Under the pieces are notes generated by a model. That model saw only the letters and a list, made by a program, of their open reading frames with translations. It made no database searches and was not told the origin of the DNA. Shown here one piece after another: positions 1-64,000 of a stretch of 64,000 nucleotides of DNA (position 1 is the stretch's first letter; every line of letters begins with the position of its first letter). The position numbers and the translations under genes are program-made. Source of the stretch: Bacteroidaceae bacterium (GTDB lineage: Bacteria > Bacteroidota > Bacteroidia > Bacteroidales > Bacteroidaceae); the NCBI GenBank assembly GCA_017469925.1, contig JAFUFK010000016.1:124001-188000 (forward strand), in the 5' to 3' direction.

Positions 1-653
1 CGGAAGGAGAAGGCAGAGTGGGGGTCTTTCTCGCCCGACTTGACCTCAACCTTCTGCTGGGGCTCGTCGATGCGGGTGAACAGAATGACGAAGAAGGCGA
101 TGACGAAGATGGCCAGGGCAATCATCAGGGCCGGAGTGGCATCGCTAATCTTGGCCTTGGCGGCGTCGCCGATGAGGGCGCCCATAATGATATAGACGGC
201 CACGGCAGCGGTAGAGTTGAATACACCACCGGTCTGGATGAGTTGGTTACCCTTGTTGCCACCGCCTCCGAGGAGGTTCAGCATGGGGTTGACGACGGTG
301 TTCAGGATGCACATGCAGCAGCCCGAGATGAGGGCACCGATGAGATAAACGGCCATACCGCCCCAACCGGAGAGCCACTGGACGATAATACCGGTAATGC
401 CAACCAAGAGGCCGATGAGGGCTGTGGTCTTGTAACCCCACTTCTGAATCATCATGCCGGCAGGGAAGCCCATGACGAGGTAGGCCATGAAGTTTCCATA
501 GTTACCAATCATAGCCATGAAGTTGGTGGTTCCGAACTGGTTTTTCACGATGACGCCCATGGGTGAACAGAGGTTCGTTACGAAGGCAATCATGGCAAAC
601 AGGGCAATCATCACGATGATGGCACCCCACTGAGTTTTTTCTTGCTTACTCAT
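1..653 (-). CDS. MFS sugar transporter, FHS-like (3' part outside the window)
   Basis: The reading frame starts at ATG 653 (MSKQEKTQWGAIIV) and is still open at position 1, so the C-terminal half lies outside the window. The visible 217 residues contain about five hydrophobic helices in the pattern of the N-terminal half of a major facilitator protein, with short glycine-rich loops and a segment of four glycines near residue 130. The sequence resembles the FHS-type glucose/galactose or fucose permeases of Bacteroidota. It lies just upstream of galM on the same strand, with transcription running out of the window, so galM would be promoter-proximal only if read separately; the gap to galM is 28 bases. 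The substrate is inferred from galM next door and cannot be read from the sequence. Confidence 0.8.
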   Translation of the reverse strand, partial: MSKQEKTQWGAIIVMIALFAMIAFVTNLCSPMGVIVKNQFGTTNFMAMIGNYGNFMAYLVMGFPAGMMIQKWGYKTTALIGLLVGITGIIVQWLSGWGGMAVYLIGALISGCCMCILNTVVNPMLNLLGGGGNKGNQLIQTGGVFNSTAAVAVYIIMGALIGDAAKAKISDATPALMIALAIFVIAFFVILFTRIDEPQQKVEVKSGEKDPHSAFSF

Positions 654-681
654 TGTTTAAGGTTGTTATAGATTATTTTTG

Positions 682-1761
682 TTATTTGTCAGTTCCAAAT
701 TTATAGATGGTCTTCTGGGTATAAACTTCACCGGGTTTCAGAACTACCGAGGGGAAGTACGGGCGGTTGGGACTGTCGGGGAAGTGCTGAGCCTCGAAGC
801 AAAGGGCCGAGCGACGGGGAGCCGTGGCACCATGCTGAAGGGCGTAGCCGGTAGCCCAGTTGTCGCTGTAGAACTGCACGCCCGGCTCAGTGGTCCAAAC
901 CTCCATCGTGCGACCGCTGACGGGCTCCGTCATTTCGGCGGCTAGCGAGAGTTCGCCGGGCTCCTGCTTGTTCAGGACGAAGCAGTGGTCGTAGCCGGCG
1001 CCGTTGCGTGTCTGCTCGTGGTTGGCGTCGATGTCCTGACCAACGGGCTTCGGCGTGCGGAAGTCGAAGGGAGTGCCCTCCACCTTCAGGATTTCGCCTG
1101 TGGGGATGCTGGTCTCGTCGATGGGCACGTAGAAGTCGGCATTGATGCGCAGCAGTACGTTCATGGCATCAGGCGTCGGGTTAGCAATACCGGAAAGAGA
1201 GAAGAATCCGTGGGAGGTCATGTTGACGATGGTCTTCTTGTTCGTTACACCGCGGTAGTCGATAACCAACTCGTTGTCGTCGGTCAGCGAATAGCGTACG
1301 GTCATCTTCACTTCTCCAGGGAATCCTTCTTCATAATACGCAAAGGTATAGCGCAGTATGAGTTCTTGCTCGTTTACTTGTTCAGCGTCCCAGACGCGGG
1401 CATGGCACCCCGTGGGGCCACCGTGCAGCGAGTTCGGGCCGTTATTGATGGCCAGCGAGTACTCCTTGCCGTTCATCGTGAAACGACCCTTGCAGATGCG
1501 GTTGCCGTAGCGGCCGATAAGGGTCGAGAGGAAAGGCTCGGGACTCTCTATGACGTCCTTGATGTTGTCGTGTCCCTGGATGACGTTGCCGACGTTGCCG
1601 TCGCGGTCGGGCACCATTATAGACACAAGAGCACCACCGTAGTTGGTGATGTCCACTTCCATTCCGTTCGCGTTTACAAGAGTGAACAGGTCAGTCTCCT
1701 TGCCCTGTACCACGGCCTGAAAATCTTCGCGTTTCAGGCCCGAGATGTGTTGTGGTGTCAT
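682..1761 (-). CDS. galM: Aldose 1-epimerase (galactose mutarotase)
   Basis: 359 residues, the usual length for the family. It interconverts the alpha and beta anomers of galactose or glucose in the first step of hexose use. Visible family motifs are NSLHGGPTGCHARVWDA (substrate-binding His region), NMTSHGFFSLSG (second conserved His), and GVQFYSDNWATG, followed by CFEAQHFPDSPN with the catalytic Glu near the C-terminus. No signal peptide is seen, so it is probably cytoplasmic. A good Bacteroidota promoter lies 35 bases upstream of the ATG at 1761. The sugar transporter gene follows after 28 bases on the same strand, which suggests a two-gene hexose uptake operon. Confidence 0.95.
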   Translation of the reverse strand: MTPQHISGLKREDFQAVVQGKETDLFTLVNANGMEVDITNYGGALVSIMVPDRDGNVGNVIQGHDNIKDVIESPEPFLSTLIGRYGNRICKGRFTMNGKEYSLAINNGPNSLHGGPTGCHARVWDAEQVNEQELILRYTFAYYEEGFPGEVKMTVRYSLTDDNELVIDYRGVTNKKTIVNMTSHGFFSLSGIANPTPDAMNVLLRINADFYVPIDETSIPTGEILKVEGTPFDFRTPKPVGQDIDANHEQTRNGAGYDHCFVLNKQEPGELSLAAEMTEPVSGRTMEVWTTEPGVQFYSDNWATGYALQHGATAPRRSALCFEAQHFPDSPNRPYFPSVVLKPGEVYTQKTIYKFGTDK

Positions 1762-1795
1762 AGTAATTAGTTTTATAAGTTAACACTTGTGCCTA

Positions 1796-1827
1796 CAAAT
1801 TTATTGAAAACTTTTTAACCCTCCAAA
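1796..1827 (-). promoter_or_regulatory. Promoter of galM
   Basis: Read on the minus strand there is TTTG (1827-1824), a 20-base spacer, then TAAATTTG (1803-1796). This matches the Bacteroidota sigma-factor consensus TTTG-N19-21-TAnnTTTG. The ATG of galM follows about 35 bases downstream. Confidence 0.7.
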
Positions 1828-1882
1828 TAATTCTGGGGAAAAAATGACGAATAAGCCCTTATTTGCATTTATTGGCCTTTTC

Positions 1883-2102
1883 GTGACTTTGTGACTTTGT
1901 GACATTGTGACATCAATACCTTCCATCTTGCAGCGTCGGCGTGTCTTGTGCTCAGAACGCCGAAGAATGGTTATAGACTATAAGATATAATATTTTATTA
2001 TAATATATATATTATATTTTATAATAATTATAGGTTTGGGAGGTCTGATGCGGAGAATGGGGATGGCCTTATGTCACAATGTCACAAAGTCACAGCGTCA
2101 CA
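1883..2102. repeat. Inverted 8-bp repeat arrays flanking an AT palindrome
   Basis: Four tandem octamers of the form GTGACnTT or close lie at 1883-1914. The inverted counterpart with four copies lies at about 2071-2102 (AATGTCAC/AAAGTCAC type). The central two units are identical in sequence and order in both arrays. Between them, at about 1985-2033, is an almost pure A/T stretch of alternating TATAAT/ATTATA that is imperfectly self-complementary. There is no gene between 1762 and 2316. The symmetry suggests protein-binding iterons or the remnant of a mobile element end; the function is unknown. Confidence 0.7.
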
Positions 2103-2129
2103 AAAATGCAATGGGGAGCCGGTGCTTCT

Positions 2130-2283
2130 GCTCCCCGTTGTGCTTGCTCTTGCTCCCTATTGCGTTTGCCTTTGCTCCCTATTGCGTTTGCCTTTGCTCC
2201 CTATAGTCTTTGCCCTTGCTCCCTATAGCGTTTGCCTTTGCTCCCTATAGCGTTTGCTCTTGCTCCCTATAGCCCTCGCCCCT
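2130..2283. repeat. 22-bp tandem repeat, seven units
   Basis: Seven consecutive 22-base units begin at 2130, 2152, 2174, 2196, 2218, 2240 and 2262. The core is GCTCCCTATWGCGTTTGCC with small variations; the first unit is the most divergent. The array lies between the inverted octamer arrays and the regulator remnant downstream of folC. It is not in a recognisable gene. Confidence 0.85.
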
Positions 2284-2316
2284 GCCTGTGGGAGCCTTAC
2301 CGTGGAGGGCGGATGT

Positions 2317-2463
2317 TTATAGAATCTGCTCGCGCTGGACAAGGGTGACGAGGCTGACGGTGTTCTTGACCTGGAACTTGGCCAGAAGGCGCTTGCGATG
2401 CCAGTTCACCGTCTCGGTGCTGAGGTTGATGCGCTCGGCTATCTGGGGGTTGGTGAGGGCCTT
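2317..2463 (-). pseudogene. LuxR-family helix-turn-helix remnant joined to the folC end
   Basis: On the minus strand, in a different frame from folC, positions 2463 to 2317 encode about 48 residues: KALTNPQIAERINLSTETV, then NWHRKRLLAKFQVKNTVSLV, ending in LVQREQIL and a TAA stop. This is the classic LuxR/GerE DNA-binding helix-turn-helix (recognition helix STETVNWHRKRLLAKF). It has no start codon and no receiver or ligand-binding domain of its own. It overlaps the last codons of folC, just after the natural-looking FolC ending VVADLLPHL. The simplest reading is a deletion that fused the 3' end of folC to the 3' end of a response-regulator gene out of frame. A single-base sequencing error cannot account for the missing N-terminal part. 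Confidence 0.7.
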
Positions 2464-3908
2464 TCTTGCAGGTGGGGGAGCAGGTCGGCCACGACGAACG
2501 ACGAGCCTCCCACGAAGATGAAATCGCCCTCCCCAGCGTCGGCCAGCGCTGCTCGATAGGCTTCCGAAACGGTGGGGTAGGAAAGAGGCGCTCCCTGCTC
2601 GTCGGTGCGGCTCTGCAAACCGAGTTCCTTGCCGATGAGGGCAATCTCGCTGGCCTTCATGGCACGCTTTACCGATGCCTGCGTGAAGTAGTACGTAGCC
2701 TCCTTGGGGAGCAGGGAGAGCGATGAGCGCACGTCCTTGTCGCCCGCCATGCCGATGACCATTCTCAATTCACAATTATTCAATTCACAATTCACAATGG
2801 GGGCTACACCCTTGCTACTTCCTTCCGCCTTGCCGGAGGCTAATTGTGCATCGTTAATTGTTAATTGTGCATTGTTGATTGTTAATTGTGAATTGTTAAT
2901 TGTTAATTGTGCATTATGAATTTCTCTCAACTGCTCCGCAATATACTGGAGTCCTCCGACGTTGTGCCCCGTGTCGCAGATGACGGTGGGGTGCTCCTGG
3001 AGTTTCTGCCAGCGTCCCATGAGGCCCGTCAGTTCGCACACGTGCGCGAAGCCCTCGCGGATGGCCGCAGGCTTAATTGTGAATTGTGAATTATGAATTG
3101 TGAGTTGCCCCACTGCCGCCAATATTGTCGCCGTGTTCCGCTCTTGGCAAAGCCCTCGGAGTTCGGCTTCGAAGGTCCCGAAGTGGCGCGTCTCGTAGAT
3201 GCCGTCGTGCCAATTTAAGACTTCGCCTGTTTCGTCAGCAAAAACTATTTGCGAATTGGTTACCAGTGCTTTATTGGAGAATATTTTTCTCACTTCTTCG
3301 TGTCCGTTCGTCTCTCCAATCACCACGGGGATGCCTGGCTTGATGATGCCCGCCTTCTCGCGTGCAATCTTCTCCAGCGTGTCGCCAAGGAATTGCGTGT
3401 GGTCGAAACTGATGTTCGTGATGACGGACAGGAGCGGCGTGATGATGTTCGTGCAGTCGAGTCTTCCGCCCAGGCCTACCTCGACGACGGCAATGTCCAC
3501 CCGCTGCTCTTCGAAGTGCTTGAACGCTAAAGCCGTAGCCAGTTCGAAGAAGGAAGGCCCGAGGGGCTCGAAGAATGCCCGTTCTTGCTCAACAAAGTCG
3601 ATGACGCGCTGCTCGGGAATCATCTCGCCGTTAACGCGTATGCGCTCGCGAAAATCAACAAGGTGCGGACTCGTATAAAGTCCTACGCGATAGCCCGCCG
3701 ACTGCAGTATGGCCGCCAGCGTGTGGCTGACAGAGCCCTTGCCGTTCGTGCCACCTACGTGAATGGTTTTATAGTGGCGGTGCGGGTGGCCGAAGTGTTC
3801 GTCCAGTTTGTGGGTATTGCTGAGCCCCTCCTTGTAGGCGTCGCCTCCGACGTTTTGGAACAGCGGCGCCACGTTGAAGAGGTAGTCGATGGTTTCTTGG
3901 TAGGTCAT
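2439..3908 (-). CDS. folC: Bifunctional folylpolyglutamate/dihydrofolate synthase with in-frame repeat inserts
   Basis: 489 residues, longer than the usual ~430. It adds glutamate to folates in the cytoplasm. Visible Mur-ligase family motifs are VGGTNGKGSVSHTLA (P-loop), SPHLVDFRERIRVNG, EVGLGGRLDCTN, and ICDTGHN in the second domain. Two low-complexity segments are extra to the fold: residues about 267-280 (QLTIHNSQFTIK) and about 325-381 (repeats of AQLTINN/SQLTINN, then NCELNNCEL). They are translations of A/T-rich microrepeats that elsewhere are intergenic. The C-terminal residues after VVADLLPHL come from the fused LuxR-type sequence read out of frame. The start overlaps the dnaJ stop by one base, so it is the last gene of a grpE-dnaJ-folC operon. 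Confidence 0.9.
   Translation of the reverse strand: MTYQETIDYLFNVAPLFQNVGGDAYKEGLSNTHKLDEHFGHPHRHYKTIHVGGTNGKGSVSHTLAAILQSAGYRVGLYTSPHLVDFRERIRVNGEMIPEQRVIDFVEQERAFFEPLGPSFFELATALAFKHFEEQRVDIAVVEVGLGGRLDCTNIITPLLSVITNISFDHTQFLGDTLEKIAREKAGIIKPGIPVVIGETNGHEEVRKIFSNKALVTNSQIVFADETGEVLNWHDGIYETRHFGTFEAELRGLCQERNTATILAAVGQLTIHNSQFTIKPAAIREGFAHVCELTGLMGRWQKLQEHPTVICDTGHNVGGLQYIAEQLREIHNAQLTINNSQLTINNAQLTINDAQLASGKAEGSSKGVAPIVNCELNNCELRMVIGMAGDKDVRSSLSLLPKEATYYFTQASVKRAMKASEIALIGKELGLQSRTDEQGAPLSYPTVSEAYRAALADAGEGDFIFVGGSSFVVADLLPHLQERPSPTPR
2764..2932. repeat. A/T-rich microrepeats inside folC
   Basis: Positions 2764-2800 and 2841-2932 are built from variants of AATTGTTAATTGTGAATTG and its complement, separated by a short G/C-rich palindrome-like piece around 2800-2840. 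A second, smaller block lies at 3072-3106. The length and phase keep the folC frame open. The same unit is seen as intergenic DNA at 14,705-14,736 and 7,018-7,036. Confidence 0.85.
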
Positions 3909-5077
3909 TAGTTGAAGAAACTCTTGAACTTCTCAAAAATCTTGCTTTTGCATGACTCCGACGGACGGAAGTTCTCACTCTGGGCAAAGTGCTCCATAGC
4001 CTGCTTCTCGTCGCGACTGAGTGTCTCGGGAATATATACGCTGATGTGCACGATAAGGTCGCCCACACCATAGCCGTAGCCCTGAACGGCAGGCAGGCCC
4101 TTGCCGCGCAGGCGAACCACCTTGCCCGGTTGCGTGCCCGGCTCTATCTTGATGCGAGCCTTACCGTCGAGTGTGGGAATGTCCACCGTTCCGCCCAGCG
4201 TGGCCGTAGGTACGTCGAGCAGAAGGTTATAGACGAGGTTCTGCTCCTCGCGGACGAAGTCGGGATGTTCCTGTACACGGATAATGAGCTGAATGTCGCC
4301 TGGCACACCATTGTGCTTGCCTGCATTGCCCTTGCCAGGTACGGTAACTACCATTCCATCGGCCACGCCTGCCGGAATCTTTACCTCCACGACTTCCTCG
4401 CCCGTGACTACACCCTCGCCACCGCACTGGGTACACTTGTTCTTTATCGTATGGCCTTCGCCGCCACAGGTGGGACAGACTTGTTGTGTCTGCATACGAC
4501 CGAACATCGAGTTCACTGTCCTTACCGTGTAGCCCTTCCCACCACACGTCGGGCAGGTCTGTGTCTGTCCGTCCTCGCTTCCAGAGCCGTGACAATGGGG
4601 GCAGTTGACGTACTTCTTCACCTTGAACTTCTTCGTCACGCCAGTGGCCACTTCGTTCAGGGTCAGGCTAACCGACATGCGCAGGTCGCTTCCGCGATAC
4701 ACCTGCTTTCCGCCCTGACCGCCACCACCGCCAGTAAAGAAATCGCTGAAGCCTCCGAAGCCTCCGCCCATGCGTCCGCCGAATATGTCACCGAACATCG
4801 AGAAGATGTCGTCCATGTTCATTCCTCCTCCCGAGAAGCCTCCGCCCATGCCGTTCAGTCCTTCGTGGCCGAACTGGTCGTAGCGGGCGCGCTTCTGCTC
4901 ATCGTGCAGCACGTCGTATGCTTCTGCTGCCTCTTTGAACTTCTCCTCGGCCTCCTTGTTGCCGGGGTTGCGGTCAGGGTGGTACTTGATGGCCATCTTC
5001 TTGTAGGCCGCCTTTATCTCTTGTTGTGTGGCGTTTTTCTGTACGCCCAGCACTTCGTAATAATCTCGCTTTGCCAT
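3908..5077 (-). CDS. dnaJ: Chaperone protein DnaJ
   Basis: 389 residues, full length for a type I DnaJ. It stimulates DnaK ATPase activity and delivers unfolded clients. The J domain is residues 1-70 with the HPD motif ([10 protein letters not shown]). A Gly/Phe-rich linker follows ([19 protein letters not shown]), then four CxxCxGxG zinc-binding repeats around residues 155-225 ([32 protein letters not shown]), and the two C-terminal client-binding domains. It lies 12 bases downstream of grpE and its TAA overlaps the first base of the folC ATG. This makes a compact heat-shock operon, grpE-dnaJ, with folC as a passenger. Confidence 0.98.
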
Positions 5078-5089
5078 AGTCCTTCCTCC

Positions 5090-5674
5090 TTAAATGCCCA
5101 CTACCACCTTAGCGTAACGGAGTACAGTGTCGTTGAGCAGATAGCCTTTCTCGGTGCAGTCGATGACCTTGCCCTTCAGTTCGTCGCTGGGGGCAGGGAA
5201 CTGGGTCACGGCTTCGTGGTAGTCGGTGTTGAAGTCGGCACCTTCGGTCTCCATTTGCGTGACGCCTTGGGCCTTCATGACAGATAGGAACTTCGTATGT
5301 ATCAGCTCCACGCCCTGTTTTACGGCTTCTACGTCTTCGGCTTTCTGCATGTGCTGAAGGGCACGCTCGAGGTCATCAATGACGGGAAGCATGGCCTCCA
5401 GCACCTTGCGACCGCCGTTTAGGATGAGGTCAGCCTTCTCCTTGATGATGCGCTTGCGGTAGTTGTCGAACTCGGCCTGCTTATACAGGCGTTCCTTCTC
5501 CAGTTCCTGGATACGCTGTTCGGCCGCTGCCAGTTTGTCCTCGAGGGTCTCCTCCTGAGGTGTTTCGACCTCTGGACTTTCTGCTTGTTCTGCATCCTCG
5601 TGGCTCATGCCTTCCTCAATGGTCACGTCTTCCGTGCCTTCCAACTTCTTGCTGTCTTCTGTATTCTTACTCAT
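5090..5674 (-). CDS. grpE: Nucleotide exchange factor GrpE
   Basis: 194 residues from ATG 5674 (MSKNTEDSKKLEG). An in-frame GTG-type extension up to 5725 is possible, but its 17 residues (MPLARYLLGENW) do not look like GrpE. An acidic, disordered N-terminus (to about residue 50) leads into a coiled coil (EDKLAAAEQRIQELEKERLY), then the GrpE core with YRKRIIKEKADL and the C-terminal beta domain with GVTQMETEGADFN and KGYLLNDTVLRYAKVVVG. It releases ADP from DnaK. It is the first gene of the operon with dnaJ and folC. Confidence 0.95.
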   Translation of the reverse strand: MSKNTEDSKKLEGTEDVTIEEGMSHEDAEQAESPEVETPQEETLEDKLAAAEQRIQELEKERLYKQAEFDNYRKRIIKEKADLILNGGRKVLEAMLPVIDDLERALQHMQKAEDVEAVKQGVELIHTKFLSVMKAQGVTQMETEGADFNTDYHEAVTQFPAPSDELKGKVIDCTEKGYLLNDTVLRYAKVVVGI

Positions 5675-5800
5675 AATTATAGTGTTTTGCCAATTCTCAC
5701 CTAACAAATATCTTGCCAAAGGCATGCTTTGCTGAAGCGTTTTTTGCTTCGGAGTGTAAATAATGTATAATTTATTCGTTCCTGTTTCATGATTTGTTCG

Positions 5801-5808
5801 TATCTTTG
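5801..5808 (+). promoter_or_regulatory. Promoter -7 element of threonine aldolase
   Basis: TATCTTTG at 5801-5808 fits TAnnTTTG, with no clear TTTG partner about 20 bases upstream. It decides the start of the next gene: an upstream GTG at 5808 would lie inside the promoter, so ATG 5829, about 20 bases downstream, is preferred. Confidence 0.6.
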
Positions 5809-5828
5809 TGGCGAGAAATCAGTATGTT

Positions 5829-6890
5829 ATGACAAAACCGTCCTTGACTACGCTGCTCCCCTCGTTCGAGAGCGACTATAACAACGGGGCACACCCCGAG
5901 GTGTTGCGCCATTTGGTGGAAACAAACAACGTGCAGAGCGCTTCGTACGGATTCGATGTCTGGAGCGAAAGTGCGAGAGAGAAGATACGCGAGGCTTGTG
6001 AATGCCCGATGGCGGGCGTATTCTTCCTTGCAGGCGGAACACAGGCAAATGCCACCGTCATCGATGCCCTGCTGCGTCCCTATCAGGCTGTTTTGGCGGT
6101 AGAGACAGCCCATATCAATGTCCACGAGTCGGGAGCGGTAGAGGCGAGTGGTCATAAGGTCATAGCCCTGCCATCGCACGAGGGGCGGATGGTAGCCAGT
6201 GACCTGCGTAGGTATCTCGAACGGTTCTTCGCCGACCCTACGTGGGAACACATGGCCGTGCCCGGAATGGTGTATGTAACTATGCCTACGGAGTTGGGTA
6301 CTATATATAGTAAGGTAGAATTGGAAGCCATCTATGGCGTTTGCTGCAAGTACCGGCTGCCCCTCTTTATCGACGGGGCGCGATTGGGCTATGGCCTGAT
6401 GGCTGAAGGATGCGATTTCGACCTCCCTTGGCTGGCTCATCATTGCGATGCCTTCTATATCGGCGGCACGAAGGTGGGAGCCCTATGTGGCGAGGCCGTA
6501 GTCTTTCCTCAGGGTGCTCCTGAGGGATTCTTCACTCATGTAAAGGCGCATGGAGCCTTGCTGGCTAAGAGCCGAGTGGCGGGTGTACAGTTCGATGCAC
6601 TGTTTACGGACAATCTCTACTTCCGCATTGGAAAGCACGCTATCGATATGGCCATGAGGTTGAGGGCAATCTTCAAGAGACAGGGTTATGAACTGAAGCC
6701 TTCGCCGACGAATCAACAATTTGTCATCCTTGAGAACGGGCAGATGCAAACGCTGATGCAAAAGGTGCTCTTCGAGACTTGGGAACCCATCGACGCCCAT
6801 CATACCCTTTGCCGCTTCGTCACCAGCTGGGCTACGACAGACGCTGACCTGCAAGTGCTGGAAGAAAGTCTGTCGGCTTTTGTTTCATAA
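5829..6890 (+). CDS. ltaE: Low-specificity L-threonine aldolase (beta-eliminating lyase family)
   Basis: 353 residues from ATG 5829. It is a PLP enzyme that cleaves threonine or allo-threonine to glycine and acetaldehyde. The family pattern is complete: the N-terminal SDYNNGAHPEVL, the cofactor-contact segment FFLAGGTQANATVIDALL, HINVHESGAVE, LFIDGARLGYGL, and the PLP lysine in YIGGTKVGALCGE (Lys215). No signal peptide is present. It is transcribed divergently from grpE. The family also includes phenylserine aldolases and tyrosine phenol-lyase-like enzymes, so the exact substrate is an inference. Confidence 0.88.
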   Translation: MTKPSLTTLLPSFESDYNNGAHPEVLRHLVETNNVQSASYGFDVWSESAREKIREACECPMAGVFFLAGGTQANATVIDALLRPYQAVLAVETAHINVHESGAVEASGHKVIALPSHEGRMVASDLRRYLERFFADPTWEHMAVPGMVYVTMPTELGTIYSKVELEAIYGVCCKYRLPLFIDGARLGYGLMAEGCDFDLPWLAHHCDAFYIGGTKVGALCGEAVVFPQGAPEGFFTHVKAHGALLAKSRVAGVQFDALFTDNLYFRIGKHAIDMAMRLRAIFKRQGYELKPSPTNQQFVILENGQMQTLMQKVLFETWEPIDAHHTLCRFVTSWATTDADLQVLEESLSAFVS

Positions 6891-6898
6891 TACGCAAT

Positions 6899-7010
6899 TT
6901 ATTTCATGTCGCCCGACCATCCGTGGCCGAGGTCCCAGTGTTCGTCATATACGAACTCGAAGTAGGGGGAGGGAGAACTCTTACTCTATCAACTCGGTGA
7001 GTTCTTCCAT
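6899..7010 (-). pseudogene. Broken small gene between ltaE and the ABC-F gene
   Basis: On the minus strand an ATG at 7010 begins MEELTELIE and hits a stop at once. A second frame then reads PSPYFEFVYDEHWDLGHGW to a TAA at 6899-6901. The aromatic, acidic second part looks like real protein sequence rather than spacer, so this may be a short gene with a frameshift, or a fragment left by deletion. No family is recognised. A short A/T-rich microrepeat lies just upstream, at 7018-7036. Confidence 0.3.
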
Positions 7011-7036
7011 TTAAATATCAATTATCAATTAACTCT

Positions 7037-9135
<2,099 letters not shown>

Positions 9136-9205
9136 ACTTAGCCCTATTTTGACGGCAAAAATACAAAAATAAGTTGAAAGTTGAAAATGGAAAGTTGAAA
9201 ATTAG

Positions 9206-9213
9206 TATCTTTG
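9206..9213 (+). promoter_or_regulatory. Promoter -7 element of the glucosaminidase gene
   Basis: TATCTTTG fits TAnnTTTG. The ATG at 9235 follows 21 bases later; the upstream in-frame TTG at 9211 falls inside the promoter and is rejected as a start. The DNA just upstream is a GTTGAAAGTTGAAAATGGAA-type microrepeat. Confidence 0.6.
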
Positions 9214-9234
9214 CACCCACAAACCCAGAAATAT

Positions 9235-10179
9235 ATGAAACGACTTCTGCTGCTTCTGCTCATTTTCCCGATTTCTTCTTTTCTCAATTTCGCCAGTGCC
9301 CAGCGTCCCAACCAGGCCTACTGGGACTACATTGCGACCTACAAGGACATGGCGCAGGACCAGATGACGCGCCACCGCATACCGGCCAGCATCACCCTGG
9401 CGCAGGGACTGCTGGAGAGCGCAGCAGGCAGGAGCGACCTGGCCGTCAGGGCCAACAACCACTTCGGCATCAAGGTGGGGGTGGGGTGGACAGGCCCCTA
9501 CGTGGTGAAGAGCGACGACCGGCCTGACGACCGATTCCGCAAGTACAACTCCGTAGGCGAGAGTTATGAGGACCACTCGCTCTTCCTCCTGAAACCGCGC
9601 TATCAGAGTCTCTTCCGACTCTCGCCGACCGACTACAAGGGGTGGGCCCATGGGCTGAAGCAGTGCGGCTATGCCACCAGTCCGACGTATGCCCAGCAAC
9701 TCATTACCATCATCGAGAACTACGGCCTCCACCAGTACGACGCGCAGGATCGGCGCTACCGGCAGGCCGTCGCGACGGCTTCGGCCCAGGCTACGCCTTC
9801 GGTTCGCGAGCTGGCCGAGCAGGCGTTCTACAGTTCGCATCCCGTGTATGCCTGCAACCGGAACTACTTCATCTACGTACAGCCGGGCGACAACCTGCCC
9901 ACGCTGGCGCTGATGACGGGTGTGAAGAAGCGTAAGTTGCGCAGCTATAACGAGTTGCCGAAGGGCTATGTGCCACAACCTGGCGACATACTCTATCTGC
10001 AGAAGAAACGCTCGCGGGCCGACAAGTCGTTCCGTGGCGTGCCTCACGTGGTGCAGCAGGGCGAGTCGATGTACGACATTGCCCAGCGCTACGGCATGCG
10101 CCTGGAGAGCCTCTACAAACTGAACGAACTGCCCAGGGACTACGTGCCTCAGGCGGGTCACATGCTGAGGGTGTATTAA
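9235..10179 (+). CDS. Secreted glucosaminidase with two LysM domains
   Basis: 314 residues from ATG 9235. A clear signal peptide (MKRLLLLLLIFPISSF, cleavage probably after NFASA) is followed by an N-acetylglucosaminidase domain (about residues 25-170) with PASITLAQGLLESAAGRSDL, the catalytic Glu in LLESA, NNHFGIK, and YSSV-type spacing to the EDHSLFL segment. Two LysM peptidoglycan-binding domains follow: about 205-255 (IYVQPGDNLPTLALMTGV, ending PGDILYLQ) and about 265-314 (HVVQQGESMYDIAQRYGM). It should cut peptidoglycan glycan strands in the periplasm or at the surface, in cell separation or wall turnover. It is monocistronic, with tRNA-Pro next downstream. Confidence 0.92.
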   Translation: MKRLLLLLLIFPISSFLNFASAQRPNQAYWDYIATYKDMAQDQMTRHRIPASITLAQGLLESAAGRSDLAVRANNHFGIKVGVGWTGPYVVKSDDRPDDRFRKYNSVGESYEDHSLFLLKPRYQSLFRLSPTDYKGWAHGLKQCGYATSPTYAQQLITIIENYGLHQYDAQDRRYRQAVATASAQATPSVRELAEQAFYSSHPVYACNRNYFIYVQPGDNLPTLALMTGVKKRKLRSYNELPKGYVPQPGDILYLQKKRSRADKSFRGVPHVVQQGESMYDIAQRYGMRLESLYKLNELPRDYVPQAGHMLRVY

Positions 10180-10246
10180 AAACTCGGGCTAAAATTTGGT
10201 TATTCGCTCGATTTAGTGTAATTTTGCACTCGCTTTTCGGAGCAAT

Positions 10247-10322
10247 CGGGGTGTAGCGCAGTTGGTAGCGCTCCTGGTTTGGGACCAGGCGGTCGCCCGT
10301 TCGAGTCGGGTCGCCCCGACCA
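10247..10322 (+). tRNA. tRNA-Pro (anticodon TGG)
   Basis: The 76-base cloverleaf includes an encoded CCA. The acceptor stem CGGGGTG pairs with CGCCCCG. The anticodon arm is CCTGG-TTTGGGA-CCAGG with TGG at 10280-10282, and the T arm is CCCGTTCGAGTCGGG. A -7 element TAATTTTG lies at 10219-10226. The MATE gene starts 48 bases after the CCA. Confidence 0.97.
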
Positions 10323-10369
10323 GTTTAGAGACTGATTCGCCAGCACCGCGGTCGGTCTCTTTTTCTGTT

Positions 10370-11674
10370 ATGAAGATACAAAATCCCATCCTCCAGCTTG
10401 CCCTTCCTTCGGTGGTGACGAATATCACGGTGCCCCTGCTCGGCCTCGTGGATACGGCCATCGTGGGGCACATGGGGCGTGCGGAGTACATCGGCGGCGT
10501 GGCCATCGGGACGACCATCTTCAACATGACATATTGGCTCCTGGGCTTTCTCCGCATGGGCACTACGGGCATCGTCAGTCAGGCCTACGGCGCGGGGGAT
10601 ACAGGTCTTCAGCGCGAGGCCCTTAGGCGCGGCGTGCGGTGGGCCTTGGCCTTGTCAGCCATGCTCCTGGTCATGCAGGGCCCATTGCTACAGTTCTCGC
10701 TGTGGCTGATGGAGCCTGAGACCGAGGTGGCTCGGCTGGCCTCCGTGTACTTCCGCGTCGCCATCTGGGGCTGTCCGGCCATGCTCGCGTCGTACGTCCT
10801 CACGGGCTGGTTCATCGGGATGCAGGACACGCGTACGCCCATGCGGATGGCCCTGCTGCAGAATCTGATGAACATCGCCCTGACGCTGCTGTTCGTCTTC
10901 GTCTTCCACCTGGGTGTGGCCGGTGTGGCCCTGGGCACGGTGGTTGGGCTGTATGGGGGAGTGGCTTACGCTGTACACAGACGAACTCGCCCCCTTACCC
11001 CTCCCTGCGAGGGAGGGGACTATTTGCATTCCCAGGCTCAAGGGGAGACACATTCCACTCCCTCCCTAACAGGGAGGGCCGGGGGAGGGTCTGTGTATAT
11101 TTACATTTTCCTGCGTACGTTGTGCCTGGTGGCCGTGACGGTCTATTTCACCTCGGCAGGCAGCCAGTTGGGCACGCTCTACCTGGACGCCAACACCCTG
11201 CTGATGCAGTTCTTCGTCATCTACTCCTACTTCACCGATGGACTGGCCAATGCTGCCGAGGCGTTGTCGGGCAAATACCAGGGCGCCGGGGCATGGACGC
11301 CCTTGCGTCGCACCCTTCGTGCCCTGTTCTCTTGGGGCGCAGGCCTGGGCGTTGTGTTTACAATCGCGTATGCCCTCTGCGGTGGGTGGTTCCTCGGGTT
11401 GTTGACCGACCAGCAAGCCGTACTCGGGGTGGCCCAGGCGTATCTGCCCTGGGTGGTGGCCGTGCCGTTGGTGGCCATGCCGGCCTTTGTGTGGGACGGG
11501 GTGTACATAGGAATGACGCTGACGCGCCGGATGTTCCTGTCCATGCTCGTCAGCGCCATTGTATTCTTCGCGCTATGGTTCCTTCTTGGCCCGTCGAACC
11601 ACGTACTCTGGTTCGCTTTCCTTGCCTACCTCGCCACCCGAAGTCTCATGCAGACGGTGCTTTTCCGCGCCTAA
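10370..11674 (+). CDS. MATE family efflux transporter with in-frame palindromic repeat insert
   Basis: 434 residues from ATG 10370 (MKIQNPILQLALPSVV); upstream in-frame codons run through the tRNA and are rejected. MATE proteins export cations, drugs or metabolites using Na+ or H+. About twelve hydrophobic helices are seen, with typical segments LVDTAIVGHMG in helix 1-2, GTTGIVSQAYGAGD, and ANTLLMQFFVIYSYFTDGLANAAEALSG-like motifs (conserved DG in helix 7-8). Residues about 205-241 between helices 6 and 7 (HRRTRPLTPPCEGGDY and SLTGRAGGG) are translated GC-rich repeat DNA and not part of the family fold. The insert sits in the central cytoplasmic loop, where it could be tolerated. The stop overlaps the convergent DUF4491 gene by four bases. 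Confidence 0.9.
   Translation: MKIQNPILQLALPSVVTNITVPLLGLVDTAIVGHMGRAEYIGGVAIGTTIFNMTYWLLGFLRMGTTGIVSQAYGAGDTGLQREALRRGVRWALALSAMLLVMQGPLLQFSLWLMEPETEVARLASVYFRVAIWGCPAMLASYVLTGWFIGMQDTRTPMRMALLQNLMNIALTLLFVFVFHLGVAGVALGTVVGLYGGVAYAVHRRTRPLTPPCEGGDYLHSQAQGETHSTPSLTGRAGGGSVYIYIFLRTLCLVAVTVYFTSAGSQLGTLYLDANTLLMQFFVIYSYFTDGLANAAEALSGKYQGAGAWTPLRRTLRALFSWGAGLGVVFTIAYALCGGWFLGLLTDQQAVLGVAQAYLPWVVAVPLVAMPAFVWDGVYIGMTLTRRMFLSMLVSAIVFFALWFLLGPSNHVLWFAFLAYLATRSLMQTVLFRA
10983..11094. repeat. Inverted pair of GC-rich palindromic repeats inside the MATE gene
   Basis: The first copy is about 10983-11022 (core CCCCTCCCTGCGAGGGAGGGG) read one way; the second is about 11051-11094 (core CCCTCCCTAACAGGGAGGG followed by CGGGGGAGGGTCT) read the other way. 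Each copy is itself a hairpin, and the pair is head to head like a BIME. The combined insert keeps the frame. Confidence 0.8.
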
Positions 11675-11973
11675 CCGTTTTCGTACTCCGCGCGCCGCTT
11701 CGGGTTCATGGGGAACCAACCCTTCCTGACGCGGTGGTGCTGTTGGTGGAGTTCCAGGATGCTCCAGAAGCAGGAGAAGGCGACGACGCCGAGGATGATG
11801 CTCACGTAGGTATTTGCGATAAAGAGGGAGGCGACAAGGGCGGCAATGCCGGCCACGAGGAACAGCGGCCAGCACTGGCGCCCCAGGTGGTATTCGGCTT
11901 TAATCACCAAGGGGTGGAACATGCCGATACAGAGAAATGTCGCAAGGCCGATGACTAAACCTACAAAATTCAT
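11671..11973 (-). CDS. DUF4491 family membrane protein
   Basis: 100 residues with three hydrophobic helices: MNFVGLVIGLATFLCIGMF, WPLFLVAGIAALVASLFI, and YVSIILGVVAFSCFWSILEL. The C-terminus (ELHQQHHRVRKGWFPMNPKR) is basic. The length, WSILELHQQ and the ending match the small Bacteroidota family DUF4491, whose function is unknown. It is convergent with the MATE gene, with a four-base overlap. Confidence 0.8.
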   Translation of the reverse strand: MNFVGLVIGLATFLCIGMFHPLVIKAEYHLGRQCWPLFLVAGIAALVASLFIANTYVSIILGVVAFSCFWSILELHQQHHRVRKGWFPMNPKRRAEYENG

Positions 11974-11975
11974 AC

Positions 11976-12125
11976 AGACCCCCTCCCTGCTCCCCCTTGT
12001 AGGGGGAGTGTAGTATGATTTGTGTGGAGATATTCTACTATATACATAGGTTTCGTAATCAAATGTTTTTTTAATTCATTCGTAACTACTCCCCGCCCTA
12101 CAAGGGAGGGGATGGGGGCGGGTCT
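11976..12125. repeat. Intergenic pair of GC-rich palindromic repeats
   Basis: Copy A is 11976-12014 (AGACCCCCTCCCTGC then TCCCCCTTGTAGGGGGA). Copy B is 12085-12125 in inverted orientation (ACTACTCCCCGCCCTACAAG ... GGGCGGGTCT). Their outer ends AGACCC/GGGTCT and inner ends TGTAGT/ACTAC are complementary, so the whole 150 bases can fold back. It lies between the DUF4491 gene and the stop of the GH35 gene, and may help end transcription of the latter. Confidence 0.8.
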
Positions 12126-14669
12126 TTAGAGTTTGAAAGCCTCGCTCTTTACATATATCCTATAGTCCTTGATGCTTTCGGGGGCACCTTCCTCCATGCG
12201 CGGCAGGTACTGGAAACCGGACATCGTCTTGTCCTGTCCCATGTCGATGATGACGGTGTGGGGGAACTGCACGCCACGGTTCGTGCTCCAGTAGGTGCTC
12301 TCCTGGAGGTCGAAAATCTTGTCGGCGTTCTTGTTGCCTGAGGTCACGTCCTCGTCGTCGGCGTAGGCTATCTGCCAGGGCTCGCGCGAGAGGCGCTGAC
12401 CGCTCTCGTCGAGCATGTACCACTCTGCGATGCAGCAGTATTCGCGGTTCCAGTGGCTGTTCAGCGCCTCGATGCAGATGTAGCGACCCGTGACGGGCTT
12501 GTCGAACTTCACTTCCTGCCAACCGTTGCCGGCCTTGAAGGTGCCCACCTTGACAGGCGTTTCACCCGAGAGGTCGAGGCTCTGCCCTTCGGCGCGGTGC
12601 GTCTGTGGGCCTTTCAGATTCAGTTTGTTCAGTTCAGGCTTAGCCTGACCCCACACAACTTTTTCGCCACGCGGCCCCATCACGTCGAGCACGATGACTT
12701 CGTTCTGTCCCTTCTTCAGCCAGCAACCGGGCACATAGAGCGTCTGCTGCGGACCGATGTACCAGTGGCGACCTACAGCGTGACCGTTCACGTACACCTG
12801 TCCCTTGCCCCAGTTCTCCATGTTTAGGAACGTGTCGCCAATCTTATTAAGCGTGAAGTAGCCACGATAGTAGCCGCGACCGAAGCAGAGGTCTTCGCTC
12901 TCCCACGCATAGCGCATGGTGCGTCCGATGCGTACCACGCTGATGGACTCGCGCGTGGTGGGCTTCTTGGCTTGCTGCTCGAGTGCCTTCACTGCTACTT
13001 CGTAGTCGTCGGGGATGCGCATATTTTCCCACATATTTGGGGTGAAGGTGATTTTCGTCTCATCGACACCGCCCAGATGCGAGGAGCGGATGGTGCCCGT
13101 GATGGTGGGGCTGCCAATCAAACCCTTGAAGTCCTTGATGGCACGACCGAAGTTGATGCGTCCCATGCCCTCGACAAGGATTTGCAGTTCCTGTCCCTGT
13201 TTGATGGCGGGCAGTTTGAGCGACTTTTCGCTCTTCACGCGGTCAATGGAACCGATGTACTTGCCATCGATGAACACTTGTGCAAAGTCGTGGGCATCGA
13301 GGTTGAGCGTGCAACTCCACTTGTCTCTGTCTGAGGGATGAAGGGTTACACCCTCCACCTTTGCGTCGCCGATTTCGGGCAGACGGGTGGAATAGAGCAT
13401 CATGCCCCAACCCATATCCAATTCCTCGAAAGTCTTGGGGGCTCCGTTCGTGCGGAACAAATCGTCATGTTCGTCATAGTAATCCCAGTCGAAACCGTTA
13501 ATGAGGGGTGCAAACTCCTTCAACTCAAACTTGGGAATGGCAATCGTCGGGTATTCCTTGGGCACGGCAGGCAGTTTTGTCTGTCCTTCCCATTTCTGGG
13601 TCGTGGGGTTCCATGTGCCGCTGTATTTCTCCATCGCCTTGCGCAGAATCCAGTATTTTTCGGTCGTCTGACCAGCCTCGTTGATAGGCGCGTCGTAGTC
13701 GTAGGAGGTCACGTCGGGCGCAAAGCCGGGCGAGTTGGCACCTGCCCAGTGGCCCCAGTTGGTGCCTCCGTGGGTCATGTAGAGCGAGAAGGAGATGCCT
13801 CGGTCGAGCATCTGCGTGATGCCGTCCACCATGGCCTCGGCACCGCGCGTCTCGTGGCGGCCGCCCCACTTGTCGAACCAACCGCTCCAGAACTCGGAGC
13901 ACATCTTCGGCGAGTTGGGGCGCAGTTCGCCCAGACGGCGGAACTCATGGTCGATGTTGGCACCCGTGCCGAAGTTCATCGTCCACGTCAGGTCGTCGAG
14001 GCCGTTCTTCGTGAAGTTCGACGACCAGTCGCACTGGAACAACTCCACCTTGTCGAAACCGCTCTTCCTTATGATGTCGCGCACGGCAGCGATGTAGGGC
14101 TTATCCTCACCGTAGGAGCCGTATTCGTTCTCCACCTGTACCATGATGATGGGGCCACCCTTCTCGATGGTCAGGTCGCCGAGTTGTTCGCCCACCTTCT
14201 TCTCGAAGATTTCCAGTCGCTCCATGAAGAACAGGTCTTGCTCTCTGAGGCGTATGTCCTTCTTCTTCAAGAGCCACCAGGGCAGACCGCCCATTTCCCA
14301 CTCGGCGCAGACGTAGGGCCCGGGGCGCACGATGACGTACATGCCGTTCCGTTGTGCCAACTGCACGAAGGCACGGATGTCGTTGTTGTCCGTGAAGTCG
14401 AACTGGTCCTGCTGAGGCTCATGCGAGTTCCAGAAGATGTAGATGCACAGCGTGTTCATGCCCAACGCTTTGCACATCTTTATTCGCTGTTCCCAATAAG
14501 GCTGCGGGATACGAGGGTAGTGCACTTCGGCAGCCTTCACTACGAAGGGCTTGCCGTTGAGGAGGAACGTCTTGTCGCCAATCGAGAACGATTCGGCTTT
14601 CTTGGCAGCAACGGCCGTCGTGGCCAGCGCTAACAGCATTGCCAGTAGGCTGAAAGAGAGTTTTTTCAT
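12126..14669 (-). CDS. Secreted GH35 beta-galactosidase with C-terminal discoidin-like domain
   Basis: 847 residues from ATG 14669 (MKKLSFSLLAMLLAL), with a signal peptide ending near TTAVAA. The catalytic GH35 barrel covers about residues 30-345: the acid/base Glu is in VQVENEYGSYG and the nucleophile Glu in CSEFWSGWFDKWGG; YPRIPQPYWEQRIKMCKALG and YIFWNSHEPQ are family hallmarks. Beta-sandwich domains follow, including RHWYIGPQQTLYVPGCWLK (galactose-binding-like). The last 140 residues (VTGRYICIEALNSHWNREY to YRIYVKSEAFKL) resemble an F5/8 type C domain. It is predicted to be periplasmic or outer-membrane, releasing terminal beta-galactose from host or plant glycans. No SusC/SusD pair is near it. 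Confidence 0.93.
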   Translation of the reverse strand: MKKLSFSLLAMLLALATTAVAAKKAESFSIGDKTFLLNGKPFVVKAAEVHYPRIPQPYWEQRIKMCKALGMNTLCIYIFWNSHEPQQDQFDFTDNNDIRAFVQLAQRNGMYVIVRPGPYVCAEWEMGGLPWWLLKKKDIRLREQDLFFMERLEIFEKKVGEQLGDLTIEKGGPIIMVQVENEYGSYGEDKPYIAAVRDIIRKSGFDKVELFQCDWSSNFTKNGLDDLTWTMNFGTGANIDHEFRRLGELRPNSPKMCSEFWSGWFDKWGGRHETRGAEAMVDGITQMLDRGISFSLYMTHGGTNWGHWAGANSPGFAPDVTSYDYDAPINEAGQTTEKYWILRKAMEKYSGTWNPTTQKWEGQTKLPAVPKEYPTIAIPKFELKEFAPLINGFDWDYYDEHDDLFRTNGAPKTFEELDMGWGMMLYSTRLPEIGDAKVEGVTLHPSDRDKWSCTLNLDAHDFAQVFIDGKYIGSIDRVKSEKSLKLPAIKQGQELQILVEGMGRINFGRAIKDFKGLIGSPTITGTIRSSHLGGVDETKITFTPNMWENMRIPDDYEVAVKALEQQAKKPTTRESISVVRIGRTMRYAWESEDLCFGRGYYRGYFTLNKIGDTFLNMENWGKGQVYVNGHAVGRHWYIGPQQTLYVPGCWLKKGQNEVIVLDVMGPRGEKVVWGQAKPELNKLNLKGPQTHRAEGQSLDLSGETPVKVGTFKAGNGWQEVKFDKPVTGRYICIEALNSHWNREYCCIAEWYMLDESGQRLSREPWQIAYADDEDVTSGNKNADKIFDLQESTYWSTNRGVQFPHTVIIDMGQDKTMSGFQYLPRMEEGAPESIKDYRIYVKSEAFKL

Positions 14670-14704
14670 GATAAAAAGCAATTATTTCCTACAAAGATAC
14701 AAAT

Positions 14705-14736
14705 TTATTCACAATTCACAATTCACAATTCACAAT
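14705..14736. repeat. AATTCACAATTCACAATT microrepeat
   Basis: Tandem copies of the 9-base unit ATTCACAAT lie between the GH35 start and the next promoter. It is the same sequence family that is inserted in frame in folC. Confidence 0.8.
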
Positions 14737-14743
14737 TATTTGC

Positions 14744-14751
14744 TACTTTTG
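14744..14751 (+). promoter_or_regulatory. Promoter -7 element of the zinc-ribbon protein gene
   Basis: TACTTTTG fits TAnnTTTG. The gene start is 41 bases downstream. The upstream region is the microrepeat and shows no clear TTTG at the expected distance. Confidence 0.55.
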
Positions 14752-14791
14752 TGGAGCATTAACATATGAGAACCATAAAAGTAGCGTCATT

Positions 14792-15598
14792 ATGACAATG
14801 ATTAAGTGTCCCGAATGCCGCCATCATATCTCTTCGATGGCCAAGTCGTGCCCCGAGTGTGGGTGCCCCATCGACCCCGCATGGGCCGAGGCCGAGGCGA
14901 AGAAGGAACTGGAGCGGCTGGAGGAAGTGCCTTTCACCGTAGTTTCGGAAGGCGAAGAGGTGGAACAGCCCGAAACCCCTGATGAGGACGAACGTCCCGA
15001 ACCCACTCGCGAGCAGGAACCGCCCGCACAACGGGAGGAACAGCCCGCCAAACGCTCGTCTGGCGGTGGCTGGATTATTGCGGCCGTCGTCTTCCTGGGC
15101 CTGCTTATCGGCGGGCTCTACTACTACGACTATCGTGCCAACCAACAGCGCGAGGAGCGTGCCTACGAGATGCTGCAGGGGTGCTCGAACCCCGCCTTCT
15201 TCGAGGACTTCATGATTCGATTTCCCAAGAGCAAGTACATCGACGACGTGCGTGCCCGCTACAAGGAGGTGGCTGCCCGTCAGGACGAGTGGCAGAAACT
15301 CATCCAGAACGGTTCTTCGGAGGAGTTGCGCCAGTTCATCGCCCTCCATCCCACAAGCCCCTACGTGAAGATGGCCCAACTGCGTCGCGACTCGCTCGAC
15401 TGGACTGCGGCCAAGGAGGAGCGCACGCTGGAGTCGGTGACCCACTACATGGCCTCGCATCCCGACGGCGACTACATTGACAAGGCCGAGTCGCTGCGCC
15501 AGACACTGGAACGTGAGAAGGCCGAGAAGGCTGCTGCCGCGGCTGCGGCCCGTCGCGACTCGCTGGCACGCCTCGACTCGACGTTCGTCGCCCTCTGA
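14792..15598 (+). CDS. Zinc-ribbon, single-pass membrane protein
   Basis: 268 residues. An N-terminal zinc ribbon (CPECRHHISSMAKSCPECGC, two CxxC pairs) is followed by an acidic, Glu/Pro-rich linker to about residue 88 and one transmembrane helix (WIIAAVVFLGLLIGGLYYY). A helical C-terminal half then has tandem segments of the form FEDFMIRFPKSKYIDDVRAR, FIALHPTSPYVKMAQLR and YMASHPDGDYIDKAESLR; these look like TPR-type repeats with a Pro-x-Ser/Gly-x-Tyr pattern. It ends in a coiled coil rich in Ala/Glu/Lys. The domain plan suggests a membrane-anchored scaffold with the zinc ribbon in the cytoplasm. No enzyme motif is seen. Confidence 0.75.
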   Translation: MTMIKCPECRHHISSMAKSCPECGCPIDPAWAEAEAKKELERLEEVPFTVVSEGEEVEQPETPDEDERPEPTREQEPPAQREEQPAKRSSGGGWIIAAVVFLGLLIGGLYYYDYRANQQREERAYEMLQGCSNPAFFEDFMIRFPKSKYIDDVRARYKEVAARQDEWQKLIQNGSSEELRQFIALHPTSPYVKMAQLRRDSLDWTAAKEERTLESVTHYMASHPDGDYIDKAESLRQTLEREKAEKAAAAAAARRDSLARLDSTFVAL

Positions 15599-15626
15599 GA
15601 TATTCCTTATTATTATACACACGCGC

Positions 15627-15657
15627 AAGGCGGAGTTCCACAGACTCCGCCTTTTTC
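15627..15657 (+). terminator. Rho-independent terminator after the zinc-ribbon gene
   Basis: AAGGCGGAGT (15627-15636) pairs with ACTCCGCCTT (15644-15653) around a seven-base loop and is followed by TTTC. It is 29 bases after the stop codon. Confidence 0.85.
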
Positions 15658-15678
15658 TTGTCGGAAGGGGCGCGACAT

Positions 15679-15793
15679 GTTAATATAACCTACTGCCAGC
15701 GGTTAATATAACTTATCGCCAAAGGTTAATATAACCTGTTGCCGACGATTAATATAACCTATCGGCGGAGGTTAACTTAACCTGCAACGGATG
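15679..15793. repeat. 23-bp tandem repeat with GGTTA-ATA-TAACC core, five units
   Basis: Units begin at 15679, 15702, 15725, 15748 and 15771. The conserved part GGTTAATATAACCT is a short inverted repeat (GGTTA/TAACC); in the last unit it becomes GGTTAACTTAACC. The other half of each unit varies (CTGCCAGC, ATCGCCAA, GTTGCCGA). The array sits between two converging terminators. Confidence 0.85.
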
Positions 15794-15810
15794 GCCCTGC
15801 GACATGGGCA

Positions 15811-15839
15811 AAAAAGAAGGCGAGCCGTGGCCCGCCTTC
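15811..15839 (-). terminator. Rho-independent terminator after glyA
   Basis: On the minus strand GAAGGCG (15839-15833) pairs with CGCCTTC (15822-15816) across a ten-base loop, followed by TTTTTT. It lies 24 bases after the glyA stop codon. Confidence 0.85.
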
Positions 15840-15862
15840 CCCCGTTTGAACAGGTTAATTAG

Positions 15863-17143
15863 TTAATAAGCAAAGAGGGGGTAATCCTTCATCAGACCGT
15901 TCACTTCGGCGCGAACGGCGGCGATGTTCTCCTCGCTTTCGGGAGCATCGAGCACGCGCTCGATGAGTTCGGCTATCTTGACCATGAGGTCCTCCTTCGC
16001 ACCGCGTGTGGTGATGGCCGGCGTGCCCAGTCGGATGCCCGAGGTCTGGAAGGCAGAGCGGGAGTCGAAGGGCACCATGTTCTTGTTGACCGTGATGTCG
16101 GCATCGACGAGTGCGCGCTCGGCCACCTTACCCGTCATGTCGGGATACTTCGAGCGCAGGTCAACGAGCATCGAGTGGTTGTCCGTACCGCCCGAGACGA
16201 TGTGGAAACCGCGCTTCATCAGCTCTTCGGCCAGCACGCGGGCGTTCTTCTGCACCTGCTTGGCCCACTCCTTGAACTGAGGCTTCAGGGCCTCGCCGAA
16301 GGCTACTGCCTTGGCGGCAATGACGTGCTCCAGCGGACCGCCCTGGATGCCGGGGAATACGGCGCTGTTCAAGAGGGCCGACATCATCCGGACTTCGCCC
16401 TTCGGAGTGGTCTTGCCCCAGGGGTTGGGGAAGTCCTTGCCCATCAGTATGATGCCGCCACGCGGACCGCGCAGGGTCTTGTGGGTGGTGCTGGTCACGA
16501 TGTGGGCATACCGGACGGGATTGTCGAGCAGTCCGGCTGCGATGAGTCCGGCGGGGTGGGCCATGTCGATCATCAGTATGGCACCTACCCGGTCGGCAAT
16601 CTCGCGCATGCGCTTGTAGTCCCACTCGCGGCTGTAGGCCGAGCCGCCGCCGACGATGAGTTTGGGCCGGTGCTCAAGGGCCAGTCGCTCCATCTCGTCG
16701 TAATCGACGCGCCCGGTTTCCTTGTTCAGGTCGTAGCCGATGGGGTGGTAGAGGATGCCGCTCGTGTTGACGTGTGAGCCGTGAGAGAGGTGGCCTCCGT
16801 GGTCGAGGTTCAGGCCCATGAAGGTGTCGCCCGGGTTCAGGCAGGCCAGGAATACGGCCGCATTGGCCTGTGCCCCGGAGTGAGGCTGCACGTTGGCATA
16901 CTCGGCACCGAAGAGTTCCTTCAGGCGGTCGATGGCCAACTGCTCCACCTGGTCCACCACCTGGCAACCGCCGTAGTAGCGCTTGCCGGGGTAGCCTTCG
17001 GCGTATTTGTTGGTGAGGATGGAGCCCATGGCCTCCATCACCTGGTCGCTGACATAGTTCTCGGAGGCAATCAGTTCGATGCCTCGCATCTGACGTTGGC
17101 GCTCGGCCTCAATCAGGTTGAAGACGGTTTCGTCGTTTCGCAT
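15863..17143 (-). CDS. glyA: Serine hydroxymethyltransferase
   Basis: 426 residues, full length. It is a PLP enzyme that interconverts serine and glycine with tetrahydrofolate, the main source of one-carbon units. Motifs are [46 protein letters not shown], the PLP lysine in [14 protein letters not shown] (near residue 222), and [19 protein letters not shown]. It starts 30 bases after the pyrI stop and is probably the third gene of a pyrB-pyrI-glyA operon that ends at the terminator near 15,825. Confidence 0.98.
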
Positions 17144-17173
17144 GTTTATGGGGAGTTAATAGGGTTTTAGGGA

Positions 17174-17638
17174 TTAGGGTTTCTTGACCAACTTCACGTC
17201 GTCGAGGGCGATGACCGTGTTGCAGTAGTGGCACTTCAGGGCTGCGCGCTCAGGGCCGTGGGCGTGGAAGTGGGTGCGCATCGGTTCGTTGTTGGTGATG
17301 CACTTGGGGTTGGTACACTTCACGATGCCGCGCAACTCGTCGGGCAGGGCCACGGTGCGCTTCTCCACAATCTCGTAGTCGCGGATGATACACAGGGTCA
17401 GGTTGGGACAGATGACGGCCAACTGGTTCAGTTCCTCGTCGTTGAAGAACTTGTCGGCCATCTTGATGATACTCTTTGTGCCCAGTTCCTGACTGGGCAG
17501 GTTGTAGCCGATGGTCACGGCCGTCTTCATGCGGTCGAGGTGGAGCAGGTTGACGACGGAGAAGAGTTTCTCGGCCGGTATGTGGTCGATTACGGTGCCG
17601 TTCTCGATGGCGGCCACCATCAGTTGCTTGGTCTTCAT
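17174..17638 (-). CDS. pyrI: Aspartate carbamoyltransferase regulatory chain
   Basis: 154 residues. It carries allosteric CTP/ATP sites and binds PyrB trimers. The N-terminal domain has [20 protein letters not shown]; the C-terminal zinc domain has its four Cys in [11 protein letters not shown] and LKCHYCNTV. The start overlaps the pyrB stop by four bases (ATGA), which fits stoichiometric coupling with the catalytic chain. Confidence 0.97.
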
Positions 17639-18582
17639 GCGATAATGGTTTTGTCGTTCTTGATGTCGTCGAGCGTGATACCCAGTGCGTCGCAGAGCAG
17701 GGCTTCGCGGGCATAGAGCCCGTTGCGTGCCTGCTCGAAGTAGTAGGCGTGGGGGTTCTCGTCGATGCTGTATTCAATCTCGTTGACGCGGGGCAGGGGG
17801 TGCAGGATCTTCATGTTGGGACGTGCCTTCGAGAGCATGTCCAACTTCAGCAGGTAGCGGTCCTTCACGCGCTCGTACTCCATCAGGTCGGTGAAGCGTT
17901 CGCGTTGCACGCGGGTCATATAAAGGATGTCGGCGCCCGAGATGACGTCGGCATCAAATTCCGTGTGCTCGACATAGCGGATGCCGTGCTCGCGACAGAA
18001 CTGCTTATACATCTCCGGCATGGCCAGTTCTTCGGGTGCAATGAAGTGGAATGTGGGGTTGAAGTGATGCATTACCGTAAGCATGGAATGCACTGTGCGT
18101 CCGTACTTTAAGTCTCCGACAAGGAAGATGTCGAGGTTGTCCAGACGGCCCTGCGTCTTATAGATGGAGTAGAGGTCGAGCATCGTCTGTGAGGGATGCT
18201 GGTTGGCACCGTCTCCGGCATTGACGATAGGCACGGGAGCAATCTCGCTGGCATAGCGGGCAGCACCCTCCAGGAAGTGGCGCATGACGATGATGTCGGC
18301 GTAGTTCGATACCATCATGATGGTGTCCTTCAGCGTCTCTCCCTTGGTGCCGCTGGTCACCTTCGGGTCGGCAAAACCGATGACGCGCGCTCCGAGGCGG
18401 TTGGCGGCAGTTTCGAACGATAAGCGTGTGCGGGTGCTGGGCTCAAAAAACAAAGTGGCGACCACCTTGCCCTCGAGCAGACGGCGGTTGGGGTGCTTTT
18501 CAAACTCTTGGGCCATCTGGATAAGATACTCGATTTTCTCGCGGCTGTGGTCGGCAATCGTAACAAGGCTTCTTTTTTCCAT
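17635..18582 (-). CDS. pyrB: Aspartate carbamoyltransferase catalytic chain
   Basis: 315 residues. It makes carbamoyl-aspartate, the committed step of pyrimidine synthesis. The carbamoyl-phosphate motif [13 protein letters not shown] is intact, as are [19 protein letters not shown] and [10 protein letters not shown]. PyrI follows with a four-base overlap. A -7 element (TAATTTTG) lies about 35 bases upstream. No PyrR-type attenuator was seen in the leader. Confidence 0.98.
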
Positions 18583-18613
18583 ACGAAAATAGAGTGGATA
18601 AAATTCTGCGCAT

Positions 18614-18621
18614 CAAAATTA
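18614..18621 (-). promoter_or_regulatory. Promoter -7 element of pyrB
   Basis: Minus-strand TAATTTTG (18621-18614), with a TTGG-like match about 20 bases further upstream. The leader to the pyrB ATG is about 30 bases. Confidence 0.55.
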
Positions 18622-18691
18622 ACTTAAATTATCCACATAGCCAACACAGGCGGCAAGATACTTTAATAAAAGTGAAATTTTGAGGCGATAA

Positions 18692-18723
18692 CTTGATGCT
18701 TTCACCCTTTTTTCGTACCTTTG
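18692..18723 (+). promoter_or_regulatory. Promoter of the PBP1A gene
   Basis: CTTG (18692-18695), a 20-base spacer, then TACCTTTG (18716-18723). The ATG at 18733 follows within 10 bases; the in-frame ATG at 18745 (MRKKLMRT) is an alternative start at a more usual distance. Confidence 0.6.
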
Positions 18724-18732
18724 TGCTCTTAA

Positions 18733-21132
18733 ATGTCTTTGACAATGCGCAAAAAGCTAATGAGGACCCTCTGGGGGCTGTTCCTGGGGGTGATATTACT
18801 GATAGTGAGCCTGTTCGCGCTGATTGACAGCGGCGTCATAGGTTACATGCCCGACTTGCAGCAATTGGAGAACCCTGTAGATAAGTATGCAAGCCAAGTC
18901 TATTCCGCCGACGGAGTCCTGCTGGGCACGTGGAGCTACAGCCGTGCCAACCGCATCTACGTAAGCTACGAAGACCTCTCCCCCTACCTCGTGAAGGCCC
19001 TTGTGGCCACCGAGGACGAACGCTTCTACGAGCACAGCGGCATCGACTTCCGCGCCGTGCTTCGTGCTATGGTGAAGCGCGTGGTCATGCGCCAGAAGCA
19101 GGCCGGCGGTGGCAGCACCATCACACAGCAGTTGGCCAAGCAACTCTATAGCGCCCAGGCCGACAACATCTACGAACGCGCCATGCAGAAGCCCATCGAG
19201 TGGGTGATTGCCGTCAAGCTGGAGCGGTACTACACGAAGGAGGAAATCATCACGATGTACCTCAACTACTTCGACTTCCTCCACAATGCCGTGGGCATCA
19301 AGACGGCGGCAAAGACTTACTTCAACAAGGAGCCTCGCAACCTGACCATCAACGAATGTGCCATGCTCGTGGGCATGTGTAAGAACCCCTCGCTCTTCAA
19401 CCCCGTACGCCGTCCCGACCAGGCTCGCGGACGTCGCGACGTCGTGCTCGACCAGATGCTGAAGGCCGGTTGGCTGACCGAGGCCGAGGTCGATTCGTGC
19501 AAGGCACAGCCCATCGAACTCAACTTCCACCGTCAGGACCATAAGGACGGCCACGCCACCTACCTGCGGGAGTACTTGCGCACCGTACTGACGGCCAACA
19601 AGCCGAAGCGCAGCAACTATGCTTCGTGGCAAGACCAGAAGTTCTACGAGGACTCCTTGGCCTGGGAGACCGACCCCCTGTATGGTTGGTGCAACAAGAA
19701 CATCAACAAGAAGACCGGCCAGCCCTACGACCTCTATCAGGATGGCTTGAAAATCTACACGACCATCGACAGCCGCATGCAGAACTATGCCGAGGAGGCC
19801 ATGCGCGCCCATGTGATAGGTACGTTGCAACCTGCCTTCGACAAGGAACGCCGCGGTTCGAGTAAAGCTCCTTACGGGGCTGGCGTCTCGGAGTCCGATG
19901 CCAACCGCCTGTTGGCCAGGGCCAAGCGACAGAGTGGCCGGTACATCAAGATGAAGGCCGACGGATGCAGCGAGGAGGAAATCAACAAGGCATTCTCCAC
20001 CCCCATCGAGATGACTGTCTATACGCCTCAGGGCGACATCGATACGCTCATGACTCCGATGGACTCTATCCGCTACTACAAGGGCTTCCTGCGCTCGGGC
20101 TTCCTCTGTATGGACAATGCCCGCGGATACGTGAAGGCCTACGTGGGCGGCCTCGACTACTCGCACTTCCAGTACGACATGGTCAGTCAGGGACGCCGCC
20201 AGGTGGGTTCGACCATCAAGCCCTACCTCTACGCAATGGCGATGGAGAACGGCTGGACACCCTGCGACGTGGCACCCAACGTACAGCGCACCTACGGCAA
20301 CTGGACACCGCGTAACGGCAGTCGTGCCCGATACGGCGAGATGGTGACCCTGAAGTGGGGCTTGGCACAGTCGAACAACTGGATTTCGGCATACTTGCTC
20401 AATGCCCTGAATCCCGTGCTCTTCGTGAAATACCTCCATAAGTTTGGCATCAAGAACCGTAACATCCAGCCTTCGCTGGCCCTCTCGCTGGGTCCCTGCG
20501 AAGTGAGCGTGATGGAGATGGTGACGGCCTATACGACCTTCCCAAAGGGAGGCACCCGCTGTCAGCCCGTTTTCGTGACTAAGATTGCCGACTCCGACGG
20601 TAACATCGTGGCCGAGGTGAGCACCCTCCAGGTGAAGAAGAACGAGCGCGACGAGAACGACACTCGCGAGGTCTTGAGCGAAGACGCTGCCTATAAGATG
20701 ATTGACCTGATGCGAGGCGTCATCGACAGCGGTACGGGTCGCCGTATGCGAAACCGTTATGGAATCAAGGCCGACATGGGTGGCAAGACGGGAACGACCA
20801 ACGACAACTCCGATGGTTGGTTTATGGGCTACACACCCTCGCTGACCTTCGGTGCCTGGGTGGGCGGCGAAGAGCGCGACATCCACTTCAACAGCATGTC
20901 GTACGGACAAGGTGCTGCTGCGGCACTGCCCATTGCAGCCCTCTTCCTGCAGAAGGTCTATGCCGACGACCGCTTGCCCTATTCCCAGGAGGAGAAGTTC
21001 GAGTTCCCGAAGGGCTTCAACCTCTGTAGCGGTGGCATCGTTGACGATGGCGAAGGAGGTGAGGAAATCATCGAGATGGTGGGCGAGGAACCCTCTGGCA
21101 CCACCTTGCTGAACGACCTGATGAACTATTAG
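18733..21132 (+). CDS. Class A penicillin-binding protein (transglycosylase/transpeptidase)
   Basis: 799 residues. It builds peptidoglycan by polymerising lipid II and cross-linking stems. An N-terminal membrane anchor (LWGLFLGVILLIVSLFALI) is followed by a GT51 transglycosylase domain (about 60-240) with ATEDERFYEHSGIDFRA (catalytic Glu), GGSTITQQLAKQLY, and EIITMYLNYFDF. The transpeptidase domain (about 430-740) has the SxxK motif in GSTIKPYLYAM, SxN as SNNW, and KTGTT. Both catalytic domains look complete. It is followed at 20 bases by kdsB, so envelope synthesis genes are grouped here. Confidence 0.95.
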   Translation: MSLTMRKKLMRTLWGLFLGVILLIVSLFALIDSGVIGYMPDLQQLENPVDKYASQVYSADGVLLGTWSYSRANRIYVSYEDLSPYLVKALVATEDERFYEHSGIDFRAVLRAMVKRVVMRQKQAGGGSTITQQLAKQLYSAQADNIYERAMQKPIEWVIAVKLERYYTKEEIITMYLNYFDFLHNAVGIKTAAKTYFNKEPRNLTINECAMLVGMCKNPSLFNPVRRPDQARGRRDVVLDQMLKAGWLTEAEVDSCKAQPIELNFHRQDHKDGHATYLREYLRTVLTANKPKRSNYASWQDQKFYEDSLAWETDPLYGWCNKNINKKTGQPYDLYQDGLKIYTTIDSRMQNYAEEAMRAHVIGTLQPAFDKERRGSSKAPYGAGVSESDANRLLARAKRQSGRYIKMKADGCSEEEINKAFSTPIEMTVYTPQGDIDTLMTPMDSIRYYKGFLRSGFLCMDNARGYVKAYVGGLDYSHFQYDMVSQGRRQVGSTIKPYLYAMAMENGWTPCDVAPNVQRTYGNWTPRNGSRARYGEMVTLKWGLAQSNNWISAYLLNALNPVLFVKYLHKFGIKNRNIQPSLALSLGPCEVSVMEMVTAYTTFPKGGTRCQPVFVTKIADSDGNIVAEVSTLQVKKNERDENDTREVLSEDAAYKMIDLMRGVIDSGTGRRMRNRYGIKADMGGKTGTTNDNSDGWFMGYTPSLTFGAWVGGEERDIHFNSMSYGQGAAAALPIAALFLQKVYADDRLPYSQEEKFEFPKGFNLCSGGIVDDGEGGEEIIEMVGEEPSGTTLLNDLMNY

Positions 21133-21152
21133 GCTTAAAGACATAGAAGATA

Positions 21153-21905
21153 GTGAAGTTTATAGCAATCATACCAGCCCGATACGCCTCGACGCGTTTC
21201 CCCGCCAAGCCCCTGGCCTTGTTGGGAGGCAAGCCCGTCATCCAGCGGGTTTACGAACAGGTTAGCCAAGTGATGGACGATGTCTTTGTGGCCACCGACG
21301 ACCAGCGCATCTTCAGCGTTGTGGAGAGTTTCGGTGGCAAGGCCATCATGACGCGCGAAGACCACAAGAGCGGGACCGACCGCTGTTTCGAGGCCTATCA
21401 GAAGACGGGTCTGGAGGCCGACGTCGTCATCAACATTCAGGGCGACGAACCCTTCATCCAACCCTCGCAGATACAGACGTTGCAAGCCTGCTTCGACGAC
21501 CCAAAGACGCAGATTGCCACCCTGGTAAAGCCCTTCACACCAGCCGACGGACTGCCCGCATTGCTTAACCCCAACTCGCCCAAGGTAGTCGTCAGCGACG
21601 ACCATCGTGCCCTCTACTTCAGCCGCAGCGTTATTCCATATCTGCGTGGGGTGGGGCAGGAGGAATGGCTCCAGCGGCATACCTTTCTGAAGCACATTGG
21701 CCTCTACGCCTATCGGGCGGAAACGTTGGCCGAGATAACCCAACTCCCCCAAAGCACACTGGAACGGGCCGAGAGCCTCGAGCAACTGCGCTGGCTCGAC
21801 CACGGCTACGTCATCAAGGTCGGGCAGACCGACGTCGAGACCATCGGTATCGATACGCCGCAAGACCTGGCGCGAGCCGAAGAGTTTTTGAAAACGAGAA
21901 AATGA
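21153..21905 (+). CDS. kdsB: 3-deoxy-manno-octulosonate cytidylyltransferase
   Basis: 250 residues from a GTG start (MKFIAIIPARYASTRFPAKP). It activates Kdo to CMP-Kdo for lipid A-core synthesis. Motifs are the nucleotide-binding IIPARYASTRFPAKPLA, MTREDHKSGTDRC, VVINIQGDEPFI, and SRSVIPYLR. The family's YAYRAETL segment is present near residue 190. It shares the transcript with the PBP1A gene and probably the MORN gene, which starts five bases after its stop. Confidence 0.97.
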   Translation: MKFIAIIPARYASTRFPAKPLALLGGKPVIQRVYEQVSQVMDDVFVATDDQRIFSVVESFGGKAIMTREDHKSGTDRCFEAYQKTGLEADVVINIQGDEPFIQPSQIQTLQACFDDPKTQIATLVKPFTPADGLPALLNPNSPKVVVSDDHRALYFSRSVIPYLRGVGQEEWLQRHTFLKHIGLYAYRAETLAEITQLPQSTLERAESLEQLRWLDHGYVIKVGQTDVETIGIDTPQDLARAEEFLKTRK

Positions 21906-21909
21906 GAAA

Positions 21910-23028
21910 ATGAAAAGACTTCTATCTATACTGACCTTAATTGCCAGTTGCCAGTTGGCAGTTGTCAACTGCGCCTTGGCGCAAAGTATAACCGTCGGCT
22001 CTTACACATTCCCCGACGGAGCCCAATATCAGGGCGAACTCTTCAAAGGTAAACCTTACGGACAGGGCACAACGACCTTCCGCAACGGCGACGTCCACCA
22101 AGGGAAGTACGTCAAGGGCAAGCGCGAGGGCTATGGCGTCTATCAGTTTGTCGATGGCGAGAAGTACGAAGGCGAATGGCTTCAGGACCACCAGCATGGC
22201 AACGGCACCTACTACTTCAAGAACAACAACCGCTACGAGGGCCTCTGGTATCGCGACATGCAACACGGACAGGGCACCATGTTCTACTACAATGGCGACC
22301 GCTATCGCGGCAACTGGAAGGAGGACAAGCGCGAGGGACTGGGCACATACACCTACGCCAACGGGGCCTACTACGTAGGCACTTGGATTGCCGACGTGAA
22401 GCAGGGCAAGGGCAAGTTCGACTGGGGCGACGGCAACCTCTACGAAGGCGAATGGAAGAACAACCAGATGAGCGGCAAGGGCACCTACAACTACTCTTCA
22501 GGCGACTCCTACACGGGCGACTGGCAGAACGGTGCCCCACATGGCCGCGGCATCTATACCTACAAGAACGGCGACCGCTACGAAGGTGCATACGTCAACG
22601 GCGAGCGCACGGGCGAGGGCATCTCTACCTTTGCCAACGGCGACAAATACACAGGTCACTATCTCAAAGGCGAACAGGACGGCATGGGCACCTTCACCTG
22701 GAAGAACGGCTCGTCGTACTACGGTCAGTGGAAGGCCGGCAAGCAAGAAGGGCGTGGCAAATACACCTGGAGCAACGGCAACACCTACGACGGTCAGTGG
22801 AAGAATGGCCTGATGGATGGCGAAGGCATCCTGCGCGAGGTCGATGGCGACAAGTTCAAGGGCACCTTCCGCGAAGGTATGAAGGAAGGCCACGGTGTGC
22901 TCGAAGACAAGAACGGCGTGCGCTACGAAGGCGAGTTCCACCGCGACATGAAGGACGGTCCCTTCGTCGTCCGCGAGGGGACTCAGGTGCGCAAGACCAC
23001 ATATACTCACGATATAGAACAAGACTAA
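21910..23028 (+). CDS. Secreted MORN-repeat protein
   Basis: 372 residues. The first ~25 form a signal peptide whose middle (ASCQLAVVNCALAQ) is encoded by the TTGCCAGTTGCCAGTTGGC microrepeat. The rest is about fourteen consecutive 23-residue MORN repeats of the form Y-x-G-x-W/F-x-x-G-x-x-x-G-x-G-x-x, for example YEGEWLQDHQHGNGTYYF and YHGQWK-type YYGQWKAGKQEGRGKYTW. MORN sheets bind lipids or proteins and act as scaffolds. The position after kdsB suggests an envelope role. No enzyme domain is seen. Confidence 0.88.
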   Translation: MKRLLSILTLIASCQLAVVNCALAQSITVGSYTFPDGAQYQGELFKGKPYGQGTTTFRNGDVHQGKYVKGKREGYGVYQFVDGEKYEGEWLQDHQHGNGTYYFKNNNRYEGLWYRDMQHGQGTMFYYNGDRYRGNWKEDKREGLGTYTYANGAYYVGTWIADVKQGKGKFDWGDGNLYEGEWKNNQMSGKGTYNYSSGDSYTGDWQNGAPHGRGIYTYKNGDRYEGAYVNGERTGEGISTFANGDKYTGHYLKGEQDGMGTFTWKNGSSYYGQWKAGKQEGRGKYTWSNGNTYDGQWKNGLMDGEGILREVDGDKFKGTFREGMKEGHGVLEDKNGVRYEGEFHRDMKDGPFVVREGTQVRKTTYTHDIEQD

Positions 23029-23048
23029 CAGCTTAAAACAATAACATC

Positions 23049-25160
23049 ATGGCAACAACAAAGAAGGCCACCCCTGCCAAGGGCAAGGCAAAAGCAAAGG
23101 CAAAGACGAAGAAGGCAACCGCCAAGACTGCCACTCCGCAGCCCCAGCAGCTCCGCCTGCTTCGCAACGACAAGTACCTCCAAGCCTATGCCGAGGCCAT
23201 TGAAGGGCGCCATCAGTACGCCCTCGACAAGATAAACGAACTCACCCAAGGCGGTAAGACGTCCCTCAGCGACTTTGCCACGGGCCACCTCTACTTTGGT
23301 CTCCATCGTCAGGCCGACGGCTCGTGGACTCTGCGCGAGTGGGCCCCCAATGCCACCGGGATATTCCTTGTGGGCGACTTCAACCAGTGGCAGGAACGTC
23401 CCAAGTATGCCATGAAGCGCATCAAGAACACGGGCAACTGGGAGTTGAAACTCCCCAAGACGGCCCTCACTCATGGCGACCTCTACAAGCTCAGCGTCCA
23501 TTGGGACGGCGGCCAGGGCGAGCGCATACCGGCCTGGGCCACTCGCGTCGTGCAGGACGAGCAGACCAAGATATTCAGTGCCCAGGTGTGGGCCCCTGAG
23601 GAGCCCTATCGCTGGCAGGTTCGCAAGTTCCGTCCCGACACCAACCCCTTGCTCATCTACGAATGCCACATCGGCATGGGACAGGACGCCGAGAAGGTCG
23701 GCACCTATCGTGAGTTCCAGGACAACGTCCTCCCGCGCATTGTCAAGGACGGTTACAACTGCATCCAGATTATGGCCATCCAGGAACACCCCTATTATGG
23801 CAGTTTCGGCTATCACGTCTCGAACTTCTTTGCTGCCTCATCTCGCTTCGGCACACCCGAGGAGTTGAAGTCGCTCATCGACGCCGCTCACGAGGCAGGC
23901 CTTGCCGTCATCATGGACATCGTCCACAGCCACGCCGTGAAGAACGAGATGGAGGGCCTGGGCAACTTTGCCGGCGACCCCTGTCAGTACTTCTATGGCG
24001 GCGACCGTCGCGAACATCCCGCCTGGGACAGCCTCTGCTTCGACTATGGTAAGAACGAGGTCCTCCACTTCCTCCTCTCCAACTGCAAGTTCTGGCTCGA
24101 GGAGTACCACTTCGATGGTTTCCGCTTCGACGGCGTCACCTCCATGCTCTACTATAGCCACGGACTGGGCGAGGCCTTCATGGGCTATGCCGACTATTAC
24201 AACGGCCACCAGGACGACAACGCCATCTGCTACCTGACCCTGGCCAACGAACTCATTCACAAGGTCAACCCTTCGGCCATCACCATCGCAGAGGAGGTCA
24301 GTGGCATGCCCGGCCTTGCAGCCCCCTTCAAGGACGGTGGCTACGGCTTCGACTACCGTATGGCTATGAACATCCCCGACTACTGGATAAAGACCATCAA
24401 GGAACTGCGCGACGAGGACTGGAAACCCTCCTCGATGTTCTGGGAGGTCAAGAACCGCCGTGCCGACGAGAAGACCATCTCCTACTGCGAGAGCCACGAC
24501 CAGGCCCTCGTGGGCGACAAGACCATCATCTTCCGCCTCGTCGATGCCGACATGTACTGGCACTTCAAGAAGGGCGACCAGAACTATACCGTCGACCGCG
24601 GCATCGCCCTCCACAAGATGATTCGCCTACTGACAGCCAGCACCATCAACGGCGGCTACCTCAACTTCATGGGCAACGAGTTCGGCCATCCCGAATGGAT
24701 AGACTTCCCCCGCGAGGGCAACGGCTGGAGCCACAAGTACGCCCGTCGGCAGTGGAACCTCGTCGATAACCACGACCTCTGCTTCCACTACCTCGGCGAC
24801 TTCGACCAGGCCATGCTCAAGACCCTCAAGCGTGAGAAGAACATCCAGCGTACGCCCGTAGTCGAGATTTGGCACAACGACGGCGACCAGATACTCGCCT
24901 TCCAGCGTGGCGACCTGCTCTTCTTCTTCAACTTCAGTCCCAATCGCAGCTACGACGGCTACGGCTTCATGGTCAAGGCAGGGGCTTACGACTACGTCCT
25001 CAACACCGACGCCACCCAGTTCGGCGGCAACGGTCTTAACGACGACAGCGTGCGCCACCTCACCAACCACGACCCCCAACTGGCTCGCGACGGCAAGGGT
25101 TGGCTCCAACTCTACCTGCCCGCCCGTTCGGCCTGCGTCCTTCGCCGCGCTAAGGAGTAA
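23049..25160 (+). CDS. glgB: 1,4-alpha-glucan branching enzyme with a basic N-terminal tail
   Basis: 703 residues. It makes alpha-1,6 branches in glycogen. After an unusual tail of about 36 residues made almost only of Lys, Ala and Thr (MATTKKATPAKGKAKAKAK), a CBM48 domain (about 85-190; LREWAPNATGIFLVGDFNQW) precedes the GH13 barrel. The catalytic residues appear in FRFDGVTSMLYYSHG (nucleophile Asp), TIAEEVSGMPG (acid Glu), and YCESHDQALVGDKT (transition-state Asp). The C-terminal beta domain ends CVLRRAKE. The layout resembles the eukaryote-like branching enzymes of Bacteroidota. No other glg gene is in the window. Confidence 0.93.
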   Translation: MATTKKATPAKGKAKAKAKTKKATAKTATPQPQQLRLLRNDKYLQAYAEAIEGRHQYALDKINELTQGGKTSLSDFATGHLYFGLHRQADGSWTLREWAPNATGIFLVGDFNQWQERPKYAMKRIKNTGNWELKLPKTALTHGDLYKLSVHWDGGQGERIPAWATRVVQDEQTKIFSAQVWAPEEPYRWQVRKFRPDTNPLLIYECHIGMGQDAEKVGTYREFQDNVLPRIVKDGYNCIQIMAIQEHPYYGSFGYHVSNFFAASSRFGTPEELKSLIDAAHEAGLAVIMDIVHSHAVKNEMEGLGNFAGDPCQYFYGGDRREHPAWDSLCFDYGKNEVLHFLLSNCKFWLEEYHFDGFRFDGVTSMLYYSHGLGEAFMGYADYYNGHQDDNAICYLTLANELIHKVNPSAITIAEEVSGMPGLAAPFKDGGYGFDYRMAMNIPDYWIKTIKELRDEDWKPSSMFWEVKNRRADEKTISYCESHDQALVGDKTIIFRLVDADMYWHFKKGDQNYTVDRGIALHKMIRLLTASTINGGYLNFMGNEFGHPEWIDFPREGNGWSHKYARRQWNLVDNHDLCFHYLGDFDQAMLKTLKREKNIQRTPVVEIWHNDGDQILAFQRGDLLFFFNFSPNRSYDGYGFMVKAGAYDYVLNTDATQFGGNGLNDDSVRHLTNHDPQLARDGKGWLQLYLPARSACVLRRAKE

Positions 25161-25194
25161 TTCTCTCTTAATCCGTAACTCGTAACTCGCAACT

Positions 25195-26343
25195 TTGCAA
25201 TACTCCCATCCGCAAATACGACAGATAGCGCGGAGGATACCCATCCTCTGCGCCCTCTATTTCGTCCTATTTGCCTTCGGCTACCTCCTGCTCCTCCAGT
25301 GCGACGTCCTGGCCCAGACCCACTTTGCCCTCTCCCAGGGGCAGGCCTACTATCAGCCCCTGCCTGCCACCATACTCAGCACTCTGCTGCTCTTTCTGCT
25401 CGGCCTCCTGCTCAGCCGCCTGCTCACGTGGCTCCCCCTGCGCTTGAAGGCCGCCGTCTGGTTCCCCTCCTTCTTCCTCCTCGGCCTCCTCACCAGTTGG
25501 CACTTCCCCTCCCTGGGCGACCCCGCTGCCCTTCCCCGTTGGCCGCGCCTGCTGCTCCCCGTGGGGCTCTATCTCCTGTTGCTCGTCCTTGGCCGCCTAC
25601 ACTCCGATTCCTCGAAAGAGCGCGACACCTTTTCCACCTACGCCTGGCCCAACGCCCTCCTGCTCGTCCTCTTCACCTGTGCCACCGTCGTCGTCAGCAA
25701 CACCGACGCCAGCCTCCACCGCACCCTCCGTGCCCTGCGCCAACTCAGCCAGCGCGACTACGCAGCCGTCCTCCAGACAGCCCGCTACGAGACGTCGCCC
25801 TCGCCCCAACTCACGGCCTCCCTCGCCTACGCACTCAGCAAGCAAGGCCTCCTCGGCGAACGCCTCTTCGCCTACGCCCAGCCCTACGGGAGCGAAGGCC
25901 TCCTCCCCCATTTGGCCGACAGCACCCTCTTCTTCGACCTCCCCCGTGCCGTAGGCGCCCACCTCGGCTACCGTCGGGGCGACCACACCCCCGTGCCCCT
26001 CTTTCTCGAGGCCGTCGCCCGTCGGCCCAATGCGCAGCCTGCGGCCCGCCACTATCGGCTCTGTGCCCTCCTGCTCCAGCGCCGCACCAGCGACTTCCGC
26101 CACCTCCTGCTCCAGGGCGACACCCTCTCCGTCGCCCTCCCTCTCCACTATCGCGAAGCCCTCCTGCTCGAGCAGCAACTCCATCCCCAGTCCGCCGACA
26201 CCCTGCCGGACGCCGACCTCGCCCGCCAGTTCCACGACTTCGACAGCCTGCGCCGCCTCCCTGGCACCGCCCCCCAGCGCGAGCTTCGCCTCCGCCAGCA
26301 CTTCCCCGACACCTACTGGACTTATTATTATTGTGGGAAGTGA
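25195..26343 (+). CDS. Membrane protein with helical C-terminal domain, unknown function
   Basis: 382 residues from a TTG codon at 25195; no ATG is available near the N-terminus, so the start is uncertain. Four or five hydrophobic helices occupy residues 15-150 (ILCALYFVLFAFGYLLLLQ; ILSTLLLFLLGLLLSRLL; AAVWFPSFFLLGLLTS; LLLPVGLYLLLLVLG; ALLLVLFTCATVVVS). The remainder, about 220 residues, is helical with TPR-like spacing (LRQLSQRDYAAVLQTARYE, LAYALSKQGLLGERLFAYAQ). The gene is strikingly C-rich on the coding strand. It follows glgB by 34 bases. It may belong to a Bacteroidota domain-of-unknown-function family such as DUF6057, but this is a weak recollection. Confidence 0.65.
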   Translation: MQYSHPQIRQIARRIPILCALYFVLFAFGYLLLLQCDVLAQTHFALSQGQAYYQPLPATILSTLLLFLLGLLLSRLLTWLPLRLKAAVWFPSFFLLGLLTSWHFPSLGDPAALPRWPRLLLPVGLYLLLLVLGRLHSDSSKERDTFSTYAWPNALLLVLFTCATVVVSNTDASLHRTLRALRQLSQRDYAAVLQTARYETSPSPQLTASLAYALSKQGLLGERLFAYAQPYGSEGLLPHLADSTLFFDLPRAVGAHLGYRRGDHTPVPLFLEAVARRPNAQPAARHYRLCALLLQRRTSDFRHLLLQGDTLSVALPLHYREALLLEQQLHPQSADTLPDADLARQFHDFDSLRRLPGTAPQRELRLRQHFPDTYWTYYYCGK

Positions 26344-26350
26344 TAGACGA

Positions 26351-26385
26351 AAAAAACGGCAAAGGGATTTTCACCCTTTGCCGTT
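26351..26385 (-). terminator. Rho-independent terminator of the SPFH/zinc-ribbon operon
   Basis: A 12-base-pair hairpin: AACGGCAAAGGG (26355-26366) with CCCTTTGCCGTT (26374-26385). The A-run at 26351-26356 is a T-run on the minus strand, so it ends leftward transcription 30 bases after the stop of the zinc-ribbon gene. The hairpin may also act on the rightward gene, which stops just before it. Confidence 0.85.
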
Positions 26386-26414
26386 CCCGATTCTAAGGGG
26401 TAGCGCTCTCCCTT

Positions 26415-27500
26415 TTACTTCAGGCGTGAAGCCCCCTCCCTTCTTGCTACTCGGGAGGCATCGAGCCGCTCTTCTATCAGTTTGTCCGTCATCTTGTTCA
26501 CGAATATCTTGATAATGAACCAGAGAACAAGGACAATAGCACCTGCGGTGAAGTTCGTCAAGTACCACACAATGGGTGCAAGCAGCCACAGCCACTGATA
26601 AATCTTTCGGGTGCGCTCCTTCCTGTTGACATAGTCCACCTCCTCTTGATTCACGGGATACGACATCGAGGTCTGTTCCCCCAGTCCGTCCATGATGAAG
26701 TAGAACTTCCTGTTGTTGTAGGTGTAATATACAAACCAGAACGGAGCCAACACATACCGGCCATTGTGATATAGTTCATAGCTGTTGCTGGCACGGAAGT
26801 TCTGAATTTCCTCACCTGCCAATTGTTTTTGGGCATTTTTTGCTGCAAGCTGGTTTACCATGCCATCGCCATATCTGTTCCACGTAATGTCTGTCTCGCA
26901 GTCCAAAGCCAAGGTTAGGGGACTATCCTCCTGCCCAATGCCGAGCAGGGCCGGGTCATAGTCCTTCGATGCCATCACATTGTAGGGGAATTGTTTGCTG
27001 AACGTTCGCAGTTCCTCGGGAATGTCCTTTCCCTCGTAGGCAAGGCAGAGGAAGGCGAAGTTCCCTTGCGACGTACCCGTGTGTGGTACGAAACGCTTCA
27101 CCGTCTTGTTTCTTACGGAGTCGCCACTGCTTGATGCCCTCAGCTCGTTTTGCTCGATAGCCACCTTGCACGACCACGACGACTGGTAGCGACCTTCGTA
27201 GAGGTACATGGGCAGATAGGCCTTGATGACGTTCCCGGGATTGATGCTCTGGAAGATGTCTGTAGGCACGTAGTTCTGCCGTACCAGGCTGTTGACGAGC
27301 GCCTCCTCAAAGTCGCTTTCCTCGGTCTTAAAGATAATGATGCGCTCGGGTACGGGCACCTTTTTGGCTGTTATCAACGGGTTGAAGGCTCGATTGTGGC
27401 AGTAGGGGCACTCCACTTCGGCGGCAAACGGACTGAATGAACTGATGACCTGCCTGCAACTTGGGCAAACGACTTGCTGTAATTCTAATGAATCTGCCAT
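26415..27500 (-). CDS. Zinc-ribbon membrane protein (YdjG-like)
   Basis: 361 residues. The N-terminus has a TFIIB-type zinc ribbon (CPSCRQVISSF and VECPYCHNRAF), followed by a soluble beta-rich domain of about 220 residues with YLPMYLYEGRYQSSWSC and QLAGEEIQNFRASNSYELYHNG. Two closely spaced transmembrane helices lie at about 305-345 (IYQWLWLLAPIVWYL, AGAIVLVLWFIIKIFVN), and the tail is basic. It starts six bases after the stop of the membrane gene and is the last gene of the SPFH operon. A zinc ribbon plus two helices next to an SPFH protein matches the layout of Bacillus YdjG/YdjH/YdjI, a membrane-stress complex. The homology is inferred from architecture. Confidence 0.7.
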   Translation of the reverse strand: MADSLELQQVVCPSCRQVISSFSPFAAEVECPYCHNRAFNPLITAKKVPVPERIIIFKTEESDFEEALVNSLVRQNYVPTDIFQSINPGNVIKAYLPMYLYEGRYQSSWSCKVAIEQNELRASSSGDSVRNKTVKRFVPHTGTSQGNFAFLCLAYEGKDIPEELRTFSKQFPYNVMASKDYDPALLGIGQEDSPLTLALDCETDITWNRYGDGMVNQLAAKNAQKQLAGEEIQNFRASNSYELYHNGRYVLAPFWFVYYTYNNRKFYFIMDGLGEQTSMSYPVNQEEVDYVNRKERTRKIYQWLWLLAPIVWYLTNFTAGAIVLVLWFIIKIFVNKMTDKLIEERLDASRVARREGASRLK

Positions 27501-27506
27501 AGGACA

Positions 27507-28190
27507 CTACATTCTACATTGGTTAATGATACTGTTGCGCTCCTGCACTGCATTGAACACGCGCTTAGCCTTCTTCACAATCTGTTCGGCTCCGTCGCCG
27601 TCCTCGACGGCCATGCAGAGTGTCTCCACCGCTGCCCTTAGTGCCGACTCGGCATTGCCTGCTTCGGGGAAACTCTCCAACGAACTGCTTCGGAGGGCAT
27701 TCAGGCTACGTTCCACCTGTCGCCGTACTCCTTCATCCTCAATGTCGCCCATCCTCAGTCTCACCTTCTCGGTAAGCGTCTGGATGAACATATTTTCAGT
27801 ACGCTGTTTTTGCAGGTTCTCCTTCGTGCTATCATTGGCGAGCACGCTCAGCAACTGCATGAAGAGGAACCCGCCAAGCATACATGCCTGTACGAGAATG
27901 GGCCAGGCGGCCTTGACGGGGTCGAGTATGATGAAGGTCACGCCTACTGCCAACTCGGCAAGGAAGAAGATGATGGCCCTCAGCCACAAACTGGCCGACA
28001 GCACCGTCAACCCTCGTCCGTTGCTGCATAGCAGAGGTGTCGCCAGCAGACACAGGTAGGCCATATGTATGAAGGCATAGCTTGCCCACACCACTTTGCT
28101 GTGTTCCGTGCCTCCCAGTACAAAGAACCCGACATTGAACAGCACCAGAAAGATGAGTCCAATGACAACCTTGATAATTGAATTTTTCAT
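27507..28190 (-). CDS. Four-helix membrane protein of the SPFH operon
   Basis: 227 residues. Four hydrophobic helices lie in the first 115 residues (IIKVVIGLIFLVLFNVGFFVL, VVWASYAFIHMAYLCLLATPLL, AIIFFLAELAVGVTFIIL, PILVQACMLGGFLFMQLLSV). A cytoplasmic helical tail (about 125-225) is rich in charged residues and has LRMGDIEDEGVRRQVERSL. No family is recognised. It lies between the SPFH gene (21 bases upstream) and the zinc-ribbon gene (six bases downstream), which implies a membrane complex of the three products. Confidence 0.7.
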   Translation of the reverse strand: MKNSIIKVVIGLIFLVLFNVGFFVLGGTEHSKVVWASYAFIHMAYLCLLATPLLCSNGRGLTVLSASLWLRAIIFFLAELAVGVTFIILDPVKAAWPILVQACMLGGFLFMQLLSVLANDSTKENLQKQRTENMFIQTLTEKVRLRMGDIEDEGVRRQVERSLNALRSSSLESFPEAGNAESALRAAVETLCMAVEDGDGAEQIVKKAKRVFNAVQERNSIINQCRM

Positions 28191-28211
28191 AGGTATTACG
28201 CTTTATTTGTT

Positions 28212-29240
28212 TTACATTCGGCTCAAGACCTCCTTGACTTTGGCATCATAGATGTCCTGTGTTATCAGTCCGGCATCCAGCATCTGCTTCATCTTGGTCA
28301 GAACCTCCATTGGGTCAGGCAGTGGTGTGGCAGCGGGCTGCGCAAAGGCACTGGCTCCCATGGCAGCAAACGTTCCTGCCGCAGCCACTCCCATGCCCAG
28401 TCCGGCACCTGCACCGGCAATGCCTCCTCCGCCTTGGTTCAGGGAGACGTTTTCCAGTATCTCCTGCTGCACGGCCTTGTCGTAACTGCCGGTGTGAGCC
28501 GTGGCAATCAGGCGGTCGAGATACTTCTTCCGCTCTTCCGTCTCGTCGATGGTAAGGTTGTAGAATGAGAAGTTTACCAGCTCCAGGCCATAGTCGGCAA
28601 ACAGACGGTCAAACTCGGGCTTGAGCACCGTAGCAAAGTCCTTGAGTTGGCTCGATATGGCATTGATGGACCCTTGCCTTGAACGGGCTTCGAGGCTCTT
28701 GCCCACCACGTCGCTGATTTCCTGCGATATCTGAGCGCGGAAGATGGCACTCAGGTCGTTATGCGTATATGTGCTCCGACTACCCATCAGGCGCAGGAAG
28801 GTAGTCTTGCTGGCGTCGCTGTCCTCGTTGAAGTTGAAGCGCACGCGAAACTCGCCAGCACCACGAATGAGCGTCGGCACACCCACCACGCCGCCGCCCA
28901 GGAAAAAGTCCTGAATCTCTATGGCGCTGCCGGTGCCCCAGTTGACGTTCTGCTCCGACATGTCCACGTGATAGACCTGACACGTGAAGGTGCTTGCTCC
29001 ACCCGACAACACGTTGCGGATGCGACTCAGCACGGTGTAGTTCTCTGTCTTTACCTCGTGGCGACCCGAAGGCAGCGTGCCGTAGAACTGGCCGTTCTTG
29101 ATGAACACCACCTGCTCATTGGGTGCCACGGTGATGATGGAATTTGTATTGAAGTCTTCTCGCGGGTCCAGGTAGATGAGCGCATCCACATCGTGCTCCC
29201 GCTGTATGCTTTCAACAACATTCTTTTTGAATAGTCCCAT
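28212..29240 (-). CDS. SPFH domain protein (YdjI/virion-core-like)
   Basis: 342 residues. It has no membrane helix at the N-terminus (MGLFKKNVVESIQREHDVDALIY), then an SPFH fold: ITVAPNEQVVFIKNGQFYGTLPSGRHEV, and the DAS/RFNF segment at about 130-150. A predicted coiled region (SQEISDVVGKSLEARSRQGS; ETEERKKYLDRLIATAHTG) follows, then a glycine/alanine-rich hydrophobic stretch (GAGAGLGMGVAAAGTFAAMG) and a SHOCT-like C-terminal helix hairpin (MEVLTKMKQMLDAGLITQ). SPFH proteins form ring scaffolds on membranes. It starts 13 bases after the end of the split BspA gene. Confidence 0.85.
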   Translation of the reverse strand: MGLFKKNVVESIQREHDVDALIYLDPREDFNTNSIITVAPNEQVVFIKNGQFYGTLPSGRHEVKTENYTVLSRIRNVLSGGASTFTCQVYHVDMSEQNVNWGTGSAIEIQDFFLGGGVVGVPTLIRGAGEFRVRFNFNEDSDASKTTFLRLMGSRSTYTHNDLSAIFRAQISQEISDVVGKSLEARSRQGSINAISSQLKDFATVLKPEFDRLFADYGLELVNFSFYNLTIDETEERKKYLDRLIATAHTGSYDKAVQQEILENVSLNQGGGGIAGAGAGLGMGVAAAGTFAAMGASAFAQPAATPLPDPMEVLTKMKQMLDAGLITQDIYDAKVKEVLSRM

Positions 29241-29253
29241 GTTGTGTTTCTGT

Positions 29254-30822
29254 TTATCGGTTCATTACTTTCTTGGTCTTCCCGTTCTTGTCGCACAGGA
29301 TGTTCACCCCACGCTTCGCCTGCGTCTGCCAGCGACCAGAGAGATCGTAGAGAGTGGAGGTATTGTTGCCACCTTCAGCCTCAATGGTTTTGACTGCCGA
29401 GGGAAGAGCTTCTACAATTCTTTTGAAATTCTTCCATCCGTTAGCCGTCTCGTAGTCGGCCTTTTTCCCATATGGCACGGTCAGCGTGGCATTATTGTAT
29501 GTCCATGTGGTGAACACATCGTCGTTAATGTCATAAACGGAAAGAATGTGTGATACGACGTCTCTTGCATTGGAAAATGCAAAGGGTTCCAGATAAGTAA
29601 CATCCTGATGGATGGAGATGGAATCTATGGTCTCCCTATTAGTATAGAAGCAATACTTGCCTACGCCGACAATGTCGTATTCCACATCTCCAATTGATAC
29701 GGTCCGGGGGCATTGAAAGTTAGTGCAATTGCTTCCATAATAAAGTGAAACCTCTGCCTTATGTTCACCTTCTGAGGTTACATGTATGGCCAGACTATCT
29801 TCGGTGAAGAAAAGGCTCTTCTCTACAATGCGCTGACACCTCTTCAGATGGTCATGCTGCATACATTTGTCATAGCTCCCATCGGGAATGAAGAGAACGT
29901 CTTGGGAAGAAAAACTTCGATTTGTGTAATAATTATAGGGAAAGTGGCACACGTCTAAGTTCGGATTTTGCCATACCAACACGCTTTGGGGCTCTGAAAG
30001 ATAGCCATAAAGTGAATCGACGGATTCTGGAAGAATCAATGTCCTGACATTGGGGCTGCCATTCATGTCTTTGAATGACGTTTTGGCTATACTCTTAGTA
30101 CCACCTGCTACGATGCAACAACTGCTTTTGGCATTGGGGTACTCCAATAGTGTCAGGCAATCTTTTGTATAAAGCACACCATCAATATCACAAAAATATG
30201 GGTTTCCCTTATCTACAACAAAGGCTCTTAGATTGCTACACGAATTGCATAAGGCTAAACCGATGGAATCCACGGAGGATGGTATTGAAATAGTCTCGAT
30301 TTTCTTACTGCATTCAAAGGCCCCACGGCCTATTCTCTGCAATCCTGACGGCAAGTCAACCTTTTGCAGTCCAGACCAGTAAAATGCCTTATCACCTATT
30401 ATCTTAAGTGAATCGCCCCACTGGATTTCCGATAAGGCCGTGGTGGAGGAACCGCCCCAAAAGGCTTTTGTCCCAATATCTCTTGTTTGCAGGCCAAGCT
30501 TTATATATGCAATGTTTTTACAACCCTCAAATGCACTGCTACCAATTGTTAACGTAGAGTCAGGAATGATTACCTCTGTCAGCATGTCACACACCTCAAA
30601 TGCTCTTTCCCCAATACTTTTGATACCAGCACCGAGTTTGACACTCTTGAGGTTACGGCAGTAAGAAAACGTCCGTTCATTAATGGCCTCACAAGCATCG
30701 GGTATTATAATCTGCTTCAAAGCTTCACACTTCTCAAAAGCATAGCTCCCTAAACTGCATAAACCATTTTCCAAATCAACGCTTGTCAGGGAAATACATT
30801 TAGAGAATACTTTATGTGCTGA
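29254..30822 (-). pseudogene. BspA-like leucine-rich repeat protein, C-terminal half (interrupted)
   Basis: The frame is open from the stop at 30825 downward, but there is no signal peptide and only a TTG (30774) for a start. The sequence opens in the middle of a repeat (KVFSKCISLTSVDLENGL). It continues with 23-residue BspA-type repeats (AFEKCEALKQIIIPDACEAI; AFEVCDMLTEVIIPDSTLTI; AFEGCKNIAYIKLG), irregular repeats with IPSSVDSIGLAL, and ends in a Bacteroidota C-terminal module (STLYDLSGRWQTQAKRGVNIL, KNGKTKKVMNR). It is the 3' half of the gene whose 5' half lies at 61,860-62,738. The two halves rejoin exactly across the integrated element. Confidence 0.88.
30792..30802. other. Left attachment site of the integrated element
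   Basis: AAATACATTTA on the plus strand (TAAATGTATTT on the gene strand). It matches AAATACAATTA at 61862-61872 in 10 of 11 bases, with an uninterrupted common core of seven bases (TGTATTT on the gene strand), the usual size of a tyrosine-recombinase crossover. It marks where the BspA reading frame is broken. Confidence 0.75.
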
Positions 30823-30925
30823 CTATCAATAGTTTACATGTATAAAGGTAGAAAAGTGAGCTTTTGTGTTGGTCAATGCAAATCAAGGTATAAAGATTTA
30901 ACTGATTTAACGTCTTTTAATGCTC

Positions 30926-31906
30926 CTATTGAATAATGATGGACTGACAAAGCGTTTCATGCCTGCGGCGCATATACTCGCAAAGGGCAGACATCACAAC
31001 GATTTCGAAAACGAAGTAGAGCCAAGGCAGGTCTGCGAGACAACACGCGTAGAGGGCGATGGCCCGGGTGTTGAAGGTGAGAATGTTGGTAAGCGGCATC
31101 AGTGGGAGTGACTGGTGGCGGAACTCCTCACGAAACACCTGCGGTGCATTTCCTGCCTTGTCATACTTGCAGCGGAGCGTAAGTAGCATCCGCTGGGCGG
31201 CAGGGGTAGACTTCTCCTGGCTGCGGGTGTAGTTGACGTAGGTCTTCAGGAAGAACTTTTCTATCAGATGGCCGCGCCAGGGCATGGCATCATAGAGTGC
31301 CTCCTGCTGGGCGGAGGTTGAAAGTTCTGTACCCGCTTCTCCCTTCAGGAAGAACAGGTGCAACTGACGGTAATAGTCTGCCAGGCGGCACTGCCCGCTG
31401 TGGCAGACAAAACCGCTGAAGAGCACCATGCAGAACAGCAGCAAGGCATAGATGAGGGCGTTCGCTTCGGTGTCGGCAATGCCGAGCCAACGGAACTCCA
31501 TGTCGTGATGGAGATAGCATCGCCACACCATAGCGCAATAAACGGGAACGAAAATGATGATGCTGGCGGCACCGTCGAGGATGCGGCCCAACTGCGTCTT
31601 CTGGTTGGTCATACGGGCCAGTTGCCCATCGGCTGAGTCGTAGAAGTTGGCCCACATCATGAGCAGCACGCCGATGATATTCAGTAGCAACCCAGTGCTA
31701 CCCTCGGTACGATAGGAGCCGTGGGCAAAGAACCATGCGGACGAAACGCCGATGAGGATAGACAGGATGGTGACGGTGTTTGGGTGGATGCCGAGGCGGG
31801 CAAAGAGCCGCGCCCACAGGTAGCCGATGGGACGGGTAAACACGCGGTCGAGCCATTCCTCGGTGTCGTTGGACTTATAGGTCTGTTTGATGTCCTGTTC
31901 CTTCAT
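30926..31906 (-). CDS. CDP-alcohol phosphatidyltransferase family protein
   Basis: 326 residues, membrane-bound. These enzymes join a CDP-activated lipid or head group to an alcohol. The signature is present as DSADGQLARMTNQ then GRILDGAAS. The first three Asp are kept, but the fourth position, usually the catalytic Asp, is Ser. Helices are LGIHPNTVTILSILIGVSSAW, GLLLNIIGVLLMMWANFY, SIIIFVPVYCAMVW, and a C-terminal pair (ALYACCLADLPWLYFVFEIV). It is the last gene of the AraC-led operon and ends about 100 bases from the left end of the element. It probably modifies or attaches the product to a lipid head group; this is inference. Confidence 0.78.
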   Translation of the reverse strand: MKEQDIKQTYKSNDTEEWLDRVFTRPIGYLWARLFARLGIHPNTVTILSILIGVSSAWFFAHGSYRTEGSTGLLLNIIGVLLMMWANFYDSADGQLARMTNQKTQLGRILDGAASIIIFVPVYCAMVWRCYLHHDMEFRWLGIADTEANALIYALLLFCMVLFSGFVCHSGQCRLADYYRQLHLFFLKGEAGTELSTSAQQEALYDAMPWRGHLIEKFFLKTYVNYTRSQEKSTPAAQRMLLTLRCKYDKAGNAPQVFREEFRHQSLPLMPLTNILTFNTRAIALYACCLADLPWLYFVFEIVVMSALCEYMRRRHETLCQSIIIQ

Positions 31907-31921
31907 AACTGTTTGTTCCTT

Positions 31922-32956
31922 TCAAGGTTTTATCTTTATCAAAATAAGTCCGATGCAAGCCCAGATGATTTCGCGTACTCTGCAAATGATGCTGATGAAC
32001 ATACCAAGTTCTGCCGTCATACCGAGAGACGCGACAGAAAGGGCAAAACCTCCCTCACGGCCACCAAGTTGCAGGGGGATGAAGCCGATGAGATTAGCAA
32101 AAAGCGAGGTGAACACGAGGATGAGGAAGGCTACGCAGAATTCGTATAGGGATCCGATAACCGACTGCCCTGAGTCAAAGCCGAAGAGCATCAGGATAAA
32201 GAACACTTCAAGGCTCTGAAGGATGCGTCCGGCATATTCAAGGAAGAAACTCTGCAGAAAGGCGCGGCGGTTCTGGCCCTGCAACTGGGCTATCTGCTGG
32301 TCTATCTTCTGTAGGCTCTCACGATGGCCTTCCTCAAAGCGACGGCTCCAGTTCGTGAGTCCAGGAACTCTCCCTAACAGCCGGACGGCCTTACACACCA
32401 ACCCATACTTATATCCATGAGTAAAGAGCCAAATGCCACCTACGCATAACAGAACTGCCAATCCCATCATCCAGCGCATAACCACTGGCAACGGCAACAG
32501 TCCTGCCATCCATAGCAAGGCGTAAACAATGATACCCGTGAGCCAAAACCAGAAATGACTGAACACATGTGTCATCGCAAAGAGTACTACCGACGAGGTG
32601 GCACGTTCTATGCCAACATACTTCGACAGTTCCATGATGCGGTAAGGTTCACCACCTATGCCGCCCACAGGAACGGTGGTGTTGAGTGCAAAACCCGATA
32701 CGACGATTTGCCAAAGACGACAGAATCCGACAGGACACGGGCCGCTGCCTCGTATGATGATCCGCAGGGTAAGGGCATTAAGCCCGTAGAGTAGGCCCCA
32801 CAACAGCACAGCCGCCACGAGCCAATAGCCAGCCCTGTGGATGTAACTGCAGAGTTCAGCGAAACTGACCTTGAACGTCAGCAGCATCACAATGACTGCC
32901 ACAATGCCTATCAGGAACAATACCGTATTCAGCCGCTTCTGCATACCGTCAATCAC
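31922..32956 (-). CDS. Flippase-like membrane protein (LPG_synthase_TM/UPF0104 family)
   Basis: 344 residues with about eight hydrophobic helices. The fold is the membrane part of lysylphosphatidylglycerol synthetases and AglD-type flippases, as shown by ALLWGLLYGLNALTLRIII, the GFALNTTVPVGGIGGEPYR motif (family hallmark), and the late FIPLQLGGREGGFALSV segment. It has no aminoacyl transferase domain. The ATG overlaps the stop of the LolA-like gene by four bases. Together with the next gene it suggests lipid-linked handling of the product in the membrane. Confidence 0.82.
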   Translation of the reverse strand: MIDGMQKRLNTVLFLIGIVAVIVMLLTFKVSFAELCSYIHRAGYWLVAAVLLWGLLYGLNALTLRIIIRGSGPCPVGFCRLWQIVVSGFALNTTVPVGGIGGEPYRIMELSKYVGIERATSSVVLFAMTHVFSHFWFWLTGIIVYALLWMAGLLPLPVVMRWMMGLAVLLCVGGIWLFTHGYKYGLVCKAVRLLGRVPGLTNWSRRFEEGHRESLQKIDQQIAQLQGQNRRAFLQSFFLEYAGRILQSLEVFFILMLFGFDSGQSVIGSLYEFCVAFLILVFTSLFANLIGFIPLQLGGREGGFALSVASLGMTAELGMFISIICRVREIIWACIGLILIKIKP

Positions 32957-33450
32957 TTAATCTCATAGAGAACGTAGTTGCTACCCCGCTCGTTCAGGCG
33001 GAGTTGGCAGAAAGTGGATGTCCTGGCGTCAATGACCAACACGAACGAGGTGAACATCTGCCGCTTCTTTGTTGCTTGCGGGGTGATGGTGACGGTCTTC
33101 CGGCCGTTCTTCGTCGTCACGGTCACCTCTTCACTTTCAGGGATGGGTTCGCCCGTAATGACGGCCTTCAACACCTCGTGGAACGTTGCGAACTGGGGAT
33201 TGCGGCGGCTGTCAGTCACATGCTGCTTGCCGCCAATGGTCATCGTAAACTGCGTACCGTCCATAATGAGTTGTTCGCGTCCCTGGTCGGTCGAGATGGC
33301 GATGTACGCTGGTTTGCGGATGGTTACCGCACCTGTGGTGACTGCATCGGTGGTCATGGCTGCGCGATGCTGGGTGCGTGTCACGCTCTGCGCTGCGCCT
33401 AACGTGGAATGTCCAATGACAAATAATAGTATTAATAGAATCTGCTTCAT
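32953..33450 (-). CDS. LolA-like periplasmic carrier protein
   Basis: 165 residues with a signal peptide (MKQILLILLFVIGHSTLGAA). The mature part is beta-rich, with YIAISTDQGREQLIMDGTQF, MTIGGKQHVT, and a C-terminal FCQLRLNERGSNYVLYEIK, like the short LolA-type carriers found in aryl polyene clusters. Such proteins move acyl products or lipoproteins through the periplasm. Identity to LolA is weak and rests on size, signal peptide, strand pattern and context. It lies 16 bases after the ketoreductase stop. Confidence 0.6.
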   Translation of the reverse strand: MKQILLILLFVIGHSTLGAAQSVTRTQHRAAMTTDAVTTGAVTIRKPAYIAISTDQGREQLIMDGTQFTMTIGGKQHVTDSRRNPQFATFHEVLKAVITGEPIPESEEVTVTTKNGRKTVTITPQATKKRQMFTSFVLVIDARTSTFCQLRLNERGSNYVLYEIK

Positions 33451-33466
33451 AACTCTTAATTCTTAA

Positions 33467-34186
33467 CTAAGTGTACAGTCCTCCGTTGATGGATATGACA
33501 TTGCCGGTGATATAGCCAGCCTGTGGCGAAACGAGGAACGCGACGGCCTCGGCCACTTCTTCGGGAGTGCCGAAGCGCCCCACAGGAATCAGTTTCTTCA
33601 GTTCCGCCTCATCCAGTCCTTGGGTCATGTCGGTACGGATGAAGCCGGGGGCGATGGCGTTCACCGTGATGCCCCGACGGGCAACCTCCTGCGCCAATGC
33701 TTTCGTGGCGGCAATGATGCCCCCTTTGGCTGCCGAGTAGTTGGTCTGTCCGGGCAGTCCCTTCAGTCCGCTGACACTGGCCATATTGACGATGCGCCCT
33801 GATTTGTGGAGTTGCATGGCAGGCAGCAGCGGCTGAGTGACGTTGTAAAAGCCAGACAGGCTAATGTCGAGCACTCGGTGCCAGTCATCCTCCGGCATCA
33901 GGGCCAGCAGGCTGTCGCGCCGTATGCCTGCGTTGTTGACGACGACAGAAATGTATTCCCCCTCATGGCGTTGCTGCCAGTCGGAAAGGGCGGCCCGGGT
34001 CTGCCCGCTGTCGCTCACGTCGAAGGGCAGCAGTTCGCCACGCCCGCAGGTCAAATCCAGAGTCCGCTGCGCCTCTGCCTCGTTACTGGCGTAGTTGATG
34101 ATTACATAATAGCCCTCCCGGGTCAGTCTCACACAGATGGCGCGTCCGATGCCTCGGCTTCCGCCTGTTACTAATGCATATTTCAT
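33467..34186 (-). CDS. 3-oxoacyl-ACP reductase (FabG-like SDR)
   Basis: 239 residues. It is a short-chain dehydrogenase of the classical type: TGGSRGIGRA (NADPH site), NNAGI, and the catalytic Ser137-Tyr150-Lys154 (ASVSG and NYSAAKGG), plus PGFIRTDMT and the C-terminal GNVISINGG, all typical of FabG. In this operon it should reduce the beta-keto group formed by the ketosynthase. It overlaps the oxidoreductase stop by four bases (ATGA). Confidence 0.92.
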   Translation of the reverse strand: MKYALVTGGSRGIGRAICVRLTREGYYVIINYASNEAEAQRTLDLTCGRGELLPFDVSDSGQTRAALSDWQQRHEGEYISVVVNNAGIRRDSLLALMPEDDWHRVLDISLSGFYNVTQPLLPAMQLHKSGRIVNMASVSGLKGLPGQTNYSAAKGGIIAATKALAQEVARRGITVNAIAPGFIRTDMTQGLDEAELKKLIPVGRFGTPEEVAEAVAFLVSPQAGYITGNVISINGGLYT

Positions 34187-35598
34187 AAGTCTAAACTTTT
34201 AATTGTCTCCAGTGCCGCCATTGTCACCCCTTCCACTCCATGCATCGCCAGGCTCTGCCCTGTCAGGAAGAGGTTGGGAACGGGTGTCTTGGGCGAGAGC
34301 ATCGTCAAGAGCGGCGTACGGCAGTCTTTTCTGACACCAAAAGCGGAGCCGCAGGGCGACAGCGTATAGTCGCGCCATGTGAGCGGTGTGCTGGTGAAGC
34401 ACTTGTCCACCATCGTCCCCAGACCTGGGATGACACGCTCGGCCAACAGGATACACGCATCGGCCAACCGCTCCTTCTGCAATTCGTAGATTTCTCCCCG
34501 TCGGCCAACCTTCGTGTCTTGCCAATGCTGCCACGAAGTCCACGGCATCGGTGTCAGCAAGTCTATCTGGCGGACATAAGAAGTTCCGTCTTCAGGCACC
34601 CTCGCGCTCACCATCACGCGGTCTATTGTTGTTCCACCCATTGGGGCCTCCCACACGTTGGCCTCCCTGTAGACATACTTGTTATGATTAAAATAAGGCA
34701 GCGTGTTCGGCTTCAGCACCAGCGAGGCTGTGAACATACCCGTGGTATTCTCCAGGCTCAGGAGGCGTTTGCGGTAGATGGATTTCTGTATATCGTTTGT
34801 TTTCACCATGCAGATGGTCTGCGCTGGATGGACGTCGCTGATAAACACGTCGCCCTCATAGTGTTCACCGTCCTTGCAGAAAGCGGAGAGGACCCGGCCG
34901 TCGTGCATAATCAACTCTTCTACGTCGGCGTTGCAGACTATCTGACCGCCCAATCGCCTGATACCGTCGATGAGCGTCTGCACCAACACGTTACCACTGC
35001 CCTTCAGTCGCCAACTGCTCTGTATGTAACTGCTCTGGGCGTGTGCAAACGTGAACAGGGGCAGCGACTCACGACGCAGTTCCAGTTTCATCGCCGCTCC
35101 CGACAGCACATTGACCAGCAACGGATTGCGAAACTTGTTGCACAGATAGTCGTAGGCATTGGTGCCCATCAGCCCCACCGTGTCGGCCTCATTCTGCACC
35201 ACGCGCTGCAGCATCTTCACATAATCTTTCAGTGCTTCCCGCTCCTCTGGGAAATACGCTGCCATCGTCTCGGCGAAGCGGTCATAGCCCTCGGCCATGC
35301 AAAAAGTCTGCTCCCCGATGGTGATGCGGTCGAACCCGTCGGCATCCAGTCGTTGCCATTCCAAGCCCAGCAACCCTAACCGCTTGAACGCCTCATGCAG
35401 CGGCTGTCCCTCGGCCAGACCTCCCACATAGTGCAACCCCGTGTCGAACTCCAGTCCGCCGCGTCTGTAACTCTGCAAGCACCCGCCCGGCTGCCGCTGC
35501 CGTTCCAGCACAAGCACGCTCCGACCACGCCTTGCCCACTCGTGGGCACAGATGAGGCCGCCCAGTCCACTACCTATAATTACTACGTCATATTTCAT
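34183..35598 (-). CDS. FAD-dependent oxidoreductase, CrtI/phytoene desaturase-like
   Basis: 471 residues from ATG 35598, which overlaps the MMPL stop (ATGA). A Rossmann FAD site starts at residue 4 (VVIIGSGLGGLICAHEWARRG), followed by LERQRQPGGCLQSY and TGLHYVGGL. The C-terminus has the second FAD motif, NLFLTGQSLAMHGVEGVTMAA. The overall pattern is that of carotenoid isomerase, desaturase and retinol saturase enzymes. In the operon it could desaturate or isomerise a polyene chain. The substrate is unknown. Confidence 0.85.
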   Translation of the reverse strand: MKYDVVIIGSGLGGLICAHEWARRGRSVLVLERQRQPGGCLQSYRRGGLEFDTGLHYVGGLAEGQPLHEAFKRLGLLGLEWQRLDADGFDRITIGEQTFCMAEGYDRFAETMAAYFPEEREALKDYVKMLQRVVQNEADTVGLMGTNAYDYLCNKFRNPLLVNVLSGAAMKLELRRESLPLFTFAHAQSSYIQSSWRLKGSGNVLVQTLIDGIRRLGGQIVCNADVEELIMHDGRVLSAFCKDGEHYEGDVFISDVHPAQTICMVKTNDIQKSIYRKRLLSLENTTGMFTASLVLKPNTLPYFNHNKYVYREANVWEAPMGGTTIDRVMVSARVPEDGTSYVRQIDLLTPMPWTSWQHWQDTKVGRRGEIYELQKERLADACILLAERVIPGLGTMVDKCFTSTPLTWRDYTLSPCGSAFGVRKDCRTPLLTMLSPKTPVPNLFLTGQSLAMHGVEGVTMAALETIKSLDL

Positions 35599-38147
35599 AT
35601 GTTGTGAAGGTTTAGCCATCGGAATACGGCTGGCTGGAGGACGTAGGAAAGGATGACAGCGGAGATGAGGCCGACGAGGGTAGAGAAACCGACACTGCGG
35701 ATGGCGGGATGGACGGCAAGGAGCATGCTACTGACGGTGACAATGAGGATGATGGCGGAGAGCAGCACGGCGGTCTTGTGGTAATGCAGATTTCCGTGGA
35801 CGAGTCCGTTCATGACGAAGATGCTGTAGTCGACACCGATGCCGAAGATGAAGGTGGAAATGATGATGCTGATGAGGTTGAACTGTTGCCCGAAGATATT
35901 CATCACCCCCAGAACAATGAGCCAACTGAGCAGGATGGGGGCAAAGCCTAACAGAGTATGCTGCCAGCGGAAACGGAACGAGACGAGCAGTACGATAAAG
36001 ACAAAGGCCATCGAGAGCCATTGCAACACGTCGAAGTCACGGCTCATCTGGAGCAGGTTGTCGGTGGTGTAATAATAGGTGTCGAGCACCATCAGATGGG
36101 GATTGCTGCTGACGGCATCGCAGATTCGGATGTAGTCGCTGTCGGTGCTACGCACGGAGTCGTTGGCACAGCGCACGGAGGTGAAGCAGAGCCACGTGCC
36201 GTCGTACGACTGTTCCATCAGCGTAGAGAGGTAGCCCTCGGGGATGATGCCGGCCTCATAGAGCGCATCAGGCTCGTAGTCGGCAGTGGCTATCTCGAAG
36301 AAAGGCTCGAAGGCCTCGGGGCGCAGACCTGACTGAGGAGCCGTTTCGGCGATAAGGCGTCGCACAGTCTGTAGCCGTTCGGGATTCCAGAAATGCCGCC
36401 AAGCATCGATACGCTGTTGCTGTGTCTTCAGGGGCACCATCAACTGGTTGGTATGGGTGTAACTTTTCACCAGACCGAGCCGCTGCAGGGAGTCGAGCGT
36501 GTGGTCGAGCAGGGCGAAGTGGTCGAGGGCCTCCTCCATCGTGCGGCCCTGACTGGCGAAGTACTTCGCTTTGTCGCCCGTATAGGTCTTGCTGCTCAGC
36601 AGGTTCTCCGAATGTTTCACCATCGGGTGGTCATAGCCCAGATTGTGCATGTCGGCATCGAAGTGAGTGCCACCGATGAAGTAGGCACAGATGGCTATTG
36701 CCGTCAGACCGAGAATAGCGACAATGAGCGGTTTCTTGCGGTCGAAAGGATAGGTATTGAGACGGTCGATGACTTTAAGTGAAGAATGAAGAGTGGTCTT
36801 TTCACTTAAAAGTTGCGGCAGATAGACGAGCGAGAACAAGGTGGTGCCGAGAATGGCGAAGGCGGCAAAGAGGCCGAAGTCGCGCAGCAGGTCGGTGTTG
36901 ACAAACAGAAGTCCGGCAAAGGAGCCAATCGTGGTGATGCAGCCCAGCAGGACGGGCTTCACCTGGTCGCGCAGCAGTTGGACGGGGTCGCTGACATACT
37001 GGTGGTGGGTCAGGATGTGGAGCACATAACTGAGTGCCACGCCCAGTACCACGCCGCCGATGCCTAGGGCCAGCAGTGAGAACTCCCCTTTAAGCCAGTA
37101 CATCACAGCCAGGCCAAACAACGTGCCAAAGGCTACGGGCAGCAGAAGCAGGGGGATGGTGTCCCAGCGACGGAAACAGCATAGCAGGAACAGCAACACC
37201 AGCACGAGTGCGCCGGCAATCGTGGTCGTCAGGTCGTGCTTGATTTGTGTGGAGTTGTAAAAACCGCTGGCGGGTGTGCCGTGATAACTGATGCGCACAT
37301 CGGGATGAGCCACAGCAAACTCAGCAATGAGTTCGTTCATCATCCGGAACATGGTCGAGCCTTGTCCCGTGTTCGTGGCCGAATACTCCGGGGTGATGAA
37401 TGCGATGCAGACGGTGGAGTCAGGGACAAGGAAATGGGCAGCCTCACCCCCAGCCCCTCTCCAAAGGAGAGGGGAGTAGTCACCTTTGCTATCAGAAGCC
37501 TCAGAAGCAGAACTATCCACACCCCTCTCTTTGGGAGGGGTGAGGCTTTGAACAAGAATTTTTCGCATTCCCATCGGATCCATCTGGACCAGTTCCGGGA
37601 ACATACTGCCGAACTCGCCTGTCAGGTCGCTGCGATTCTGCGCCATCTGACGGGTGAAGTGTTCGCGTGTCAGCAGGGTGTCGATGGCTGCGTAGGCAGA
37701 GGTGTCTATGTAGGCAGGCAGGTGTTCCGTCAGGTAGTCGATGCCGTCGGGCAGCAGGTCTTCGTCTATGCGGTAAAAGACATCGCCAATGCCGTGACTG
37801 AGTGAGTCGCGGGACAGCAGCGAGTCGACAAATTCGTCGCAGACAGATGTGAGATTACTAACCCCGCCCCCAACCCCTCCCCTACATGGGAGAGGAGCGG
37901 CTGCACCTTGTCCGTTGGTTGCTTCAAAGAGGAGGAATACCTTATCCTTAATCTTCAGATTTGCAAAGGCCAGTTTGGTTGTTCCGTCCTCGTTTTTCGA
38001 TGACGGCATCAGTTGGTTGATGTCTTCCTCCAGGTGCAGTTGAGCAGCGTAGTAGCCGAAGAATGCAAAGAGAGCCACCAGCGACAGCCAGCAGACGGGC
38101 CGGTGGTTGCGGAAATAGGTGTAGATATGGATGAACAGCCTTGTCAT
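35595..38147 (-). CDS. MMPL/RND-type lipid exporter with in-frame repeat inserts
   Basis: 850 residues. Twelve hydrophobic helices lie in two sets, each with a periplasmic domain; the first helix is VCWLSLVALFAFFGYYAAQL. Conserved segments GIGGVVLGVALSYVLHILTH and FGIGVDYSIFVMNGLVHG are the paired helix-4-like motifs of MMPL transporters. Three tracts are repeat DNA read in frame: residues about 83-96 (APLPCRGGVGGGV), about 200-236 (SLTPPKERGVD and LLWRGAGG), and a short one near 455 (TTLHSSL). All fall in soluble parts, so the protein may still work. It overlaps both neighbours by four bases. It is the likely exporter of the product, as in aryl polyene clusters. Confidence 0.88.
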   Translation of the reverse strand: MTRLFIHIYTYFRNHRPVCWLSLVALFAFFGYYAAQLHLEEDINQLMPSSKNEDGTTKLAFANLKIKDKVFLLFEATNGQGAAAPLPCRGGVGGGVSNLTSVCDEFVDSLLSRDSLSHGIGDVFYRIDEDLLPDGIDYLTEHLPAYIDTSAYAAIDTLLTREHFTRQMAQNRSDLTGEFGSMFPELVQMDPMGMRKILVQSLTPPKERGVDSSASEASDSKGDYSPLLWRGAGGEAAHFLVPDSTVCIAFITPEYSATNTGQGSTMFRMMNELIAEFAVAHPDVRISYHGTPASGFYNSTQIKHDLTTTIAGALVLVLLFLLCCFRRWDTIPLLLLPVAFGTLFGLAVMYWLKGEFSLLALGIGGVVLGVALSYVLHILTHHQYVSDPVQLLRDQVKPVLLGCITTIGSFAGLLFVNTDLLRDFGLFAAFAILGTTLFSLVYLPQLLSEKTTLHSSLKVIDRLNTYPFDRKKPLIVAILGLTAIAICAYFIGGTHFDADMHNLGYDHPMVKHSENLLSSKTYTGDKAKYFASQGRTMEEALDHFALLDHTLDSLQRLGLVKSYTHTNQLMVPLKTQQQRIDAWRHFWNPERLQTVRRLIAETAPQSGLRPEAFEPFFEIATADYEPDALYEAGIIPEGYLSTLMEQSYDGTWLCFTSVRCANDSVRSTDSDYIRICDAVSSNPHLMVLDTYYYTTDNLLQMSRDFDVLQWLSMAFVFIVLLVSFRFRWQHTLLGFAPILLSWLIVLGVMNIFGQQFNLISIIISTFIFGIGVDYSIFVMNGLVHGNLHYHKTAVLLSAIILIVTVSSMLLAVHPAIRSVGFSTLVGLISAVILSYVLQPAVFRWLNLHNI
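37439..37549. repeat. Inverted pair of GC-rich palindromic repeats in the MMPL gene
   Basis: The first copy, at about 37439-37480, has the core CCCCTCTCCAAAGGAGAGGGG; the second, at about 37513-37549, has CCCCTCTCTTTGGGAGGGG and ends TGAGGC, the complement of the GCCTCA at the start of the first. A single further copy lies at 37859-37901 (core CCCCTCCCCTACATGGGAG). All keep the reading frame. Confidence 0.8.
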
Positions 38148-38560
38148 TGCATGAACATCTTAAGTTTCGCGTTGGCTATCACTTCATCGCCGATGCAACA
38201 CCGTCCCTCGACGAGTGCCACGTTGCCCATGCTGAATACAAACGTGATGGTGGTGCGGACGAGGTGCCCTGCCTTTGGTCGGCGCAGGCACTCGAAATGC
38301 TTCACCTCGCCGATGAGTCCTATTTGAGGGTGAGCCTGGTCTTTCTGCTGATAACCGGCGAGTGCTGCCGCCGACTGGGCGATATGCTCTATCAGTCCCG
38401 TCTCGGTCAGTGTGCCGCCGGGCAGGATGAAGAGGTTGTCGGTACGGACATACAGGGCGGTTTGGGCGGCATTGTCGCCTGTCGCCTCAAACTCATCCAC
38501 CATCACAAACGGATTGCGCTGGGGGATGAGTCGCAGTATGTCCGTACCCGTCAACTTCAT
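38144..38560 (-). CDS. Hotdog-fold 3-hydroxyacyl-ACP dehydratase-like protein
   Basis: 138 residues, FabZ/ApeP-like. The segment LIPQRNPFVMVDEF aligns with the FabZ motif LPHRYPFLLVD, but the catalytic His is replaced by Gln14. The partner acidic residue is kept (GLIEHIAQSAAA, Glu58), with a His next to it. The central helix and the C-terminal strands (HFECLRRPKAGHLVRTTITF; ALVEGRCCIGDEVIANAKL) fit the fold. It could be a dehydratase with altered chemistry, a thioesterase, or a structural partner. It overlaps the ACP and MMPL genes by four bases on each side. Confidence 0.8.
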   Translation of the reverse strand: MKLTGTDILRLIPQRNPFVMVDEFEATGDNAAQTALYVRTDNLFILPGGTLTETGLIEHIAQSAAALAGYQQKDQAHPQIGLIGEVKHFECLRRPKAGHLVRTTITFVFSMGNVALVEGRCCIGDEVIANAKLKMFMQ

Positions 38561-38802
38561 ACGGCCTGGTGCTGCTCTATATAGTCATACAGGTCGGCAA
38601 AGGTCTGTATCTTCTTCAAGTCCTCTACGGGAATGGTGATCTTGTAGGTGAACTGCACCAGGGCGATGAGGTCCACCAGATTGATACTGTCCAGATTGAG
38701 CGTTTCCTTCAGGTTCGCATCGGGCGCGAACTCGCTCTCTTCGATTTCAAACTCTTCAGCCAGCAGGCTGTTTACTTGCGCAATGATTTCTTGTCGTGTC
38801 AT
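38557..38802 (-). CDS. Acyl carrier protein
   Basis: 81 residues. Four-helix ACP with the phosphopantetheine site NLDSINLVDLI (Ser39). The D-S-I/L triplet, acidic helix 1 (LLAEEFEIEESEFAP) and helix 4 (LYDYIEQHQAV) are typical. It carries the growing chain between the ketosynthase, reductase and dehydratase-like proteins of this operon. It starts 11 bases after the ketosynthase stop. Confidence 0.93.
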   Translation of the reverse strand: MTRQEIIAQVNSLLAEEFEIEESEFAPDANLKETLNLDSINLVDLIALVQFTYKITIPVEDLKKIQTFADLYDYIEQHQAV

Positions 38803-38813
38803 AATTGTTTACT

Positions 38814-40034
38814 TTATAAGTTTTTAATAATCAGTGTCGAATTGGTGCCGCCGAAGCCGAACGAATTGCTGAGGAACGTGTCGAAATGCTGCTGGCGGGT
38901 CTCTGCGATGACGTTGATGCGGCTGGTCACCTCGTCGGCGTTCTCGAAGTTCAGCGAACCCGCAATGAAGTCGTTCTTCATCATCAGCATCGAATAGACA
39001 ATCTCCGAGGCACCTGCCATCCACATCTCATGGCCGGTCTGACTCTTCGTCGAAGTGACAGGCACGCGGCAGTCGCCAAATACCTGCGCAATGGCCTCGG
39101 CCTCACGGCTGTCACCGATGGGCGTAGAGGTGGCATGGGCATTGACATAGCCGATGTCGCGCGGCGACAGACCCGCACTCTCCAGACTGCGAAGTAGCGA
39201 GCGGGCAGGTCCCTCGACGTTGGGCGTGGAGATATGGTCGCCATTGCCCGAGAATCCCCATCCGAGAATCTCGGCCAGGATAGGAGCCCCACGGCGCACA
39301 GCGTGCTCGTAACTCTCGATGACGAGCGTGGCGGCACCGCCGCTGGGCACCAGTCCGTCGCGGTCGCGGTCGAAGGGGCGGCTGGCCTTGGTGGGATTGT
39401 CGATGCGGGTAGAGAAGGTCTGCAGCGCGTCGAACGAGGCGATGCCGTACATATTGTTCTCCTCGGCACCGCCACAGACGATGCAGTCCTGCAAGCCGTT
39501 CTTGATGAGCAGGAACGCCAGCCCCAACGACTGCGACCCGCTGGCACAGGCTGCCGAGGCCGTCAGGTTGATACCCTTCAGGTGGAACAGCGTAGCGAGG
39601 TTCATCGTCACCGTCGAGTTCATCGACTGGAAGATGGCCCCAGAGCCGCAGGCAGCCGTTGAGCCAGCCTGCCGGAACTTGTCCATAGCTACCATCGTCG
39701 ACTCGGCCACGGAGTCGTTGCCGTAGATGACGCCCACCTCGTGGCTGTCGATATAGTCTTGCGAAAGGCGTGCCTGTTCCAACGCCTGCACGGTGGCACA
39801 GTAGGCATACTGCGCCTCCTCGGGCATCATCTGGCGCACGTTGCGGCTCAGCACTTTCTTCAAGTCGGGACGCGGCACATTGCCGCAGATGGGCGAGCGG
39901 AAGCCAGCGTCCTTGCGCTCTTGGCTGAAGATGATGCCGCTGCGACCTTCGTATAACGACTGGCGCACCTCGTCGAGCGTCGTGCCGATGCACGACCAGA
40001 TGCCCATGCCTGTAATTACTACTCTTCTTTCCAT
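38814..40034 (-). CDS. Beta-ketoacyl-ACP synthase (FabF/FabB-like)
   Basis: 406 residues. It condenses acyl-ACP with malonyl-ACP. The thiolase-fold catalytic triad is complete: Cys163 (TASAACASGSQS), His300 (YVNAHATSTPIGD), and His335 (STKSQTGHEM, with Lys330). The segment DGLVPSGGAATLV and the C-terminal SNSFGFGGTNSTLI are also typical. It is a single ketosynthase with no chain-length-factor partner, unlike many aryl polyene clusters that have two or more. It starts one base after the GNAT stop. Confidence 0.94.
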   Translation of the reverse strand: MERRVVITGMGIWSCIGTTLDEVRQSLYEGRSGIIFSQERKDAGFRSPICGNVPRPDLKKVLSRNVRQMMPEEAQYAYCATVQALEQARLSQDYIDSHEVGVIYGNDSVAESTMVAMDKFRQAGSTAACGSGAIFQSMNSTVTMNLATLFHLKGINLTASAACASGSQSLGLAFLLIKNGLQDCIVCGGAEENNMYGIASFDALQTFSTRIDNPTKASRPFDRDRDGLVPSGGAATLVIESYEHAVRRGAPILAEILGWGFSGNGDHISTPNVEGPARSLLRSLESAGLSPRDIGYVNAHATSTPIGDSREAEAIAQVFGDCRVPVTSTKSQTGHEMWMAGASEIVYSMLMMKNDFIAGSLNFENADEVTSRINVIAETRQQHFDTFLSNSFGFGGTNSTLIIKNL

Positions 40035-40035
40035 A

Positions 40036-41169
40036 TTATATCGTTTTTATATAGCATCTTCTGCGTTTCACATATTCCGGCTTCAGCGGTTTCCACTGCG
40101 ACAGTTCGCGCACATTGTCCTCCAACTGCGGGCCGGTCTCGGCATATTTGAACCCACACTTATTATAGATAGGTATCAGGTCGTCGAAGAACAGGGCGTT
40201 CACACCCATACCCTGATAGTCGGGACGTACCCCAACGAGCAGCATCTCCACCGTGTCCTCGTGGCGCCACTTCAGTGCCTTGAGAAGATGCCACCAGCCC
40301 GTGGGCCACAAGCGTCCGCGCGCCTTCTGCAGGGCTTGCGTCAGACTGCCGATGGTGACCGCCGCGCCCACTACCTCCTGCTGCTCGTTCAGCACGATGG
40401 GCACCAGTTGCGGGTCAACGAGTGGCAGATAGCGGTCGAGAAAGGCCGCAATCTGCGCATCCGACAGGGCCGCGAAACCGAAGATGGGCTGATAGGCCTC
40501 GTTGAACAGCCGCATGGTCTGCTCGCCATAGTGCCGTTTGTCGATGCCGGGGTCGCCCAGTTTCACCACGCGCAGCCCCATCTGCTCGCGCACATACTGC
40601 GCCGTGCGTCGGTAGCGCAAGGGCACTGTCTGCGGAATCTCTATGCGTATCTGCACCCAGTCCACGGCTTTTTGGAAGCCCAGTGCTTCAAGGTGGCGGG
40701 GATAGTAGTCGGGATTCCAGATGGTGTTCATCGTTCCCGCGAGGTGGAAGTCCTCTACGAGCATCCCCTCTTTGTCGAAGTCGGTGAGACCCATCGGTCC
40801 TTGCATAGTGTCCATGCCCATCGACCGTCCCCATCGTCCTACGACATCGAGCAAGGCCCTCGACACGTCGAGGTCGTCTATAAATTCAATCAGTCCGAAA
40901 CGCACCACCCGCTGCTGCCATCGCTCATTGGCCTTACGGTTGACGATGCCGACGATGCGCCCGACGGGCTTGCTGCCACGATAGGCCACAAACGGCTGGA
41001 CGCTGCAACTATCTGCTTCGGCATTTCCCCGGCGGTCTATCATGGCCCGGATGTCGCGGTCTAAATCCGGCACCCATTGCGGGCAGTTCTTGTAGAGAGT
41101 CTTAGGAACGCTGATAAAGTCATCCTGCTCCTTGCGGCATGTTACTTTTCGGACATCTATATTCGGCAT
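40036..41169 (-). CDS. GNAT-like acyltransferase of a biosynthetic operon
   Basis: 377 residues from ATG 41169 (MPNIDVRKVTC), one base after the AraC stop. An ATG at 41199 would overlap AraC by 29 bases and is less likely. The N-terminal half begins FISVPKTLYKNCPQWVPDLD, a segment seen in a Bacteroidota and proteobacterial YghO-like family. It continues PFVAYRGSKPVGRIVGIVNR and MGMDTMQGPMGLTDFDKEGML. The C-terminal half has a GNAT core, VEMLLVGVRPDYQGMGVNAL, the acetyl-CoA loop, ending KYAETGPQLEDNVRELS. It probably acylates a product or precursor. The substrate is not readable. Confidence 0.75.
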   Translation of the reverse strand: MPNIDVRKVTCRKEQDDFISVPKTLYKNCPQWVPDLDRDIRAMIDRRGNAEADSCSVQPFVAYRGSKPVGRIVGIVNRKANERWQQRVVRFGLIEFIDDLDVSRALLDVVGRWGRSMGMDTMQGPMGLTDFDKEGMLVEDFHLAGTMNTIWNPDYYPRHLEALGFQKAVDWVQIRIEIPQTVPLRYRRTAQYVREQMGLRVVKLGDPGIDKRHYGEQTMRLFNEAYQPIFGFAALSDAQIAAFLDRYLPLVDPQLVPIVLNEQQEVVGAAVTIGSLTQALQKARGRLWPTGWWHLLKALKWRHEDTVEMLLVGVRPDYQGMGVNALFFDDLIPIYNKCGFKYAETGPQLEDNVRELSQWKPLKPEYVKRRRCYIKTI

Positions 41170-41170
41170 A

Positions 41171-42052
41171 TCACTTCTCCCTTCTGTTTCTGTATTCAAC
41201 GGGTGTCATGCCCGCCTGTTCGCGGAAGAACTGCCCGAAGAACGACGAGTTTGGGAACCCCAGCCTGTTTGAAATCTCCTTCACGCTCAGGTCGGTATTC
41301 GTCAGCAGCGCGTAGCAATCCTCCATCACGCTCTCCGTAATCCAGCGAAGGGGCGACTTGTCGCTCACCCTTCGGCACACCGTAGAGAGGTATTTCGACG
41401 AGATGTTCAGCCGGTCGGCATAGTAACTCACGCGCTGCCGCTTGTTGGGCTCCTGTGCCAGCAGCGTCAGGAAGCTGTTGAAGATGGCCTTCTCGTTGCC
41501 TGTCGGGGCAGCATCGGTGTCGCTCTGTTCCGTCTGCTTGGCCAGTTCCTCGCAGACCATCAGCCCCAGCATCCTGATAAAGGCCATTACGACCTCATCG
41601 CGCAGCATCAGCCGACCGCTCTTGAAGATGGTCTTTGAGAAGTTTTCAATGCCCTCCATCCACGGCCCTCCGCTGAGCACGAAAATCTCGTCCATATACA
41701 TGGCCTTGTTCCAGATGCTCACCTGCTTGCCCAAGGCCGACTTCAGCACACGGTCGCTCACCAGGAGCACACTGGCATCCACGTCGGTACTCACCATCAT
41801 GGGCTGCACCAGTTTGTTGGCGGGCAACAGCAGCATCTGCTCCTGCCGCACGTTCACCTGCCTGTGGTCGGCCAGTTCTATCTGAATGCGTCCCTGACGG
41901 CAGTGCAGAATAGCATTGTAGTCGAGCCGCACAGCCTGCGACGAGGCATTGACCTCCGTCAGGCTGTCGAACATCAATACCTCACCGTCGAGACCCTTGT
42001 GAGCCTCGTCGTTCAGTCCTAACTGTTGCATCTGGTTCTCGTCTACTGTCAT
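41171..42052 (-). CDS. AraC family transcriptional regulator, first gene of the biosynthetic operon
   Basis: 293 residues from ATG 42052 (MTVDENQMQQLG). An ORF start at 42139 is excluded because a promoter lies between. The N-terminal ~180 residues resemble a cupin-type sensor (LDYNAILHCRQGRIQIELAD, LLLPANKLVQPM). The C-terminal AraC domain has two helix-turn-helices: VSYYADRLNISSKYLSTVCR and LSVKEISNRLGFPNSSFFGQ, then FREQAGMTPVEYR. Being promoter-proximal in the operon it probably controls its own expression and that of the eleven-gene operon. The effector is unknown. Confidence 0.9.
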   Translation of the reverse strand: MTVDENQMQQLGLNDEAHKGLDGEVLMFDSLTEVNASSQAVRLDYNAILHCRQGRIQIELADHRQVNVRQEQMLLLPANKLVQPMMVSTDVDASVLLVSDRVLKSALGKQVSIWNKAMYMDEIFVLSGGPWMEGIENFSKTIFKSGRLMLRDEVVMAFIRMLGLMVCEELAKQTEQSDTDAAPTGNEKAIFNSFLTLLAQEPNKRQRVSYYADRLNISSKYLSTVCRRVSDKSPLRWITESVMEDCYALLTNTDLSVKEISNRLGFPNSSFFGQFFREQAGMTPVEYRNRREK

Positions 42053-42075
42053 CTGCGTTGAAATCAAATCGGATG

Positions 42076-42105
42076 CAAAAGTACTGATATTCGTGCAAAT
42101 CCAAA
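42076..42105 (-). promoter_or_regulatory. Promoter of the AraC-led biosynthetic operon
   Basis: Minus-strand TTTG (42105-42102), an 18-base spacer, and TACTTTTG (42083-42076). The ATG at 42052 follows after 23 bases. It is the only recognisable promoter ahead of the genes from 42,052 down to 30,926. Confidence 0.7.
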
Positions 42106-42195
42106 CGTCGCTTTTTTCGCCAATCGTGTTCCGCGTCAAGCCGCTGCGAAAAATCGGACATCATTGTGACCGTTTCCGCTAAGCCAATGTGTTCT

Positions 42196-43164
42196 CTAAG
42201 ACAACATCTGACGGATGGCGGCAGTGCGCAGGGTGCGGTACATGCCCGTTTGGGGCGATGCTGGCTTGGCCATGTCGAAAGCGTGATAGACACCGGGGAC
42301 GACGTAGAGTTCAGTGGGTATGCCACTGTTCATCAGGCGCTCGGCGTAGGCGATGTCCTCATCGACAAAAAGGTCCATGTTGCCCACGATGACGAAGGCG
42401 TGTGGTAACCTGCTGAGGTCACTGGCCAGTGCTGGCGAATAGTAAGGCAGGTCTTCGGGGGCGATATCCTGCTGCCCCTTCAGTGTCGTCCAGCCGAGTT
42501 GGTTCAGTTCGCGCGTCCATACCATCTCGCCAGCAAAGGGGTTGTTGCTCACACTTTCGGGGCCACCCGTCCGGCAGTCGAGCATGGGATAGACCAGTAC
42601 CTGTCCGCTGATGCTGACCCGTCCACGGTCGCGGTTATAGAGGGCCAGACGGGCTGCAAGACCACCACCGGCACTCTCGCCCATGACGACAATGCGGCTG
42701 CGGTCAATGCCCAGTTCCTGGGCGTGGTCGCTGACGTATTCCAGTCCGCAGTAGGCATCTTTCACGTCGGCAGGGAACGGGGCTATGGTGGCGATGCGGT
42801 ACTCCACGCTGACCACCACGGCCTGATTGCGCTCGGCAAGGTCTTTCAGTACGGCTCCCTGCATGTGGGCATCGCCCATGATGTAGCCTCCGCCGTGCGT
42901 GAAGTAGATGAGTGGCAGGGGACTGTCGGCTTGTGTGGCGGGGCGATAGACGTAGAGGTCGATGGTCAGTCCCTGTTCCCAACCGGGAATCTCCAGTTTG
43001 CCATCCCACGGTGTCTTGTCGTTGCCCACTATCAGTTCCACAAGCAAGTTGTTTTCTGGATTCATAATGCGCTCCTGGTCGTGGCTGATGGCGTAGAGTT
43101 CATCAATCTCCTCGGTGTCGTACTCACGGGCGAGCATGGCTCGCGAAAGAAAATTCTGTTTCAT
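42196..43164 (-). CDS. Alpha/beta hydrolase, HSL/GDXG esterase family
   Basis: 322 residues, no signal peptide. The oxyanion-hole motif is YFTHGGGYIMGD (HGGG). The nucleophile is in VVMGESAGGGLAA (GESAG), the acid in VGNMDLFVDED, and the His in VPGVYHAFDMAK. This is the hormone-sensitive-lipase-like carboxylesterase pattern. Possible roles are acetyl-xylan-type or lipid ester cleavage. It lies 15 bases after the patatin gene in the efflux operon. A 140-base gap separates it from the AraC start. Confidence 0.88.
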   Translation of the reverse strand: MKQNFLSRAMLAREYDTEEIDELYAISHDQERIMNPENNLLVELIVGNDKTPWDGKLEIPGWEQGLTIDLYVYRPATQADSPLPLIYFTHGGGYIMGDAHMQGAVLKDLAERNQAVVVSVEYRIATIAPFPADVKDAYCGLEYVSDHAQELGIDRSRIVVMGESAGGGLAARLALYNRDRGRVSISGQVLVYPMLDCRTGGPESVSNNPFAGEMVWTRELNQLGWTTLKGQQDIAPEDLPYYSPALASDLSRLPHAFVIVGNMDLFVDEDIAYAERLMNSGIPTELYVVPGVYHAFDMAKPASPQTGMYRTLRTAAIRQMLS

Positions 43165-43179
43165 GTTCGTTTATCTGTT

Positions 43180-44040
43180 TTACGGGTTAGTATATTCTGC
43201 GTTTTCGAGAGCCTTCCGCATCTTGGCACGACCGATGCGGGCTATTTTCTCCATCTTGTCGTATTCGAAACTGCCGAAGCGATTCATGGGGATGTTTACC
43301 AGCACGTCGGGCTTATAGAGTTGGATGGCGAGTTGGGCATTGCGCTGGATCATCAGTGAAACGATACGCTGCGTCAGCGTGATATAGTTGAAGTCGATAC
43401 CGTCCGGAATTAGGCTCATGAGGGTGCCCACAACCAGCGAGCGCGACTGTCGGCGATGCTCCGCCAGACGTTTCAACTCCGTCGGTCCACCCCAGTAACT
43501 GCTACTCACGTTCACGGCTACCAGCCTGTCGCCCACCATGCGGCTGCCCTGCTCCAGCGGCAGCGGATTGAGGATGCCGCCATCTACGAGCACCATGTTC
43601 TCACGGCGCACGGGATTGAAGAACAGCGGTATGGAGATGGAGGCGCGGATGGCCTCGTAGAGGCTACCCTTCCGGAACTCCACCTGTCGGCCGTTCTCCC
43701 AGTCGGTGGCAACGGCACAGTAGGGGATGGGCAAGTCCTCGATGTTCACGTCGGGCACGATTTCCTTCAGTGCATCAATCACCCGTTCGCCTTTCACCAG
43801 ATGGTTGATGCTCAGTTGCAGGTCGATAAGCGACAGTATCTTCCGCTTGTCTATCTCAGACATCCATTCCTTGAACACGTCCAGTTTTCCCGTGGCGTAT
43901 ATGCCTCCCACGAGTGCGCCTATCGAACAGCCCGCTATACTGCGGATGCGGTAGCCCTGCTGCTCCAGTTCCTCGATGGCGCCGATGTGGGCCAGTCCGC
44001 GGGCTCCTCCGCTCGACAATACCAGTGCAACGTCTCTCAT
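43180..44040 (-). CDS. Patatin-like phospholipase
   Basis: 286 residues, cytoplasmic (no signal peptide). It has the oxyanion SGGGARG-type SSGGARGLAHIG, the nucleophile elbow GCSIGALVGG (Ser39), and the dyad Asp153 in LVDGGILNPL. RssA-type patatins act on phospholipids. The start overlaps the acyltransferase stop by four bases, so two lipid enzymes are coupled. Confidence 0.92.
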   Translation of the reverse strand: MRDVALVLSSGGARGLAHIGAIEELEQQGYRIRSIAGCSIGALVGGIYATGKLDVFKEWMSEIDKRKILSLIDLQLSINHLVKGERVIDALKEIVPDVNIEDLPIPYCAVATDWENGRQVEFRKGSLYEAIRASISIPLFFNPVRRENMVLVDGGILNPLPLEQGSRMVGDRLVAVNVSSSYWGGPTELKRLAEHRRQSRSLVVGTLMSLIPDGIDFNYITLTQRIVSLMIQRNAQLAIQLYKPDVLVNIPMNRFGSFEYDKMEKIARIGRAKMRKALENAEYTNP

Positions 44041-44600
44041 GCTTCTTCCTTTTTATATCGTGGCAGCAGGAAACGCTCAGGATAGCGTGCCGTCACGCCT
44101 TGATACATCTCTGCCAACTGCCTGTAAACTTCATTCAGACTATCCAAGTCGCCGATGACACCTGCCACCCCGGCCTCTTTCCGTCGGTAGTCGAGATAGA
44201 CGGCGATGATGGGTACCTGCGCCTTGTATGCCATGTAGTAGAAACCGGCATCCCACCGTTCCGTCGGCGCGAAGCCTCCCTCTGGACAGATGACGAAGTG
44301 CAGTTCGTCGGCCTCCCCCAGCAGATGACTGATATGCCAGATGGCGTTCTGCCCTTTTACGCCCCTGATAGGGATAGCCCCTATCATCCGCATCACGATG
44401 CCCATAGGGAATCGGAAAAGTTCTTTCTTGCTCAGCAGCCGGTGGCGAACGCCAAACGACCGCAGTACCAACTTGCCGATGACCGCATCCCAGTAGGAAG
44501 TGTGCGGGGCAAACACCACGATGCTCCTTCTGATGGCAGGCCACTCATCCACCACCTTCCAGCCTAAAATCCGATTCAGTATGATGCGTTCTGCTTTCAA
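44037..44600 (-). CDS. 1-acyl-glycerol-3-phosphate acyltransferase-like protein
   Basis: 187 residues, short for the family but complete for the catalytic core. The HxxxxD motif is in APHTSYWDAVIG; the second motif is FVICPEGGFAPTE (EGG in place of the usual EGT). A motif-II like KKELFRFPMGIVMRMIGAIPI region is also present. It would acylate a lysophospholipid or related lipid alcohol at the membrane. It is preceded by the TolC-type gene (gap five bases). Confidence 0.86.
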   Translation of the reverse strand: MKAERIILNRILGWKVVDEWPAIRRSIVVFAPHTSYWDAVIGKLVLRSFGVRHRLLSKKELFRFPMGIVMRMIGAIPIRGVKGQNAIWHISHLLGEADELHFVICPEGGFAPTERWDAGFYYMAYKAQVPIIAVYLDYRRKEAGVAGVIGDLDSLNEVYRQLAEMYQGVTARYPERFLLPRYKKEEA

Positions 44601-44605
44601 TGTTC

Positions 44606-46021
44606 TTACGGCGTGAGGTGACCAGTGGTGCGGAGATATTCGGTTTCGTTGATGCGGAGTTGGGTGTGGGCTTCGATGAGGTTGCTATGGGCTTGCTGCC
44701 ACTGCGACTGGGCATCGAGGAGGTCGGTGAGGGTGGCCAGGGACTCGTCGTAGCGGAGGTGCATGACACGGAGGTTCTCGTCGGCCTGCTGCTGACCGAC
44801 GATGGCGGTCTGGAGCATCCGCTGGCTGTCGCTGAGGTTCTGGGCGGCGTTCTGGGCCTCGATGGTGAGCAGGCGGGTGGTCTGCTGCTGGTCGAGACGG
44901 GTGCTCTCTACATCGAGGCGGGCACGCTTCACCTTCTTCAGGTCGGCTCCCCAGTGCCAGATGGGGATGCTCATGGAGAGCAGAGCCATGGGGCTGTTGC
45001 CGCTGATGGTATAGTTGGCGGGGATGATGGTGCCGTCGGCAGGCGATGTCAGTTGGCCCCGCAGTTTCAGGTTGTCGTAGTGGCTGTAGCCGATGGACAG
45101 GCCAAGGGTGGGCAGAAGGTTGGCACGCTGCATACGAACCTGCAATTCGCTGGCACGAACAGACTGTGCGAGGAGGGCGACTTCGGGGCGGTCGGAGATA
45201 TCAACTTCTTGGAGTGAAGAATGAAGAGTGAAGAGTGAAGAATTTGCTACCGCACTTCCATTCGCAGAGTATTCCACGGAACCGTCGGCAAGGAGGGTGT
45301 CGGTGGGCTGGTAGGCAATAGTCAGGTCGGTGCCCATGACGTTGCAGAGGGAGAGGCGGCAGATTTCGGCACCATTGCGGGCCTTTTGCAACTGATAGTC
45401 AATCTCACTGAGTTTGGTCTCGATGCGCAACAGGTCGTTGCGGGTGGCCAGGTTGGCCTCGACGCTGGTGCTGACCTGTCGCCAGAGCCCTTCCATCTGG
45501 CGGTGGAGGGCTTCGAGCATAGTGACCTTCTGGCGCACGGCGACCAGCGTAAAGTAGGCCCGGTCGGCATCGGCGATGACCTGCTGCTCAGTCTTGGCAC
45601 GCTGCAACTGAGCCACCTCCTCGCCAACCTTTGCCAGTTTGTTGGCGGTGACGATCTTGCCCCCGGCGAAGATGGGCTGCGTCAGGTTGAGTCCGGCAAG
45701 ATAGGTGCCGCGCATCTGCAGTTCGAGGTCGTCAAGCAGGCGGGTGTCTTTGCGGAAGATGGCGGTGACGGAACCGTCGAGTTTCGGCAGGTAACTGGCA
45801 AAGGCCATCTGGCGGTCGAGTTCGGACTGGCGCACGGCAAGGTCGGCCTTTTGCAAGGACTCGTTATGAGCCAGTGCCTGCCGACGGCAGTCGGAAAGGG
45901 TGAGACTCACGAGACCCACCCCCGGCCCATCCCTCACAGGGAGGGGAGTAGTTACCTGGCTAAACACAGGGATTGCCGTACAAACGATAGCGATAATATA
46001 TAAAATCTTTTTCATCATCAT
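44606..46021 (-). CDS. TolC-family outer membrane efflux protein with repeat inserts
   Basis: About 471 residues; starts at 46021, 46018 or 46015 (MMMKKILYIIAIV) are possible. A signal peptide ends near IPVFSQ. Two OEP repeats of long helices are seen: LSDCRRQALAHNESLQKADL and, in the second half, EVALLAQSVRASELQVRMQR. The outer-membrane trimer would form the exit duct of the RND pump. Residues just after the signal peptide (TPLPVRDGPGVGLV) are GC-rich palindromic repeat DNA, and residues about 259-271 (NSSLFTLHSSLQE) are microrepeat DNA. It ends five bases before the acyltransferase gene. Confidence 0.9.
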   Translation of the reverse strand: MMMKKILYIIAIVCTAIPVFSQVTTPLPVRDGPGVGLVSLTLSDCRRQALAHNESLQKADLAVRQSELDRQMAFASYLPKLDGSVTAIFRKDTRLLDDLELQMRGTYLAGLNLTQPIFAGGKIVTANKLAKVGEEVAQLQRAKTEQQVIADADRAYFTLVAVRQKVTMLEALHRQMEGLWRQVSTSVEANLATRNDLLRIETKLSEIDYQLQKARNGAEICRLSLCNVMGTDLTIAYQPTDTLLADGSVEYSANGSAVANSSLFTLHSSLQEVDISDRPEVALLAQSVRASELQVRMQRANLLPTLGLSIGYSHYDNLKLRGQLTSPADGTIIPANYTISGNSPMALLSMSIPIWHWGADLKKVKRARLDVESTRLDQQQTTRLLTIEAQNAAQNLSDSQRMLQTAIVGQQQADENLRVMHLRYDESLATLTDLLDAQSQWQQAHSNLIEAHTQLRINETEYLRTTGHLTP

Positions 46022-46093
46022 TATAGTCTTATTATACAAGGAGCAAAACTACTTACTCCCCTCCCTCGCAGGGAGGGGCTGGGGGGTGGGTCT
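45911..46093. repeat. Inverted pair of GC-rich palindromic repeats around the tolC start
   Basis: One copy (45911-45953) lies in the start region of the TolC gene, core CCATCCCTCACAGGGAGGGG. The other (46050-46093) encodes the last residues of the RND protein (RPTPQPLPAREGSK), core CCCCTCCCTCGCAGGGAGGG. They face each other across the intergenic gap and could form a long hairpin in the transcript. Confidence 0.8.
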
Positions 46094-49000
46094 CTCTGGC
46101 TTTTGAACGTGGAATACGGTGGTGTAGAGGATGGGCAGGAAGACGAGGGTGATGAGCGTGCCAGCCACGAGGCCCGACATGATGCAGATGGCCATGGAGC
46201 CATACATAGGGTCGGGAATGAGGGGAGCCATGCCCAGGATGGTGGTCATGGAGGCCATCACCACGGGACTGGTGCGGCTGACGGTGGCCTGGATAATGGC
46301 ATTGTAGGGATGCATGCGCTCCTCGCGCTGCAGGCGGTTAATCTCGTCGATGAGCACGATGGCATTCTTGATCATCATGCCGATAAGGCCCATCAGTCCG
46401 AGAATGGCGATGAACGTGAACGGCTGGCCGCTGACGAGCAGCGTGGGCGCAATGCCACAGAGGATGAACGGAAGACAGAAGATGACGATCAGCACCTGCT
46501 TCCAGTTGTTGAACAGCAGCAGGAGCACGATGATGATGATGAAGAAGGCGATGGGGAACAGGCCGATGATACTGGCCGACGATTCGGAAGAGGAGTTGCT
46601 TTCGCCCATCCACTTCATGGAGTAGCCCTCGGGCAGCGGTATGCTCTCCACGGCCTCACGGATGTCGTTCTCGGCCAGTTTCGGCGTGGCATCTTCCATA
46701 TAGGGGTTAGGGTCGCACTCGGCCTCGATGGTGCGCTGTCCGTTCTTGCGGTAGATGAAATCGTTCTCCCACTCCATGCTGAGCCCGCCCGCCACGGTGC
46801 TCAGCGGCGTGCTGCGGTAGAGTTTGTTCTGAATGTCGTCAATGTTCTTCGTACCCGTCAGCAGTCCGGCAAAGTCCTCTTGGTCGAGGTTCAGGTTGAG
46901 TGTGCCCCAGACGGGAATGTCGTCGAAGTTGGCGATGCGCGAGCCGTCGTCGTTGCGAATCTGCATCTGCACCACGACGCTCTTGTCCCTGTCCTTGATG
47001 ACACCCACGGGCAGACCGTCGGTGGCTGCCAGCAGGGCGTTGGCCACGTCGTTGCGGTTCAGACGGCTGCGCACGGCATCGCTCTGCACGTAGTCGGCCA
47101 CGAGGGCCTTGCCCTTCGGCCGCCAGTTGTTCGACACCGAGTAGGCATCCACATACTTGCTGCCGCGCATGATGTCCTCGGCCTGTGCACAGAGGCTGCG
47201 CAGCACGTCGGGGTCGGGCCCCTGAAACTCCACCTCGACGGTGTGGCTGGTGCCAATGCTGAAGTTGTAGTTACGGAAGCGGATATAGGCATCAGGATAT
47301 TGCTCACGCAGCCTCGGACGTATCTCGGCGATGACCTCTTTCATCGACTTGTAGTCATCGCAGTCGATGATGAGTTCGCCATAGCGGTTGCCGCCACTGT
47401 TCATCACGCGCACCAGACTGTAGCGGGCGGGCGACGCGCCCATGGCCGCCGTGACGCGGTTGATGCGCGGGTTCTCCAGCAGTTGCTTTGACATCTGCAT
47501 CAGGTCGGACTTCACGCGGTCGGGCGAACTCTGGTTAGGCAGATAGTACTCCACCACGAACTGCGAATAGTCGAAGTCGGGGAAGAACACGTTCTTCACC
47601 TTCGTGAAACCGAACAAGCAGAGCACCAGCAGACCGACGGCACAGACGATGGTCGTCCGTTTGTAATCGACCAGCGTGGCTATCAGGCTGCGAATGCGCT
47701 GCTGCATACGGCTTTCCTTCACCTGGCCGTCCGGCGCCTGCTGCTTCTCGCGGCGCGGCAGCCAGGCCCACACGCACGACGGCACCTGCACGATGGCTAT
47801 CACCCATGAGGCCAGCAGCGAGATGCACAGCACGAGGAACAGGTCGCGGCAGTACTCGCCCGCCGTGGTCGGCGAAAGGTAGGTGGGCAGGAACGTCAGC
47901 ACGGCTATCACCGTAGCGCCCAGCATGGGCAGGGCCGTGTTGCCCACGATATTATATAGGTATGTCTTCGGGCCTGCGCCGCGCTTGCGGTCCACGAGGA
48001 TGCCGTCGAGTATCACGATGGCATTATCGACCAACATTCCCATCGCCACGATGAACGCACCCAGCGAGATGCGCTGCAGGGTGCTGCCGCAAAGCAGCAG
48101 GACGGGGAACGAGATGGCTATGGAGAGCACCAGGCCCGTGCCGATGATGAGTCCGCCACGCCAGCCGTAGGTGAACATCAGCACGAGTATCACGATGAGC
48201 ACCGACTCCAGCAGGTTGATCATGAAGTTGCCAATGGCATCGTTCACCTGGTCGGGCTGGAAGAATATCTTCTGCGTCTCGAAGCCAGCAGGCAGCCGCT
48301 GGCTCACTTCGGCCAGTTTCTTATCGACAGCCTTTCCCACGTCGGGCACCACCACGCCGTCCTGTAGTGTGATGCAAATAGCCACCGCCGGACTGCCGTT
48401 GACGAAGAAGCCGTTGGTCTGCGGCTCCTGATAGGTACGCTCCACGGTGGCAATGTCGCCCAGACGCATCAGTTTGCCGCCCGTGCTGCTGATGATGAGG
48501 TTGGCAATGTCGTCCTCGTTCTCCAGGGCGTTGCTCACACGCAGTTGCACACGGTCCTCACCGTCGTCAGCATTGCCGGCATTCACCGTCTTGCCCGCGT
48601 TCTGCAAGCCCATCATCACCTGTGTGGGCAGCATGCCGTTGCGGGCCAGCCGGTCCTTCGACAGCGTCACGTTGATGACCTCGCTGCGCGTGCCCACGAT
48701 GTTGATGCGCTTCACGCCCGCCACGGTCAGCAGTTCGCGCCGTATCAACTTGGCATAGCGCTCCATCTCGGTGGGCGTATAGCCGTCGGCGGTCACGGCA
48801 TAGAAGAGGCCATAGACATCGAGCATGTCGTCTATGACGATGGGTGCATAGCATCCGCTCGGCAGTTTCGAGGCTGCGTCGCTCGCCTTGCGCCGCAGGA
48901 AGTCGAAGTGCTGCTCCATCTCTGTCATCTTCACCGTCGAGTTGAACTTCACGGCGATGGTCGCCATGCCTGTCTGACAACTCGACGTTATCTCTTTCAC

Positions 49001-49231
49001 GTCGGGCAGCGTGCGCAGTTCGTCCTCCATCACCTGCACGGCCTTCAGTTCCACCTCATGGGCCGATGCGCCGGGATAGGCCAGCACCACCGATGCCTGC
49101 TTCACCGCCACGGCAGGGTCTTCCAGTTTGGGCATCTTCAGAAAACTGTAGACACCGAGGAACAGGGTCGTCAGCACGAAACTCCAGAAGATGACCGGCC
49201 GCTTGATAAAGAATTCTGTTATCTTTTGCAT
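46049..49231 (-). CDS. RND efflux pump inner-membrane transporter (AcrB-like)
   Basis: 1060 residues, full length. The first helix is FIKRPVIFWSFVLTTLFLGV; the RND fold repeats with LESVLIVILVLMFTYGWRG and, in the second half, GLFPIAFFIIIIVLLLLF. The proton-relay helix contains the family pattern FIVAMGMLVDNAIVILDGIL, with the two Asp partly conserved, and IGMMIKNAIVLIDEINRL in the second repeat. The C-terminal 14 residues come from repeat DNA. It exports drugs, dyes, bile salts or lipids with the adaptor (gene upstream) and the TolC-type protein (gene downstream). Confidence 0.95.
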   Translation of the reverse strand: MQKITEFFIKRPVIFWSFVLTTLFLGVYSFLKMPKLEDPAVAVKQASVVLAYPGASAHEVELKAVQVMEDELRTLPDVKEITSSCQTGMATIAVKFNSTVKMTEMEQHFDFLRRKASDAASKLPSGCYAPIVIDDMLDVYGLFYAVTADGYTPTEMERYAKLIRRELLTVAGVKRINIVGTRSEVINVTLSKDRLARNGMLPTQVMMGLQNAGKTVNAGNADDGEDRVQLRVSNALENEDDIANLIISSTGGKLMRLGDIATVERTYQEPQTNGFFVNGSPAVAICITLQDGVVVPDVGKAVDKKLAEVSQRLPAGFETQKIFFQPDQVNDAIGNFMINLLESVLIVILVLMFTYGWRGGLIIGTGLVLSIAISFPVLLLCGSTLQRISLGAFIVAMGMLVDNAIVILDGILVDRKRGAGPKTYLYNIVGNTALPMLGATVIAVLTFLPTYLSPTTAGEYCRDLFLVLCISLLASWVIAIVQVPSCVWAWLPRREKQQAPDGQVKESRMQQRIRSLIATLVDYKRTTIVCAVGLLVLCLFGFTKVKNVFFPDFDYSQFVVEYYLPNQSSPDRVKSDLMQMSKQLLENPRINRVTAAMGASPARYSLVRVMNSGGNRYGELIIDCDDYKSMKEVIAEIRPRLREQYPDAYIRFRNYNFSIGTSHTVEVEFQGPDPDVLRSLCAQAEDIMRGSKYVDAYSVSNNWRPKGKALVADYVQSDAVRSRLNRNDVANALLAATDGLPVGVIKDRDKSVVVQMQIRNDDGSRIANFDDIPVWGTLNLNLDQEDFAGLLTGTKNIDDIQNKLYRSTPLSTVAGGLSMEWENDFIYRKNGQRTIEAECDPNPYMEDATPKLAENDIREAVESIPLPEGYSMKWMGESNSSSESSASIIGLFPIAFFIIIIVLLLLFNNWKQVLIVIFCLPFILCGIAPTLLVSGQPFTFIAILGLMGLIGMMIKNAIVLIDEINRLQREERMHPYNAIIQATVSRTSPVVMASMTTILGMAPLIPDPMYGSMAICIMSGLVAGTLITLVFLPILYTTVFHVQKPERPTPQPLPAREGSK

Positions 49232-49278
49232 ATCTCAAAACTCTCAACATTTAATTCTTCACTTTTCACTCTTCACTT

Positions 49279-50337
49279 TTACAGCAGTCCTCCCACGTTG
49301 GTCTTGTCGGTCTCGCCGATGATGGTCACCCGCTCACCGTCGGTCAGCACATGGGCACCGGCGCGGACAACGCTCTCGCCTGCCTGCAAACCGCTGGTGA
49401 CAATGACCTGTCCCGACTTGTCTATACTGCCCACGGTGACCTCGCGGCGGTGGACGATGCTGTCCTGGCCTACAACGAACACACAGGTCTTGCCGCCATG
49501 CTCCATGAAGGCATGTTGCGGAAGGGTGACACCGCGCGACGTTGAGTCGGGGGCCACGTTGATATACACGTCGATGCTCTCACCGGCACTCAGCCGTGCG
49601 TCGATGGCATAGCGCAGGGCGAAAAGTTGGTTGGCATCGGCCTTGGGCTGCACGCTGATGGGGTGCAGGGCATATTGCCGCCCGGCAGCCACGCCATAGA
49701 CCTCGCGGAAACGGTCGCGCTGACGATAGACATCGGCAGGCACACTGACCTCCACCTCCATGCGGCCCACATTGAGCAGTTCCACCACGCAGGTGCCGAC
49801 GCCCACCTGTTCCGACGGCTCGAAGTTCACGTGCTGCACCACGCCGCTGACGGGTGCCGTCAGACGGGTGTAACTGAGTTGGTTCTGCTTCGACTGCAGG
49901 TTGATGCGTGCCTGTTCCAGTCCGCTTTCAGCCTTCTCATAGTCGTTGCCTGAGAGGGCGTCGTTCTGGCGCAGCCGCTGAAGCCGTTCCACCTCGCCAC
50001 GCAACTGGTCGTACTGCGTCTTGGCAGCATCCACGGCCAGTTGGTAGTCCTTGGTGTCGAGCGTGGCGATGAGTGCTCCCGCACCTACGTGGTCGCCCTC
50101 CTTCACCAGTATGCGGCTGATCTGTCCCGGTGTCTTGAATCCCAGACTGATGCTCTGACGTTCGCGCACCACACCCGAGAAATTCTTTGCCTGTGCACCG
50201 CCCGACTCGCCCGGCGTCACCACCATCACGCTGTGCCGCTGCTGCACGGCCTCTTCTTTCTTTTCCTTGCAACTGCCCATCGTCAGCACCACGACCAACG
50301 CGGCCACAAGTAGAATTGCTGTCCTGTTCATATCCAT
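49279..50337 (-). CDS. RND periplasmic adaptor lipoprotein (HlyD/AcrA family)
   Basis: 352 residues. It starts MDMNRTAILLVAALVVVLTM, followed by a lipobox-like GSC at residues 21-23, so it is likely a lipoprotein. A biotinyl-lipoyl domain (SLGFKTPGQISRILVKEGDHVG), an alpha-hairpin (KTQYDQLRGEVERLQRLRQN) and a beta-barrel (VEVSVPADVYRQRD) follow, then the membrane-proximal domain with IYVNVAPD-type repeats. It is the first gene of the six-gene operon. It is transcribed divergently from the AraC gene at 50,518. Confidence 0.92.
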   Translation of the reverse strand: MDMNRTAILLVAALVVVLTMGSCKEKKEEAVQQRHSVMVVTPGESGGAQAKNFSGVVRERQSISLGFKTPGQISRILVKEGDHVGAGALIATLDTKDYQLAVDAAKTQYDQLRGEVERLQRLRQNDALSGNDYEKAESGLEQARINLQSKQNQLSYTRLTAPVSGVVQHVNFEPSEQVGVGTCVVELLNVGRMEVEVSVPADVYRQRDRFREVYGVAAGRQYALHPISVQPKADANQLFALRYAIDARLSAGESIDVYINVAPDSTSRGVTLPQHAFMEHGGKTCVFVVGQDSIVHRREVTVGSIDKSGQVIVTSGLQAGESVVRAGAHVLTDGERVTIIGETDKTNVGGLL

Positions 50338-50486
50338 TTATTTATTATAGTTTTATGTCAAATTCGCGTGCAAAGTTCCTCATAATTTCCCATATTCCTA
50401 CTATCCATACGGCTGCAAAAGTGTCCCGTAGGATTGCAAGGGCAAAAAATCACTCCCATAAAGGGCTTGTTCTTGTTCTTTTTTAC

Positions 50487-50494
50487 TATTTTTG
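50487..50494 (+). promoter_or_regulatory. Promoter -7 element of the second AraC gene
   Basis: TATTTTTG (50487-50494) is followed by GCAGC. The ATG at 50518 lies 23 bases later, and an in-frame earlier start at 50434 is upstream of it. On the opposite strand a related CACTTTTGCAGCC lies near 50,415, which may be the divergent promoter for the efflux operon. Confidence 0.5.
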
Positions 50495-50517
50495 CAGCAT
50501 CAAAGTGGCAAAAAGGT

Positions 50518-51444
50518 ATGGCAAGACAGATGACCCGCAACGTATTCTTCTCGGGGATGCCCGACTTCGGACAGGTGATGTACGAGCAAGGACTCGCACT
50601 CTACGACACGCTGGAGGGGTTCCGGCAAGGTGGAGTTGAGGACTGCTGCGACGTGGAGTTTGTGGACTACCCCGTGCGGGCGCAGATGGTGATGTTCATC
50701 CTCTGCGTGAGCGGGCGCATCGGCATGAGGCTGAACCTTCAGGACTACGTCATGACAGACGGCGACGTGATGGTGGTCAGGCCCAACACCATTTACGAAT
50801 CGCTCCGTCTGTCGGCAGGCTCGAAGGTGGCGGCCCTGATGGTGGCCGACACGTTCTACCACCTCTTTCCCCGCAACCACCAGGCAGGGCCGCTGCCAGC
50901 CATCGACCCGGTGGCGGTCTGTGCCGACGAGGCCCTGGTGGCTCACCTCGTGAACATCTATCACCGGATGCGCGACGTCATCCATACCGAAGACTTCAGC
51001 CATAAGGAGGATGCCCTGCGCGGCTACCTGCAAGTGGCATCGAGCATTCTGGACAGTCTCTGCGACCGCATGGAGGCGCAGCAGCACAAGCCGGCGGACA
51101 AGAGCAGCCGCTCGGAAGCCATCTATACCCGTTTCGTGAGCGATGTACACAGCCACTTCCGTCAGCACCGCGACACGGCCTTCTATGCCGGACTGCAGTG
51201 TGTCACGCCCAAGTATTTCGGCCAGATGGTGCGTCGCGCCTCGGGCCGTATGCCGTCTGACATCATCGGCGAGTATGTCATCCTGGAGGCCAAGATGCTG
51301 CTGCGTTCCGAACACTACACCGTTCAGCAGGTGTGCAACCTGCTGAACTTCCCCAATCCGTCGTTCTTCGGCAAGTATTTCAAGGCCCACGTCGGCCAGA
51401 CACCCCGCCAGTTTGCGGAGCAGACAGAGCGTAAACAATCATGA
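50518..51444 (+). CDS. AraC family transcriptional regulator
   Basis: 308 residues from ATG 50518 (MARQMTRNVFFSGM). The N-terminal cupin-like sensor has VDYPVRAQMVMFILCVSGRIG and TDGDVMVVRPNTI. The C-terminal AraC domain has HYTVQQVCNLLNFPNPSFFG and KAHVGQTPRQFAEQ, close in layout to the first AraC of the element. The divergent position suggests control of the RND operon, the patatin/beta-barrel gene after it, or both. The patatin gene overlaps its stop by four bases. Confidence 0.9.
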   Translation: MARQMTRNVFFSGMPDFGQVMYEQGLALYDTLEGFRQGGVEDCCDVEFVDYPVRAQMVMFILCVSGRIGMRLNLQDYVMTDGDVMVVRPNTIYESLRLSAGSKVAALMVADTFYHLFPRNHQAGPLPAIDPVAVCADEALVAHLVNIYHRMRDVIHTEDFSHKEDALRGYLQVASSILDSLCDRMEAQQHKPADKSSRSEAIYTRFVSDVHSHFRQHRDTAFYAGLQCVTPKYFGQMVRRASGRMPSDIIGEYVILEAKMLLRSEHYTVQQVCNLLNFPNPSFFGKYFKAHVGQTPRQFAEQTERKQS

Positions 51445-53498
51445 TGAATATGCAATACACAAAAAAGGTGATGGTCATAGTAGTCCTGCTGCTGACGATG
51501 CTGCCGGCAGGGGCACAGACCGTGGCAGACAGTACGAGTAGCGACCGCAGGCCACGCGTGGGCGTGGTGCTGAGCGGCGGCGGTGCAAAGGGCATGGCAC
51601 ACATCGGTGTGCTGAAGGTGCTGGAGCGGGCGGGCATCCCCGTGGACATTGTGACGGGAACGTCGATGGGCAGCATCGTGGGCGGACTTTATGCCACGGG
51701 CTACTCGGCCGCGCAACTCGACTCCATCGTGAGGGCGCAGGACTGGACAAGCCTGCTGGCCGACAGGATGGAACTGCGGCAGCAGAGCCTCGCCAGCCGC
51801 AAGAAGCAGAACACGTATCTGCTGACGAAGCGGTTTGCGATGGGCAAGAAGGACATGAGCGACATGGGACTGCTGCGGGGGCGCAACATCAGCCGGTTGT
51901 TTGAGCAACTGGTGGGGCGCGACTCCATCGACTTCAACACGCTGACCATTCCCTTTGCCTGCGTGGCGACGGACATCGTGGACAACACCGAATACGACTT
52001 CCACAGCGGACGGCTGGCACAGGCCATGCGGGCCTCGATGGCCATCCCTGCGGCCTTCTCGCCCGTCAGACTGGGCGACCATGTACTCGTCGATGGTGGC
52101 CTGCGCAACAACTATCCTGCCGACCTGGCCCGCGAGATGGGGGCCGACATCATCATCGGCGTGAGCGTGCAGGGAGAGGGCAAGACAGCCGACGACCTCG
52201 GCTCTACGGGCAGCATCATCGGACAGATTGTCGATGTGAACTGCAAGAACAAGTACGATGACAACTGGGCGATGACAGACGTAAGAATCCGTGTGGACGT
52301 GAAAGGCTACAGCACGGTGAGCTTTACACCTGCCGCCATCGACACGCTGATTCGTCGGGGCGAGGAGGAGGCCATGAGGCACTGGGAGGAGATTCTTGCC
52401 GTGAAGCAGCAGGCGGGCGCCCCGCTTGTACCCCAGCCCCACAAACCGATGATGCCGGAAGTCGCCTCTGAACCAGAGCCAGACAAGCCCAGCGAGGCCT
52501 CCGTATCCGTCGGTGTACGTTTTGACAGCGAGGAACGGGTGGCCATGCAGGGCAATCTCAATGTTCCCTTCAACACCAGGACACCCACCGACCTCGACCT
52601 GACCCTGCGCCTCGGCAAGCGCATCATGGCCCGCGCCGAACTGGCCGCCCACCGCCATAAGGGAGCCAGTCAGATGACCTCCAAACTGATGAGCCGTGTC
52701 GCCTACCTCTTCCGGCACGACGAAATCAACATCTACAACGAGGGCGACAAGTCGTTCAACTTCACCTACAACCAGCACGTGGGCGAACTGACGCTGCTCG
52801 ACTTCGGCATCCGCAACTTCAACTTCGACCTCGGTGCCCGCTTCGACTACTATGACTTCCGCGACCTGCTCATAGACCATCTGGCCAACTATGCGGGTAT
52901 CGACATCGGCGACGACCACTACATCAGTTACCATGCCCGCGTGGCCTACACCTCCGAGGACTCCTGGCAGTTCCCCACACGCGGCGCCGCCTTCCGTGCG
53001 CAGTATGCCTACTATACCGACAACTTCGCCGACCTGAACGACCGTCCCGGACTGAGCGACATCAGTGCCTCGTGGCGCATCAACATGCCCCTTTCGTCGC
53101 GCTTCATCCTGCAGCCGATGGCCTACGGGCGGCTGCTGTTCGGTGCTGAGCGTCCCGTCTATCTGAGCAATGCCATCGGCGGCGAGTGGTTTGCCCACTA
53201 CACCGACCAGCAAATGCCCTTTGCTGGCATCGGCCATCTGGAGCATACCGACCCGCACTTCCTCGCCGTCCAGATGCAGGGCCAGCAGCGCATCGGCAGC
53301 AACCACTACGTCACCCTGCGCCTTGCCGCCGCCCAGCACGCCCGGCGGCTCAGCGAAATCACCGACCACCACACCATGCTCGGCCTCCAGATGGCCTACG
53401 CCTACAACACCCCCTTCGGCCCCCTCGGTGCCTCCCTCGGCTATAGCAACCACACGAAGAAACTGAACTTCTTCGTCAACCTCGGCTTTGAGTTCTGA
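51441..53498 (+). CDS. Patatin phospholipase with C-terminal outer-membrane barrel
   Basis: 685 residues with a signal peptide (VMVIVVLLLTMLPAGAQ). The patatin domain has GVVLSGGGAKGMAHIG, GTSMG (nucleophile Ser75), and VDGGLRNNYPAD (catalytic Asp). The second half is made of alternating strands rich in aromatic residues (YDDNWAMTDVRIRVDV; FNFTYNQHVGELTLLDFGIR) and ends with a C-terminal Phe (FFVNLGFEF), as in Omp85/FplA-type barrels. This is a type Vd (PlpD/FplA-like) phospholipase design. It would act at the outer membrane. Its function in the element is unknown. Confidence 0.9.
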   Translation: MMNMQYTKKVMVIVVLLLTMLPAGAQTVADSTSSDRRPRVGVVLSGGGAKGMAHIGVLKVLERAGIPVDIVTGTSMGSIVGGLYATGYSAAQLDSIVRAQDWTSLLADRMELRQQSLASRKKQNTYLLTKRFAMGKKDMSDMGLLRGRNISRLFEQLVGRDSIDFNTLTIPFACVATDIVDNTEYDFHSGRLAQAMRASMAIPAAFSPVRLGDHVLVDGGLRNNYPADLAREMGADIIIGVSVQGEGKTADDLGSTGSIIGQIVDVNCKNKYDDNWAMTDVRIRVDVKGYSTVSFTPAAIDTLIRRGEEEAMRHWEEILAVKQQAGAPLVPQPHKPMMPEVASEPEPDKPSEASVSVGVRFDSEERVAMQGNLNVPFNTRTPTDLDLTLRLGKRIMARAELAAHRHKGASQMTSKLMSRVAYLFRHDEINIYNEGDKSFNFTYNQHVGELTLLDFGIRNFNFDLGARFDYYDFRDLLIDHLANYAGIDIGDDHYISYHARVAYTSEDSWQFPTRGAAFRAQYAYYTDNFADLNDRPGLSDISASWRINMPLSSRFILQPMAYGRLLFGAERPVYLSNAIGGEWFAHYTDQQMPFAGIGHLEHTDPHFLAVQMQGQQRIGSNHYVTLRLAAAQHARRLSEITDHHTMLGLQMAYAYNTPFGPLGASLGYSNHTKKLNFFVNLGFEF

Positions 53499-53559
53499 TA
53501 TATATGATAGGAACAAGATGACAAAGTTTTGAATGATTGCGGAAAAATAAAGCGAAAGA

Positions 53560-53591
53560 TTTGTTTAATTTGAAAATTCTTCGTAAATTTG
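53560..53591 (+). promoter_or_regulatory. Promoter of the Abi_2 gene and its leader
   Basis: TTTG (53560-53563), a 20-base spacer, then TAAATTTG (53584-53591): a strong Bacteroidota match. The coding start is about 100 bases downstream, which leaves a long untranslated leader. Confidence 0.7.
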
Positions 53592-53598
53592 CAGCGAA

Positions 53599-53690
53599 AA
53601 ATAGAAAAGATTTGGGCTGCGGCTCATCTTAACGATAACAGTACCCGCTGTGCATACCATTAGAACTGCCGGCGGGTCATTTCATGAAAT
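53599..53690 (+). ncRNA. Structured leader upstream of the Abi_2 gene (candidate regulatory RNA)
   Basis: Two stem-loops lie between the promoter and the ATG. The first is 53607-53630: AAGAT-TT-GGGC-TGCG-GCTC-ATCTT, nine pairs (one G-U) and a two-base bulge. The second is 53643-53677: ACCCGC pairs with GCGGGT around a 23-base loop. A palindrome ATTTCATGAAAT (53679-53690) precedes the ATG. No reading frame of note is present. HEPN-type Abi proteins have been linked to upstream RNA antitoxins in other bacteria (from memory), so this is a candidate, unverified here. Confidence 0.4.
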
Positions 53691-54635
53691 ATGGCGAACA
53701 AGGTATCGAGAACCATACAGGAGCAGATTGACTTGCTGGAGAACCGTGGGATGCAGTTCCACGACAAGGCTTTCGCATCCGAATGTCTGAAGCGTATAAG
53801 TTACTTCCGGCTGAAAGCCTATTGGTGGGATATGCAGAGCGACCCCGTTAACCACGTCTTTGTCAATGGTAGTTGGTTCGAGGATGTGATAGAACGGTAT
53901 GAATTTGACAATGGCTTGCGAAAGATATTGTTTACAGCCATTGATACCATAGAGATTGCACTGCGAACCAAACTGATATACCACATGTCGCAAGACTATG
54001 GAGGCCTGTGGTATATGAATCCCTTATTGTTTAATAATACCCGCCAACACGCAAGCCAGCTGCAGCACCTGCAAATTGAGTTTGCCGAAAGTGGCGAGGT
54101 GTTTGCCAAGGACTACAGGCGGCAGCACCCGAACCAAATACAGAACGGCTGGCAGAGTGACGAAGACCCGGATGCATGGATTATCTTAGAGGTAGCAACG
54201 CTGGGCGACTTGTCTAAACTCTACAAGAACATCGGACATCAGCTGCCTGCAAAATCGAGGATAGCCAACGAGTTCGGTTTAAGCATTCATAGTGACCTAG
54301 CCAGTTGGTTAGAGGCGATAGCCTATTTACGGAATATCATAGCCCATCACTCTCGCCTTTGGAGCCGCAATATGGTGAAACGACCGTCAGAACCGCTTAA
54401 TCCGCGGAATACATGGCTCTCTCAGCAACTTTCCGATTTGGAGGCAAAACGTCCGTTCTATATCATCACCGCCATGCTTTATCTTTGCGATGCAGTTAAG
54501 CCCAACAATGGTTTGCGAGAGGACATCCACCAACATCTAAAGAAATATCGTCATCTGCCCGTCCAGCGCATGGGATTCTTTACAGGCTGGGAGCAAGAGC
54601 CTATATGGGTATTAGGGGAATGTCAATCCTCTTAG
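53691..54635 (+). CDS. Abi_2-family HEPN protein (AbiD/AbiF-like abortive infection)
   Basis: 314 residues. The family is recognised by IQEQIDLLENRGMQFHDKAF, ECLKRISYFRLKAYWWDM, the central FDNGLRKILFTAIDTIEIAL, and LEAIAYLRNIIAHHSRLWSR. Two HEPN-like RNase signatures are visible: R92-x5-H98 (LRTKLIYH) and R214-x4-H219 (LRNIIAHH). The protein probably cleaves RNA when activated, giving phage defence or element maintenance by toxicity. It has its own promoter and structured leader. It is convergent with the MobV gene and separated from it by the structured 216-base region. Confidence 0.85.
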   Translation: MANKVSRTIQEQIDLLENRGMQFHDKAFASECLKRISYFRLKAYWWDMQSDPVNHVFVNGSWFEDVIERYEFDNGLRKILFTAIDTIEIALRTKLIYHMSQDYGGLWYMNPLLFNNTRQHASQLQHLQIEFAESGEVFAKDYRRQHPNQIQNGWQSDEDPDAWIILEVATLGDLSKLYKNIGHQLPAKSRIANEFGLSIHSDLASWLEAIAYLRNIIAHHSRLWSRNMVKRPSEPLNPRNTWLSQQLSDLEAKRPFYIITAMLYLCDAVKPNNGLREDIHQHLKKYRHLPVQRMGFFTGWEQEPIWVLGECQSS

Positions 54636-54695
54636 TGGTACTGACTTTTCCATAGGTTCCACAAGTAATATAGACATATTTCTCCTCCCGCCCTG

Positions 54696-54911
54696 GGCAT
54701 CCGTCACAGACTACGGCGCATTGTGAACGAGCCATAGAGCGGGCTTCGGTGCAAGGTTTGGCGCGAAAATACGACCTCGCAGAGCGTGGAGATTTTCGCA
54801 GCCAACCGCAAGGGCAGCCTTGCACATAAGCCCGACGGCTCGTACCTTTCTTGCGTCCCTTCGGTAGCAAGCGACCAGAGGTCGAGCGGCAGAGTAGTCC
54901 GCACGGATGCC
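54696..54911. ncRNA. Candidate structured RNA or single-strand origin, eight stems
   Basis: Paired segments, all perfect unless stated: 54696-54704 with 54903-54911 (closing stem, nine pairs, GGCATCCGT); 54728-54733 with 54837-54842 (CGAGCC); 54740-54746 with 54828-54834 (CGGGCTT); 54749-54756 with 54818-54825 (GTGCAAGG); 54758-54761 with 54802-54805; 54763-54770 with 54792-54799 (GCGAAAAT); 54850-54854 with 54867-54871; 54872-54876 with 54880-54884. This is a closed multi-branch fold. No convincing gene lies in 54,636-54,950. The strand is not known. A structured RNA, or the sso-type ssDNA origin of a mobilizable element, would fit. Confidence 0.6.
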
Positions 54912-54950
54912 TGATGTTCGGTGGTGGGAACGAAACCATCAACGACAAAG

Positions 54951-57074
54951 TTATCTCTTGAGCCTGTATCTTGGTACAAACATAGTTTTTGCCATCTGAT
55001 GGCATCGTTTGGCAAAGGCCAGTTCATCCTCATCGTCCTTCCTCTTGGGCAGTTCGTTGTTGCCACCACCGCCGTCACAGGTCTCAGCAATGTTGGTTGC
55101 AGCATCAAGGTATCCGAAGAACAGACAGGCGGTGGCAGCAGCCACGTCCTCTATATCTTTAGCAACACCTTCAGCCATGTCAAGACCGAGGTTCTTTAGA
55201 TATTCTACACCCGCTTCTGCGCCAATCTCCCATACTTCCGTCTCGGTTCGTGGGTCGATGTTGCGCACGGCATTGGCCAGTTTCAAAAGCCAGCCCGATT
55301 CGTTTAGCCGCCCTTCTGGATTTTTGCCCAAGGCATTTCTGACCGTATCTTTTCCGCTTGCACCCATCTCGTACTCATCCAACTTCGGGTCTGTTACCAC
55401 CTCAACGGCATTCCAGAGTCCCGCCCACGATTCTTCCAGCACTTTATGGGCCTTGTCAAACTGGTCGGCTTTCTCCTTGGCTTCCATATAAGACTGCTTG
55501 CAGATGCCCATCTTCTGCATCTCGTCATACTCCCTGATTTTCTTGACGGCTACGGCATTCTGCCTGAGTTCCTGCTTGACAATAGCACGACTCCTGCGTG
55601 TCAGTTCCTGGATATGTGTACTGTCAAAACTGCGGAGGATGGTCTGCATGTCGGTCATGATGCTTTTGATATCCTTGTTCTGTTCCTTCCTGAAATCATC
55701 CGCATCCCTAAACAGCGGCTTCTTCCTGTCCTTCACCTTCTCCATCTCCTCAAAAGCCGCCATGATGACATCCATCATCCTCACCTTCATTTTATCCTTC
55801 GCCTTCAGGTTAGCAACTACGGCTCCGCTGCTCGTCGGGTTATAGGCAAAAACACTCTCTAAGAATCCCGTAACCTCAACCGCCTCATTCGGGTCGCCGA
55901 CAGCATTGGCCAGTTCATCAACCTTCTGTTCAAGTGCCGTCAGCTCATTCCGAACATTATCCTTCCTCTCATTTACTTCATCCAATTCCGTCTGAGCAGA
56001 AGACAATTCCTGTTGCTTCCCTTGCAGTCGTAGCGCAGTTTCATTGTAGTTTGCTGCCGATTTTTCTGCCTCCCGTTCAGCCAACCCCGTCTTTTCAAGA
56101 GCCTCCAACCGCTCGCGTTCCAACTGTCGCTTGCTTTTCTTCCGATGCTCCTTCCGCTCCTCAGCTGTCATCAGCGAAGTGTCCTCTCCGCGCTGAAGTC
56201 CCCACTTTTCACTGACTTCCTCAAACAGCATCGTGTGCCAATGCTTGTACGACTGCCGTGCAGCAAACTTGGTCTCGCCGAAATAATACGAGTAACTGAC
56301 CGACGGCACCGTCTTCTTCCCGGCAGGCTGATACATCTTCTGCTCATCCTCACTCAGACGGGTAAAATGCCTTGTCGTGATATGCTCAGGGCGCTCCTTC
56401 CCATCCTTCTTTGCATCATCCTTCAGTTCATATCCACCAACACGTCCGCGCTTCGCTCTCATGGCAACAGGTATCACAAGGGCATGGAAATGTGGCGTCG
56501 TCTCGTCCAGATGACACTCCAGGCCTATGACGTTTTCCTCGCCGAAGTGGCGGCAGAGGAAGCCATAGTAGTCCCATGCCATTGTCTCAATCTGCTTTTG
56601 CCCTGTGTTCTTCGGGTCGTCGGCCAGTGTGACTTTGCTGTTGTCCTTTCTCCAATCCAGATCCATCGGCTTGCCAAAGGCTATCTCCGTCATGCGGTCG
56701 TGGTCGCCGCTGAACACGAAGTCGATGCAGGTGTTCGGCTGGTTGGGGGCATCCTTCGCCCATGGCTTATAGTCCAGTTCCTTTAGTCGTTGCTCATAGC
56801 GTTCCTTCAACGTCTGTCGTTGGGTTTCGAGTCTGGCGATGACGGGTTGAGTGAACACGGTCTTTCCGTTCCGCAGCACCATCTTCCTGCCAGGTCTTAT
56901 CTCAAAGTTGAGATGCTTCCTCGACCAGTCGTAGCGGTTTCCTGGTTCTTTGTTCTTGGCATCATAGGTCTCTTTCGTCCAGCCACGACGCTCGTTTTCC
57001 CTGCCCTGCGCAGAGGCAAAGGACGGGGAGGCAGAGATGTTCAGAGACTGGTATTGCTTGTCGCAAATCTGCAT
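54951..57074 (-). CDS. MobV-family relaxase (plasmid mobilization protein)
   Basis: 707 residues. The relaxase domain (about 1-280) has the HUH-like metal motif HLDETTPHFHALVIP and the upstream FCRHFGEENVIGLECH. The long C-terminal part is a coiled coil (LSSAQTELDEVNERKDNVRN and flanking heptads) plus a helical domain. It should nick at oriT and pilot single-strand transfer with help from a conjugative element. The start (MQICDKQYQS) is uncertain, since the first ~30 residues are unlike other MobV proteins. The gene is at the 3' side of the candidate oriT. Confidence 0.9.
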   Translation of the reverse strand: MQICDKQYQSLNISASPSFASAQGRENERRGWTKETYDAKNKEPGNRYDWSRKHLNFEIRPGRKMVLRNGKTVFTQPVIARLETQRQTLKERYEQRLKELDYKPWAKDAPNQPNTCIDFVFSGDHDRMTEIAFGKPMDLDWRKDNSKVTLADDPKNTGQKQIETMAWDYYGFLCRHFGEENVIGLECHLDETTPHFHALVIPVAMRAKRGRVGGYELKDDAKKDGKERPEHITTRHFTRLSEDEQKMYQPAGKKTVPSVSYSYYFGETKFAARQSYKHWHTMLFEEVSEKWGLQRGEDTSLMTAEERKEHRKKSKRQLERERLEALEKTGLAEREAEKSAANYNETALRLQGKQQELSSAQTELDEVNERKDNVRNELTALEQKVDELANAVGDPNEAVEVTGFLESVFAYNPTSSGAVVANLKAKDKMKVRMMDVIMAAFEEMEKVKDRKKPLFRDADDFRKEQNKDIKSIMTDMQTILRSFDSTHIQELTRRSRAIVKQELRQNAVAVKKIREYDEMQKMGICKQSYMEAKEKADQFDKAHKVLEESWAGLWNAVEVVTDPKLDEYEMGASGKDTVRNALGKNPEGRLNESGWLLKLANAVRNIDPRTETEVWEIGAEAGVEYLKNLGLDMAEGVAKDIEDVAAATACLFFGYLDAATNIAETCDGGGGNNELPKRKDDEDELAFAKRCHQMAKTMFVPRYRLKR

Positions 57075-57129
57075 ATTCCGTATACTATTTAATGTGGGGT
57101 TCTTAGGGGCGCAGCCACTGAGCGGAGGT

Positions 57130-57247
57130 CCAGGAGAGGGTCACTCCTGGTCGGGTTCCACAGGGCAGAACAGCCCTTGGCATATTGGGGTGATATGGCA
57201 GCATGACATTATGACCCCTAATATGTTGTGGATTATCCCGATAATCC
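57130..57247. other. Candidate oriT region upstream of the relaxase gene
   Basis: Inverted repeats in order: CCAGGAG (57130-57136) with CTCCTGG (57144-57150); AGGGC (57162-57166) with GCCCT (57173-57177); CATATTGGGGT (57181-57191) with ACCCCTAATATG (57214-57225, one extra base); GGATTAT (57230-57236) with ATAATCC (57241-57247). Densely spaced palindromes directly upstream of a mob gene are the usual form of an oriT. A nick site could not be identified. Confidence 0.5.
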
Positions 57248-57299
57248 CCCGCTCAGCGCAGCACGCCTCGGTTCAGTTTAACTGCTCAAAACGCGCCTT

Positions 57300-57731
57300 C
57301 TACTTATTTACGCCTTTGCCTACAGATGCTGCGCCGGTTGCAAACGCATCGTCTGCATAATCCGAGACGTCACTGATGTTTTCACCACTTACTATGTCCC
57401 CGTCATTTGCTGCGTCCGCGAGTTGAGGAGTTGACGCTGCATTTGCTTTCTTCGCAGCAGTATTGGGGCGTGTAGTATTCTTCACCGCCCTGCACTTCGC
57501 ACTCTCGCTGCACTTGCGGCTTTTCACCTCTGCAGCCTCACGCTGGGTGTCAAGGTCGTTAGCCATCAAGTCAAACAAGACTTCCAGGCGAACGTCATCC
57601 AAGACGGGTCTGATGCCGTCGCTGGCATACTTGGCAATGGCTTTCACCAGTTTTCCGACTTCTGCGTTCGGACGCGAACATGCTACGTTCAGCACGTTCG
57701 TTAATAATGGAATACGCTCAAGTGTCTTCAT
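57300..57731 (-). CDS. Small basic protein, possibly DUF6291-like
   Basis: 143 residues. The N-terminal part, VGKLVKAIAKYASDGIRPVL followed by LEVLFDLMANDLDTQREAAE, resembles small phage or element proteins of the DUF6291 type, where a helical domain precedes a Lys/Arg-rich region. The second half is low complexity (SRKCSESAKCRAVKNTTRP, then acidic SGENISDVSDYADDAF). It overlaps the stop of the HTH gene by four bases, so the two are co-transcribed. The function is unknown; it could aid mobilization or replication. Confidence 0.45.
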   Translation of the reverse strand: MKTLERIPLLTNVLNVACSRPNAEVGKLVKAIAKYASDGIRPVLDDVRLEVLFDLMANDLDTQREAAEVKSRKCSESAKCRAVKNTTRPNTAAKKANAASTPQLADAANDGDIVSGENISDVSDYADDAFATGAASVGKGVNK

Positions 57732-58147
57732 GCTTCTTTCGTTTTAGTGGTTCGACCATCCTGCCGGTTTATCCAGCTCGACTTGCCGGGCTTGCGCCTG
57801 TGCGAAGCGAGGATTGCCAGGTTCTCTTCCTCGACAGTCATCGGCACGGCGTTCTTACGTTTGACCTCCAGCCACTTGTCAAGTTCGTCATTGAAGAGCA
57901 CCCATCGCTTGCCGGGCTTCGAACCTGGGACTTCGCCCTTTTGCAGTTTCATGTAGAGCGTGTTCAGCGGCATGCGGAGATACTCGGCTGCCTCCTCTAC
58001 GTTCATCGTGCGACGTACACGTTTCATCACCTGATGCGTTTGCTGTTTCTGAAGGTCAAGCATCAACACCTTCATGCCAATCACTTCATCCCGAAGCTCG
58101 GCAACGACCTTTGGCAGGTCGTCGAAAGTTAAGACATCATTGTTCAT
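57728..58147 (-). CDS. Helix-turn-helix (excisionase-like) protein
   Basis: 139 residues. An N-terminal coiled segment (LPKVVAELRDEVIGMKVLML) is followed by an HTH_17/MerR-type domain: MNVEEAAEYLRMPLNTLYMK then GEVPGSKPGKRWVLFNDELD. This matches the DNA-binding domain of excisionases and similar Bacteroidota element proteins. It could bind att sites or oriT. It is co-transcribed with the following gene by a four-base overlap. Confidence 0.82.
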   Translation of the reverse strand: MNNDVLTFDDLPKVVAELRDEVIGMKVLMLDLQKQQTHQVMKRVRRTMNVEEAAEYLRMPLNTLYMKLQKGEVPGSKPGKRWVLFNDELDKWLEVKRKNAVPMTVEEENLAILASHRRKPGKSSWINRQDGRTTKTKEA

Positions 58148-58239
58148 AGTTCATCAATGTTTCTGAAAAACTCGCCGCGAAGGAACACAATGATTGGATG
58201 CTGATATTAGTCACTGACCGTCATTTGTCATTAATCATG

Positions 58240-58273
58240 AAAAAAGCCCCACAGAAAAGTATCTGCAGGGCCT
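58240..58273 (-). terminator. Terminator after the element membrane protein gene
   Basis: GCCC (58270-58267 region) pairs with GGGC (58250-58246 region) around a 15-20-base loop on the minus strand, and is followed by TTTTTT (plus-strand A-run 58240-58245). It sits about 30 bases after the stop at 58302. Confidence 0.6.
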
Positions 58274-58301
58274 CGCATGGGTATCGGACGCTGGAATCGC
58301 T

Positions 58302-59078
58302 TTATTTGCCTGGATAGTGAAATTCGTAGCTGCCGTTCTCTGGTTTGTCAATCGCTATAACGAACCTGCCCTGGGCGGTCGTCAGGTTACGGCGAATGGT
58401 CTCAACCTCAGCGTTCATCACGCTAGAGAACAGGTTCTTTACAAACAGGGCACGGACGTTGCCTGTATAACCGTCAGAAATCATCGACAGCCTTTCACCT
58501 ATGTTCCAGACGAAATGCATTAAGTCGGTGGGGCCAAGCCGTTTTTTCAGCCTCACCTCCTTTGGTGTGTAAACATAGCTTTCCGACCATCCCATCACTT
58601 CGGCCAGCAACTGATTCATCTGCGGTTCCTCCATATAGGGTGCCATGACATAGCGGATATACTTGTCAATGGCAATGATAATGTTTTCCTCCCGTTCCTT
58701 CTTCTCTATAGCAACTGCTTCGTTACGGCTCTGGTAATCCTCATGGTTTGCGGTTTCGCTAATGACAAAGGGTGTGGCTGGTGCTGCCAGAGGTGTTTCG
58801 GCCATCATGCCAATGACGGGGGCTGTGGGGCGTGTTTCCTTTTCCCTCTCGTTGAAAAAGAAGAAGCCAAGACGTGTAGCCGACATCACCAGTGCGAAGA
58901 CAAGCCACAGCAAGCCGTTGGCACAGAGGAATGCCACCGTCTTCAACAGCGGGTCTTGTCCGATTGGAGGAATAAACTTGATGACCGCCATCAGCGAAAT
59001 CATCATGATTGCTATGCCAACACCGACGTACGCGATGCGGCTTTCAAGAATGGAAAAGTCTTCTTTCTTAATTGTCAT
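58302..59078 (-). CDS. Element-encoded membrane protein, unknown function
   Basis: 258 residues from ATG 59078 (MTIKKEDFSILESRIAYV); an ATG at 59111 would lie in the promoter. Two hydrophobic helices (VGVGIAIMMISLMAVIKFI and TVAFLCANGLLWLVFALVM) precede a soluble C-terminal domain of about 170 residues with IIIAIDKYIRYVMAPYMEE, LLAEVMGWSESYVYTPKEV, LFVKNLFSSVMNAE and ETIRRNLTTAQGRFVIAID. The middle is Ala/Pro-rich. No family is recognised. It has its own promoter and terminator and lies in the mobility region of the element. Confidence 0.65.
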   Translation of the reverse strand: MTIKKEDFSILESRIAYVGVGIAIMMISLMAVIKFIPPIGQDPLLKTVAFLCANGLLWLVFALVMSATRLGFFFFNEREKETRPTAPVIGMMAETPLAAPATPFVISETANHEDYQSRNEAVAIEKKEREENIIIAIDKYIRYVMAPYMEEPQMNQLLAEVMGWSESYVYTPKEVRLKKRLGPTDLMHFVWNIGERLSMISDGYTGNVRALFVKNLFSSVMNAEVETIRRNLTTAQGRFVIAIDKPENGSYEFHYPGK

Positions 59079-59108
59079 TATTGCTATCCTGTTTTTTTTA
59101 TTTGAGTG

Positions 59109-59116
59109 CAAAGGTA
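59109..59116 (-). promoter_or_regulatory. Promoter -7 element of the element membrane protein gene
   Basis: Minus-strand TACCTTTG (59116-59109), with a TTGG-like -33 about 21 bases upstream. It decides the start: ATG 59078 lies about 30 bases downstream, whereas the longer ORF start at 59111 would lie inside the promoter. Confidence 0.6.
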
Positions 59117-59185
59117 CTCATTTCTCTTGGTTGCTGCCAACTTTTAACACTCTAAAGTCTAATTTTAACCTTACGGAAGAGACAA

Positions 59186-59223
59186 GAGGCCAAAATCCCA
59201 TCATTTTTCGGGATTTCGGCCTC
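59186..59223 (-). terminator. Hairpin after the integrase gene
   Basis: GAGGCC-A-AAATCCC (59186-59199) pairs with GGGATTT-C-GGCCTC (59210-59223) around a 10-base loop; the arms are long and nearly perfect. There is no clear T-run on the minus strand, so termination is likely but not certain. Confidence 0.6.
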
Positions 59224-59246
59224 CTTCATCGGCTCTTATGCCGGAC

Positions 59247-60407
59247 TTATCCAACCTTCATCCGGGCAATCTTGGCAGACTTCAGCGTTATCTTGTCAAC
59301 GGACTCGCGCTTCGACTCGTCGGCCATTGCGGCATAAATCTGGGTGGTGGCGACGTTCTTGTGGCCCAACATATGCTGGACGGTATAGACGCTGGTGCCA
59401 GCCTCGACCTGTAGGGAACCGAAAGTGTGTCGGCTCGAATGGTAGGAGACATGCTTGGTGATGCCCGCTGCCTTCAGCCAGTTCTTCAGTGGGGCTTGGG
59501 GCAGACTGTCGTTGAAGCCCTTGAAAACCAAATCGGTGGGCTGTCGCTCTGCATCCTCATCGTAGTAGCCTATCAGTTCCAGGGCCTCGTTGCTGACGGG
59601 ATTGTTCACCAGTTCCTTCGTCTTCTGCATACGGAGGGTGATATACATGCCTCCGTCACCATAAGGCTGAATCTTCTCCCAGGTTAGTTGCTTGATGTCG
59701 CTCTTACGCAAGCCCGTCAGACAGGAAAACAGAAAGGCTTTCTTCAACACGAGTGAAGAGCAAGGGGTATTGGCAAGGGCTATCAGTTCCTGTCTCGACA
59801 AGTGTTCTTTTTCCGTGGGAATGGTGTCGATGCGCTCTAGAAAACCGTTCGGATTCTCCTGTATCTTATGTTCCCGGTAGGCGGTATGGAGGACGGCGCG
59901 AAAGGTAGACCAGTAGCCCGCGATGCTGTTGATGTGCAGTCTGTGTTCCTTGTGGAGCGTCTGCGGTGCGGTCATCAGGTACTCCTTGAACTTGTTGCAC
60001 AGGTCTACGTTGATCTCGTCGAAGCGGCACTTGCCGTTGCAGAACGTCTCAAAGTGCTTATAGACGTTCTCCCACTTGGTGTTCTTCTTCTCAGCCTTGT
60101 CCTTGAAGTAGTCCAGAAAACTGCCCTTCATCTTCTCCTTGTCGAAGAAGTCATAGCGTTCGTTGACAATACTCTCGAATCTGCGACATCTCAATGCCTC
60201 GGCCTTCTCGCGCATGTGGTCGTTGTAGTCACGCTCGCGCTGGTTCTTTGGCTTGGCATAGATGTAGATGCCCAGCGACTCATGGCGCATGACCTTCATC
60301 GTCGATTCATCTCGGTAGCCCGGATAGTAGTCCAGATAGTACGAAAGCTGTTCCCCGCCTTTGATTTTCCGTGTGCGGAGGGTCACGGTCTTGCAAATGT
60401 TACTCAT
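59247..60407 (-). CDS. int: Tyrosine-type site-specific recombinase (integrase)
   Basis: 386 residues. An arm-binding N-terminus and a SAM-like core domain (about 100-200) are followed by the catalytic domain. The active-site residues are visible: Arg234 (TGLRKSD), a Lys near 263 (MQKTKEL), His323 and Arg326 (HSSRHTFG), His349 (MLGHKNV), and the nucleophile Tyr358 (TTQIYAAMA). This matches Bacteroidota IME and CTn integrases. It lies about 1.5 kb from the right attachment site and should catalyse integration at the TGTATTT core in the BspA-like gene. Confidence 0.96.
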   Translation of the reverse strand: MSNICKTVTLRTRKIKGGEQLSYYLDYYPGYRDESTMKVMRHESLGIYIYAKPKNQRERDYNDHMREKAEALRCRRFESIVNERYDFFDKEKMKGSFLDYFKDKAEKKNTKWENVYKHFETFCNGKCRFDEINVDLCNKFKEYLMTAPQTLHKEHRLHINSIAGYWSTFRAVLHTAYREHKIQENPNGFLERIDTIPTEKEHLSRQELIALANTPCSSLVLKKAFLFSCLTGLRKSDIKQLTWEKIQPYGDGGMYITLRMQKTKELVNNPVSNEALELIGYYDEDAERQPTDLVFKGFNDSLPQAPLKNWLKAAGITKHVSYHSSRHTFGSLQVEAGTSVYTVQHMLGHKNVATTQIYAAMADESKRESVDKITLKSAKIARMKVG

Positions 60408-60474
60408 ATATACCTTTATTATATTTTAGTGAATACTCGTGGTGAACCATACGTTCACGGCTGCGAAATTAGCC

Positions 60475-60533
60475 CATTATCCTTCAATGACCATGGATAT
60501 TGCTCGTAATGTGTCAGTAATTGCCGGATAATG
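60475..60533. repeat. Inverted repeat between the integrase and HTH genes
   Basis: CATTATCC (60475-60482) pairs with GGATAATG (60526-60533), with a 43-base spacer. It lies in the intergenic region of 134 bases upstream of the integrase gene. It could be an operator, or a terminator for the HTH gene. Confidence 0.45.
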
Positions 60534-60541
60534 TTGGTTGT

Positions 60542-61510
60542 TTAGAAAATATGATAGCTGCCATATAGGGCCAGTCGTTCCTCCATAATCCTGTCGAAGT
60601 CAGCCTTGGGTATTAGGTTCTTTACTCCAACTCGGACAGTAGCAATACTGTTCTTCTTGACAATGATGCTGACATTGGCAGTGCTCATGCCATATTTTTC
60701 GGCAGCTTGCTTGGTTGTAAAATAGCTGTCATCGGCTACAAGGTCTGTGCGCCTCAACTGCTCAAAGTGGTCCTTGGAGTAGTAGGTCTGCCCATATTCC
60801 CGCTTGGTCGGGATGTGATGTCGATAAGCATTGGAGCGGACAGAGGCTGCACTCATGCCGTACAGTTTCTGGGCCTCCTTCATCGTCAGCCACTCACAGA
60901 TGGCCTCTATATCAGCAGACAATCCAAACAACTTATTCATGTGCTTACGGCTGTAGTAATTCTTACCTGCTATCCGACACACTGGCACTTGGTTCCGTTT
61001 GGCCGACGTATACAGCCAAGACTTCTTGACTTTATAGATACTCAAGACTTCCTCGCCAGAAATGTAGTCAAGCACTTCGGATTCTTGGCAATTTGCCTTA
61101 TCGATTTTGGTTGCTACCTTGCCTTTACCCACTGAAATGCCTGTCGTTTTCTTCGGCCTGCTTGTCGGCAACACCCGATGATATGGATTCCCTGCCAGCA
61201 TCTTCTCAATGTCAGCCTTACGGATAAACGCCATCCTGCTGCTGATACGCGATGCCTCCAGTTTTCCCTCGTTCACCAGCTTATAGACATACTGCCGAGA
61301 ACATCCCATCAGTATTGCAGCCTTGGCAAACGTCAAATACTCCTGATGTTGCAACCCAATCACGGGTTCAATAGCATTGAGGAAGTCCTGTTTTCTTTTC
61401 TTCCTGACTTCTTTGGCTTTCGTCTGGCATTCCTCGCAGCAATACTTCTGCATACCGCTCCTTGCTACGAACTCCTTTCCACAAAACTTGCATTTTCTCA
61501 CTTGTCTCAT
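60542..61510 (-). CDS. Zinc-finger protein with four tandem helix-turn-helix domains
   Basis: 322 residues from ATG 61510 (MRQVRKCKFCGKEFVARSGM); the longer ORF start adds 22 residues that look noncoding. An N-terminal zinc finger (CKFCGKEF and YCCEECQ) precedes four HTH_17-like modules, each with a helix-turn-helix and a beta-wing: LTFAKAAILMGCSRQYVYKL, ISGEEVLSIYKVKKSWLY, LTMKEAQKLYGMSAASVRSN, and FTTKQAAEKYGMSTANVSII. Four tandem excisionase-type domains in one chain is uncommon. It is next to the integrase and to the direct repeats at 61,589-61,686, so it may be the element's excisionase or a directional switch. Confidence 0.8.
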   Translation of the reverse strand: MRQVRKCKFCGKEFVARSGMQKYCCEECQTKAKEVRKKRKQDFLNAIEPVIGLQHQEYLTFAKAAILMGCSRQYVYKLVNEGKLEASRISSRMAFIRKADIEKMLAGNPYHRVLPTSRPKKTTGISVGKGKVATKIDKANCQESEVLDYISGEEVLSIYKVKKSWLYTSAKRNQVPVCRIAGKNYYSRKHMNKLFGLSADIEAICEWLTMKEAQKLYGMSAASVRSNAYRHHIPTKREYGQTYYSKDHFEQLRRTDLVADDSYFTTKQAAEKYGMSTANVSIIVKKNSIATVRVGVKNLIPKADFDRIMEERLALYGSYHIF

Positions 61511-61588
61511 TTTGGCACTTTTTGATGGTTCAACGTATCTTTCTCTTTCCCTACCGTTAAGCCAACCATACTTCACATTCGTTGCCCG

Positions 61589-61686
61589 TTGTCAACTCCG
61601 TCCGCATTGTTGCTCTCTCAGAATCCATCCGCTCCGTTTTGTCACTTCTTGCACCTCATCGTAACCCTTTGTCAACCGAGTCCGCA
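61589..61686. repeat. Two 18-bp direct repeats near the right end of the element
   Basis: TTGTCAACTCCGTCCGCA (61589-61606) and TTGTCAACCGAGTCCGCA (61669-61686) match in 15 or more of 18 bases, with starts 80 bases apart. They lie between the HTH gene and the right attachment site, where arm-type binding sites of an integrase or excisionase are expected. The rest of the 283-base gap 61,577-61,859 holds no gene. Confidence 0.6.
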
Positions 61687-61859
61687 AAGTGACGATTTCG
61701 AAGCCCCGTAAATTCCTCGCGGTAGAAATACGTTGCAAAAATATACTGAAATTCGGTAACTACCAAATTCCAACCGTCAAGTGTTAAAAATCAAAAGTAA
61801 CTGAAAATGAGTAAGATATAAATAGTTGTTATCGGTCTTTCATGGTTATTATGACCTAT

Positions 61860-62738
61860 CTAAATACAATTACGGAAGGCCTTATATCCTATTTCCTTTA
61901 ATGTGCTTGGGAGAGAAATCGATTCCAAATTGCTACAGTTTTGAAAGGCACTATCTGAAATCTTACGAAGAGAGTTTCCCACGCTTATTTCCTTGAGGGC
62001 AGATCCACCGAAGGCTCCATACTCAAGAACTTCAAGACTATTAGGAAGAACGATTGTTTGTAGGGAAGATGCCCCAACAAACGCTCGATCACCTATAACT
62101 TTCACATTGTTTCCGACCTGTACCTTTTCCAACTTCTTACACGACTCAAAAGACCAATCCCCGATGGTGTCCACTTGATTGCCTATCGACACCTCGTTAA
62201 GATTGTCACAGAGTCCGAAAGCGCGGTAATGAATCGTCATGTCCTCTCCTTCGTGTATAAAATCACCTATAGTTACCTTCTCCAAAGAATCACAGTCTAG
62301 GAAGGCTGCGTTCATGATGTCTGTTACGGTGTAGGGGATATCAACTTCCTTAAGCTTTGTCTTATAGAAAGCGCTTGCATCTATAAATTTGAGTGAAAAA
62401 GGAAGATTAATATCTCTCAAACCGGTGTTCTCGAAAGCGTGATATCCAATCGAAACAATAGAGTTCGGCAATGTCACTGAAATGAGCGCTTCATTATCCC
62501 TAAAGGCTTCAGTTGCAATCGCGACTACTTTATAATTAATATTCTCTACATGAACGACCGCCGGAATAACAATGCTACCTGAGTATTCTTTTGAATAATC
62601 GAAAAACGGCCCCTCATATGTGACAGCCAACGAGTCCTGACCTATTATATTATAATATATGCCATCGACTTCGAAGTCATAGGCAAAAGAATAGGTCGAT
62701 ATAACAGAAAGAAAAAATAGAATAAATACCTTTCTCAT
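61860..62738 (-). pseudogene. BspA-like leucine-rich repeat protein, N-terminal half (interrupted)
   Basis: 292 residues from ATG 62738, with a good Shine-Dalgarno (AAGGAGAAAG) upstream. A signal peptide (MRKVFILFFLSVISTYSFA) leads into an N-terminal beta-domain (FEVDGIYYNIIGQDSLAVTY) and about eight BspA-type repeats (AFRDNEALISVTLPNSIVSI; AFENTGLRDINLPFSL; AFVGASSLQTIVLPNSLEVL). The frame stops at TAG 61860-61862, immediately after RNCI, where the element begins. The C-terminal half is at 29,254-30,822. As it stands the product lacks its C-terminal module and about half of its repeats. Confidence 0.88.
61862..61872. other. Right attachment site of the integrated element
   Basis: AAATACAATTA on the plus strand (TAATTGTATTT on the gene strand), matching the left site at 30,792-30,802 in 10 of 11 bases. 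Confidence 0.75.
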
Positions 62739-62750
62739 GATTCTTTCTCC

Positions 62751-62879
62751 TTACTTCTTCTCCTTATTCTTTTCGATAAGTGTTTGCACGAGTGACGAGA
62801 GGCCACTAAATAGTTTCCGGGTCGTCCACCAAAGGGCGCGGACGATGTCATGCAGGATTTCTTCTCCGATATTTCTCAT
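62751..62879 (-). CDS. Small amphipathic protein upstream of the BspA-like gene
   Basis: 42 residues: MRNIGEEILHDIVRALWWTT, then RKLFSGLSSLVQTLIEKNKE and KK. An amphipathic helix with two Trp and a positively charged tail fits a small membrane-associated protein. The TAA is 12 bases before the BspA-like ATG with its Shine-Dalgarno between them, and its start is 18 bases after the stop of the upstream membrane gene, so it is probably translated in that operon. No family is recognised. Confidence 0.55.
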   Translation of the reverse strand: MRNIGEEILHDIVRALWWTTRKLFSGLSSLVQTLIEKNKEKK

Positions 62880-62897
62880 TGTCGTAAGGTTTGGGGG

Positions 62898-64000
62898 TTA
62901 GATATATAAGATGTAGTTTCTCACGTAGTTGACGAGGGCTACTACCATGATGAGGGCGGCGGCCATGGCAATGACTATCACGGCCAGTCCCAGGGATATC
63001 CAGGTCTCCGAGTTGTCGGTGTCGGTGGTCGTGGTTCCGTCGCTCCAGTGCGTTACGGTCTTGTAGGTCTTCGCCGAGGCCACCATGCCCAGCGCTCCGG
63101 CCATGAGTCCGGTCATGAACTTACGCTTGTTGGTGTCCTTGCCCTTTAGTTCGTCGCTCCATCGCATGAAGAGGGGGCGCATGCTGGCCAAATAGTAGGT
63201 GCCGCCAGCGAAGACAAAGAGCAGTATGGGCATGAAGTTCTTGCTGCCAATAGCCATGACGAGCAGGATGATGCCTGCCACAGCCAGGAACGGCCAACTG
63301 CCACTGAACTCGCGTTTCTCGGCGTTGTTGAGAACCTCTGCATACTCGTTGTAATTAGCAACAAGCTCTGGGTCAGTGGGCGCCAGGGCTTCAATTTCCT
63401 GCATCAGTTGCTTCACCTTCTTCACCTGATTGTTCTTGGTGAAAGTGTAGAATGTCTCGCCCGTGCCGGATGTTCCTTTCGTAACGAGGTCATCGATGTG
63501 TTGTGTGCGACTCAGCATTTGGTCTTCCTCCTCTGTCGTAGGCTCACTGGTGAGACCAGCCGCCTGTCGCAAGGCGCGGAACTCCTCGACGTTGTGCTGC
63601 TGCAAAGGCTTGCGGAAGAAGTTTACGTATATCATGTGTGCAGCAATGGCGATGCAGAGGAGCACCTGCAAGATAAGCAGCAGGATGCCGAGGGCTGACT
63701 GGGCAAAATTGCGGTCTTTCTCCAGCTTGGCATTTAAGTGCTGTTGTAGTTCTTCGTTCTGGAGTTGCGTGAAGGACTTCTGCTGGTCGTCGGCTGGCTC
63801 TGCTTGTGCCGCTTCTCCCATCTGCAGGTTGCGCGATTCCTCTTGGTCGATGCTTTCAGCCCCCTCACGCAGGTGGCGACGTGTCAGCCAGTTGCCGTCG
63901 TTGTCCACTTCGCTATAGGTGTAGGTGTCGGTGTATCCTTCGCTGCCGTCGGCCATCGTTACGGTACGTTTCGAGAGCAAGCCCATATCGTCGTACTCGA
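62898..64000 (-). CDS. Membrane protein (5' end outside the window)
   Basis: An ATG at 63986 gives 362 residues (MGLLSKRTVTMADGSEGYTD), but the frame stays open to the window edge and the upstream codons read EYDD. The phrase YDDMGLLSKRTV followed by YSEVDNDGNWLTRRHLREG fits a repeated YDxxG/DGNW-type module, so the true start is probably outside. The rest has a helix at about 95-125 (SALGILLLILQVLLCIAIAA), a soluble segment, and several further helices (FLAVAGIILLVMAIGSKNF, PILLFVFAGGTYYLASM, WISLGLAVIVIAMAAALIMV). Its position ahead of the BspA-like gene and the SPFH genes suggests one original operon. The function is unknown. Confidence 0.7.
   Translation of the reverse strand, partial: EYDDMGLLSKRTVTMADGSEGYTDTYTYSEVDNDGNWLTRRHLREGAESIDQEESRNLQMGEAAQAEPADDQQKSFTQLQNEELQQHLNAKLEKDRNFAQSALGILLLILQVLLCIAIAAHMIYVNFFRKPLQQHNVEEFRALRQAAGLTSEPTTEEEDQMLSRTQHIDDLVTKGTSGTGETFYTFTKNNQVKKVKQLMQEIEALAPTDPELVANYNEYAEVLNNAEKREFSGSWPFLAVAGIILLVMAIGSKNFMPILLFVFAGGTYYLASMRPLFMRWSDELKGKDTNKRKFMTGLMAGALGMVASAKTYKTVTHWSDGTTTTDTDNSETWISLGLAVIVIAMAAALIMVVALVNYVRNYILYI

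Follow-up and report, generated by a model that had tools for sequence, protein, structure and literature searches.

A putative 31-kb integrative and mobilizable element at a fixed codon position within a BspA-type leucine-rich repeat gene of a Bacteroidaceae bacterium

The two parts of an interrupted gene for a BspA-type leucine-rich repeat (LRR) protein lie about 31 kb apart in the window, by which we mean the whole 64,000-nucleotide stretch of DNA analysed, and the interval between them holds a mobility module and a set of cargo genes (Table 1). The N-terminal half encodes 292 amino acids, has a start that by eye resembles a signal peptide and ends in AFRNCI and a stop codon, so that the predicted end after RNCI on the minus strand is borne out by the translation; its last codons and the stop are the end sequence of the inserted DNA. 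The C-terminal half had correctly been described as a minus-strand open frame without a start codon, and two stop codons stand immediately upstream of it, but its repeat proper begins near 30,804 rather than at 30,822, and the open frame extends a few codons into element DNA. Landmarks of the AF type are spaced 22–28 residues apart (mostly 22–23) in the N-half repeats and 23 residues apart in the first C-half repeats. When the Cys codons of the two halves are superposed, exactly 23 residues separate the AF landmarks and the halves are in register, and the 23-residue spacing foreseen for the rejoined gene holds with this placement.

Table 1. Features of the interrupted gene and of the DNA within it
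Feature	Position	Strand	Basis
C-terminal half, interrupted BspA-type LRR gene	29254..30798 (reading to about 30,810)	-	LRR_5 E 5.6e-51
Putative 6-bp overlap (Ser-Lys codons), far junction	30799..30804	-	family comparison
Far end of element (inner arm + conserved ATCA..GGTAGAAAAGTG block)	30805..30858	-	conserved with G008C6
Polyketide/fatty-acid-type cluster (aryl-polyene-like)	30926..41199	-	Pfam and curated models
ACP	38557-38802	-	by eye
Acyltransferase, patatin, alpha/beta hydrolase, AraC regulator, cargo	41171..44600	-	Pfam
Tripartite RND efflux set, cargo	44606..50337	-	OEP, ACR_tran, HlyD; RND_mfp
AraC-type regulator, cargo	50434..51444	+	Pfam
Patatin-like phospholipase, Omp85-type C-terminus, cargo	51441..53498	+	Pfam
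AbiD-like (Abi_2) gene	53691..54635	+	Abi_2 E 3.7e-50; PADLOC AbiD E 2.9e-64
MobV-like relaxase	54951..57074	-	NF041497 98.0 bits
DUF6291 protein, mobility module	57300..57731	-	DUF6291
HTH_17 protein, mobility module	57728..58147	-	HTH_17; position conserved
Membrane-protein-like gene, mobility module	58302..59111	-	no Pfam family
Tyrosine recombinase (integrase), 386 aa	59247..60407	-	Arm-DNA-bind_5, Phage_int_SAM_5, Phage_integrase
Protein with three HTH_17/excisionase-type stretches	60542..61576	-	HTH_17 x3, E 1.3e-26; TIGR01764
Integrase-side end, beginning TGTATTTAG (in-frame stop)	61730..61868	-	aligned with relatives' ends; L129 homology boundary
Putative 6-bp overlap (Arg-Asn, the x-codon pair of AFxxC), integrase-side junction	61869..61874	-	family comparison
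N-terminal half, interrupted BspA-type LRR gene	61860..62738	-	LRR_5 E 2.8e-54; translation

A protein search of 139 genus genomes, with at most 10 candidates scored per genome, found no intact ortholog of the C half, the best match outside the window's genome having 38% identity over residues 1–224 of 512; this search is uninformative on orthology, because BspA-like sequence was matched in all 139 genomes. With the two flanks as DNA queries against 101 genus genomes, no empty site or flank ortholog was found, and matches outside the window's own genome spanned only 31–117 bases (best E 1.9e-14 over 117 bases). The protein encoded upstream of the N half has matches in 3 of 138 relatives at 33–38% identity, and the C half had no match among viral contigs.

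The integrase gene, which encodes its own set of recombinase domains (PF00589, PF13102 and PF17293), starts about 1.46 kb from the junction, in agreement with the 1.5 kb of the original prediction. Residues R234, K262, H323, R326, H349 and Y358, which we take to be catalytic, are invariant across eight aligned integrases, that of the window included. The neighbouring three-HTH protein, in which an N-terminal Cys-rich motif can be seen by eye, is a candidate directionality or targeting factor, the targeting role being a guess; its gene adjoins the integrase gene in 9 of the 10 genus loci with integrase identity of at least 62%, the contig of the tenth ending first. On the other side of the integrase gene, the membrane-protein-like gene has matches of 26–32% at the same position in genus elements (87% in the related locus L129). 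The predicted MobV relaxase stands as a relaxase-like gene (E 7e-28), but we call it MobV-like only, because its 98.0 bits fall just under the cut-off of 100 for the MobV model; against Pfam Mob_Pre it scores 23.6 bits (cut-off 25.5), and its translation contains HLDETTPHFH, presumably a meaningful motif for this assignment.

Beyond the relaxase gene, the AbiD-like gene is likely, from its model matches, to be phage-defence cargo, and the efflux set comprises an outer membrane factor, an RND pump and an adaptor. The polyketide/fatty-acid-type cluster holds genes for a CDP-alcohol transferase, LPG-synthase-TM, a LolA-like protein, FabG, an FAD oxidoreductase, MMPL, a dehydratase-like protein, ACP, ketosynthase (KS) and a GNAT-like protein. 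Its KS, ketoreductase, MMPL and acyltransferase are recognised by Pfam, the dehydratase-like protein scores below both curated cut-offs, and the labels LolA-like and GNAT-like are our own, given to proteins with no Pfam match. Aryl polyene and flexirubin-type clusters encode a KS, ACP, dehydratase, ketoreductase, MMPL, LolA-like protein and acyltransferase, and also have a second KS, an ammonia lyase, a starter CoA ligase and a known product. As no second KS, ammonia lyase or starter CoA ligase was found among the cargo proteins scanned, we call the cluster aryl-polyene-like only. Of 10 fetched genus relatives, 8 have the seven-gene order from the LolA-like to the GNAT-like gene in full; in the other two, contig ends interrupt it.

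The gene count of the interval is 26, the small ACP included, where about 25 had been foreseen, and no conjugation gene was found by Pfam among 25 of the 26 proteins, the ACP being the one outside the scan. Since an integrase and a MobV-like relaxase are present and no conjugation genes were recognised, the interval is most likely an integrative and mobilizable element (IME), which would be capable of excision and of mobilization by a helper. From sequence comparison, we are highly confident in reading positions 30,799–61,874 as one 31.07-kb integrative element inside a BspA-type LRR gene, a confidence that covers the explanation as a whole, namely an IME, inserted at a fixed position in LRR repeats, with a six-base overlap that does not match. 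The register of the halves and the recurrence of the ends elsewhere support the original prediction of an integrative element that splits a BspA-like gene, with both halves in the window, and the position of the cargo between the two conserved ends supports the claim that a whole cargo set sits on one mobile unit.

Both ends were observed at unrelated places in other genomes, i.e. independent copies share defined ends. The integrase-side end, whose inner limit at 61,730 is approximate, could be aligned in eight genus relatives with unrelated flanks beyond it: five are LRR flanks in the same direction, one lies beside an LRR gene of opposite direction and two are non-LRR. In L129, whose integrase is 96% identical, homology to the window sets in precisely at the junction and continues across the mobility module (86.6% and 89.4%); outside the junction blastn gave no match between the two, and the BspA gene that L129 interrupts is another one. 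At the far end there is conservation with G008C6, an element of 19.4 kb from another species that carries other cargo between two LRR halves. The far-end motif has a single match in the window's genome, at this junction, and is present in 37 of 139 genus genomes, while the reversed motif, used as a control, occurred in none of the genomes searched; the motif is absent from 6 of 14 and 20 of 50 genomes holding a family integrase. Far-end loci were read at 38 of 53 distinct places in one set and 20 of 50 in the genus set, and LRR sequence at the Cys codon was found in 27 of the 38 (26 without L255) and in 15 of the 20 (including the window, G008C6 and L316, a repeat of L252). The L255 far end, which fits the pattern but runs to a contig end, was left out, also from the 28 six-base stretches scored below, and three of the 38 (L256, L265 and L272) have unusual spacing and are probably chance matches.

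The integrase clade to which this element belongs uses BspA repeats as its integration site in many related gut and rumen bacteria. In 53 of 66 relatives with enough upstream DNA, the end falls precisely at the Cys codon of AFxxC, directly behind an in-frame [x]F..C. Of the exceptions, 7 are sited outside LRR genes; the other 6 lie within or next to an LRR gene, where they either miss the exact position or have an end that was not located. A strict LRR unit was present within 4 kb upstream of 49 of 55 family integrases, in 4 of 155 background chunks and at 0 of 13 distant integrases, counts that come from a third LRR counter and have the weakness that the counter was changed after results had been seen. 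The first counter (positive in 55 of 55 family loci and in 73 of 77 background chunks) and the second (0 of 55 family loci, 0 of 162 chunks) had been discarded; the exact-position test is independent of the counter. A tree was built from 42 of the 80 survey loci together with 13 genus rows and the window. Each of its 40 rows sited in an LRR gene or next to one falls inside a 46-row clade (SH-aLRT 99), and the 10 outside rows, several of them long-branched, are not LRR-sited, as judged from at most 4 kb of upstream DNA. Six rows inside the clade are non-LRR, and the LRR label needs seven changes on this quick tree. Most survey records are metagenome-assembled, and the loci are not all independent, because several come from one genome (e.g. 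L136/L142, L175/L181, L184/L206 and L186/L187) and six (L153, L157, L160, L167, L176 and L190) were already present under G handles.

The original prediction placed the rejoining at a common TGTATTT, and a site-specific insertion with the usual identical core would account for this sequence standing at both ends in the window (as AAATACA at 30,792 and 61,862). By itself the heptamer is weak evidence, because the window has six copies on the plus strand and one on the minus strand, and the window alone does not separate a TGTATTT core from a six-base overlap, because its arm reads GTATTC (usually AAATAC) and its flank TGTATTT. The relatives make an identical core unlikely. At the integrase side TGT is part of the element, and 62 of 66 have TGTAT or a close variant there, a count biased by the search pattern; at the far end, by contrast, the Cys codon belongs to the gene, which reads TGT or TGC and then many sequences. 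The target-repeat Cys codon is TGT in 52 of 52 cases at the integrase side (L187, with the same target gene as L186, having been removed from 53) and in 135 of the 305 remaining repeats in these genes; this count and that of stop codons are biased because the search demanded TGTA and a following TA (4 of 66 were without such a site). Far-end Cys codons are TGT in 17 and TGC in 10 cases in the first set, and 5 and 10, respectively, in the genus set. A TACA core with CTCTAAA arms, derived from the window and G008C6 alone, was dropped once the TGC far ends appeared. Furthermore, the six bases before the Cys codon were observed to differ between the ends in four complete elements (CGTAAT/TCTAAA in the window, CTATAC/TCTAAT in G008C6, TCAGAC/GGATAT in L206-L236 and TTCGGA/CATAAT in L201-L237). 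Those at the far end resemble LRR x codons (mean score 1.11, against -2.49 for the element interior; 0 of 20,000 resamples as high), and the sixes are LRR-like at both ends. The overlap is thus probably formed by the two x codons, and TGTATTT is unlikely to be the sequence that recombines.

We consider it very improbable that only the 8-kb mobility module (about 53.6–61.87 kb) is mobile and that the cargo entered separately or is old chromosome. The GC content of the cargo (0.578) is close to that of the flank at 20,000–29,253 (0.577), with 0.499 in the mobility module, and in the stretches read from 10 genus genomes the cluster core is not accompanied by this integrase; however, past the cargo, at 30.8 kb, stands the far end that is conserved with G008C6 and has a single copy in the genome, the integrase-side string TCTAAATACA occurs once in the window, and L139, a second family member, has another such cluster behind its relaxase gene. 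It is scarcely credible that an assembly or rearrangement artefact flanked the segment with two unrelated BspA fragments, even in a metagenome-assembled genome that is 85.8% complete in 28 contigs and rich in BspA-like sequence (16 protein matches, from 10 of 41 candidate stretches scored), since the halves meet in register and many other genomes show this end-to-repeat junction, among them the isolates Prevotella communis E15-14 (complete genome, L183), Prevotella sp. P6B1 (L141), P5-108 (L151) and P. lacticifex (L161).

Our working model for the single 31.07-kb element is that the tyrosine recombinase inserts it between the F and Cys codons of AFxxC, a fixed position in BspA-type LRR genes, and that the two x codons (six bases, perhaps plus the following TG) would serve as a strand-exchange overlap in which matching is unnecessary. 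An overlap that need not match would explain why the x-codon pairs at the two ends of an insertion differ; one pair would derive from the present gene and the other would have been brought from an earlier site. The interrupted gene stops right after the join because the integrase-side end supplies TGT-ATT-TAG, and the remaining C half is left without a start. In the predicted circular junction, the far-end arm would be followed by six bases and then by TGTATTTAG or TGTATCTAA. A further possibility, which we raise tentatively and hold to be somewhat doubtful, is that BspA-type LRR genes, with many copies per genome and many repeats in each, form a distributed landing platform on which cycles of insertion and excision would replace the variable codon pair of an AFxxC repeat with one from another BspA gene; the element would then act as a codon-pair shuttle, editing LRR surface residues in different genes and species. 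Rewriting of codons in surface-protein repeats by a mobile element thereby becomes a testable question.

CTnDOT and Tn916 have non-identical coupling sequences: the short overlap may differ between partners, and the ends then carry donor-derived bases. The element described here is like CTnDOT in having a different overlap sequence at each end of an insertion, and unlike CTnDOT and Tn916 in that the overlap corresponds to two codons of a repeated protein motif, the bases at both ends resembling codons from this motif. With the Bacteroidales IMEs NBU1, NBU2, Tn4555, Tn5520 and MTnPi1-4 it has in common a tyrosine integrase, a relaxase, cargo and (here predicted) helper-dependent transfer, as well as integration genes clustered at one end. 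Tn5520 is given with a MobV relaxase (PMC5704250), and the targeting protein TnpA of Tn4555 is encoded, as is the three-HTH protein here, by a separate gene upstream of the integrase gene (PMC5704250). The IME sites in the passages of the review cited here are tRNA 3' ends, AT-rich or loose consensus sites and the preferred loci of Tn4555, and none of these is a codon position of a protein repeat (PMC5704250). Insertion at gene ends is said there to leave the target gene undisrupted, whereas the present element cuts through its target (PMC5704250). A variable stretch within the att site is shared with the MTnPi1-3 and CTnPg1-type sites of Prevotella intermedia (TTAC NNNNN AA; TTTTCNNNNAAAA) (PMC4755523, PMC5704250); MTnPi1-3, however, have an integrase pair, and the part of that paper cited here describes no gene-family target for them (PMC4755523). 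In the open-licence literature searched, we found no report of BspA repeats as an integration site.

The address of this clade is a codon position in a repeated protein motif, not a tRNA or one conserved gene, and such elements could account for BspA genes that are broken in Prevotella-like bacteria. At the present locus, the two ends of a single mobile unit enclose a biosynthetic cluster together with an efflux set and a defence-type gene. A usable signature for finding the ends is GCNTTY, six bases and TGTAT[T/C]TA on the integrase side, and ATCA-18-GGTAGAAAAGTG at the far end.

A 31-kb integrative element does split a BspA-like gene, as the original prediction held: two LRR_5 halves lie on the same strand and in register, and both junctions correspond to element ends in relatives. 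When the Cys codons are superposed, 23 residues separate the AF landmarks across the join, the same as in the neighbouring repeats. The 7-mer common to both junctions is not rare (seven copies in the window, both strands); together with the register it would not have been decisive, and relatives were needed. At the integrase-side end, TCTAAATACA (TGTATTTAGA on the other strand) is common to eight genus relatives, with divergence beyond; of the ten aligned, contig G095C26 lacks the end and G112C116 stops short. Locus L129, whose integrase is 96% identical, aligns with the window from exactly this end through the relaxase gene, and its element sits in a different BspA gene. The far end is conserved in contig G008C6, in which LRR N and C halves, again in register, flank a 19.4-kb element with different cargo. 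The far-end pattern (ATCA, 18 bases, GGTAGAAAAGTG) has a single match in the genome that holds the window, at window 30,825-30,858. Counting that genome, 37 of 139 genus genomes contain the pattern; its reversed control gave no matches in these 139. Judged from these alignments, both boundaries of the window's segment are element ends.

Features of the window's element and its target gene, and relatives with both element ends on one contig
Feature	Position or size	Strand	Remarks
BspA gene, N half	61,860-62,738	-	LRR_5 protein; ends AFRNCI-stop
BspA gene, C half	29,254 to about 30,810	-	LRR_5 protein; without start; two stops just upstream
Mobility: protein with three HTH_17/excisionase-type stretches	61.9-kb end		
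Mobility: tyrosine recombinase	61.9-kb end		
Mobility: membrane-like protein	58,302-59,111		No Pfam family found
Mobility: HTH_17 protein			
Mobility: DUF6291 protein			
Mobility: MobV-like relaxase			98.0 bits against a cut-off of 100
Cargo: AbiD-like gene			
Cargo: two AraC regulators			
Cargo: two patatin-like genes	43,180-44,040 and 51,441-53,498		One with Omp85-type C-terminus
Cargo: RND efflux set			
Cargo: acyltransferase and hydrolase			
Cargo: polyketide/fatty-acid-type cluster			FabG, FAD oxidoreductase, MMPL, dehydratase-like protein, ACP, KS
Element G512:C10	about 16.8 kb		In LRR gene
Element G514:C34	about 22.8 kb		In LRR gene
Element L208	about 17.8 kb		Not in LRR gene
Element G022C7 (L101/L102)	about 15 kb		Not in LRR gene

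The finding is more general than first noted, in that a clade of integrative elements is addressed to one codon position in a protein repeat. We surveyed the best 80 of 356 integrase relatives found in named genomes and, after setting aside 14 loci with less than 1,560 bp upstream, evaluated 66. At 53 of these the element end follows directly, and in frame, on the [x]F..C of a BspA repeat; by our own assignment, six others lie in or beside an LRR gene but away from that position or lacking a located end (L132, L152, L179, L188, L200, L205) and seven are not at LRR genes (L162, L165, L180, L189, L196, L199, L208). A strict LRR unit occurred within 4 kb upstream at 49 of 55 family loci tested, against 4 of 155 background 4-kb chunks and none of 13 integrases of 33-61% identity (two with less than 4 kb available). 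In a quick tree of 56 integrases, on which the LRR label needs seven changes, a 46-row clade (SH-aLRT 99) holds every one of the 40 rows that lie at or next to LRR genes, together with six non-LRR rows; the ten rows outside it, several on long branches, are not LRR-sited. One member, G077, adjoins an LRR gene running in the opposite direction. Both the element and its target position are well supported.

The shared TGTATTT, at which the halves were originally rejoined, is probably not the core of the exchange. The comparison set 52 target repeats against 305 non-target repeats from the genes that hold them. Element sequence takes over in the targets at the third base of the Cys codon, and the integrase-end Cys codon is TGT in 52 of 52 targets against 135 TGT and 170 TGC in the other repeats, a count biased by a search pattern that demanded TGTA. 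At the far end the gene supplies the Cys codon (17 TGT and 10 TGC in one set, 5 and 10 in another), and six variable bases separate this codon from the element arm, which reads AAATAC in 11 of 27 cases. Since the Cys codon is element-derived at one end and the gene's own at the other, strand exchange most likely occurs within the six bases encoding xx of the AFxxC motif, and a 6-bp overlap is likely. These sixes differ between the two ends in all four complete LRR-sited elements, so one of each pair must, on this reading, originate elsewhere. The 28 far-end sixes contain no stop codon and 27 are distinct; their mean LRR x-codon score is 1.11, compared with 1.77 for integrase-end sixes, -2.49 for element interior and 2.34 for the other repeats, which trained the score, and none of 20,000 resamples scored as high as the far-end sixes. 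Both sets appear to resemble BspA codons, which would fit serial residence in BspA genes.

Upstream of the Cys codon, target and other repeats are alike save at a few positions. A Pro codon at -42/-41 is stronger in targets (98% against 65-74%), being canonical in 51 of 52, and smaller differences occur at -39, -36, -30, -13 and -1. The Pro preference could reflect mixed repeat types in the comparison set, or may hint at a recognition stretch of about 45 bp, which the three-HTH protein might read.

An in-frame stop follows one codon after the Cys (TGT-xxx-TA[A/G]) at 52 of 52 target sites, a count biased by the TA in the search pattern. The interrupted gene is most likely inactivated. The window's genome is rich in BspA-like sequence (16 protein matches from the 10 of 41 candidates that were scored), so losing one such gene may cost little.

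We counted 26 genes inside the window's element, with the mobility module at the 61.9-kb end, and a Pfam scan of 25 of its proteins recognised no conjugation genes. The membrane-like gene has a fixed place in this module; in genus elements with integrases more than 80% identical its identity is only about 30%, though it reaches 87% in L129. Among the matches listed for 399 family genomes besides the window's own, with one or two candidates scored per genome, no full-length copy of a 12.3-kb cargo stretch (38,000-50,300) was present; parts match at 63-80%. Of 138 genus relatives, 10 have the cluster core LolA-FabG-FADox-MMPL-DH-KS-GNAT (complete in eight, cut by contig ends in two; MMPL identity about 60%), and the stretches read around it lack a window-type integrase. 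It also occurs in three genomes of other genera (KS 93-94% identical; no FabG match in genome G412), again with no integrase in the stretches read. Locus L139 (uncultured Prevotellaceae RUG10775), which lies in a BspA gene and has an integrase of 89% identity, has a longer cluster behind the relaxase gene and reaching the contig end. With 10 of its ORFs scanned, this cluster comprises FabG, three KS-type proteins, ACP, an O-methyltransferase, two FAD oxidoreductases, a thioesterase, acyltransferases and a relative of MMPL. The window and L139 cluster genes are far apart (KS 57%, MMPL 24-34%). That two family members carry such cargo suggests that the association of element and cluster is not a single accident. 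L139 and L290 together (CACWOS010000042.1, locus 18,105-38,748) make up this second family element; its long cluster is aryl-polyene/flexirubin-like, and its relaxase gene reads as two frames.

Coupling-sequence recombination is a feature of CTnDOT and Tn916. A review of IMEs places those with a tyrosine integrase at the ends of tRNAs or genes, at loose sites or at oriT (PMC5704250); att sites of Prevotella intermedia MTnPi1-3 and CTnPg1-type elements have variable stretches (PMC4755523), as the present family has six variable bases at its ends. Searches of open-licence papers listed none that describes BspA repeats serving as an att site. We infer excision and transfer of the window's element and the roles of its HTH proteins, and the element may act as a codon shuttle, carrying x-codon pairs between BspA genes.

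Several minor observations concern the ends. The variant TGTATCTAAA replaces TGTATTTAGA in many close integrase relatives (L130, L131, L133, L134, L136, L137, L139-L142, L145 and others), with the in-frame stop kept. The site of G022C7 (integrase 62% identical), in what by eye looks like an IS982-type transposase gene, still reads GCATTT-six-TGT. At loci L181 (1,189-1,934) and L151 (7,044-8,497) the far end of one element is located upstream of another element's integrase-side end, several LRR repeats apart and apparently in the same gene, which indicates that two elements can share one LRR gene.
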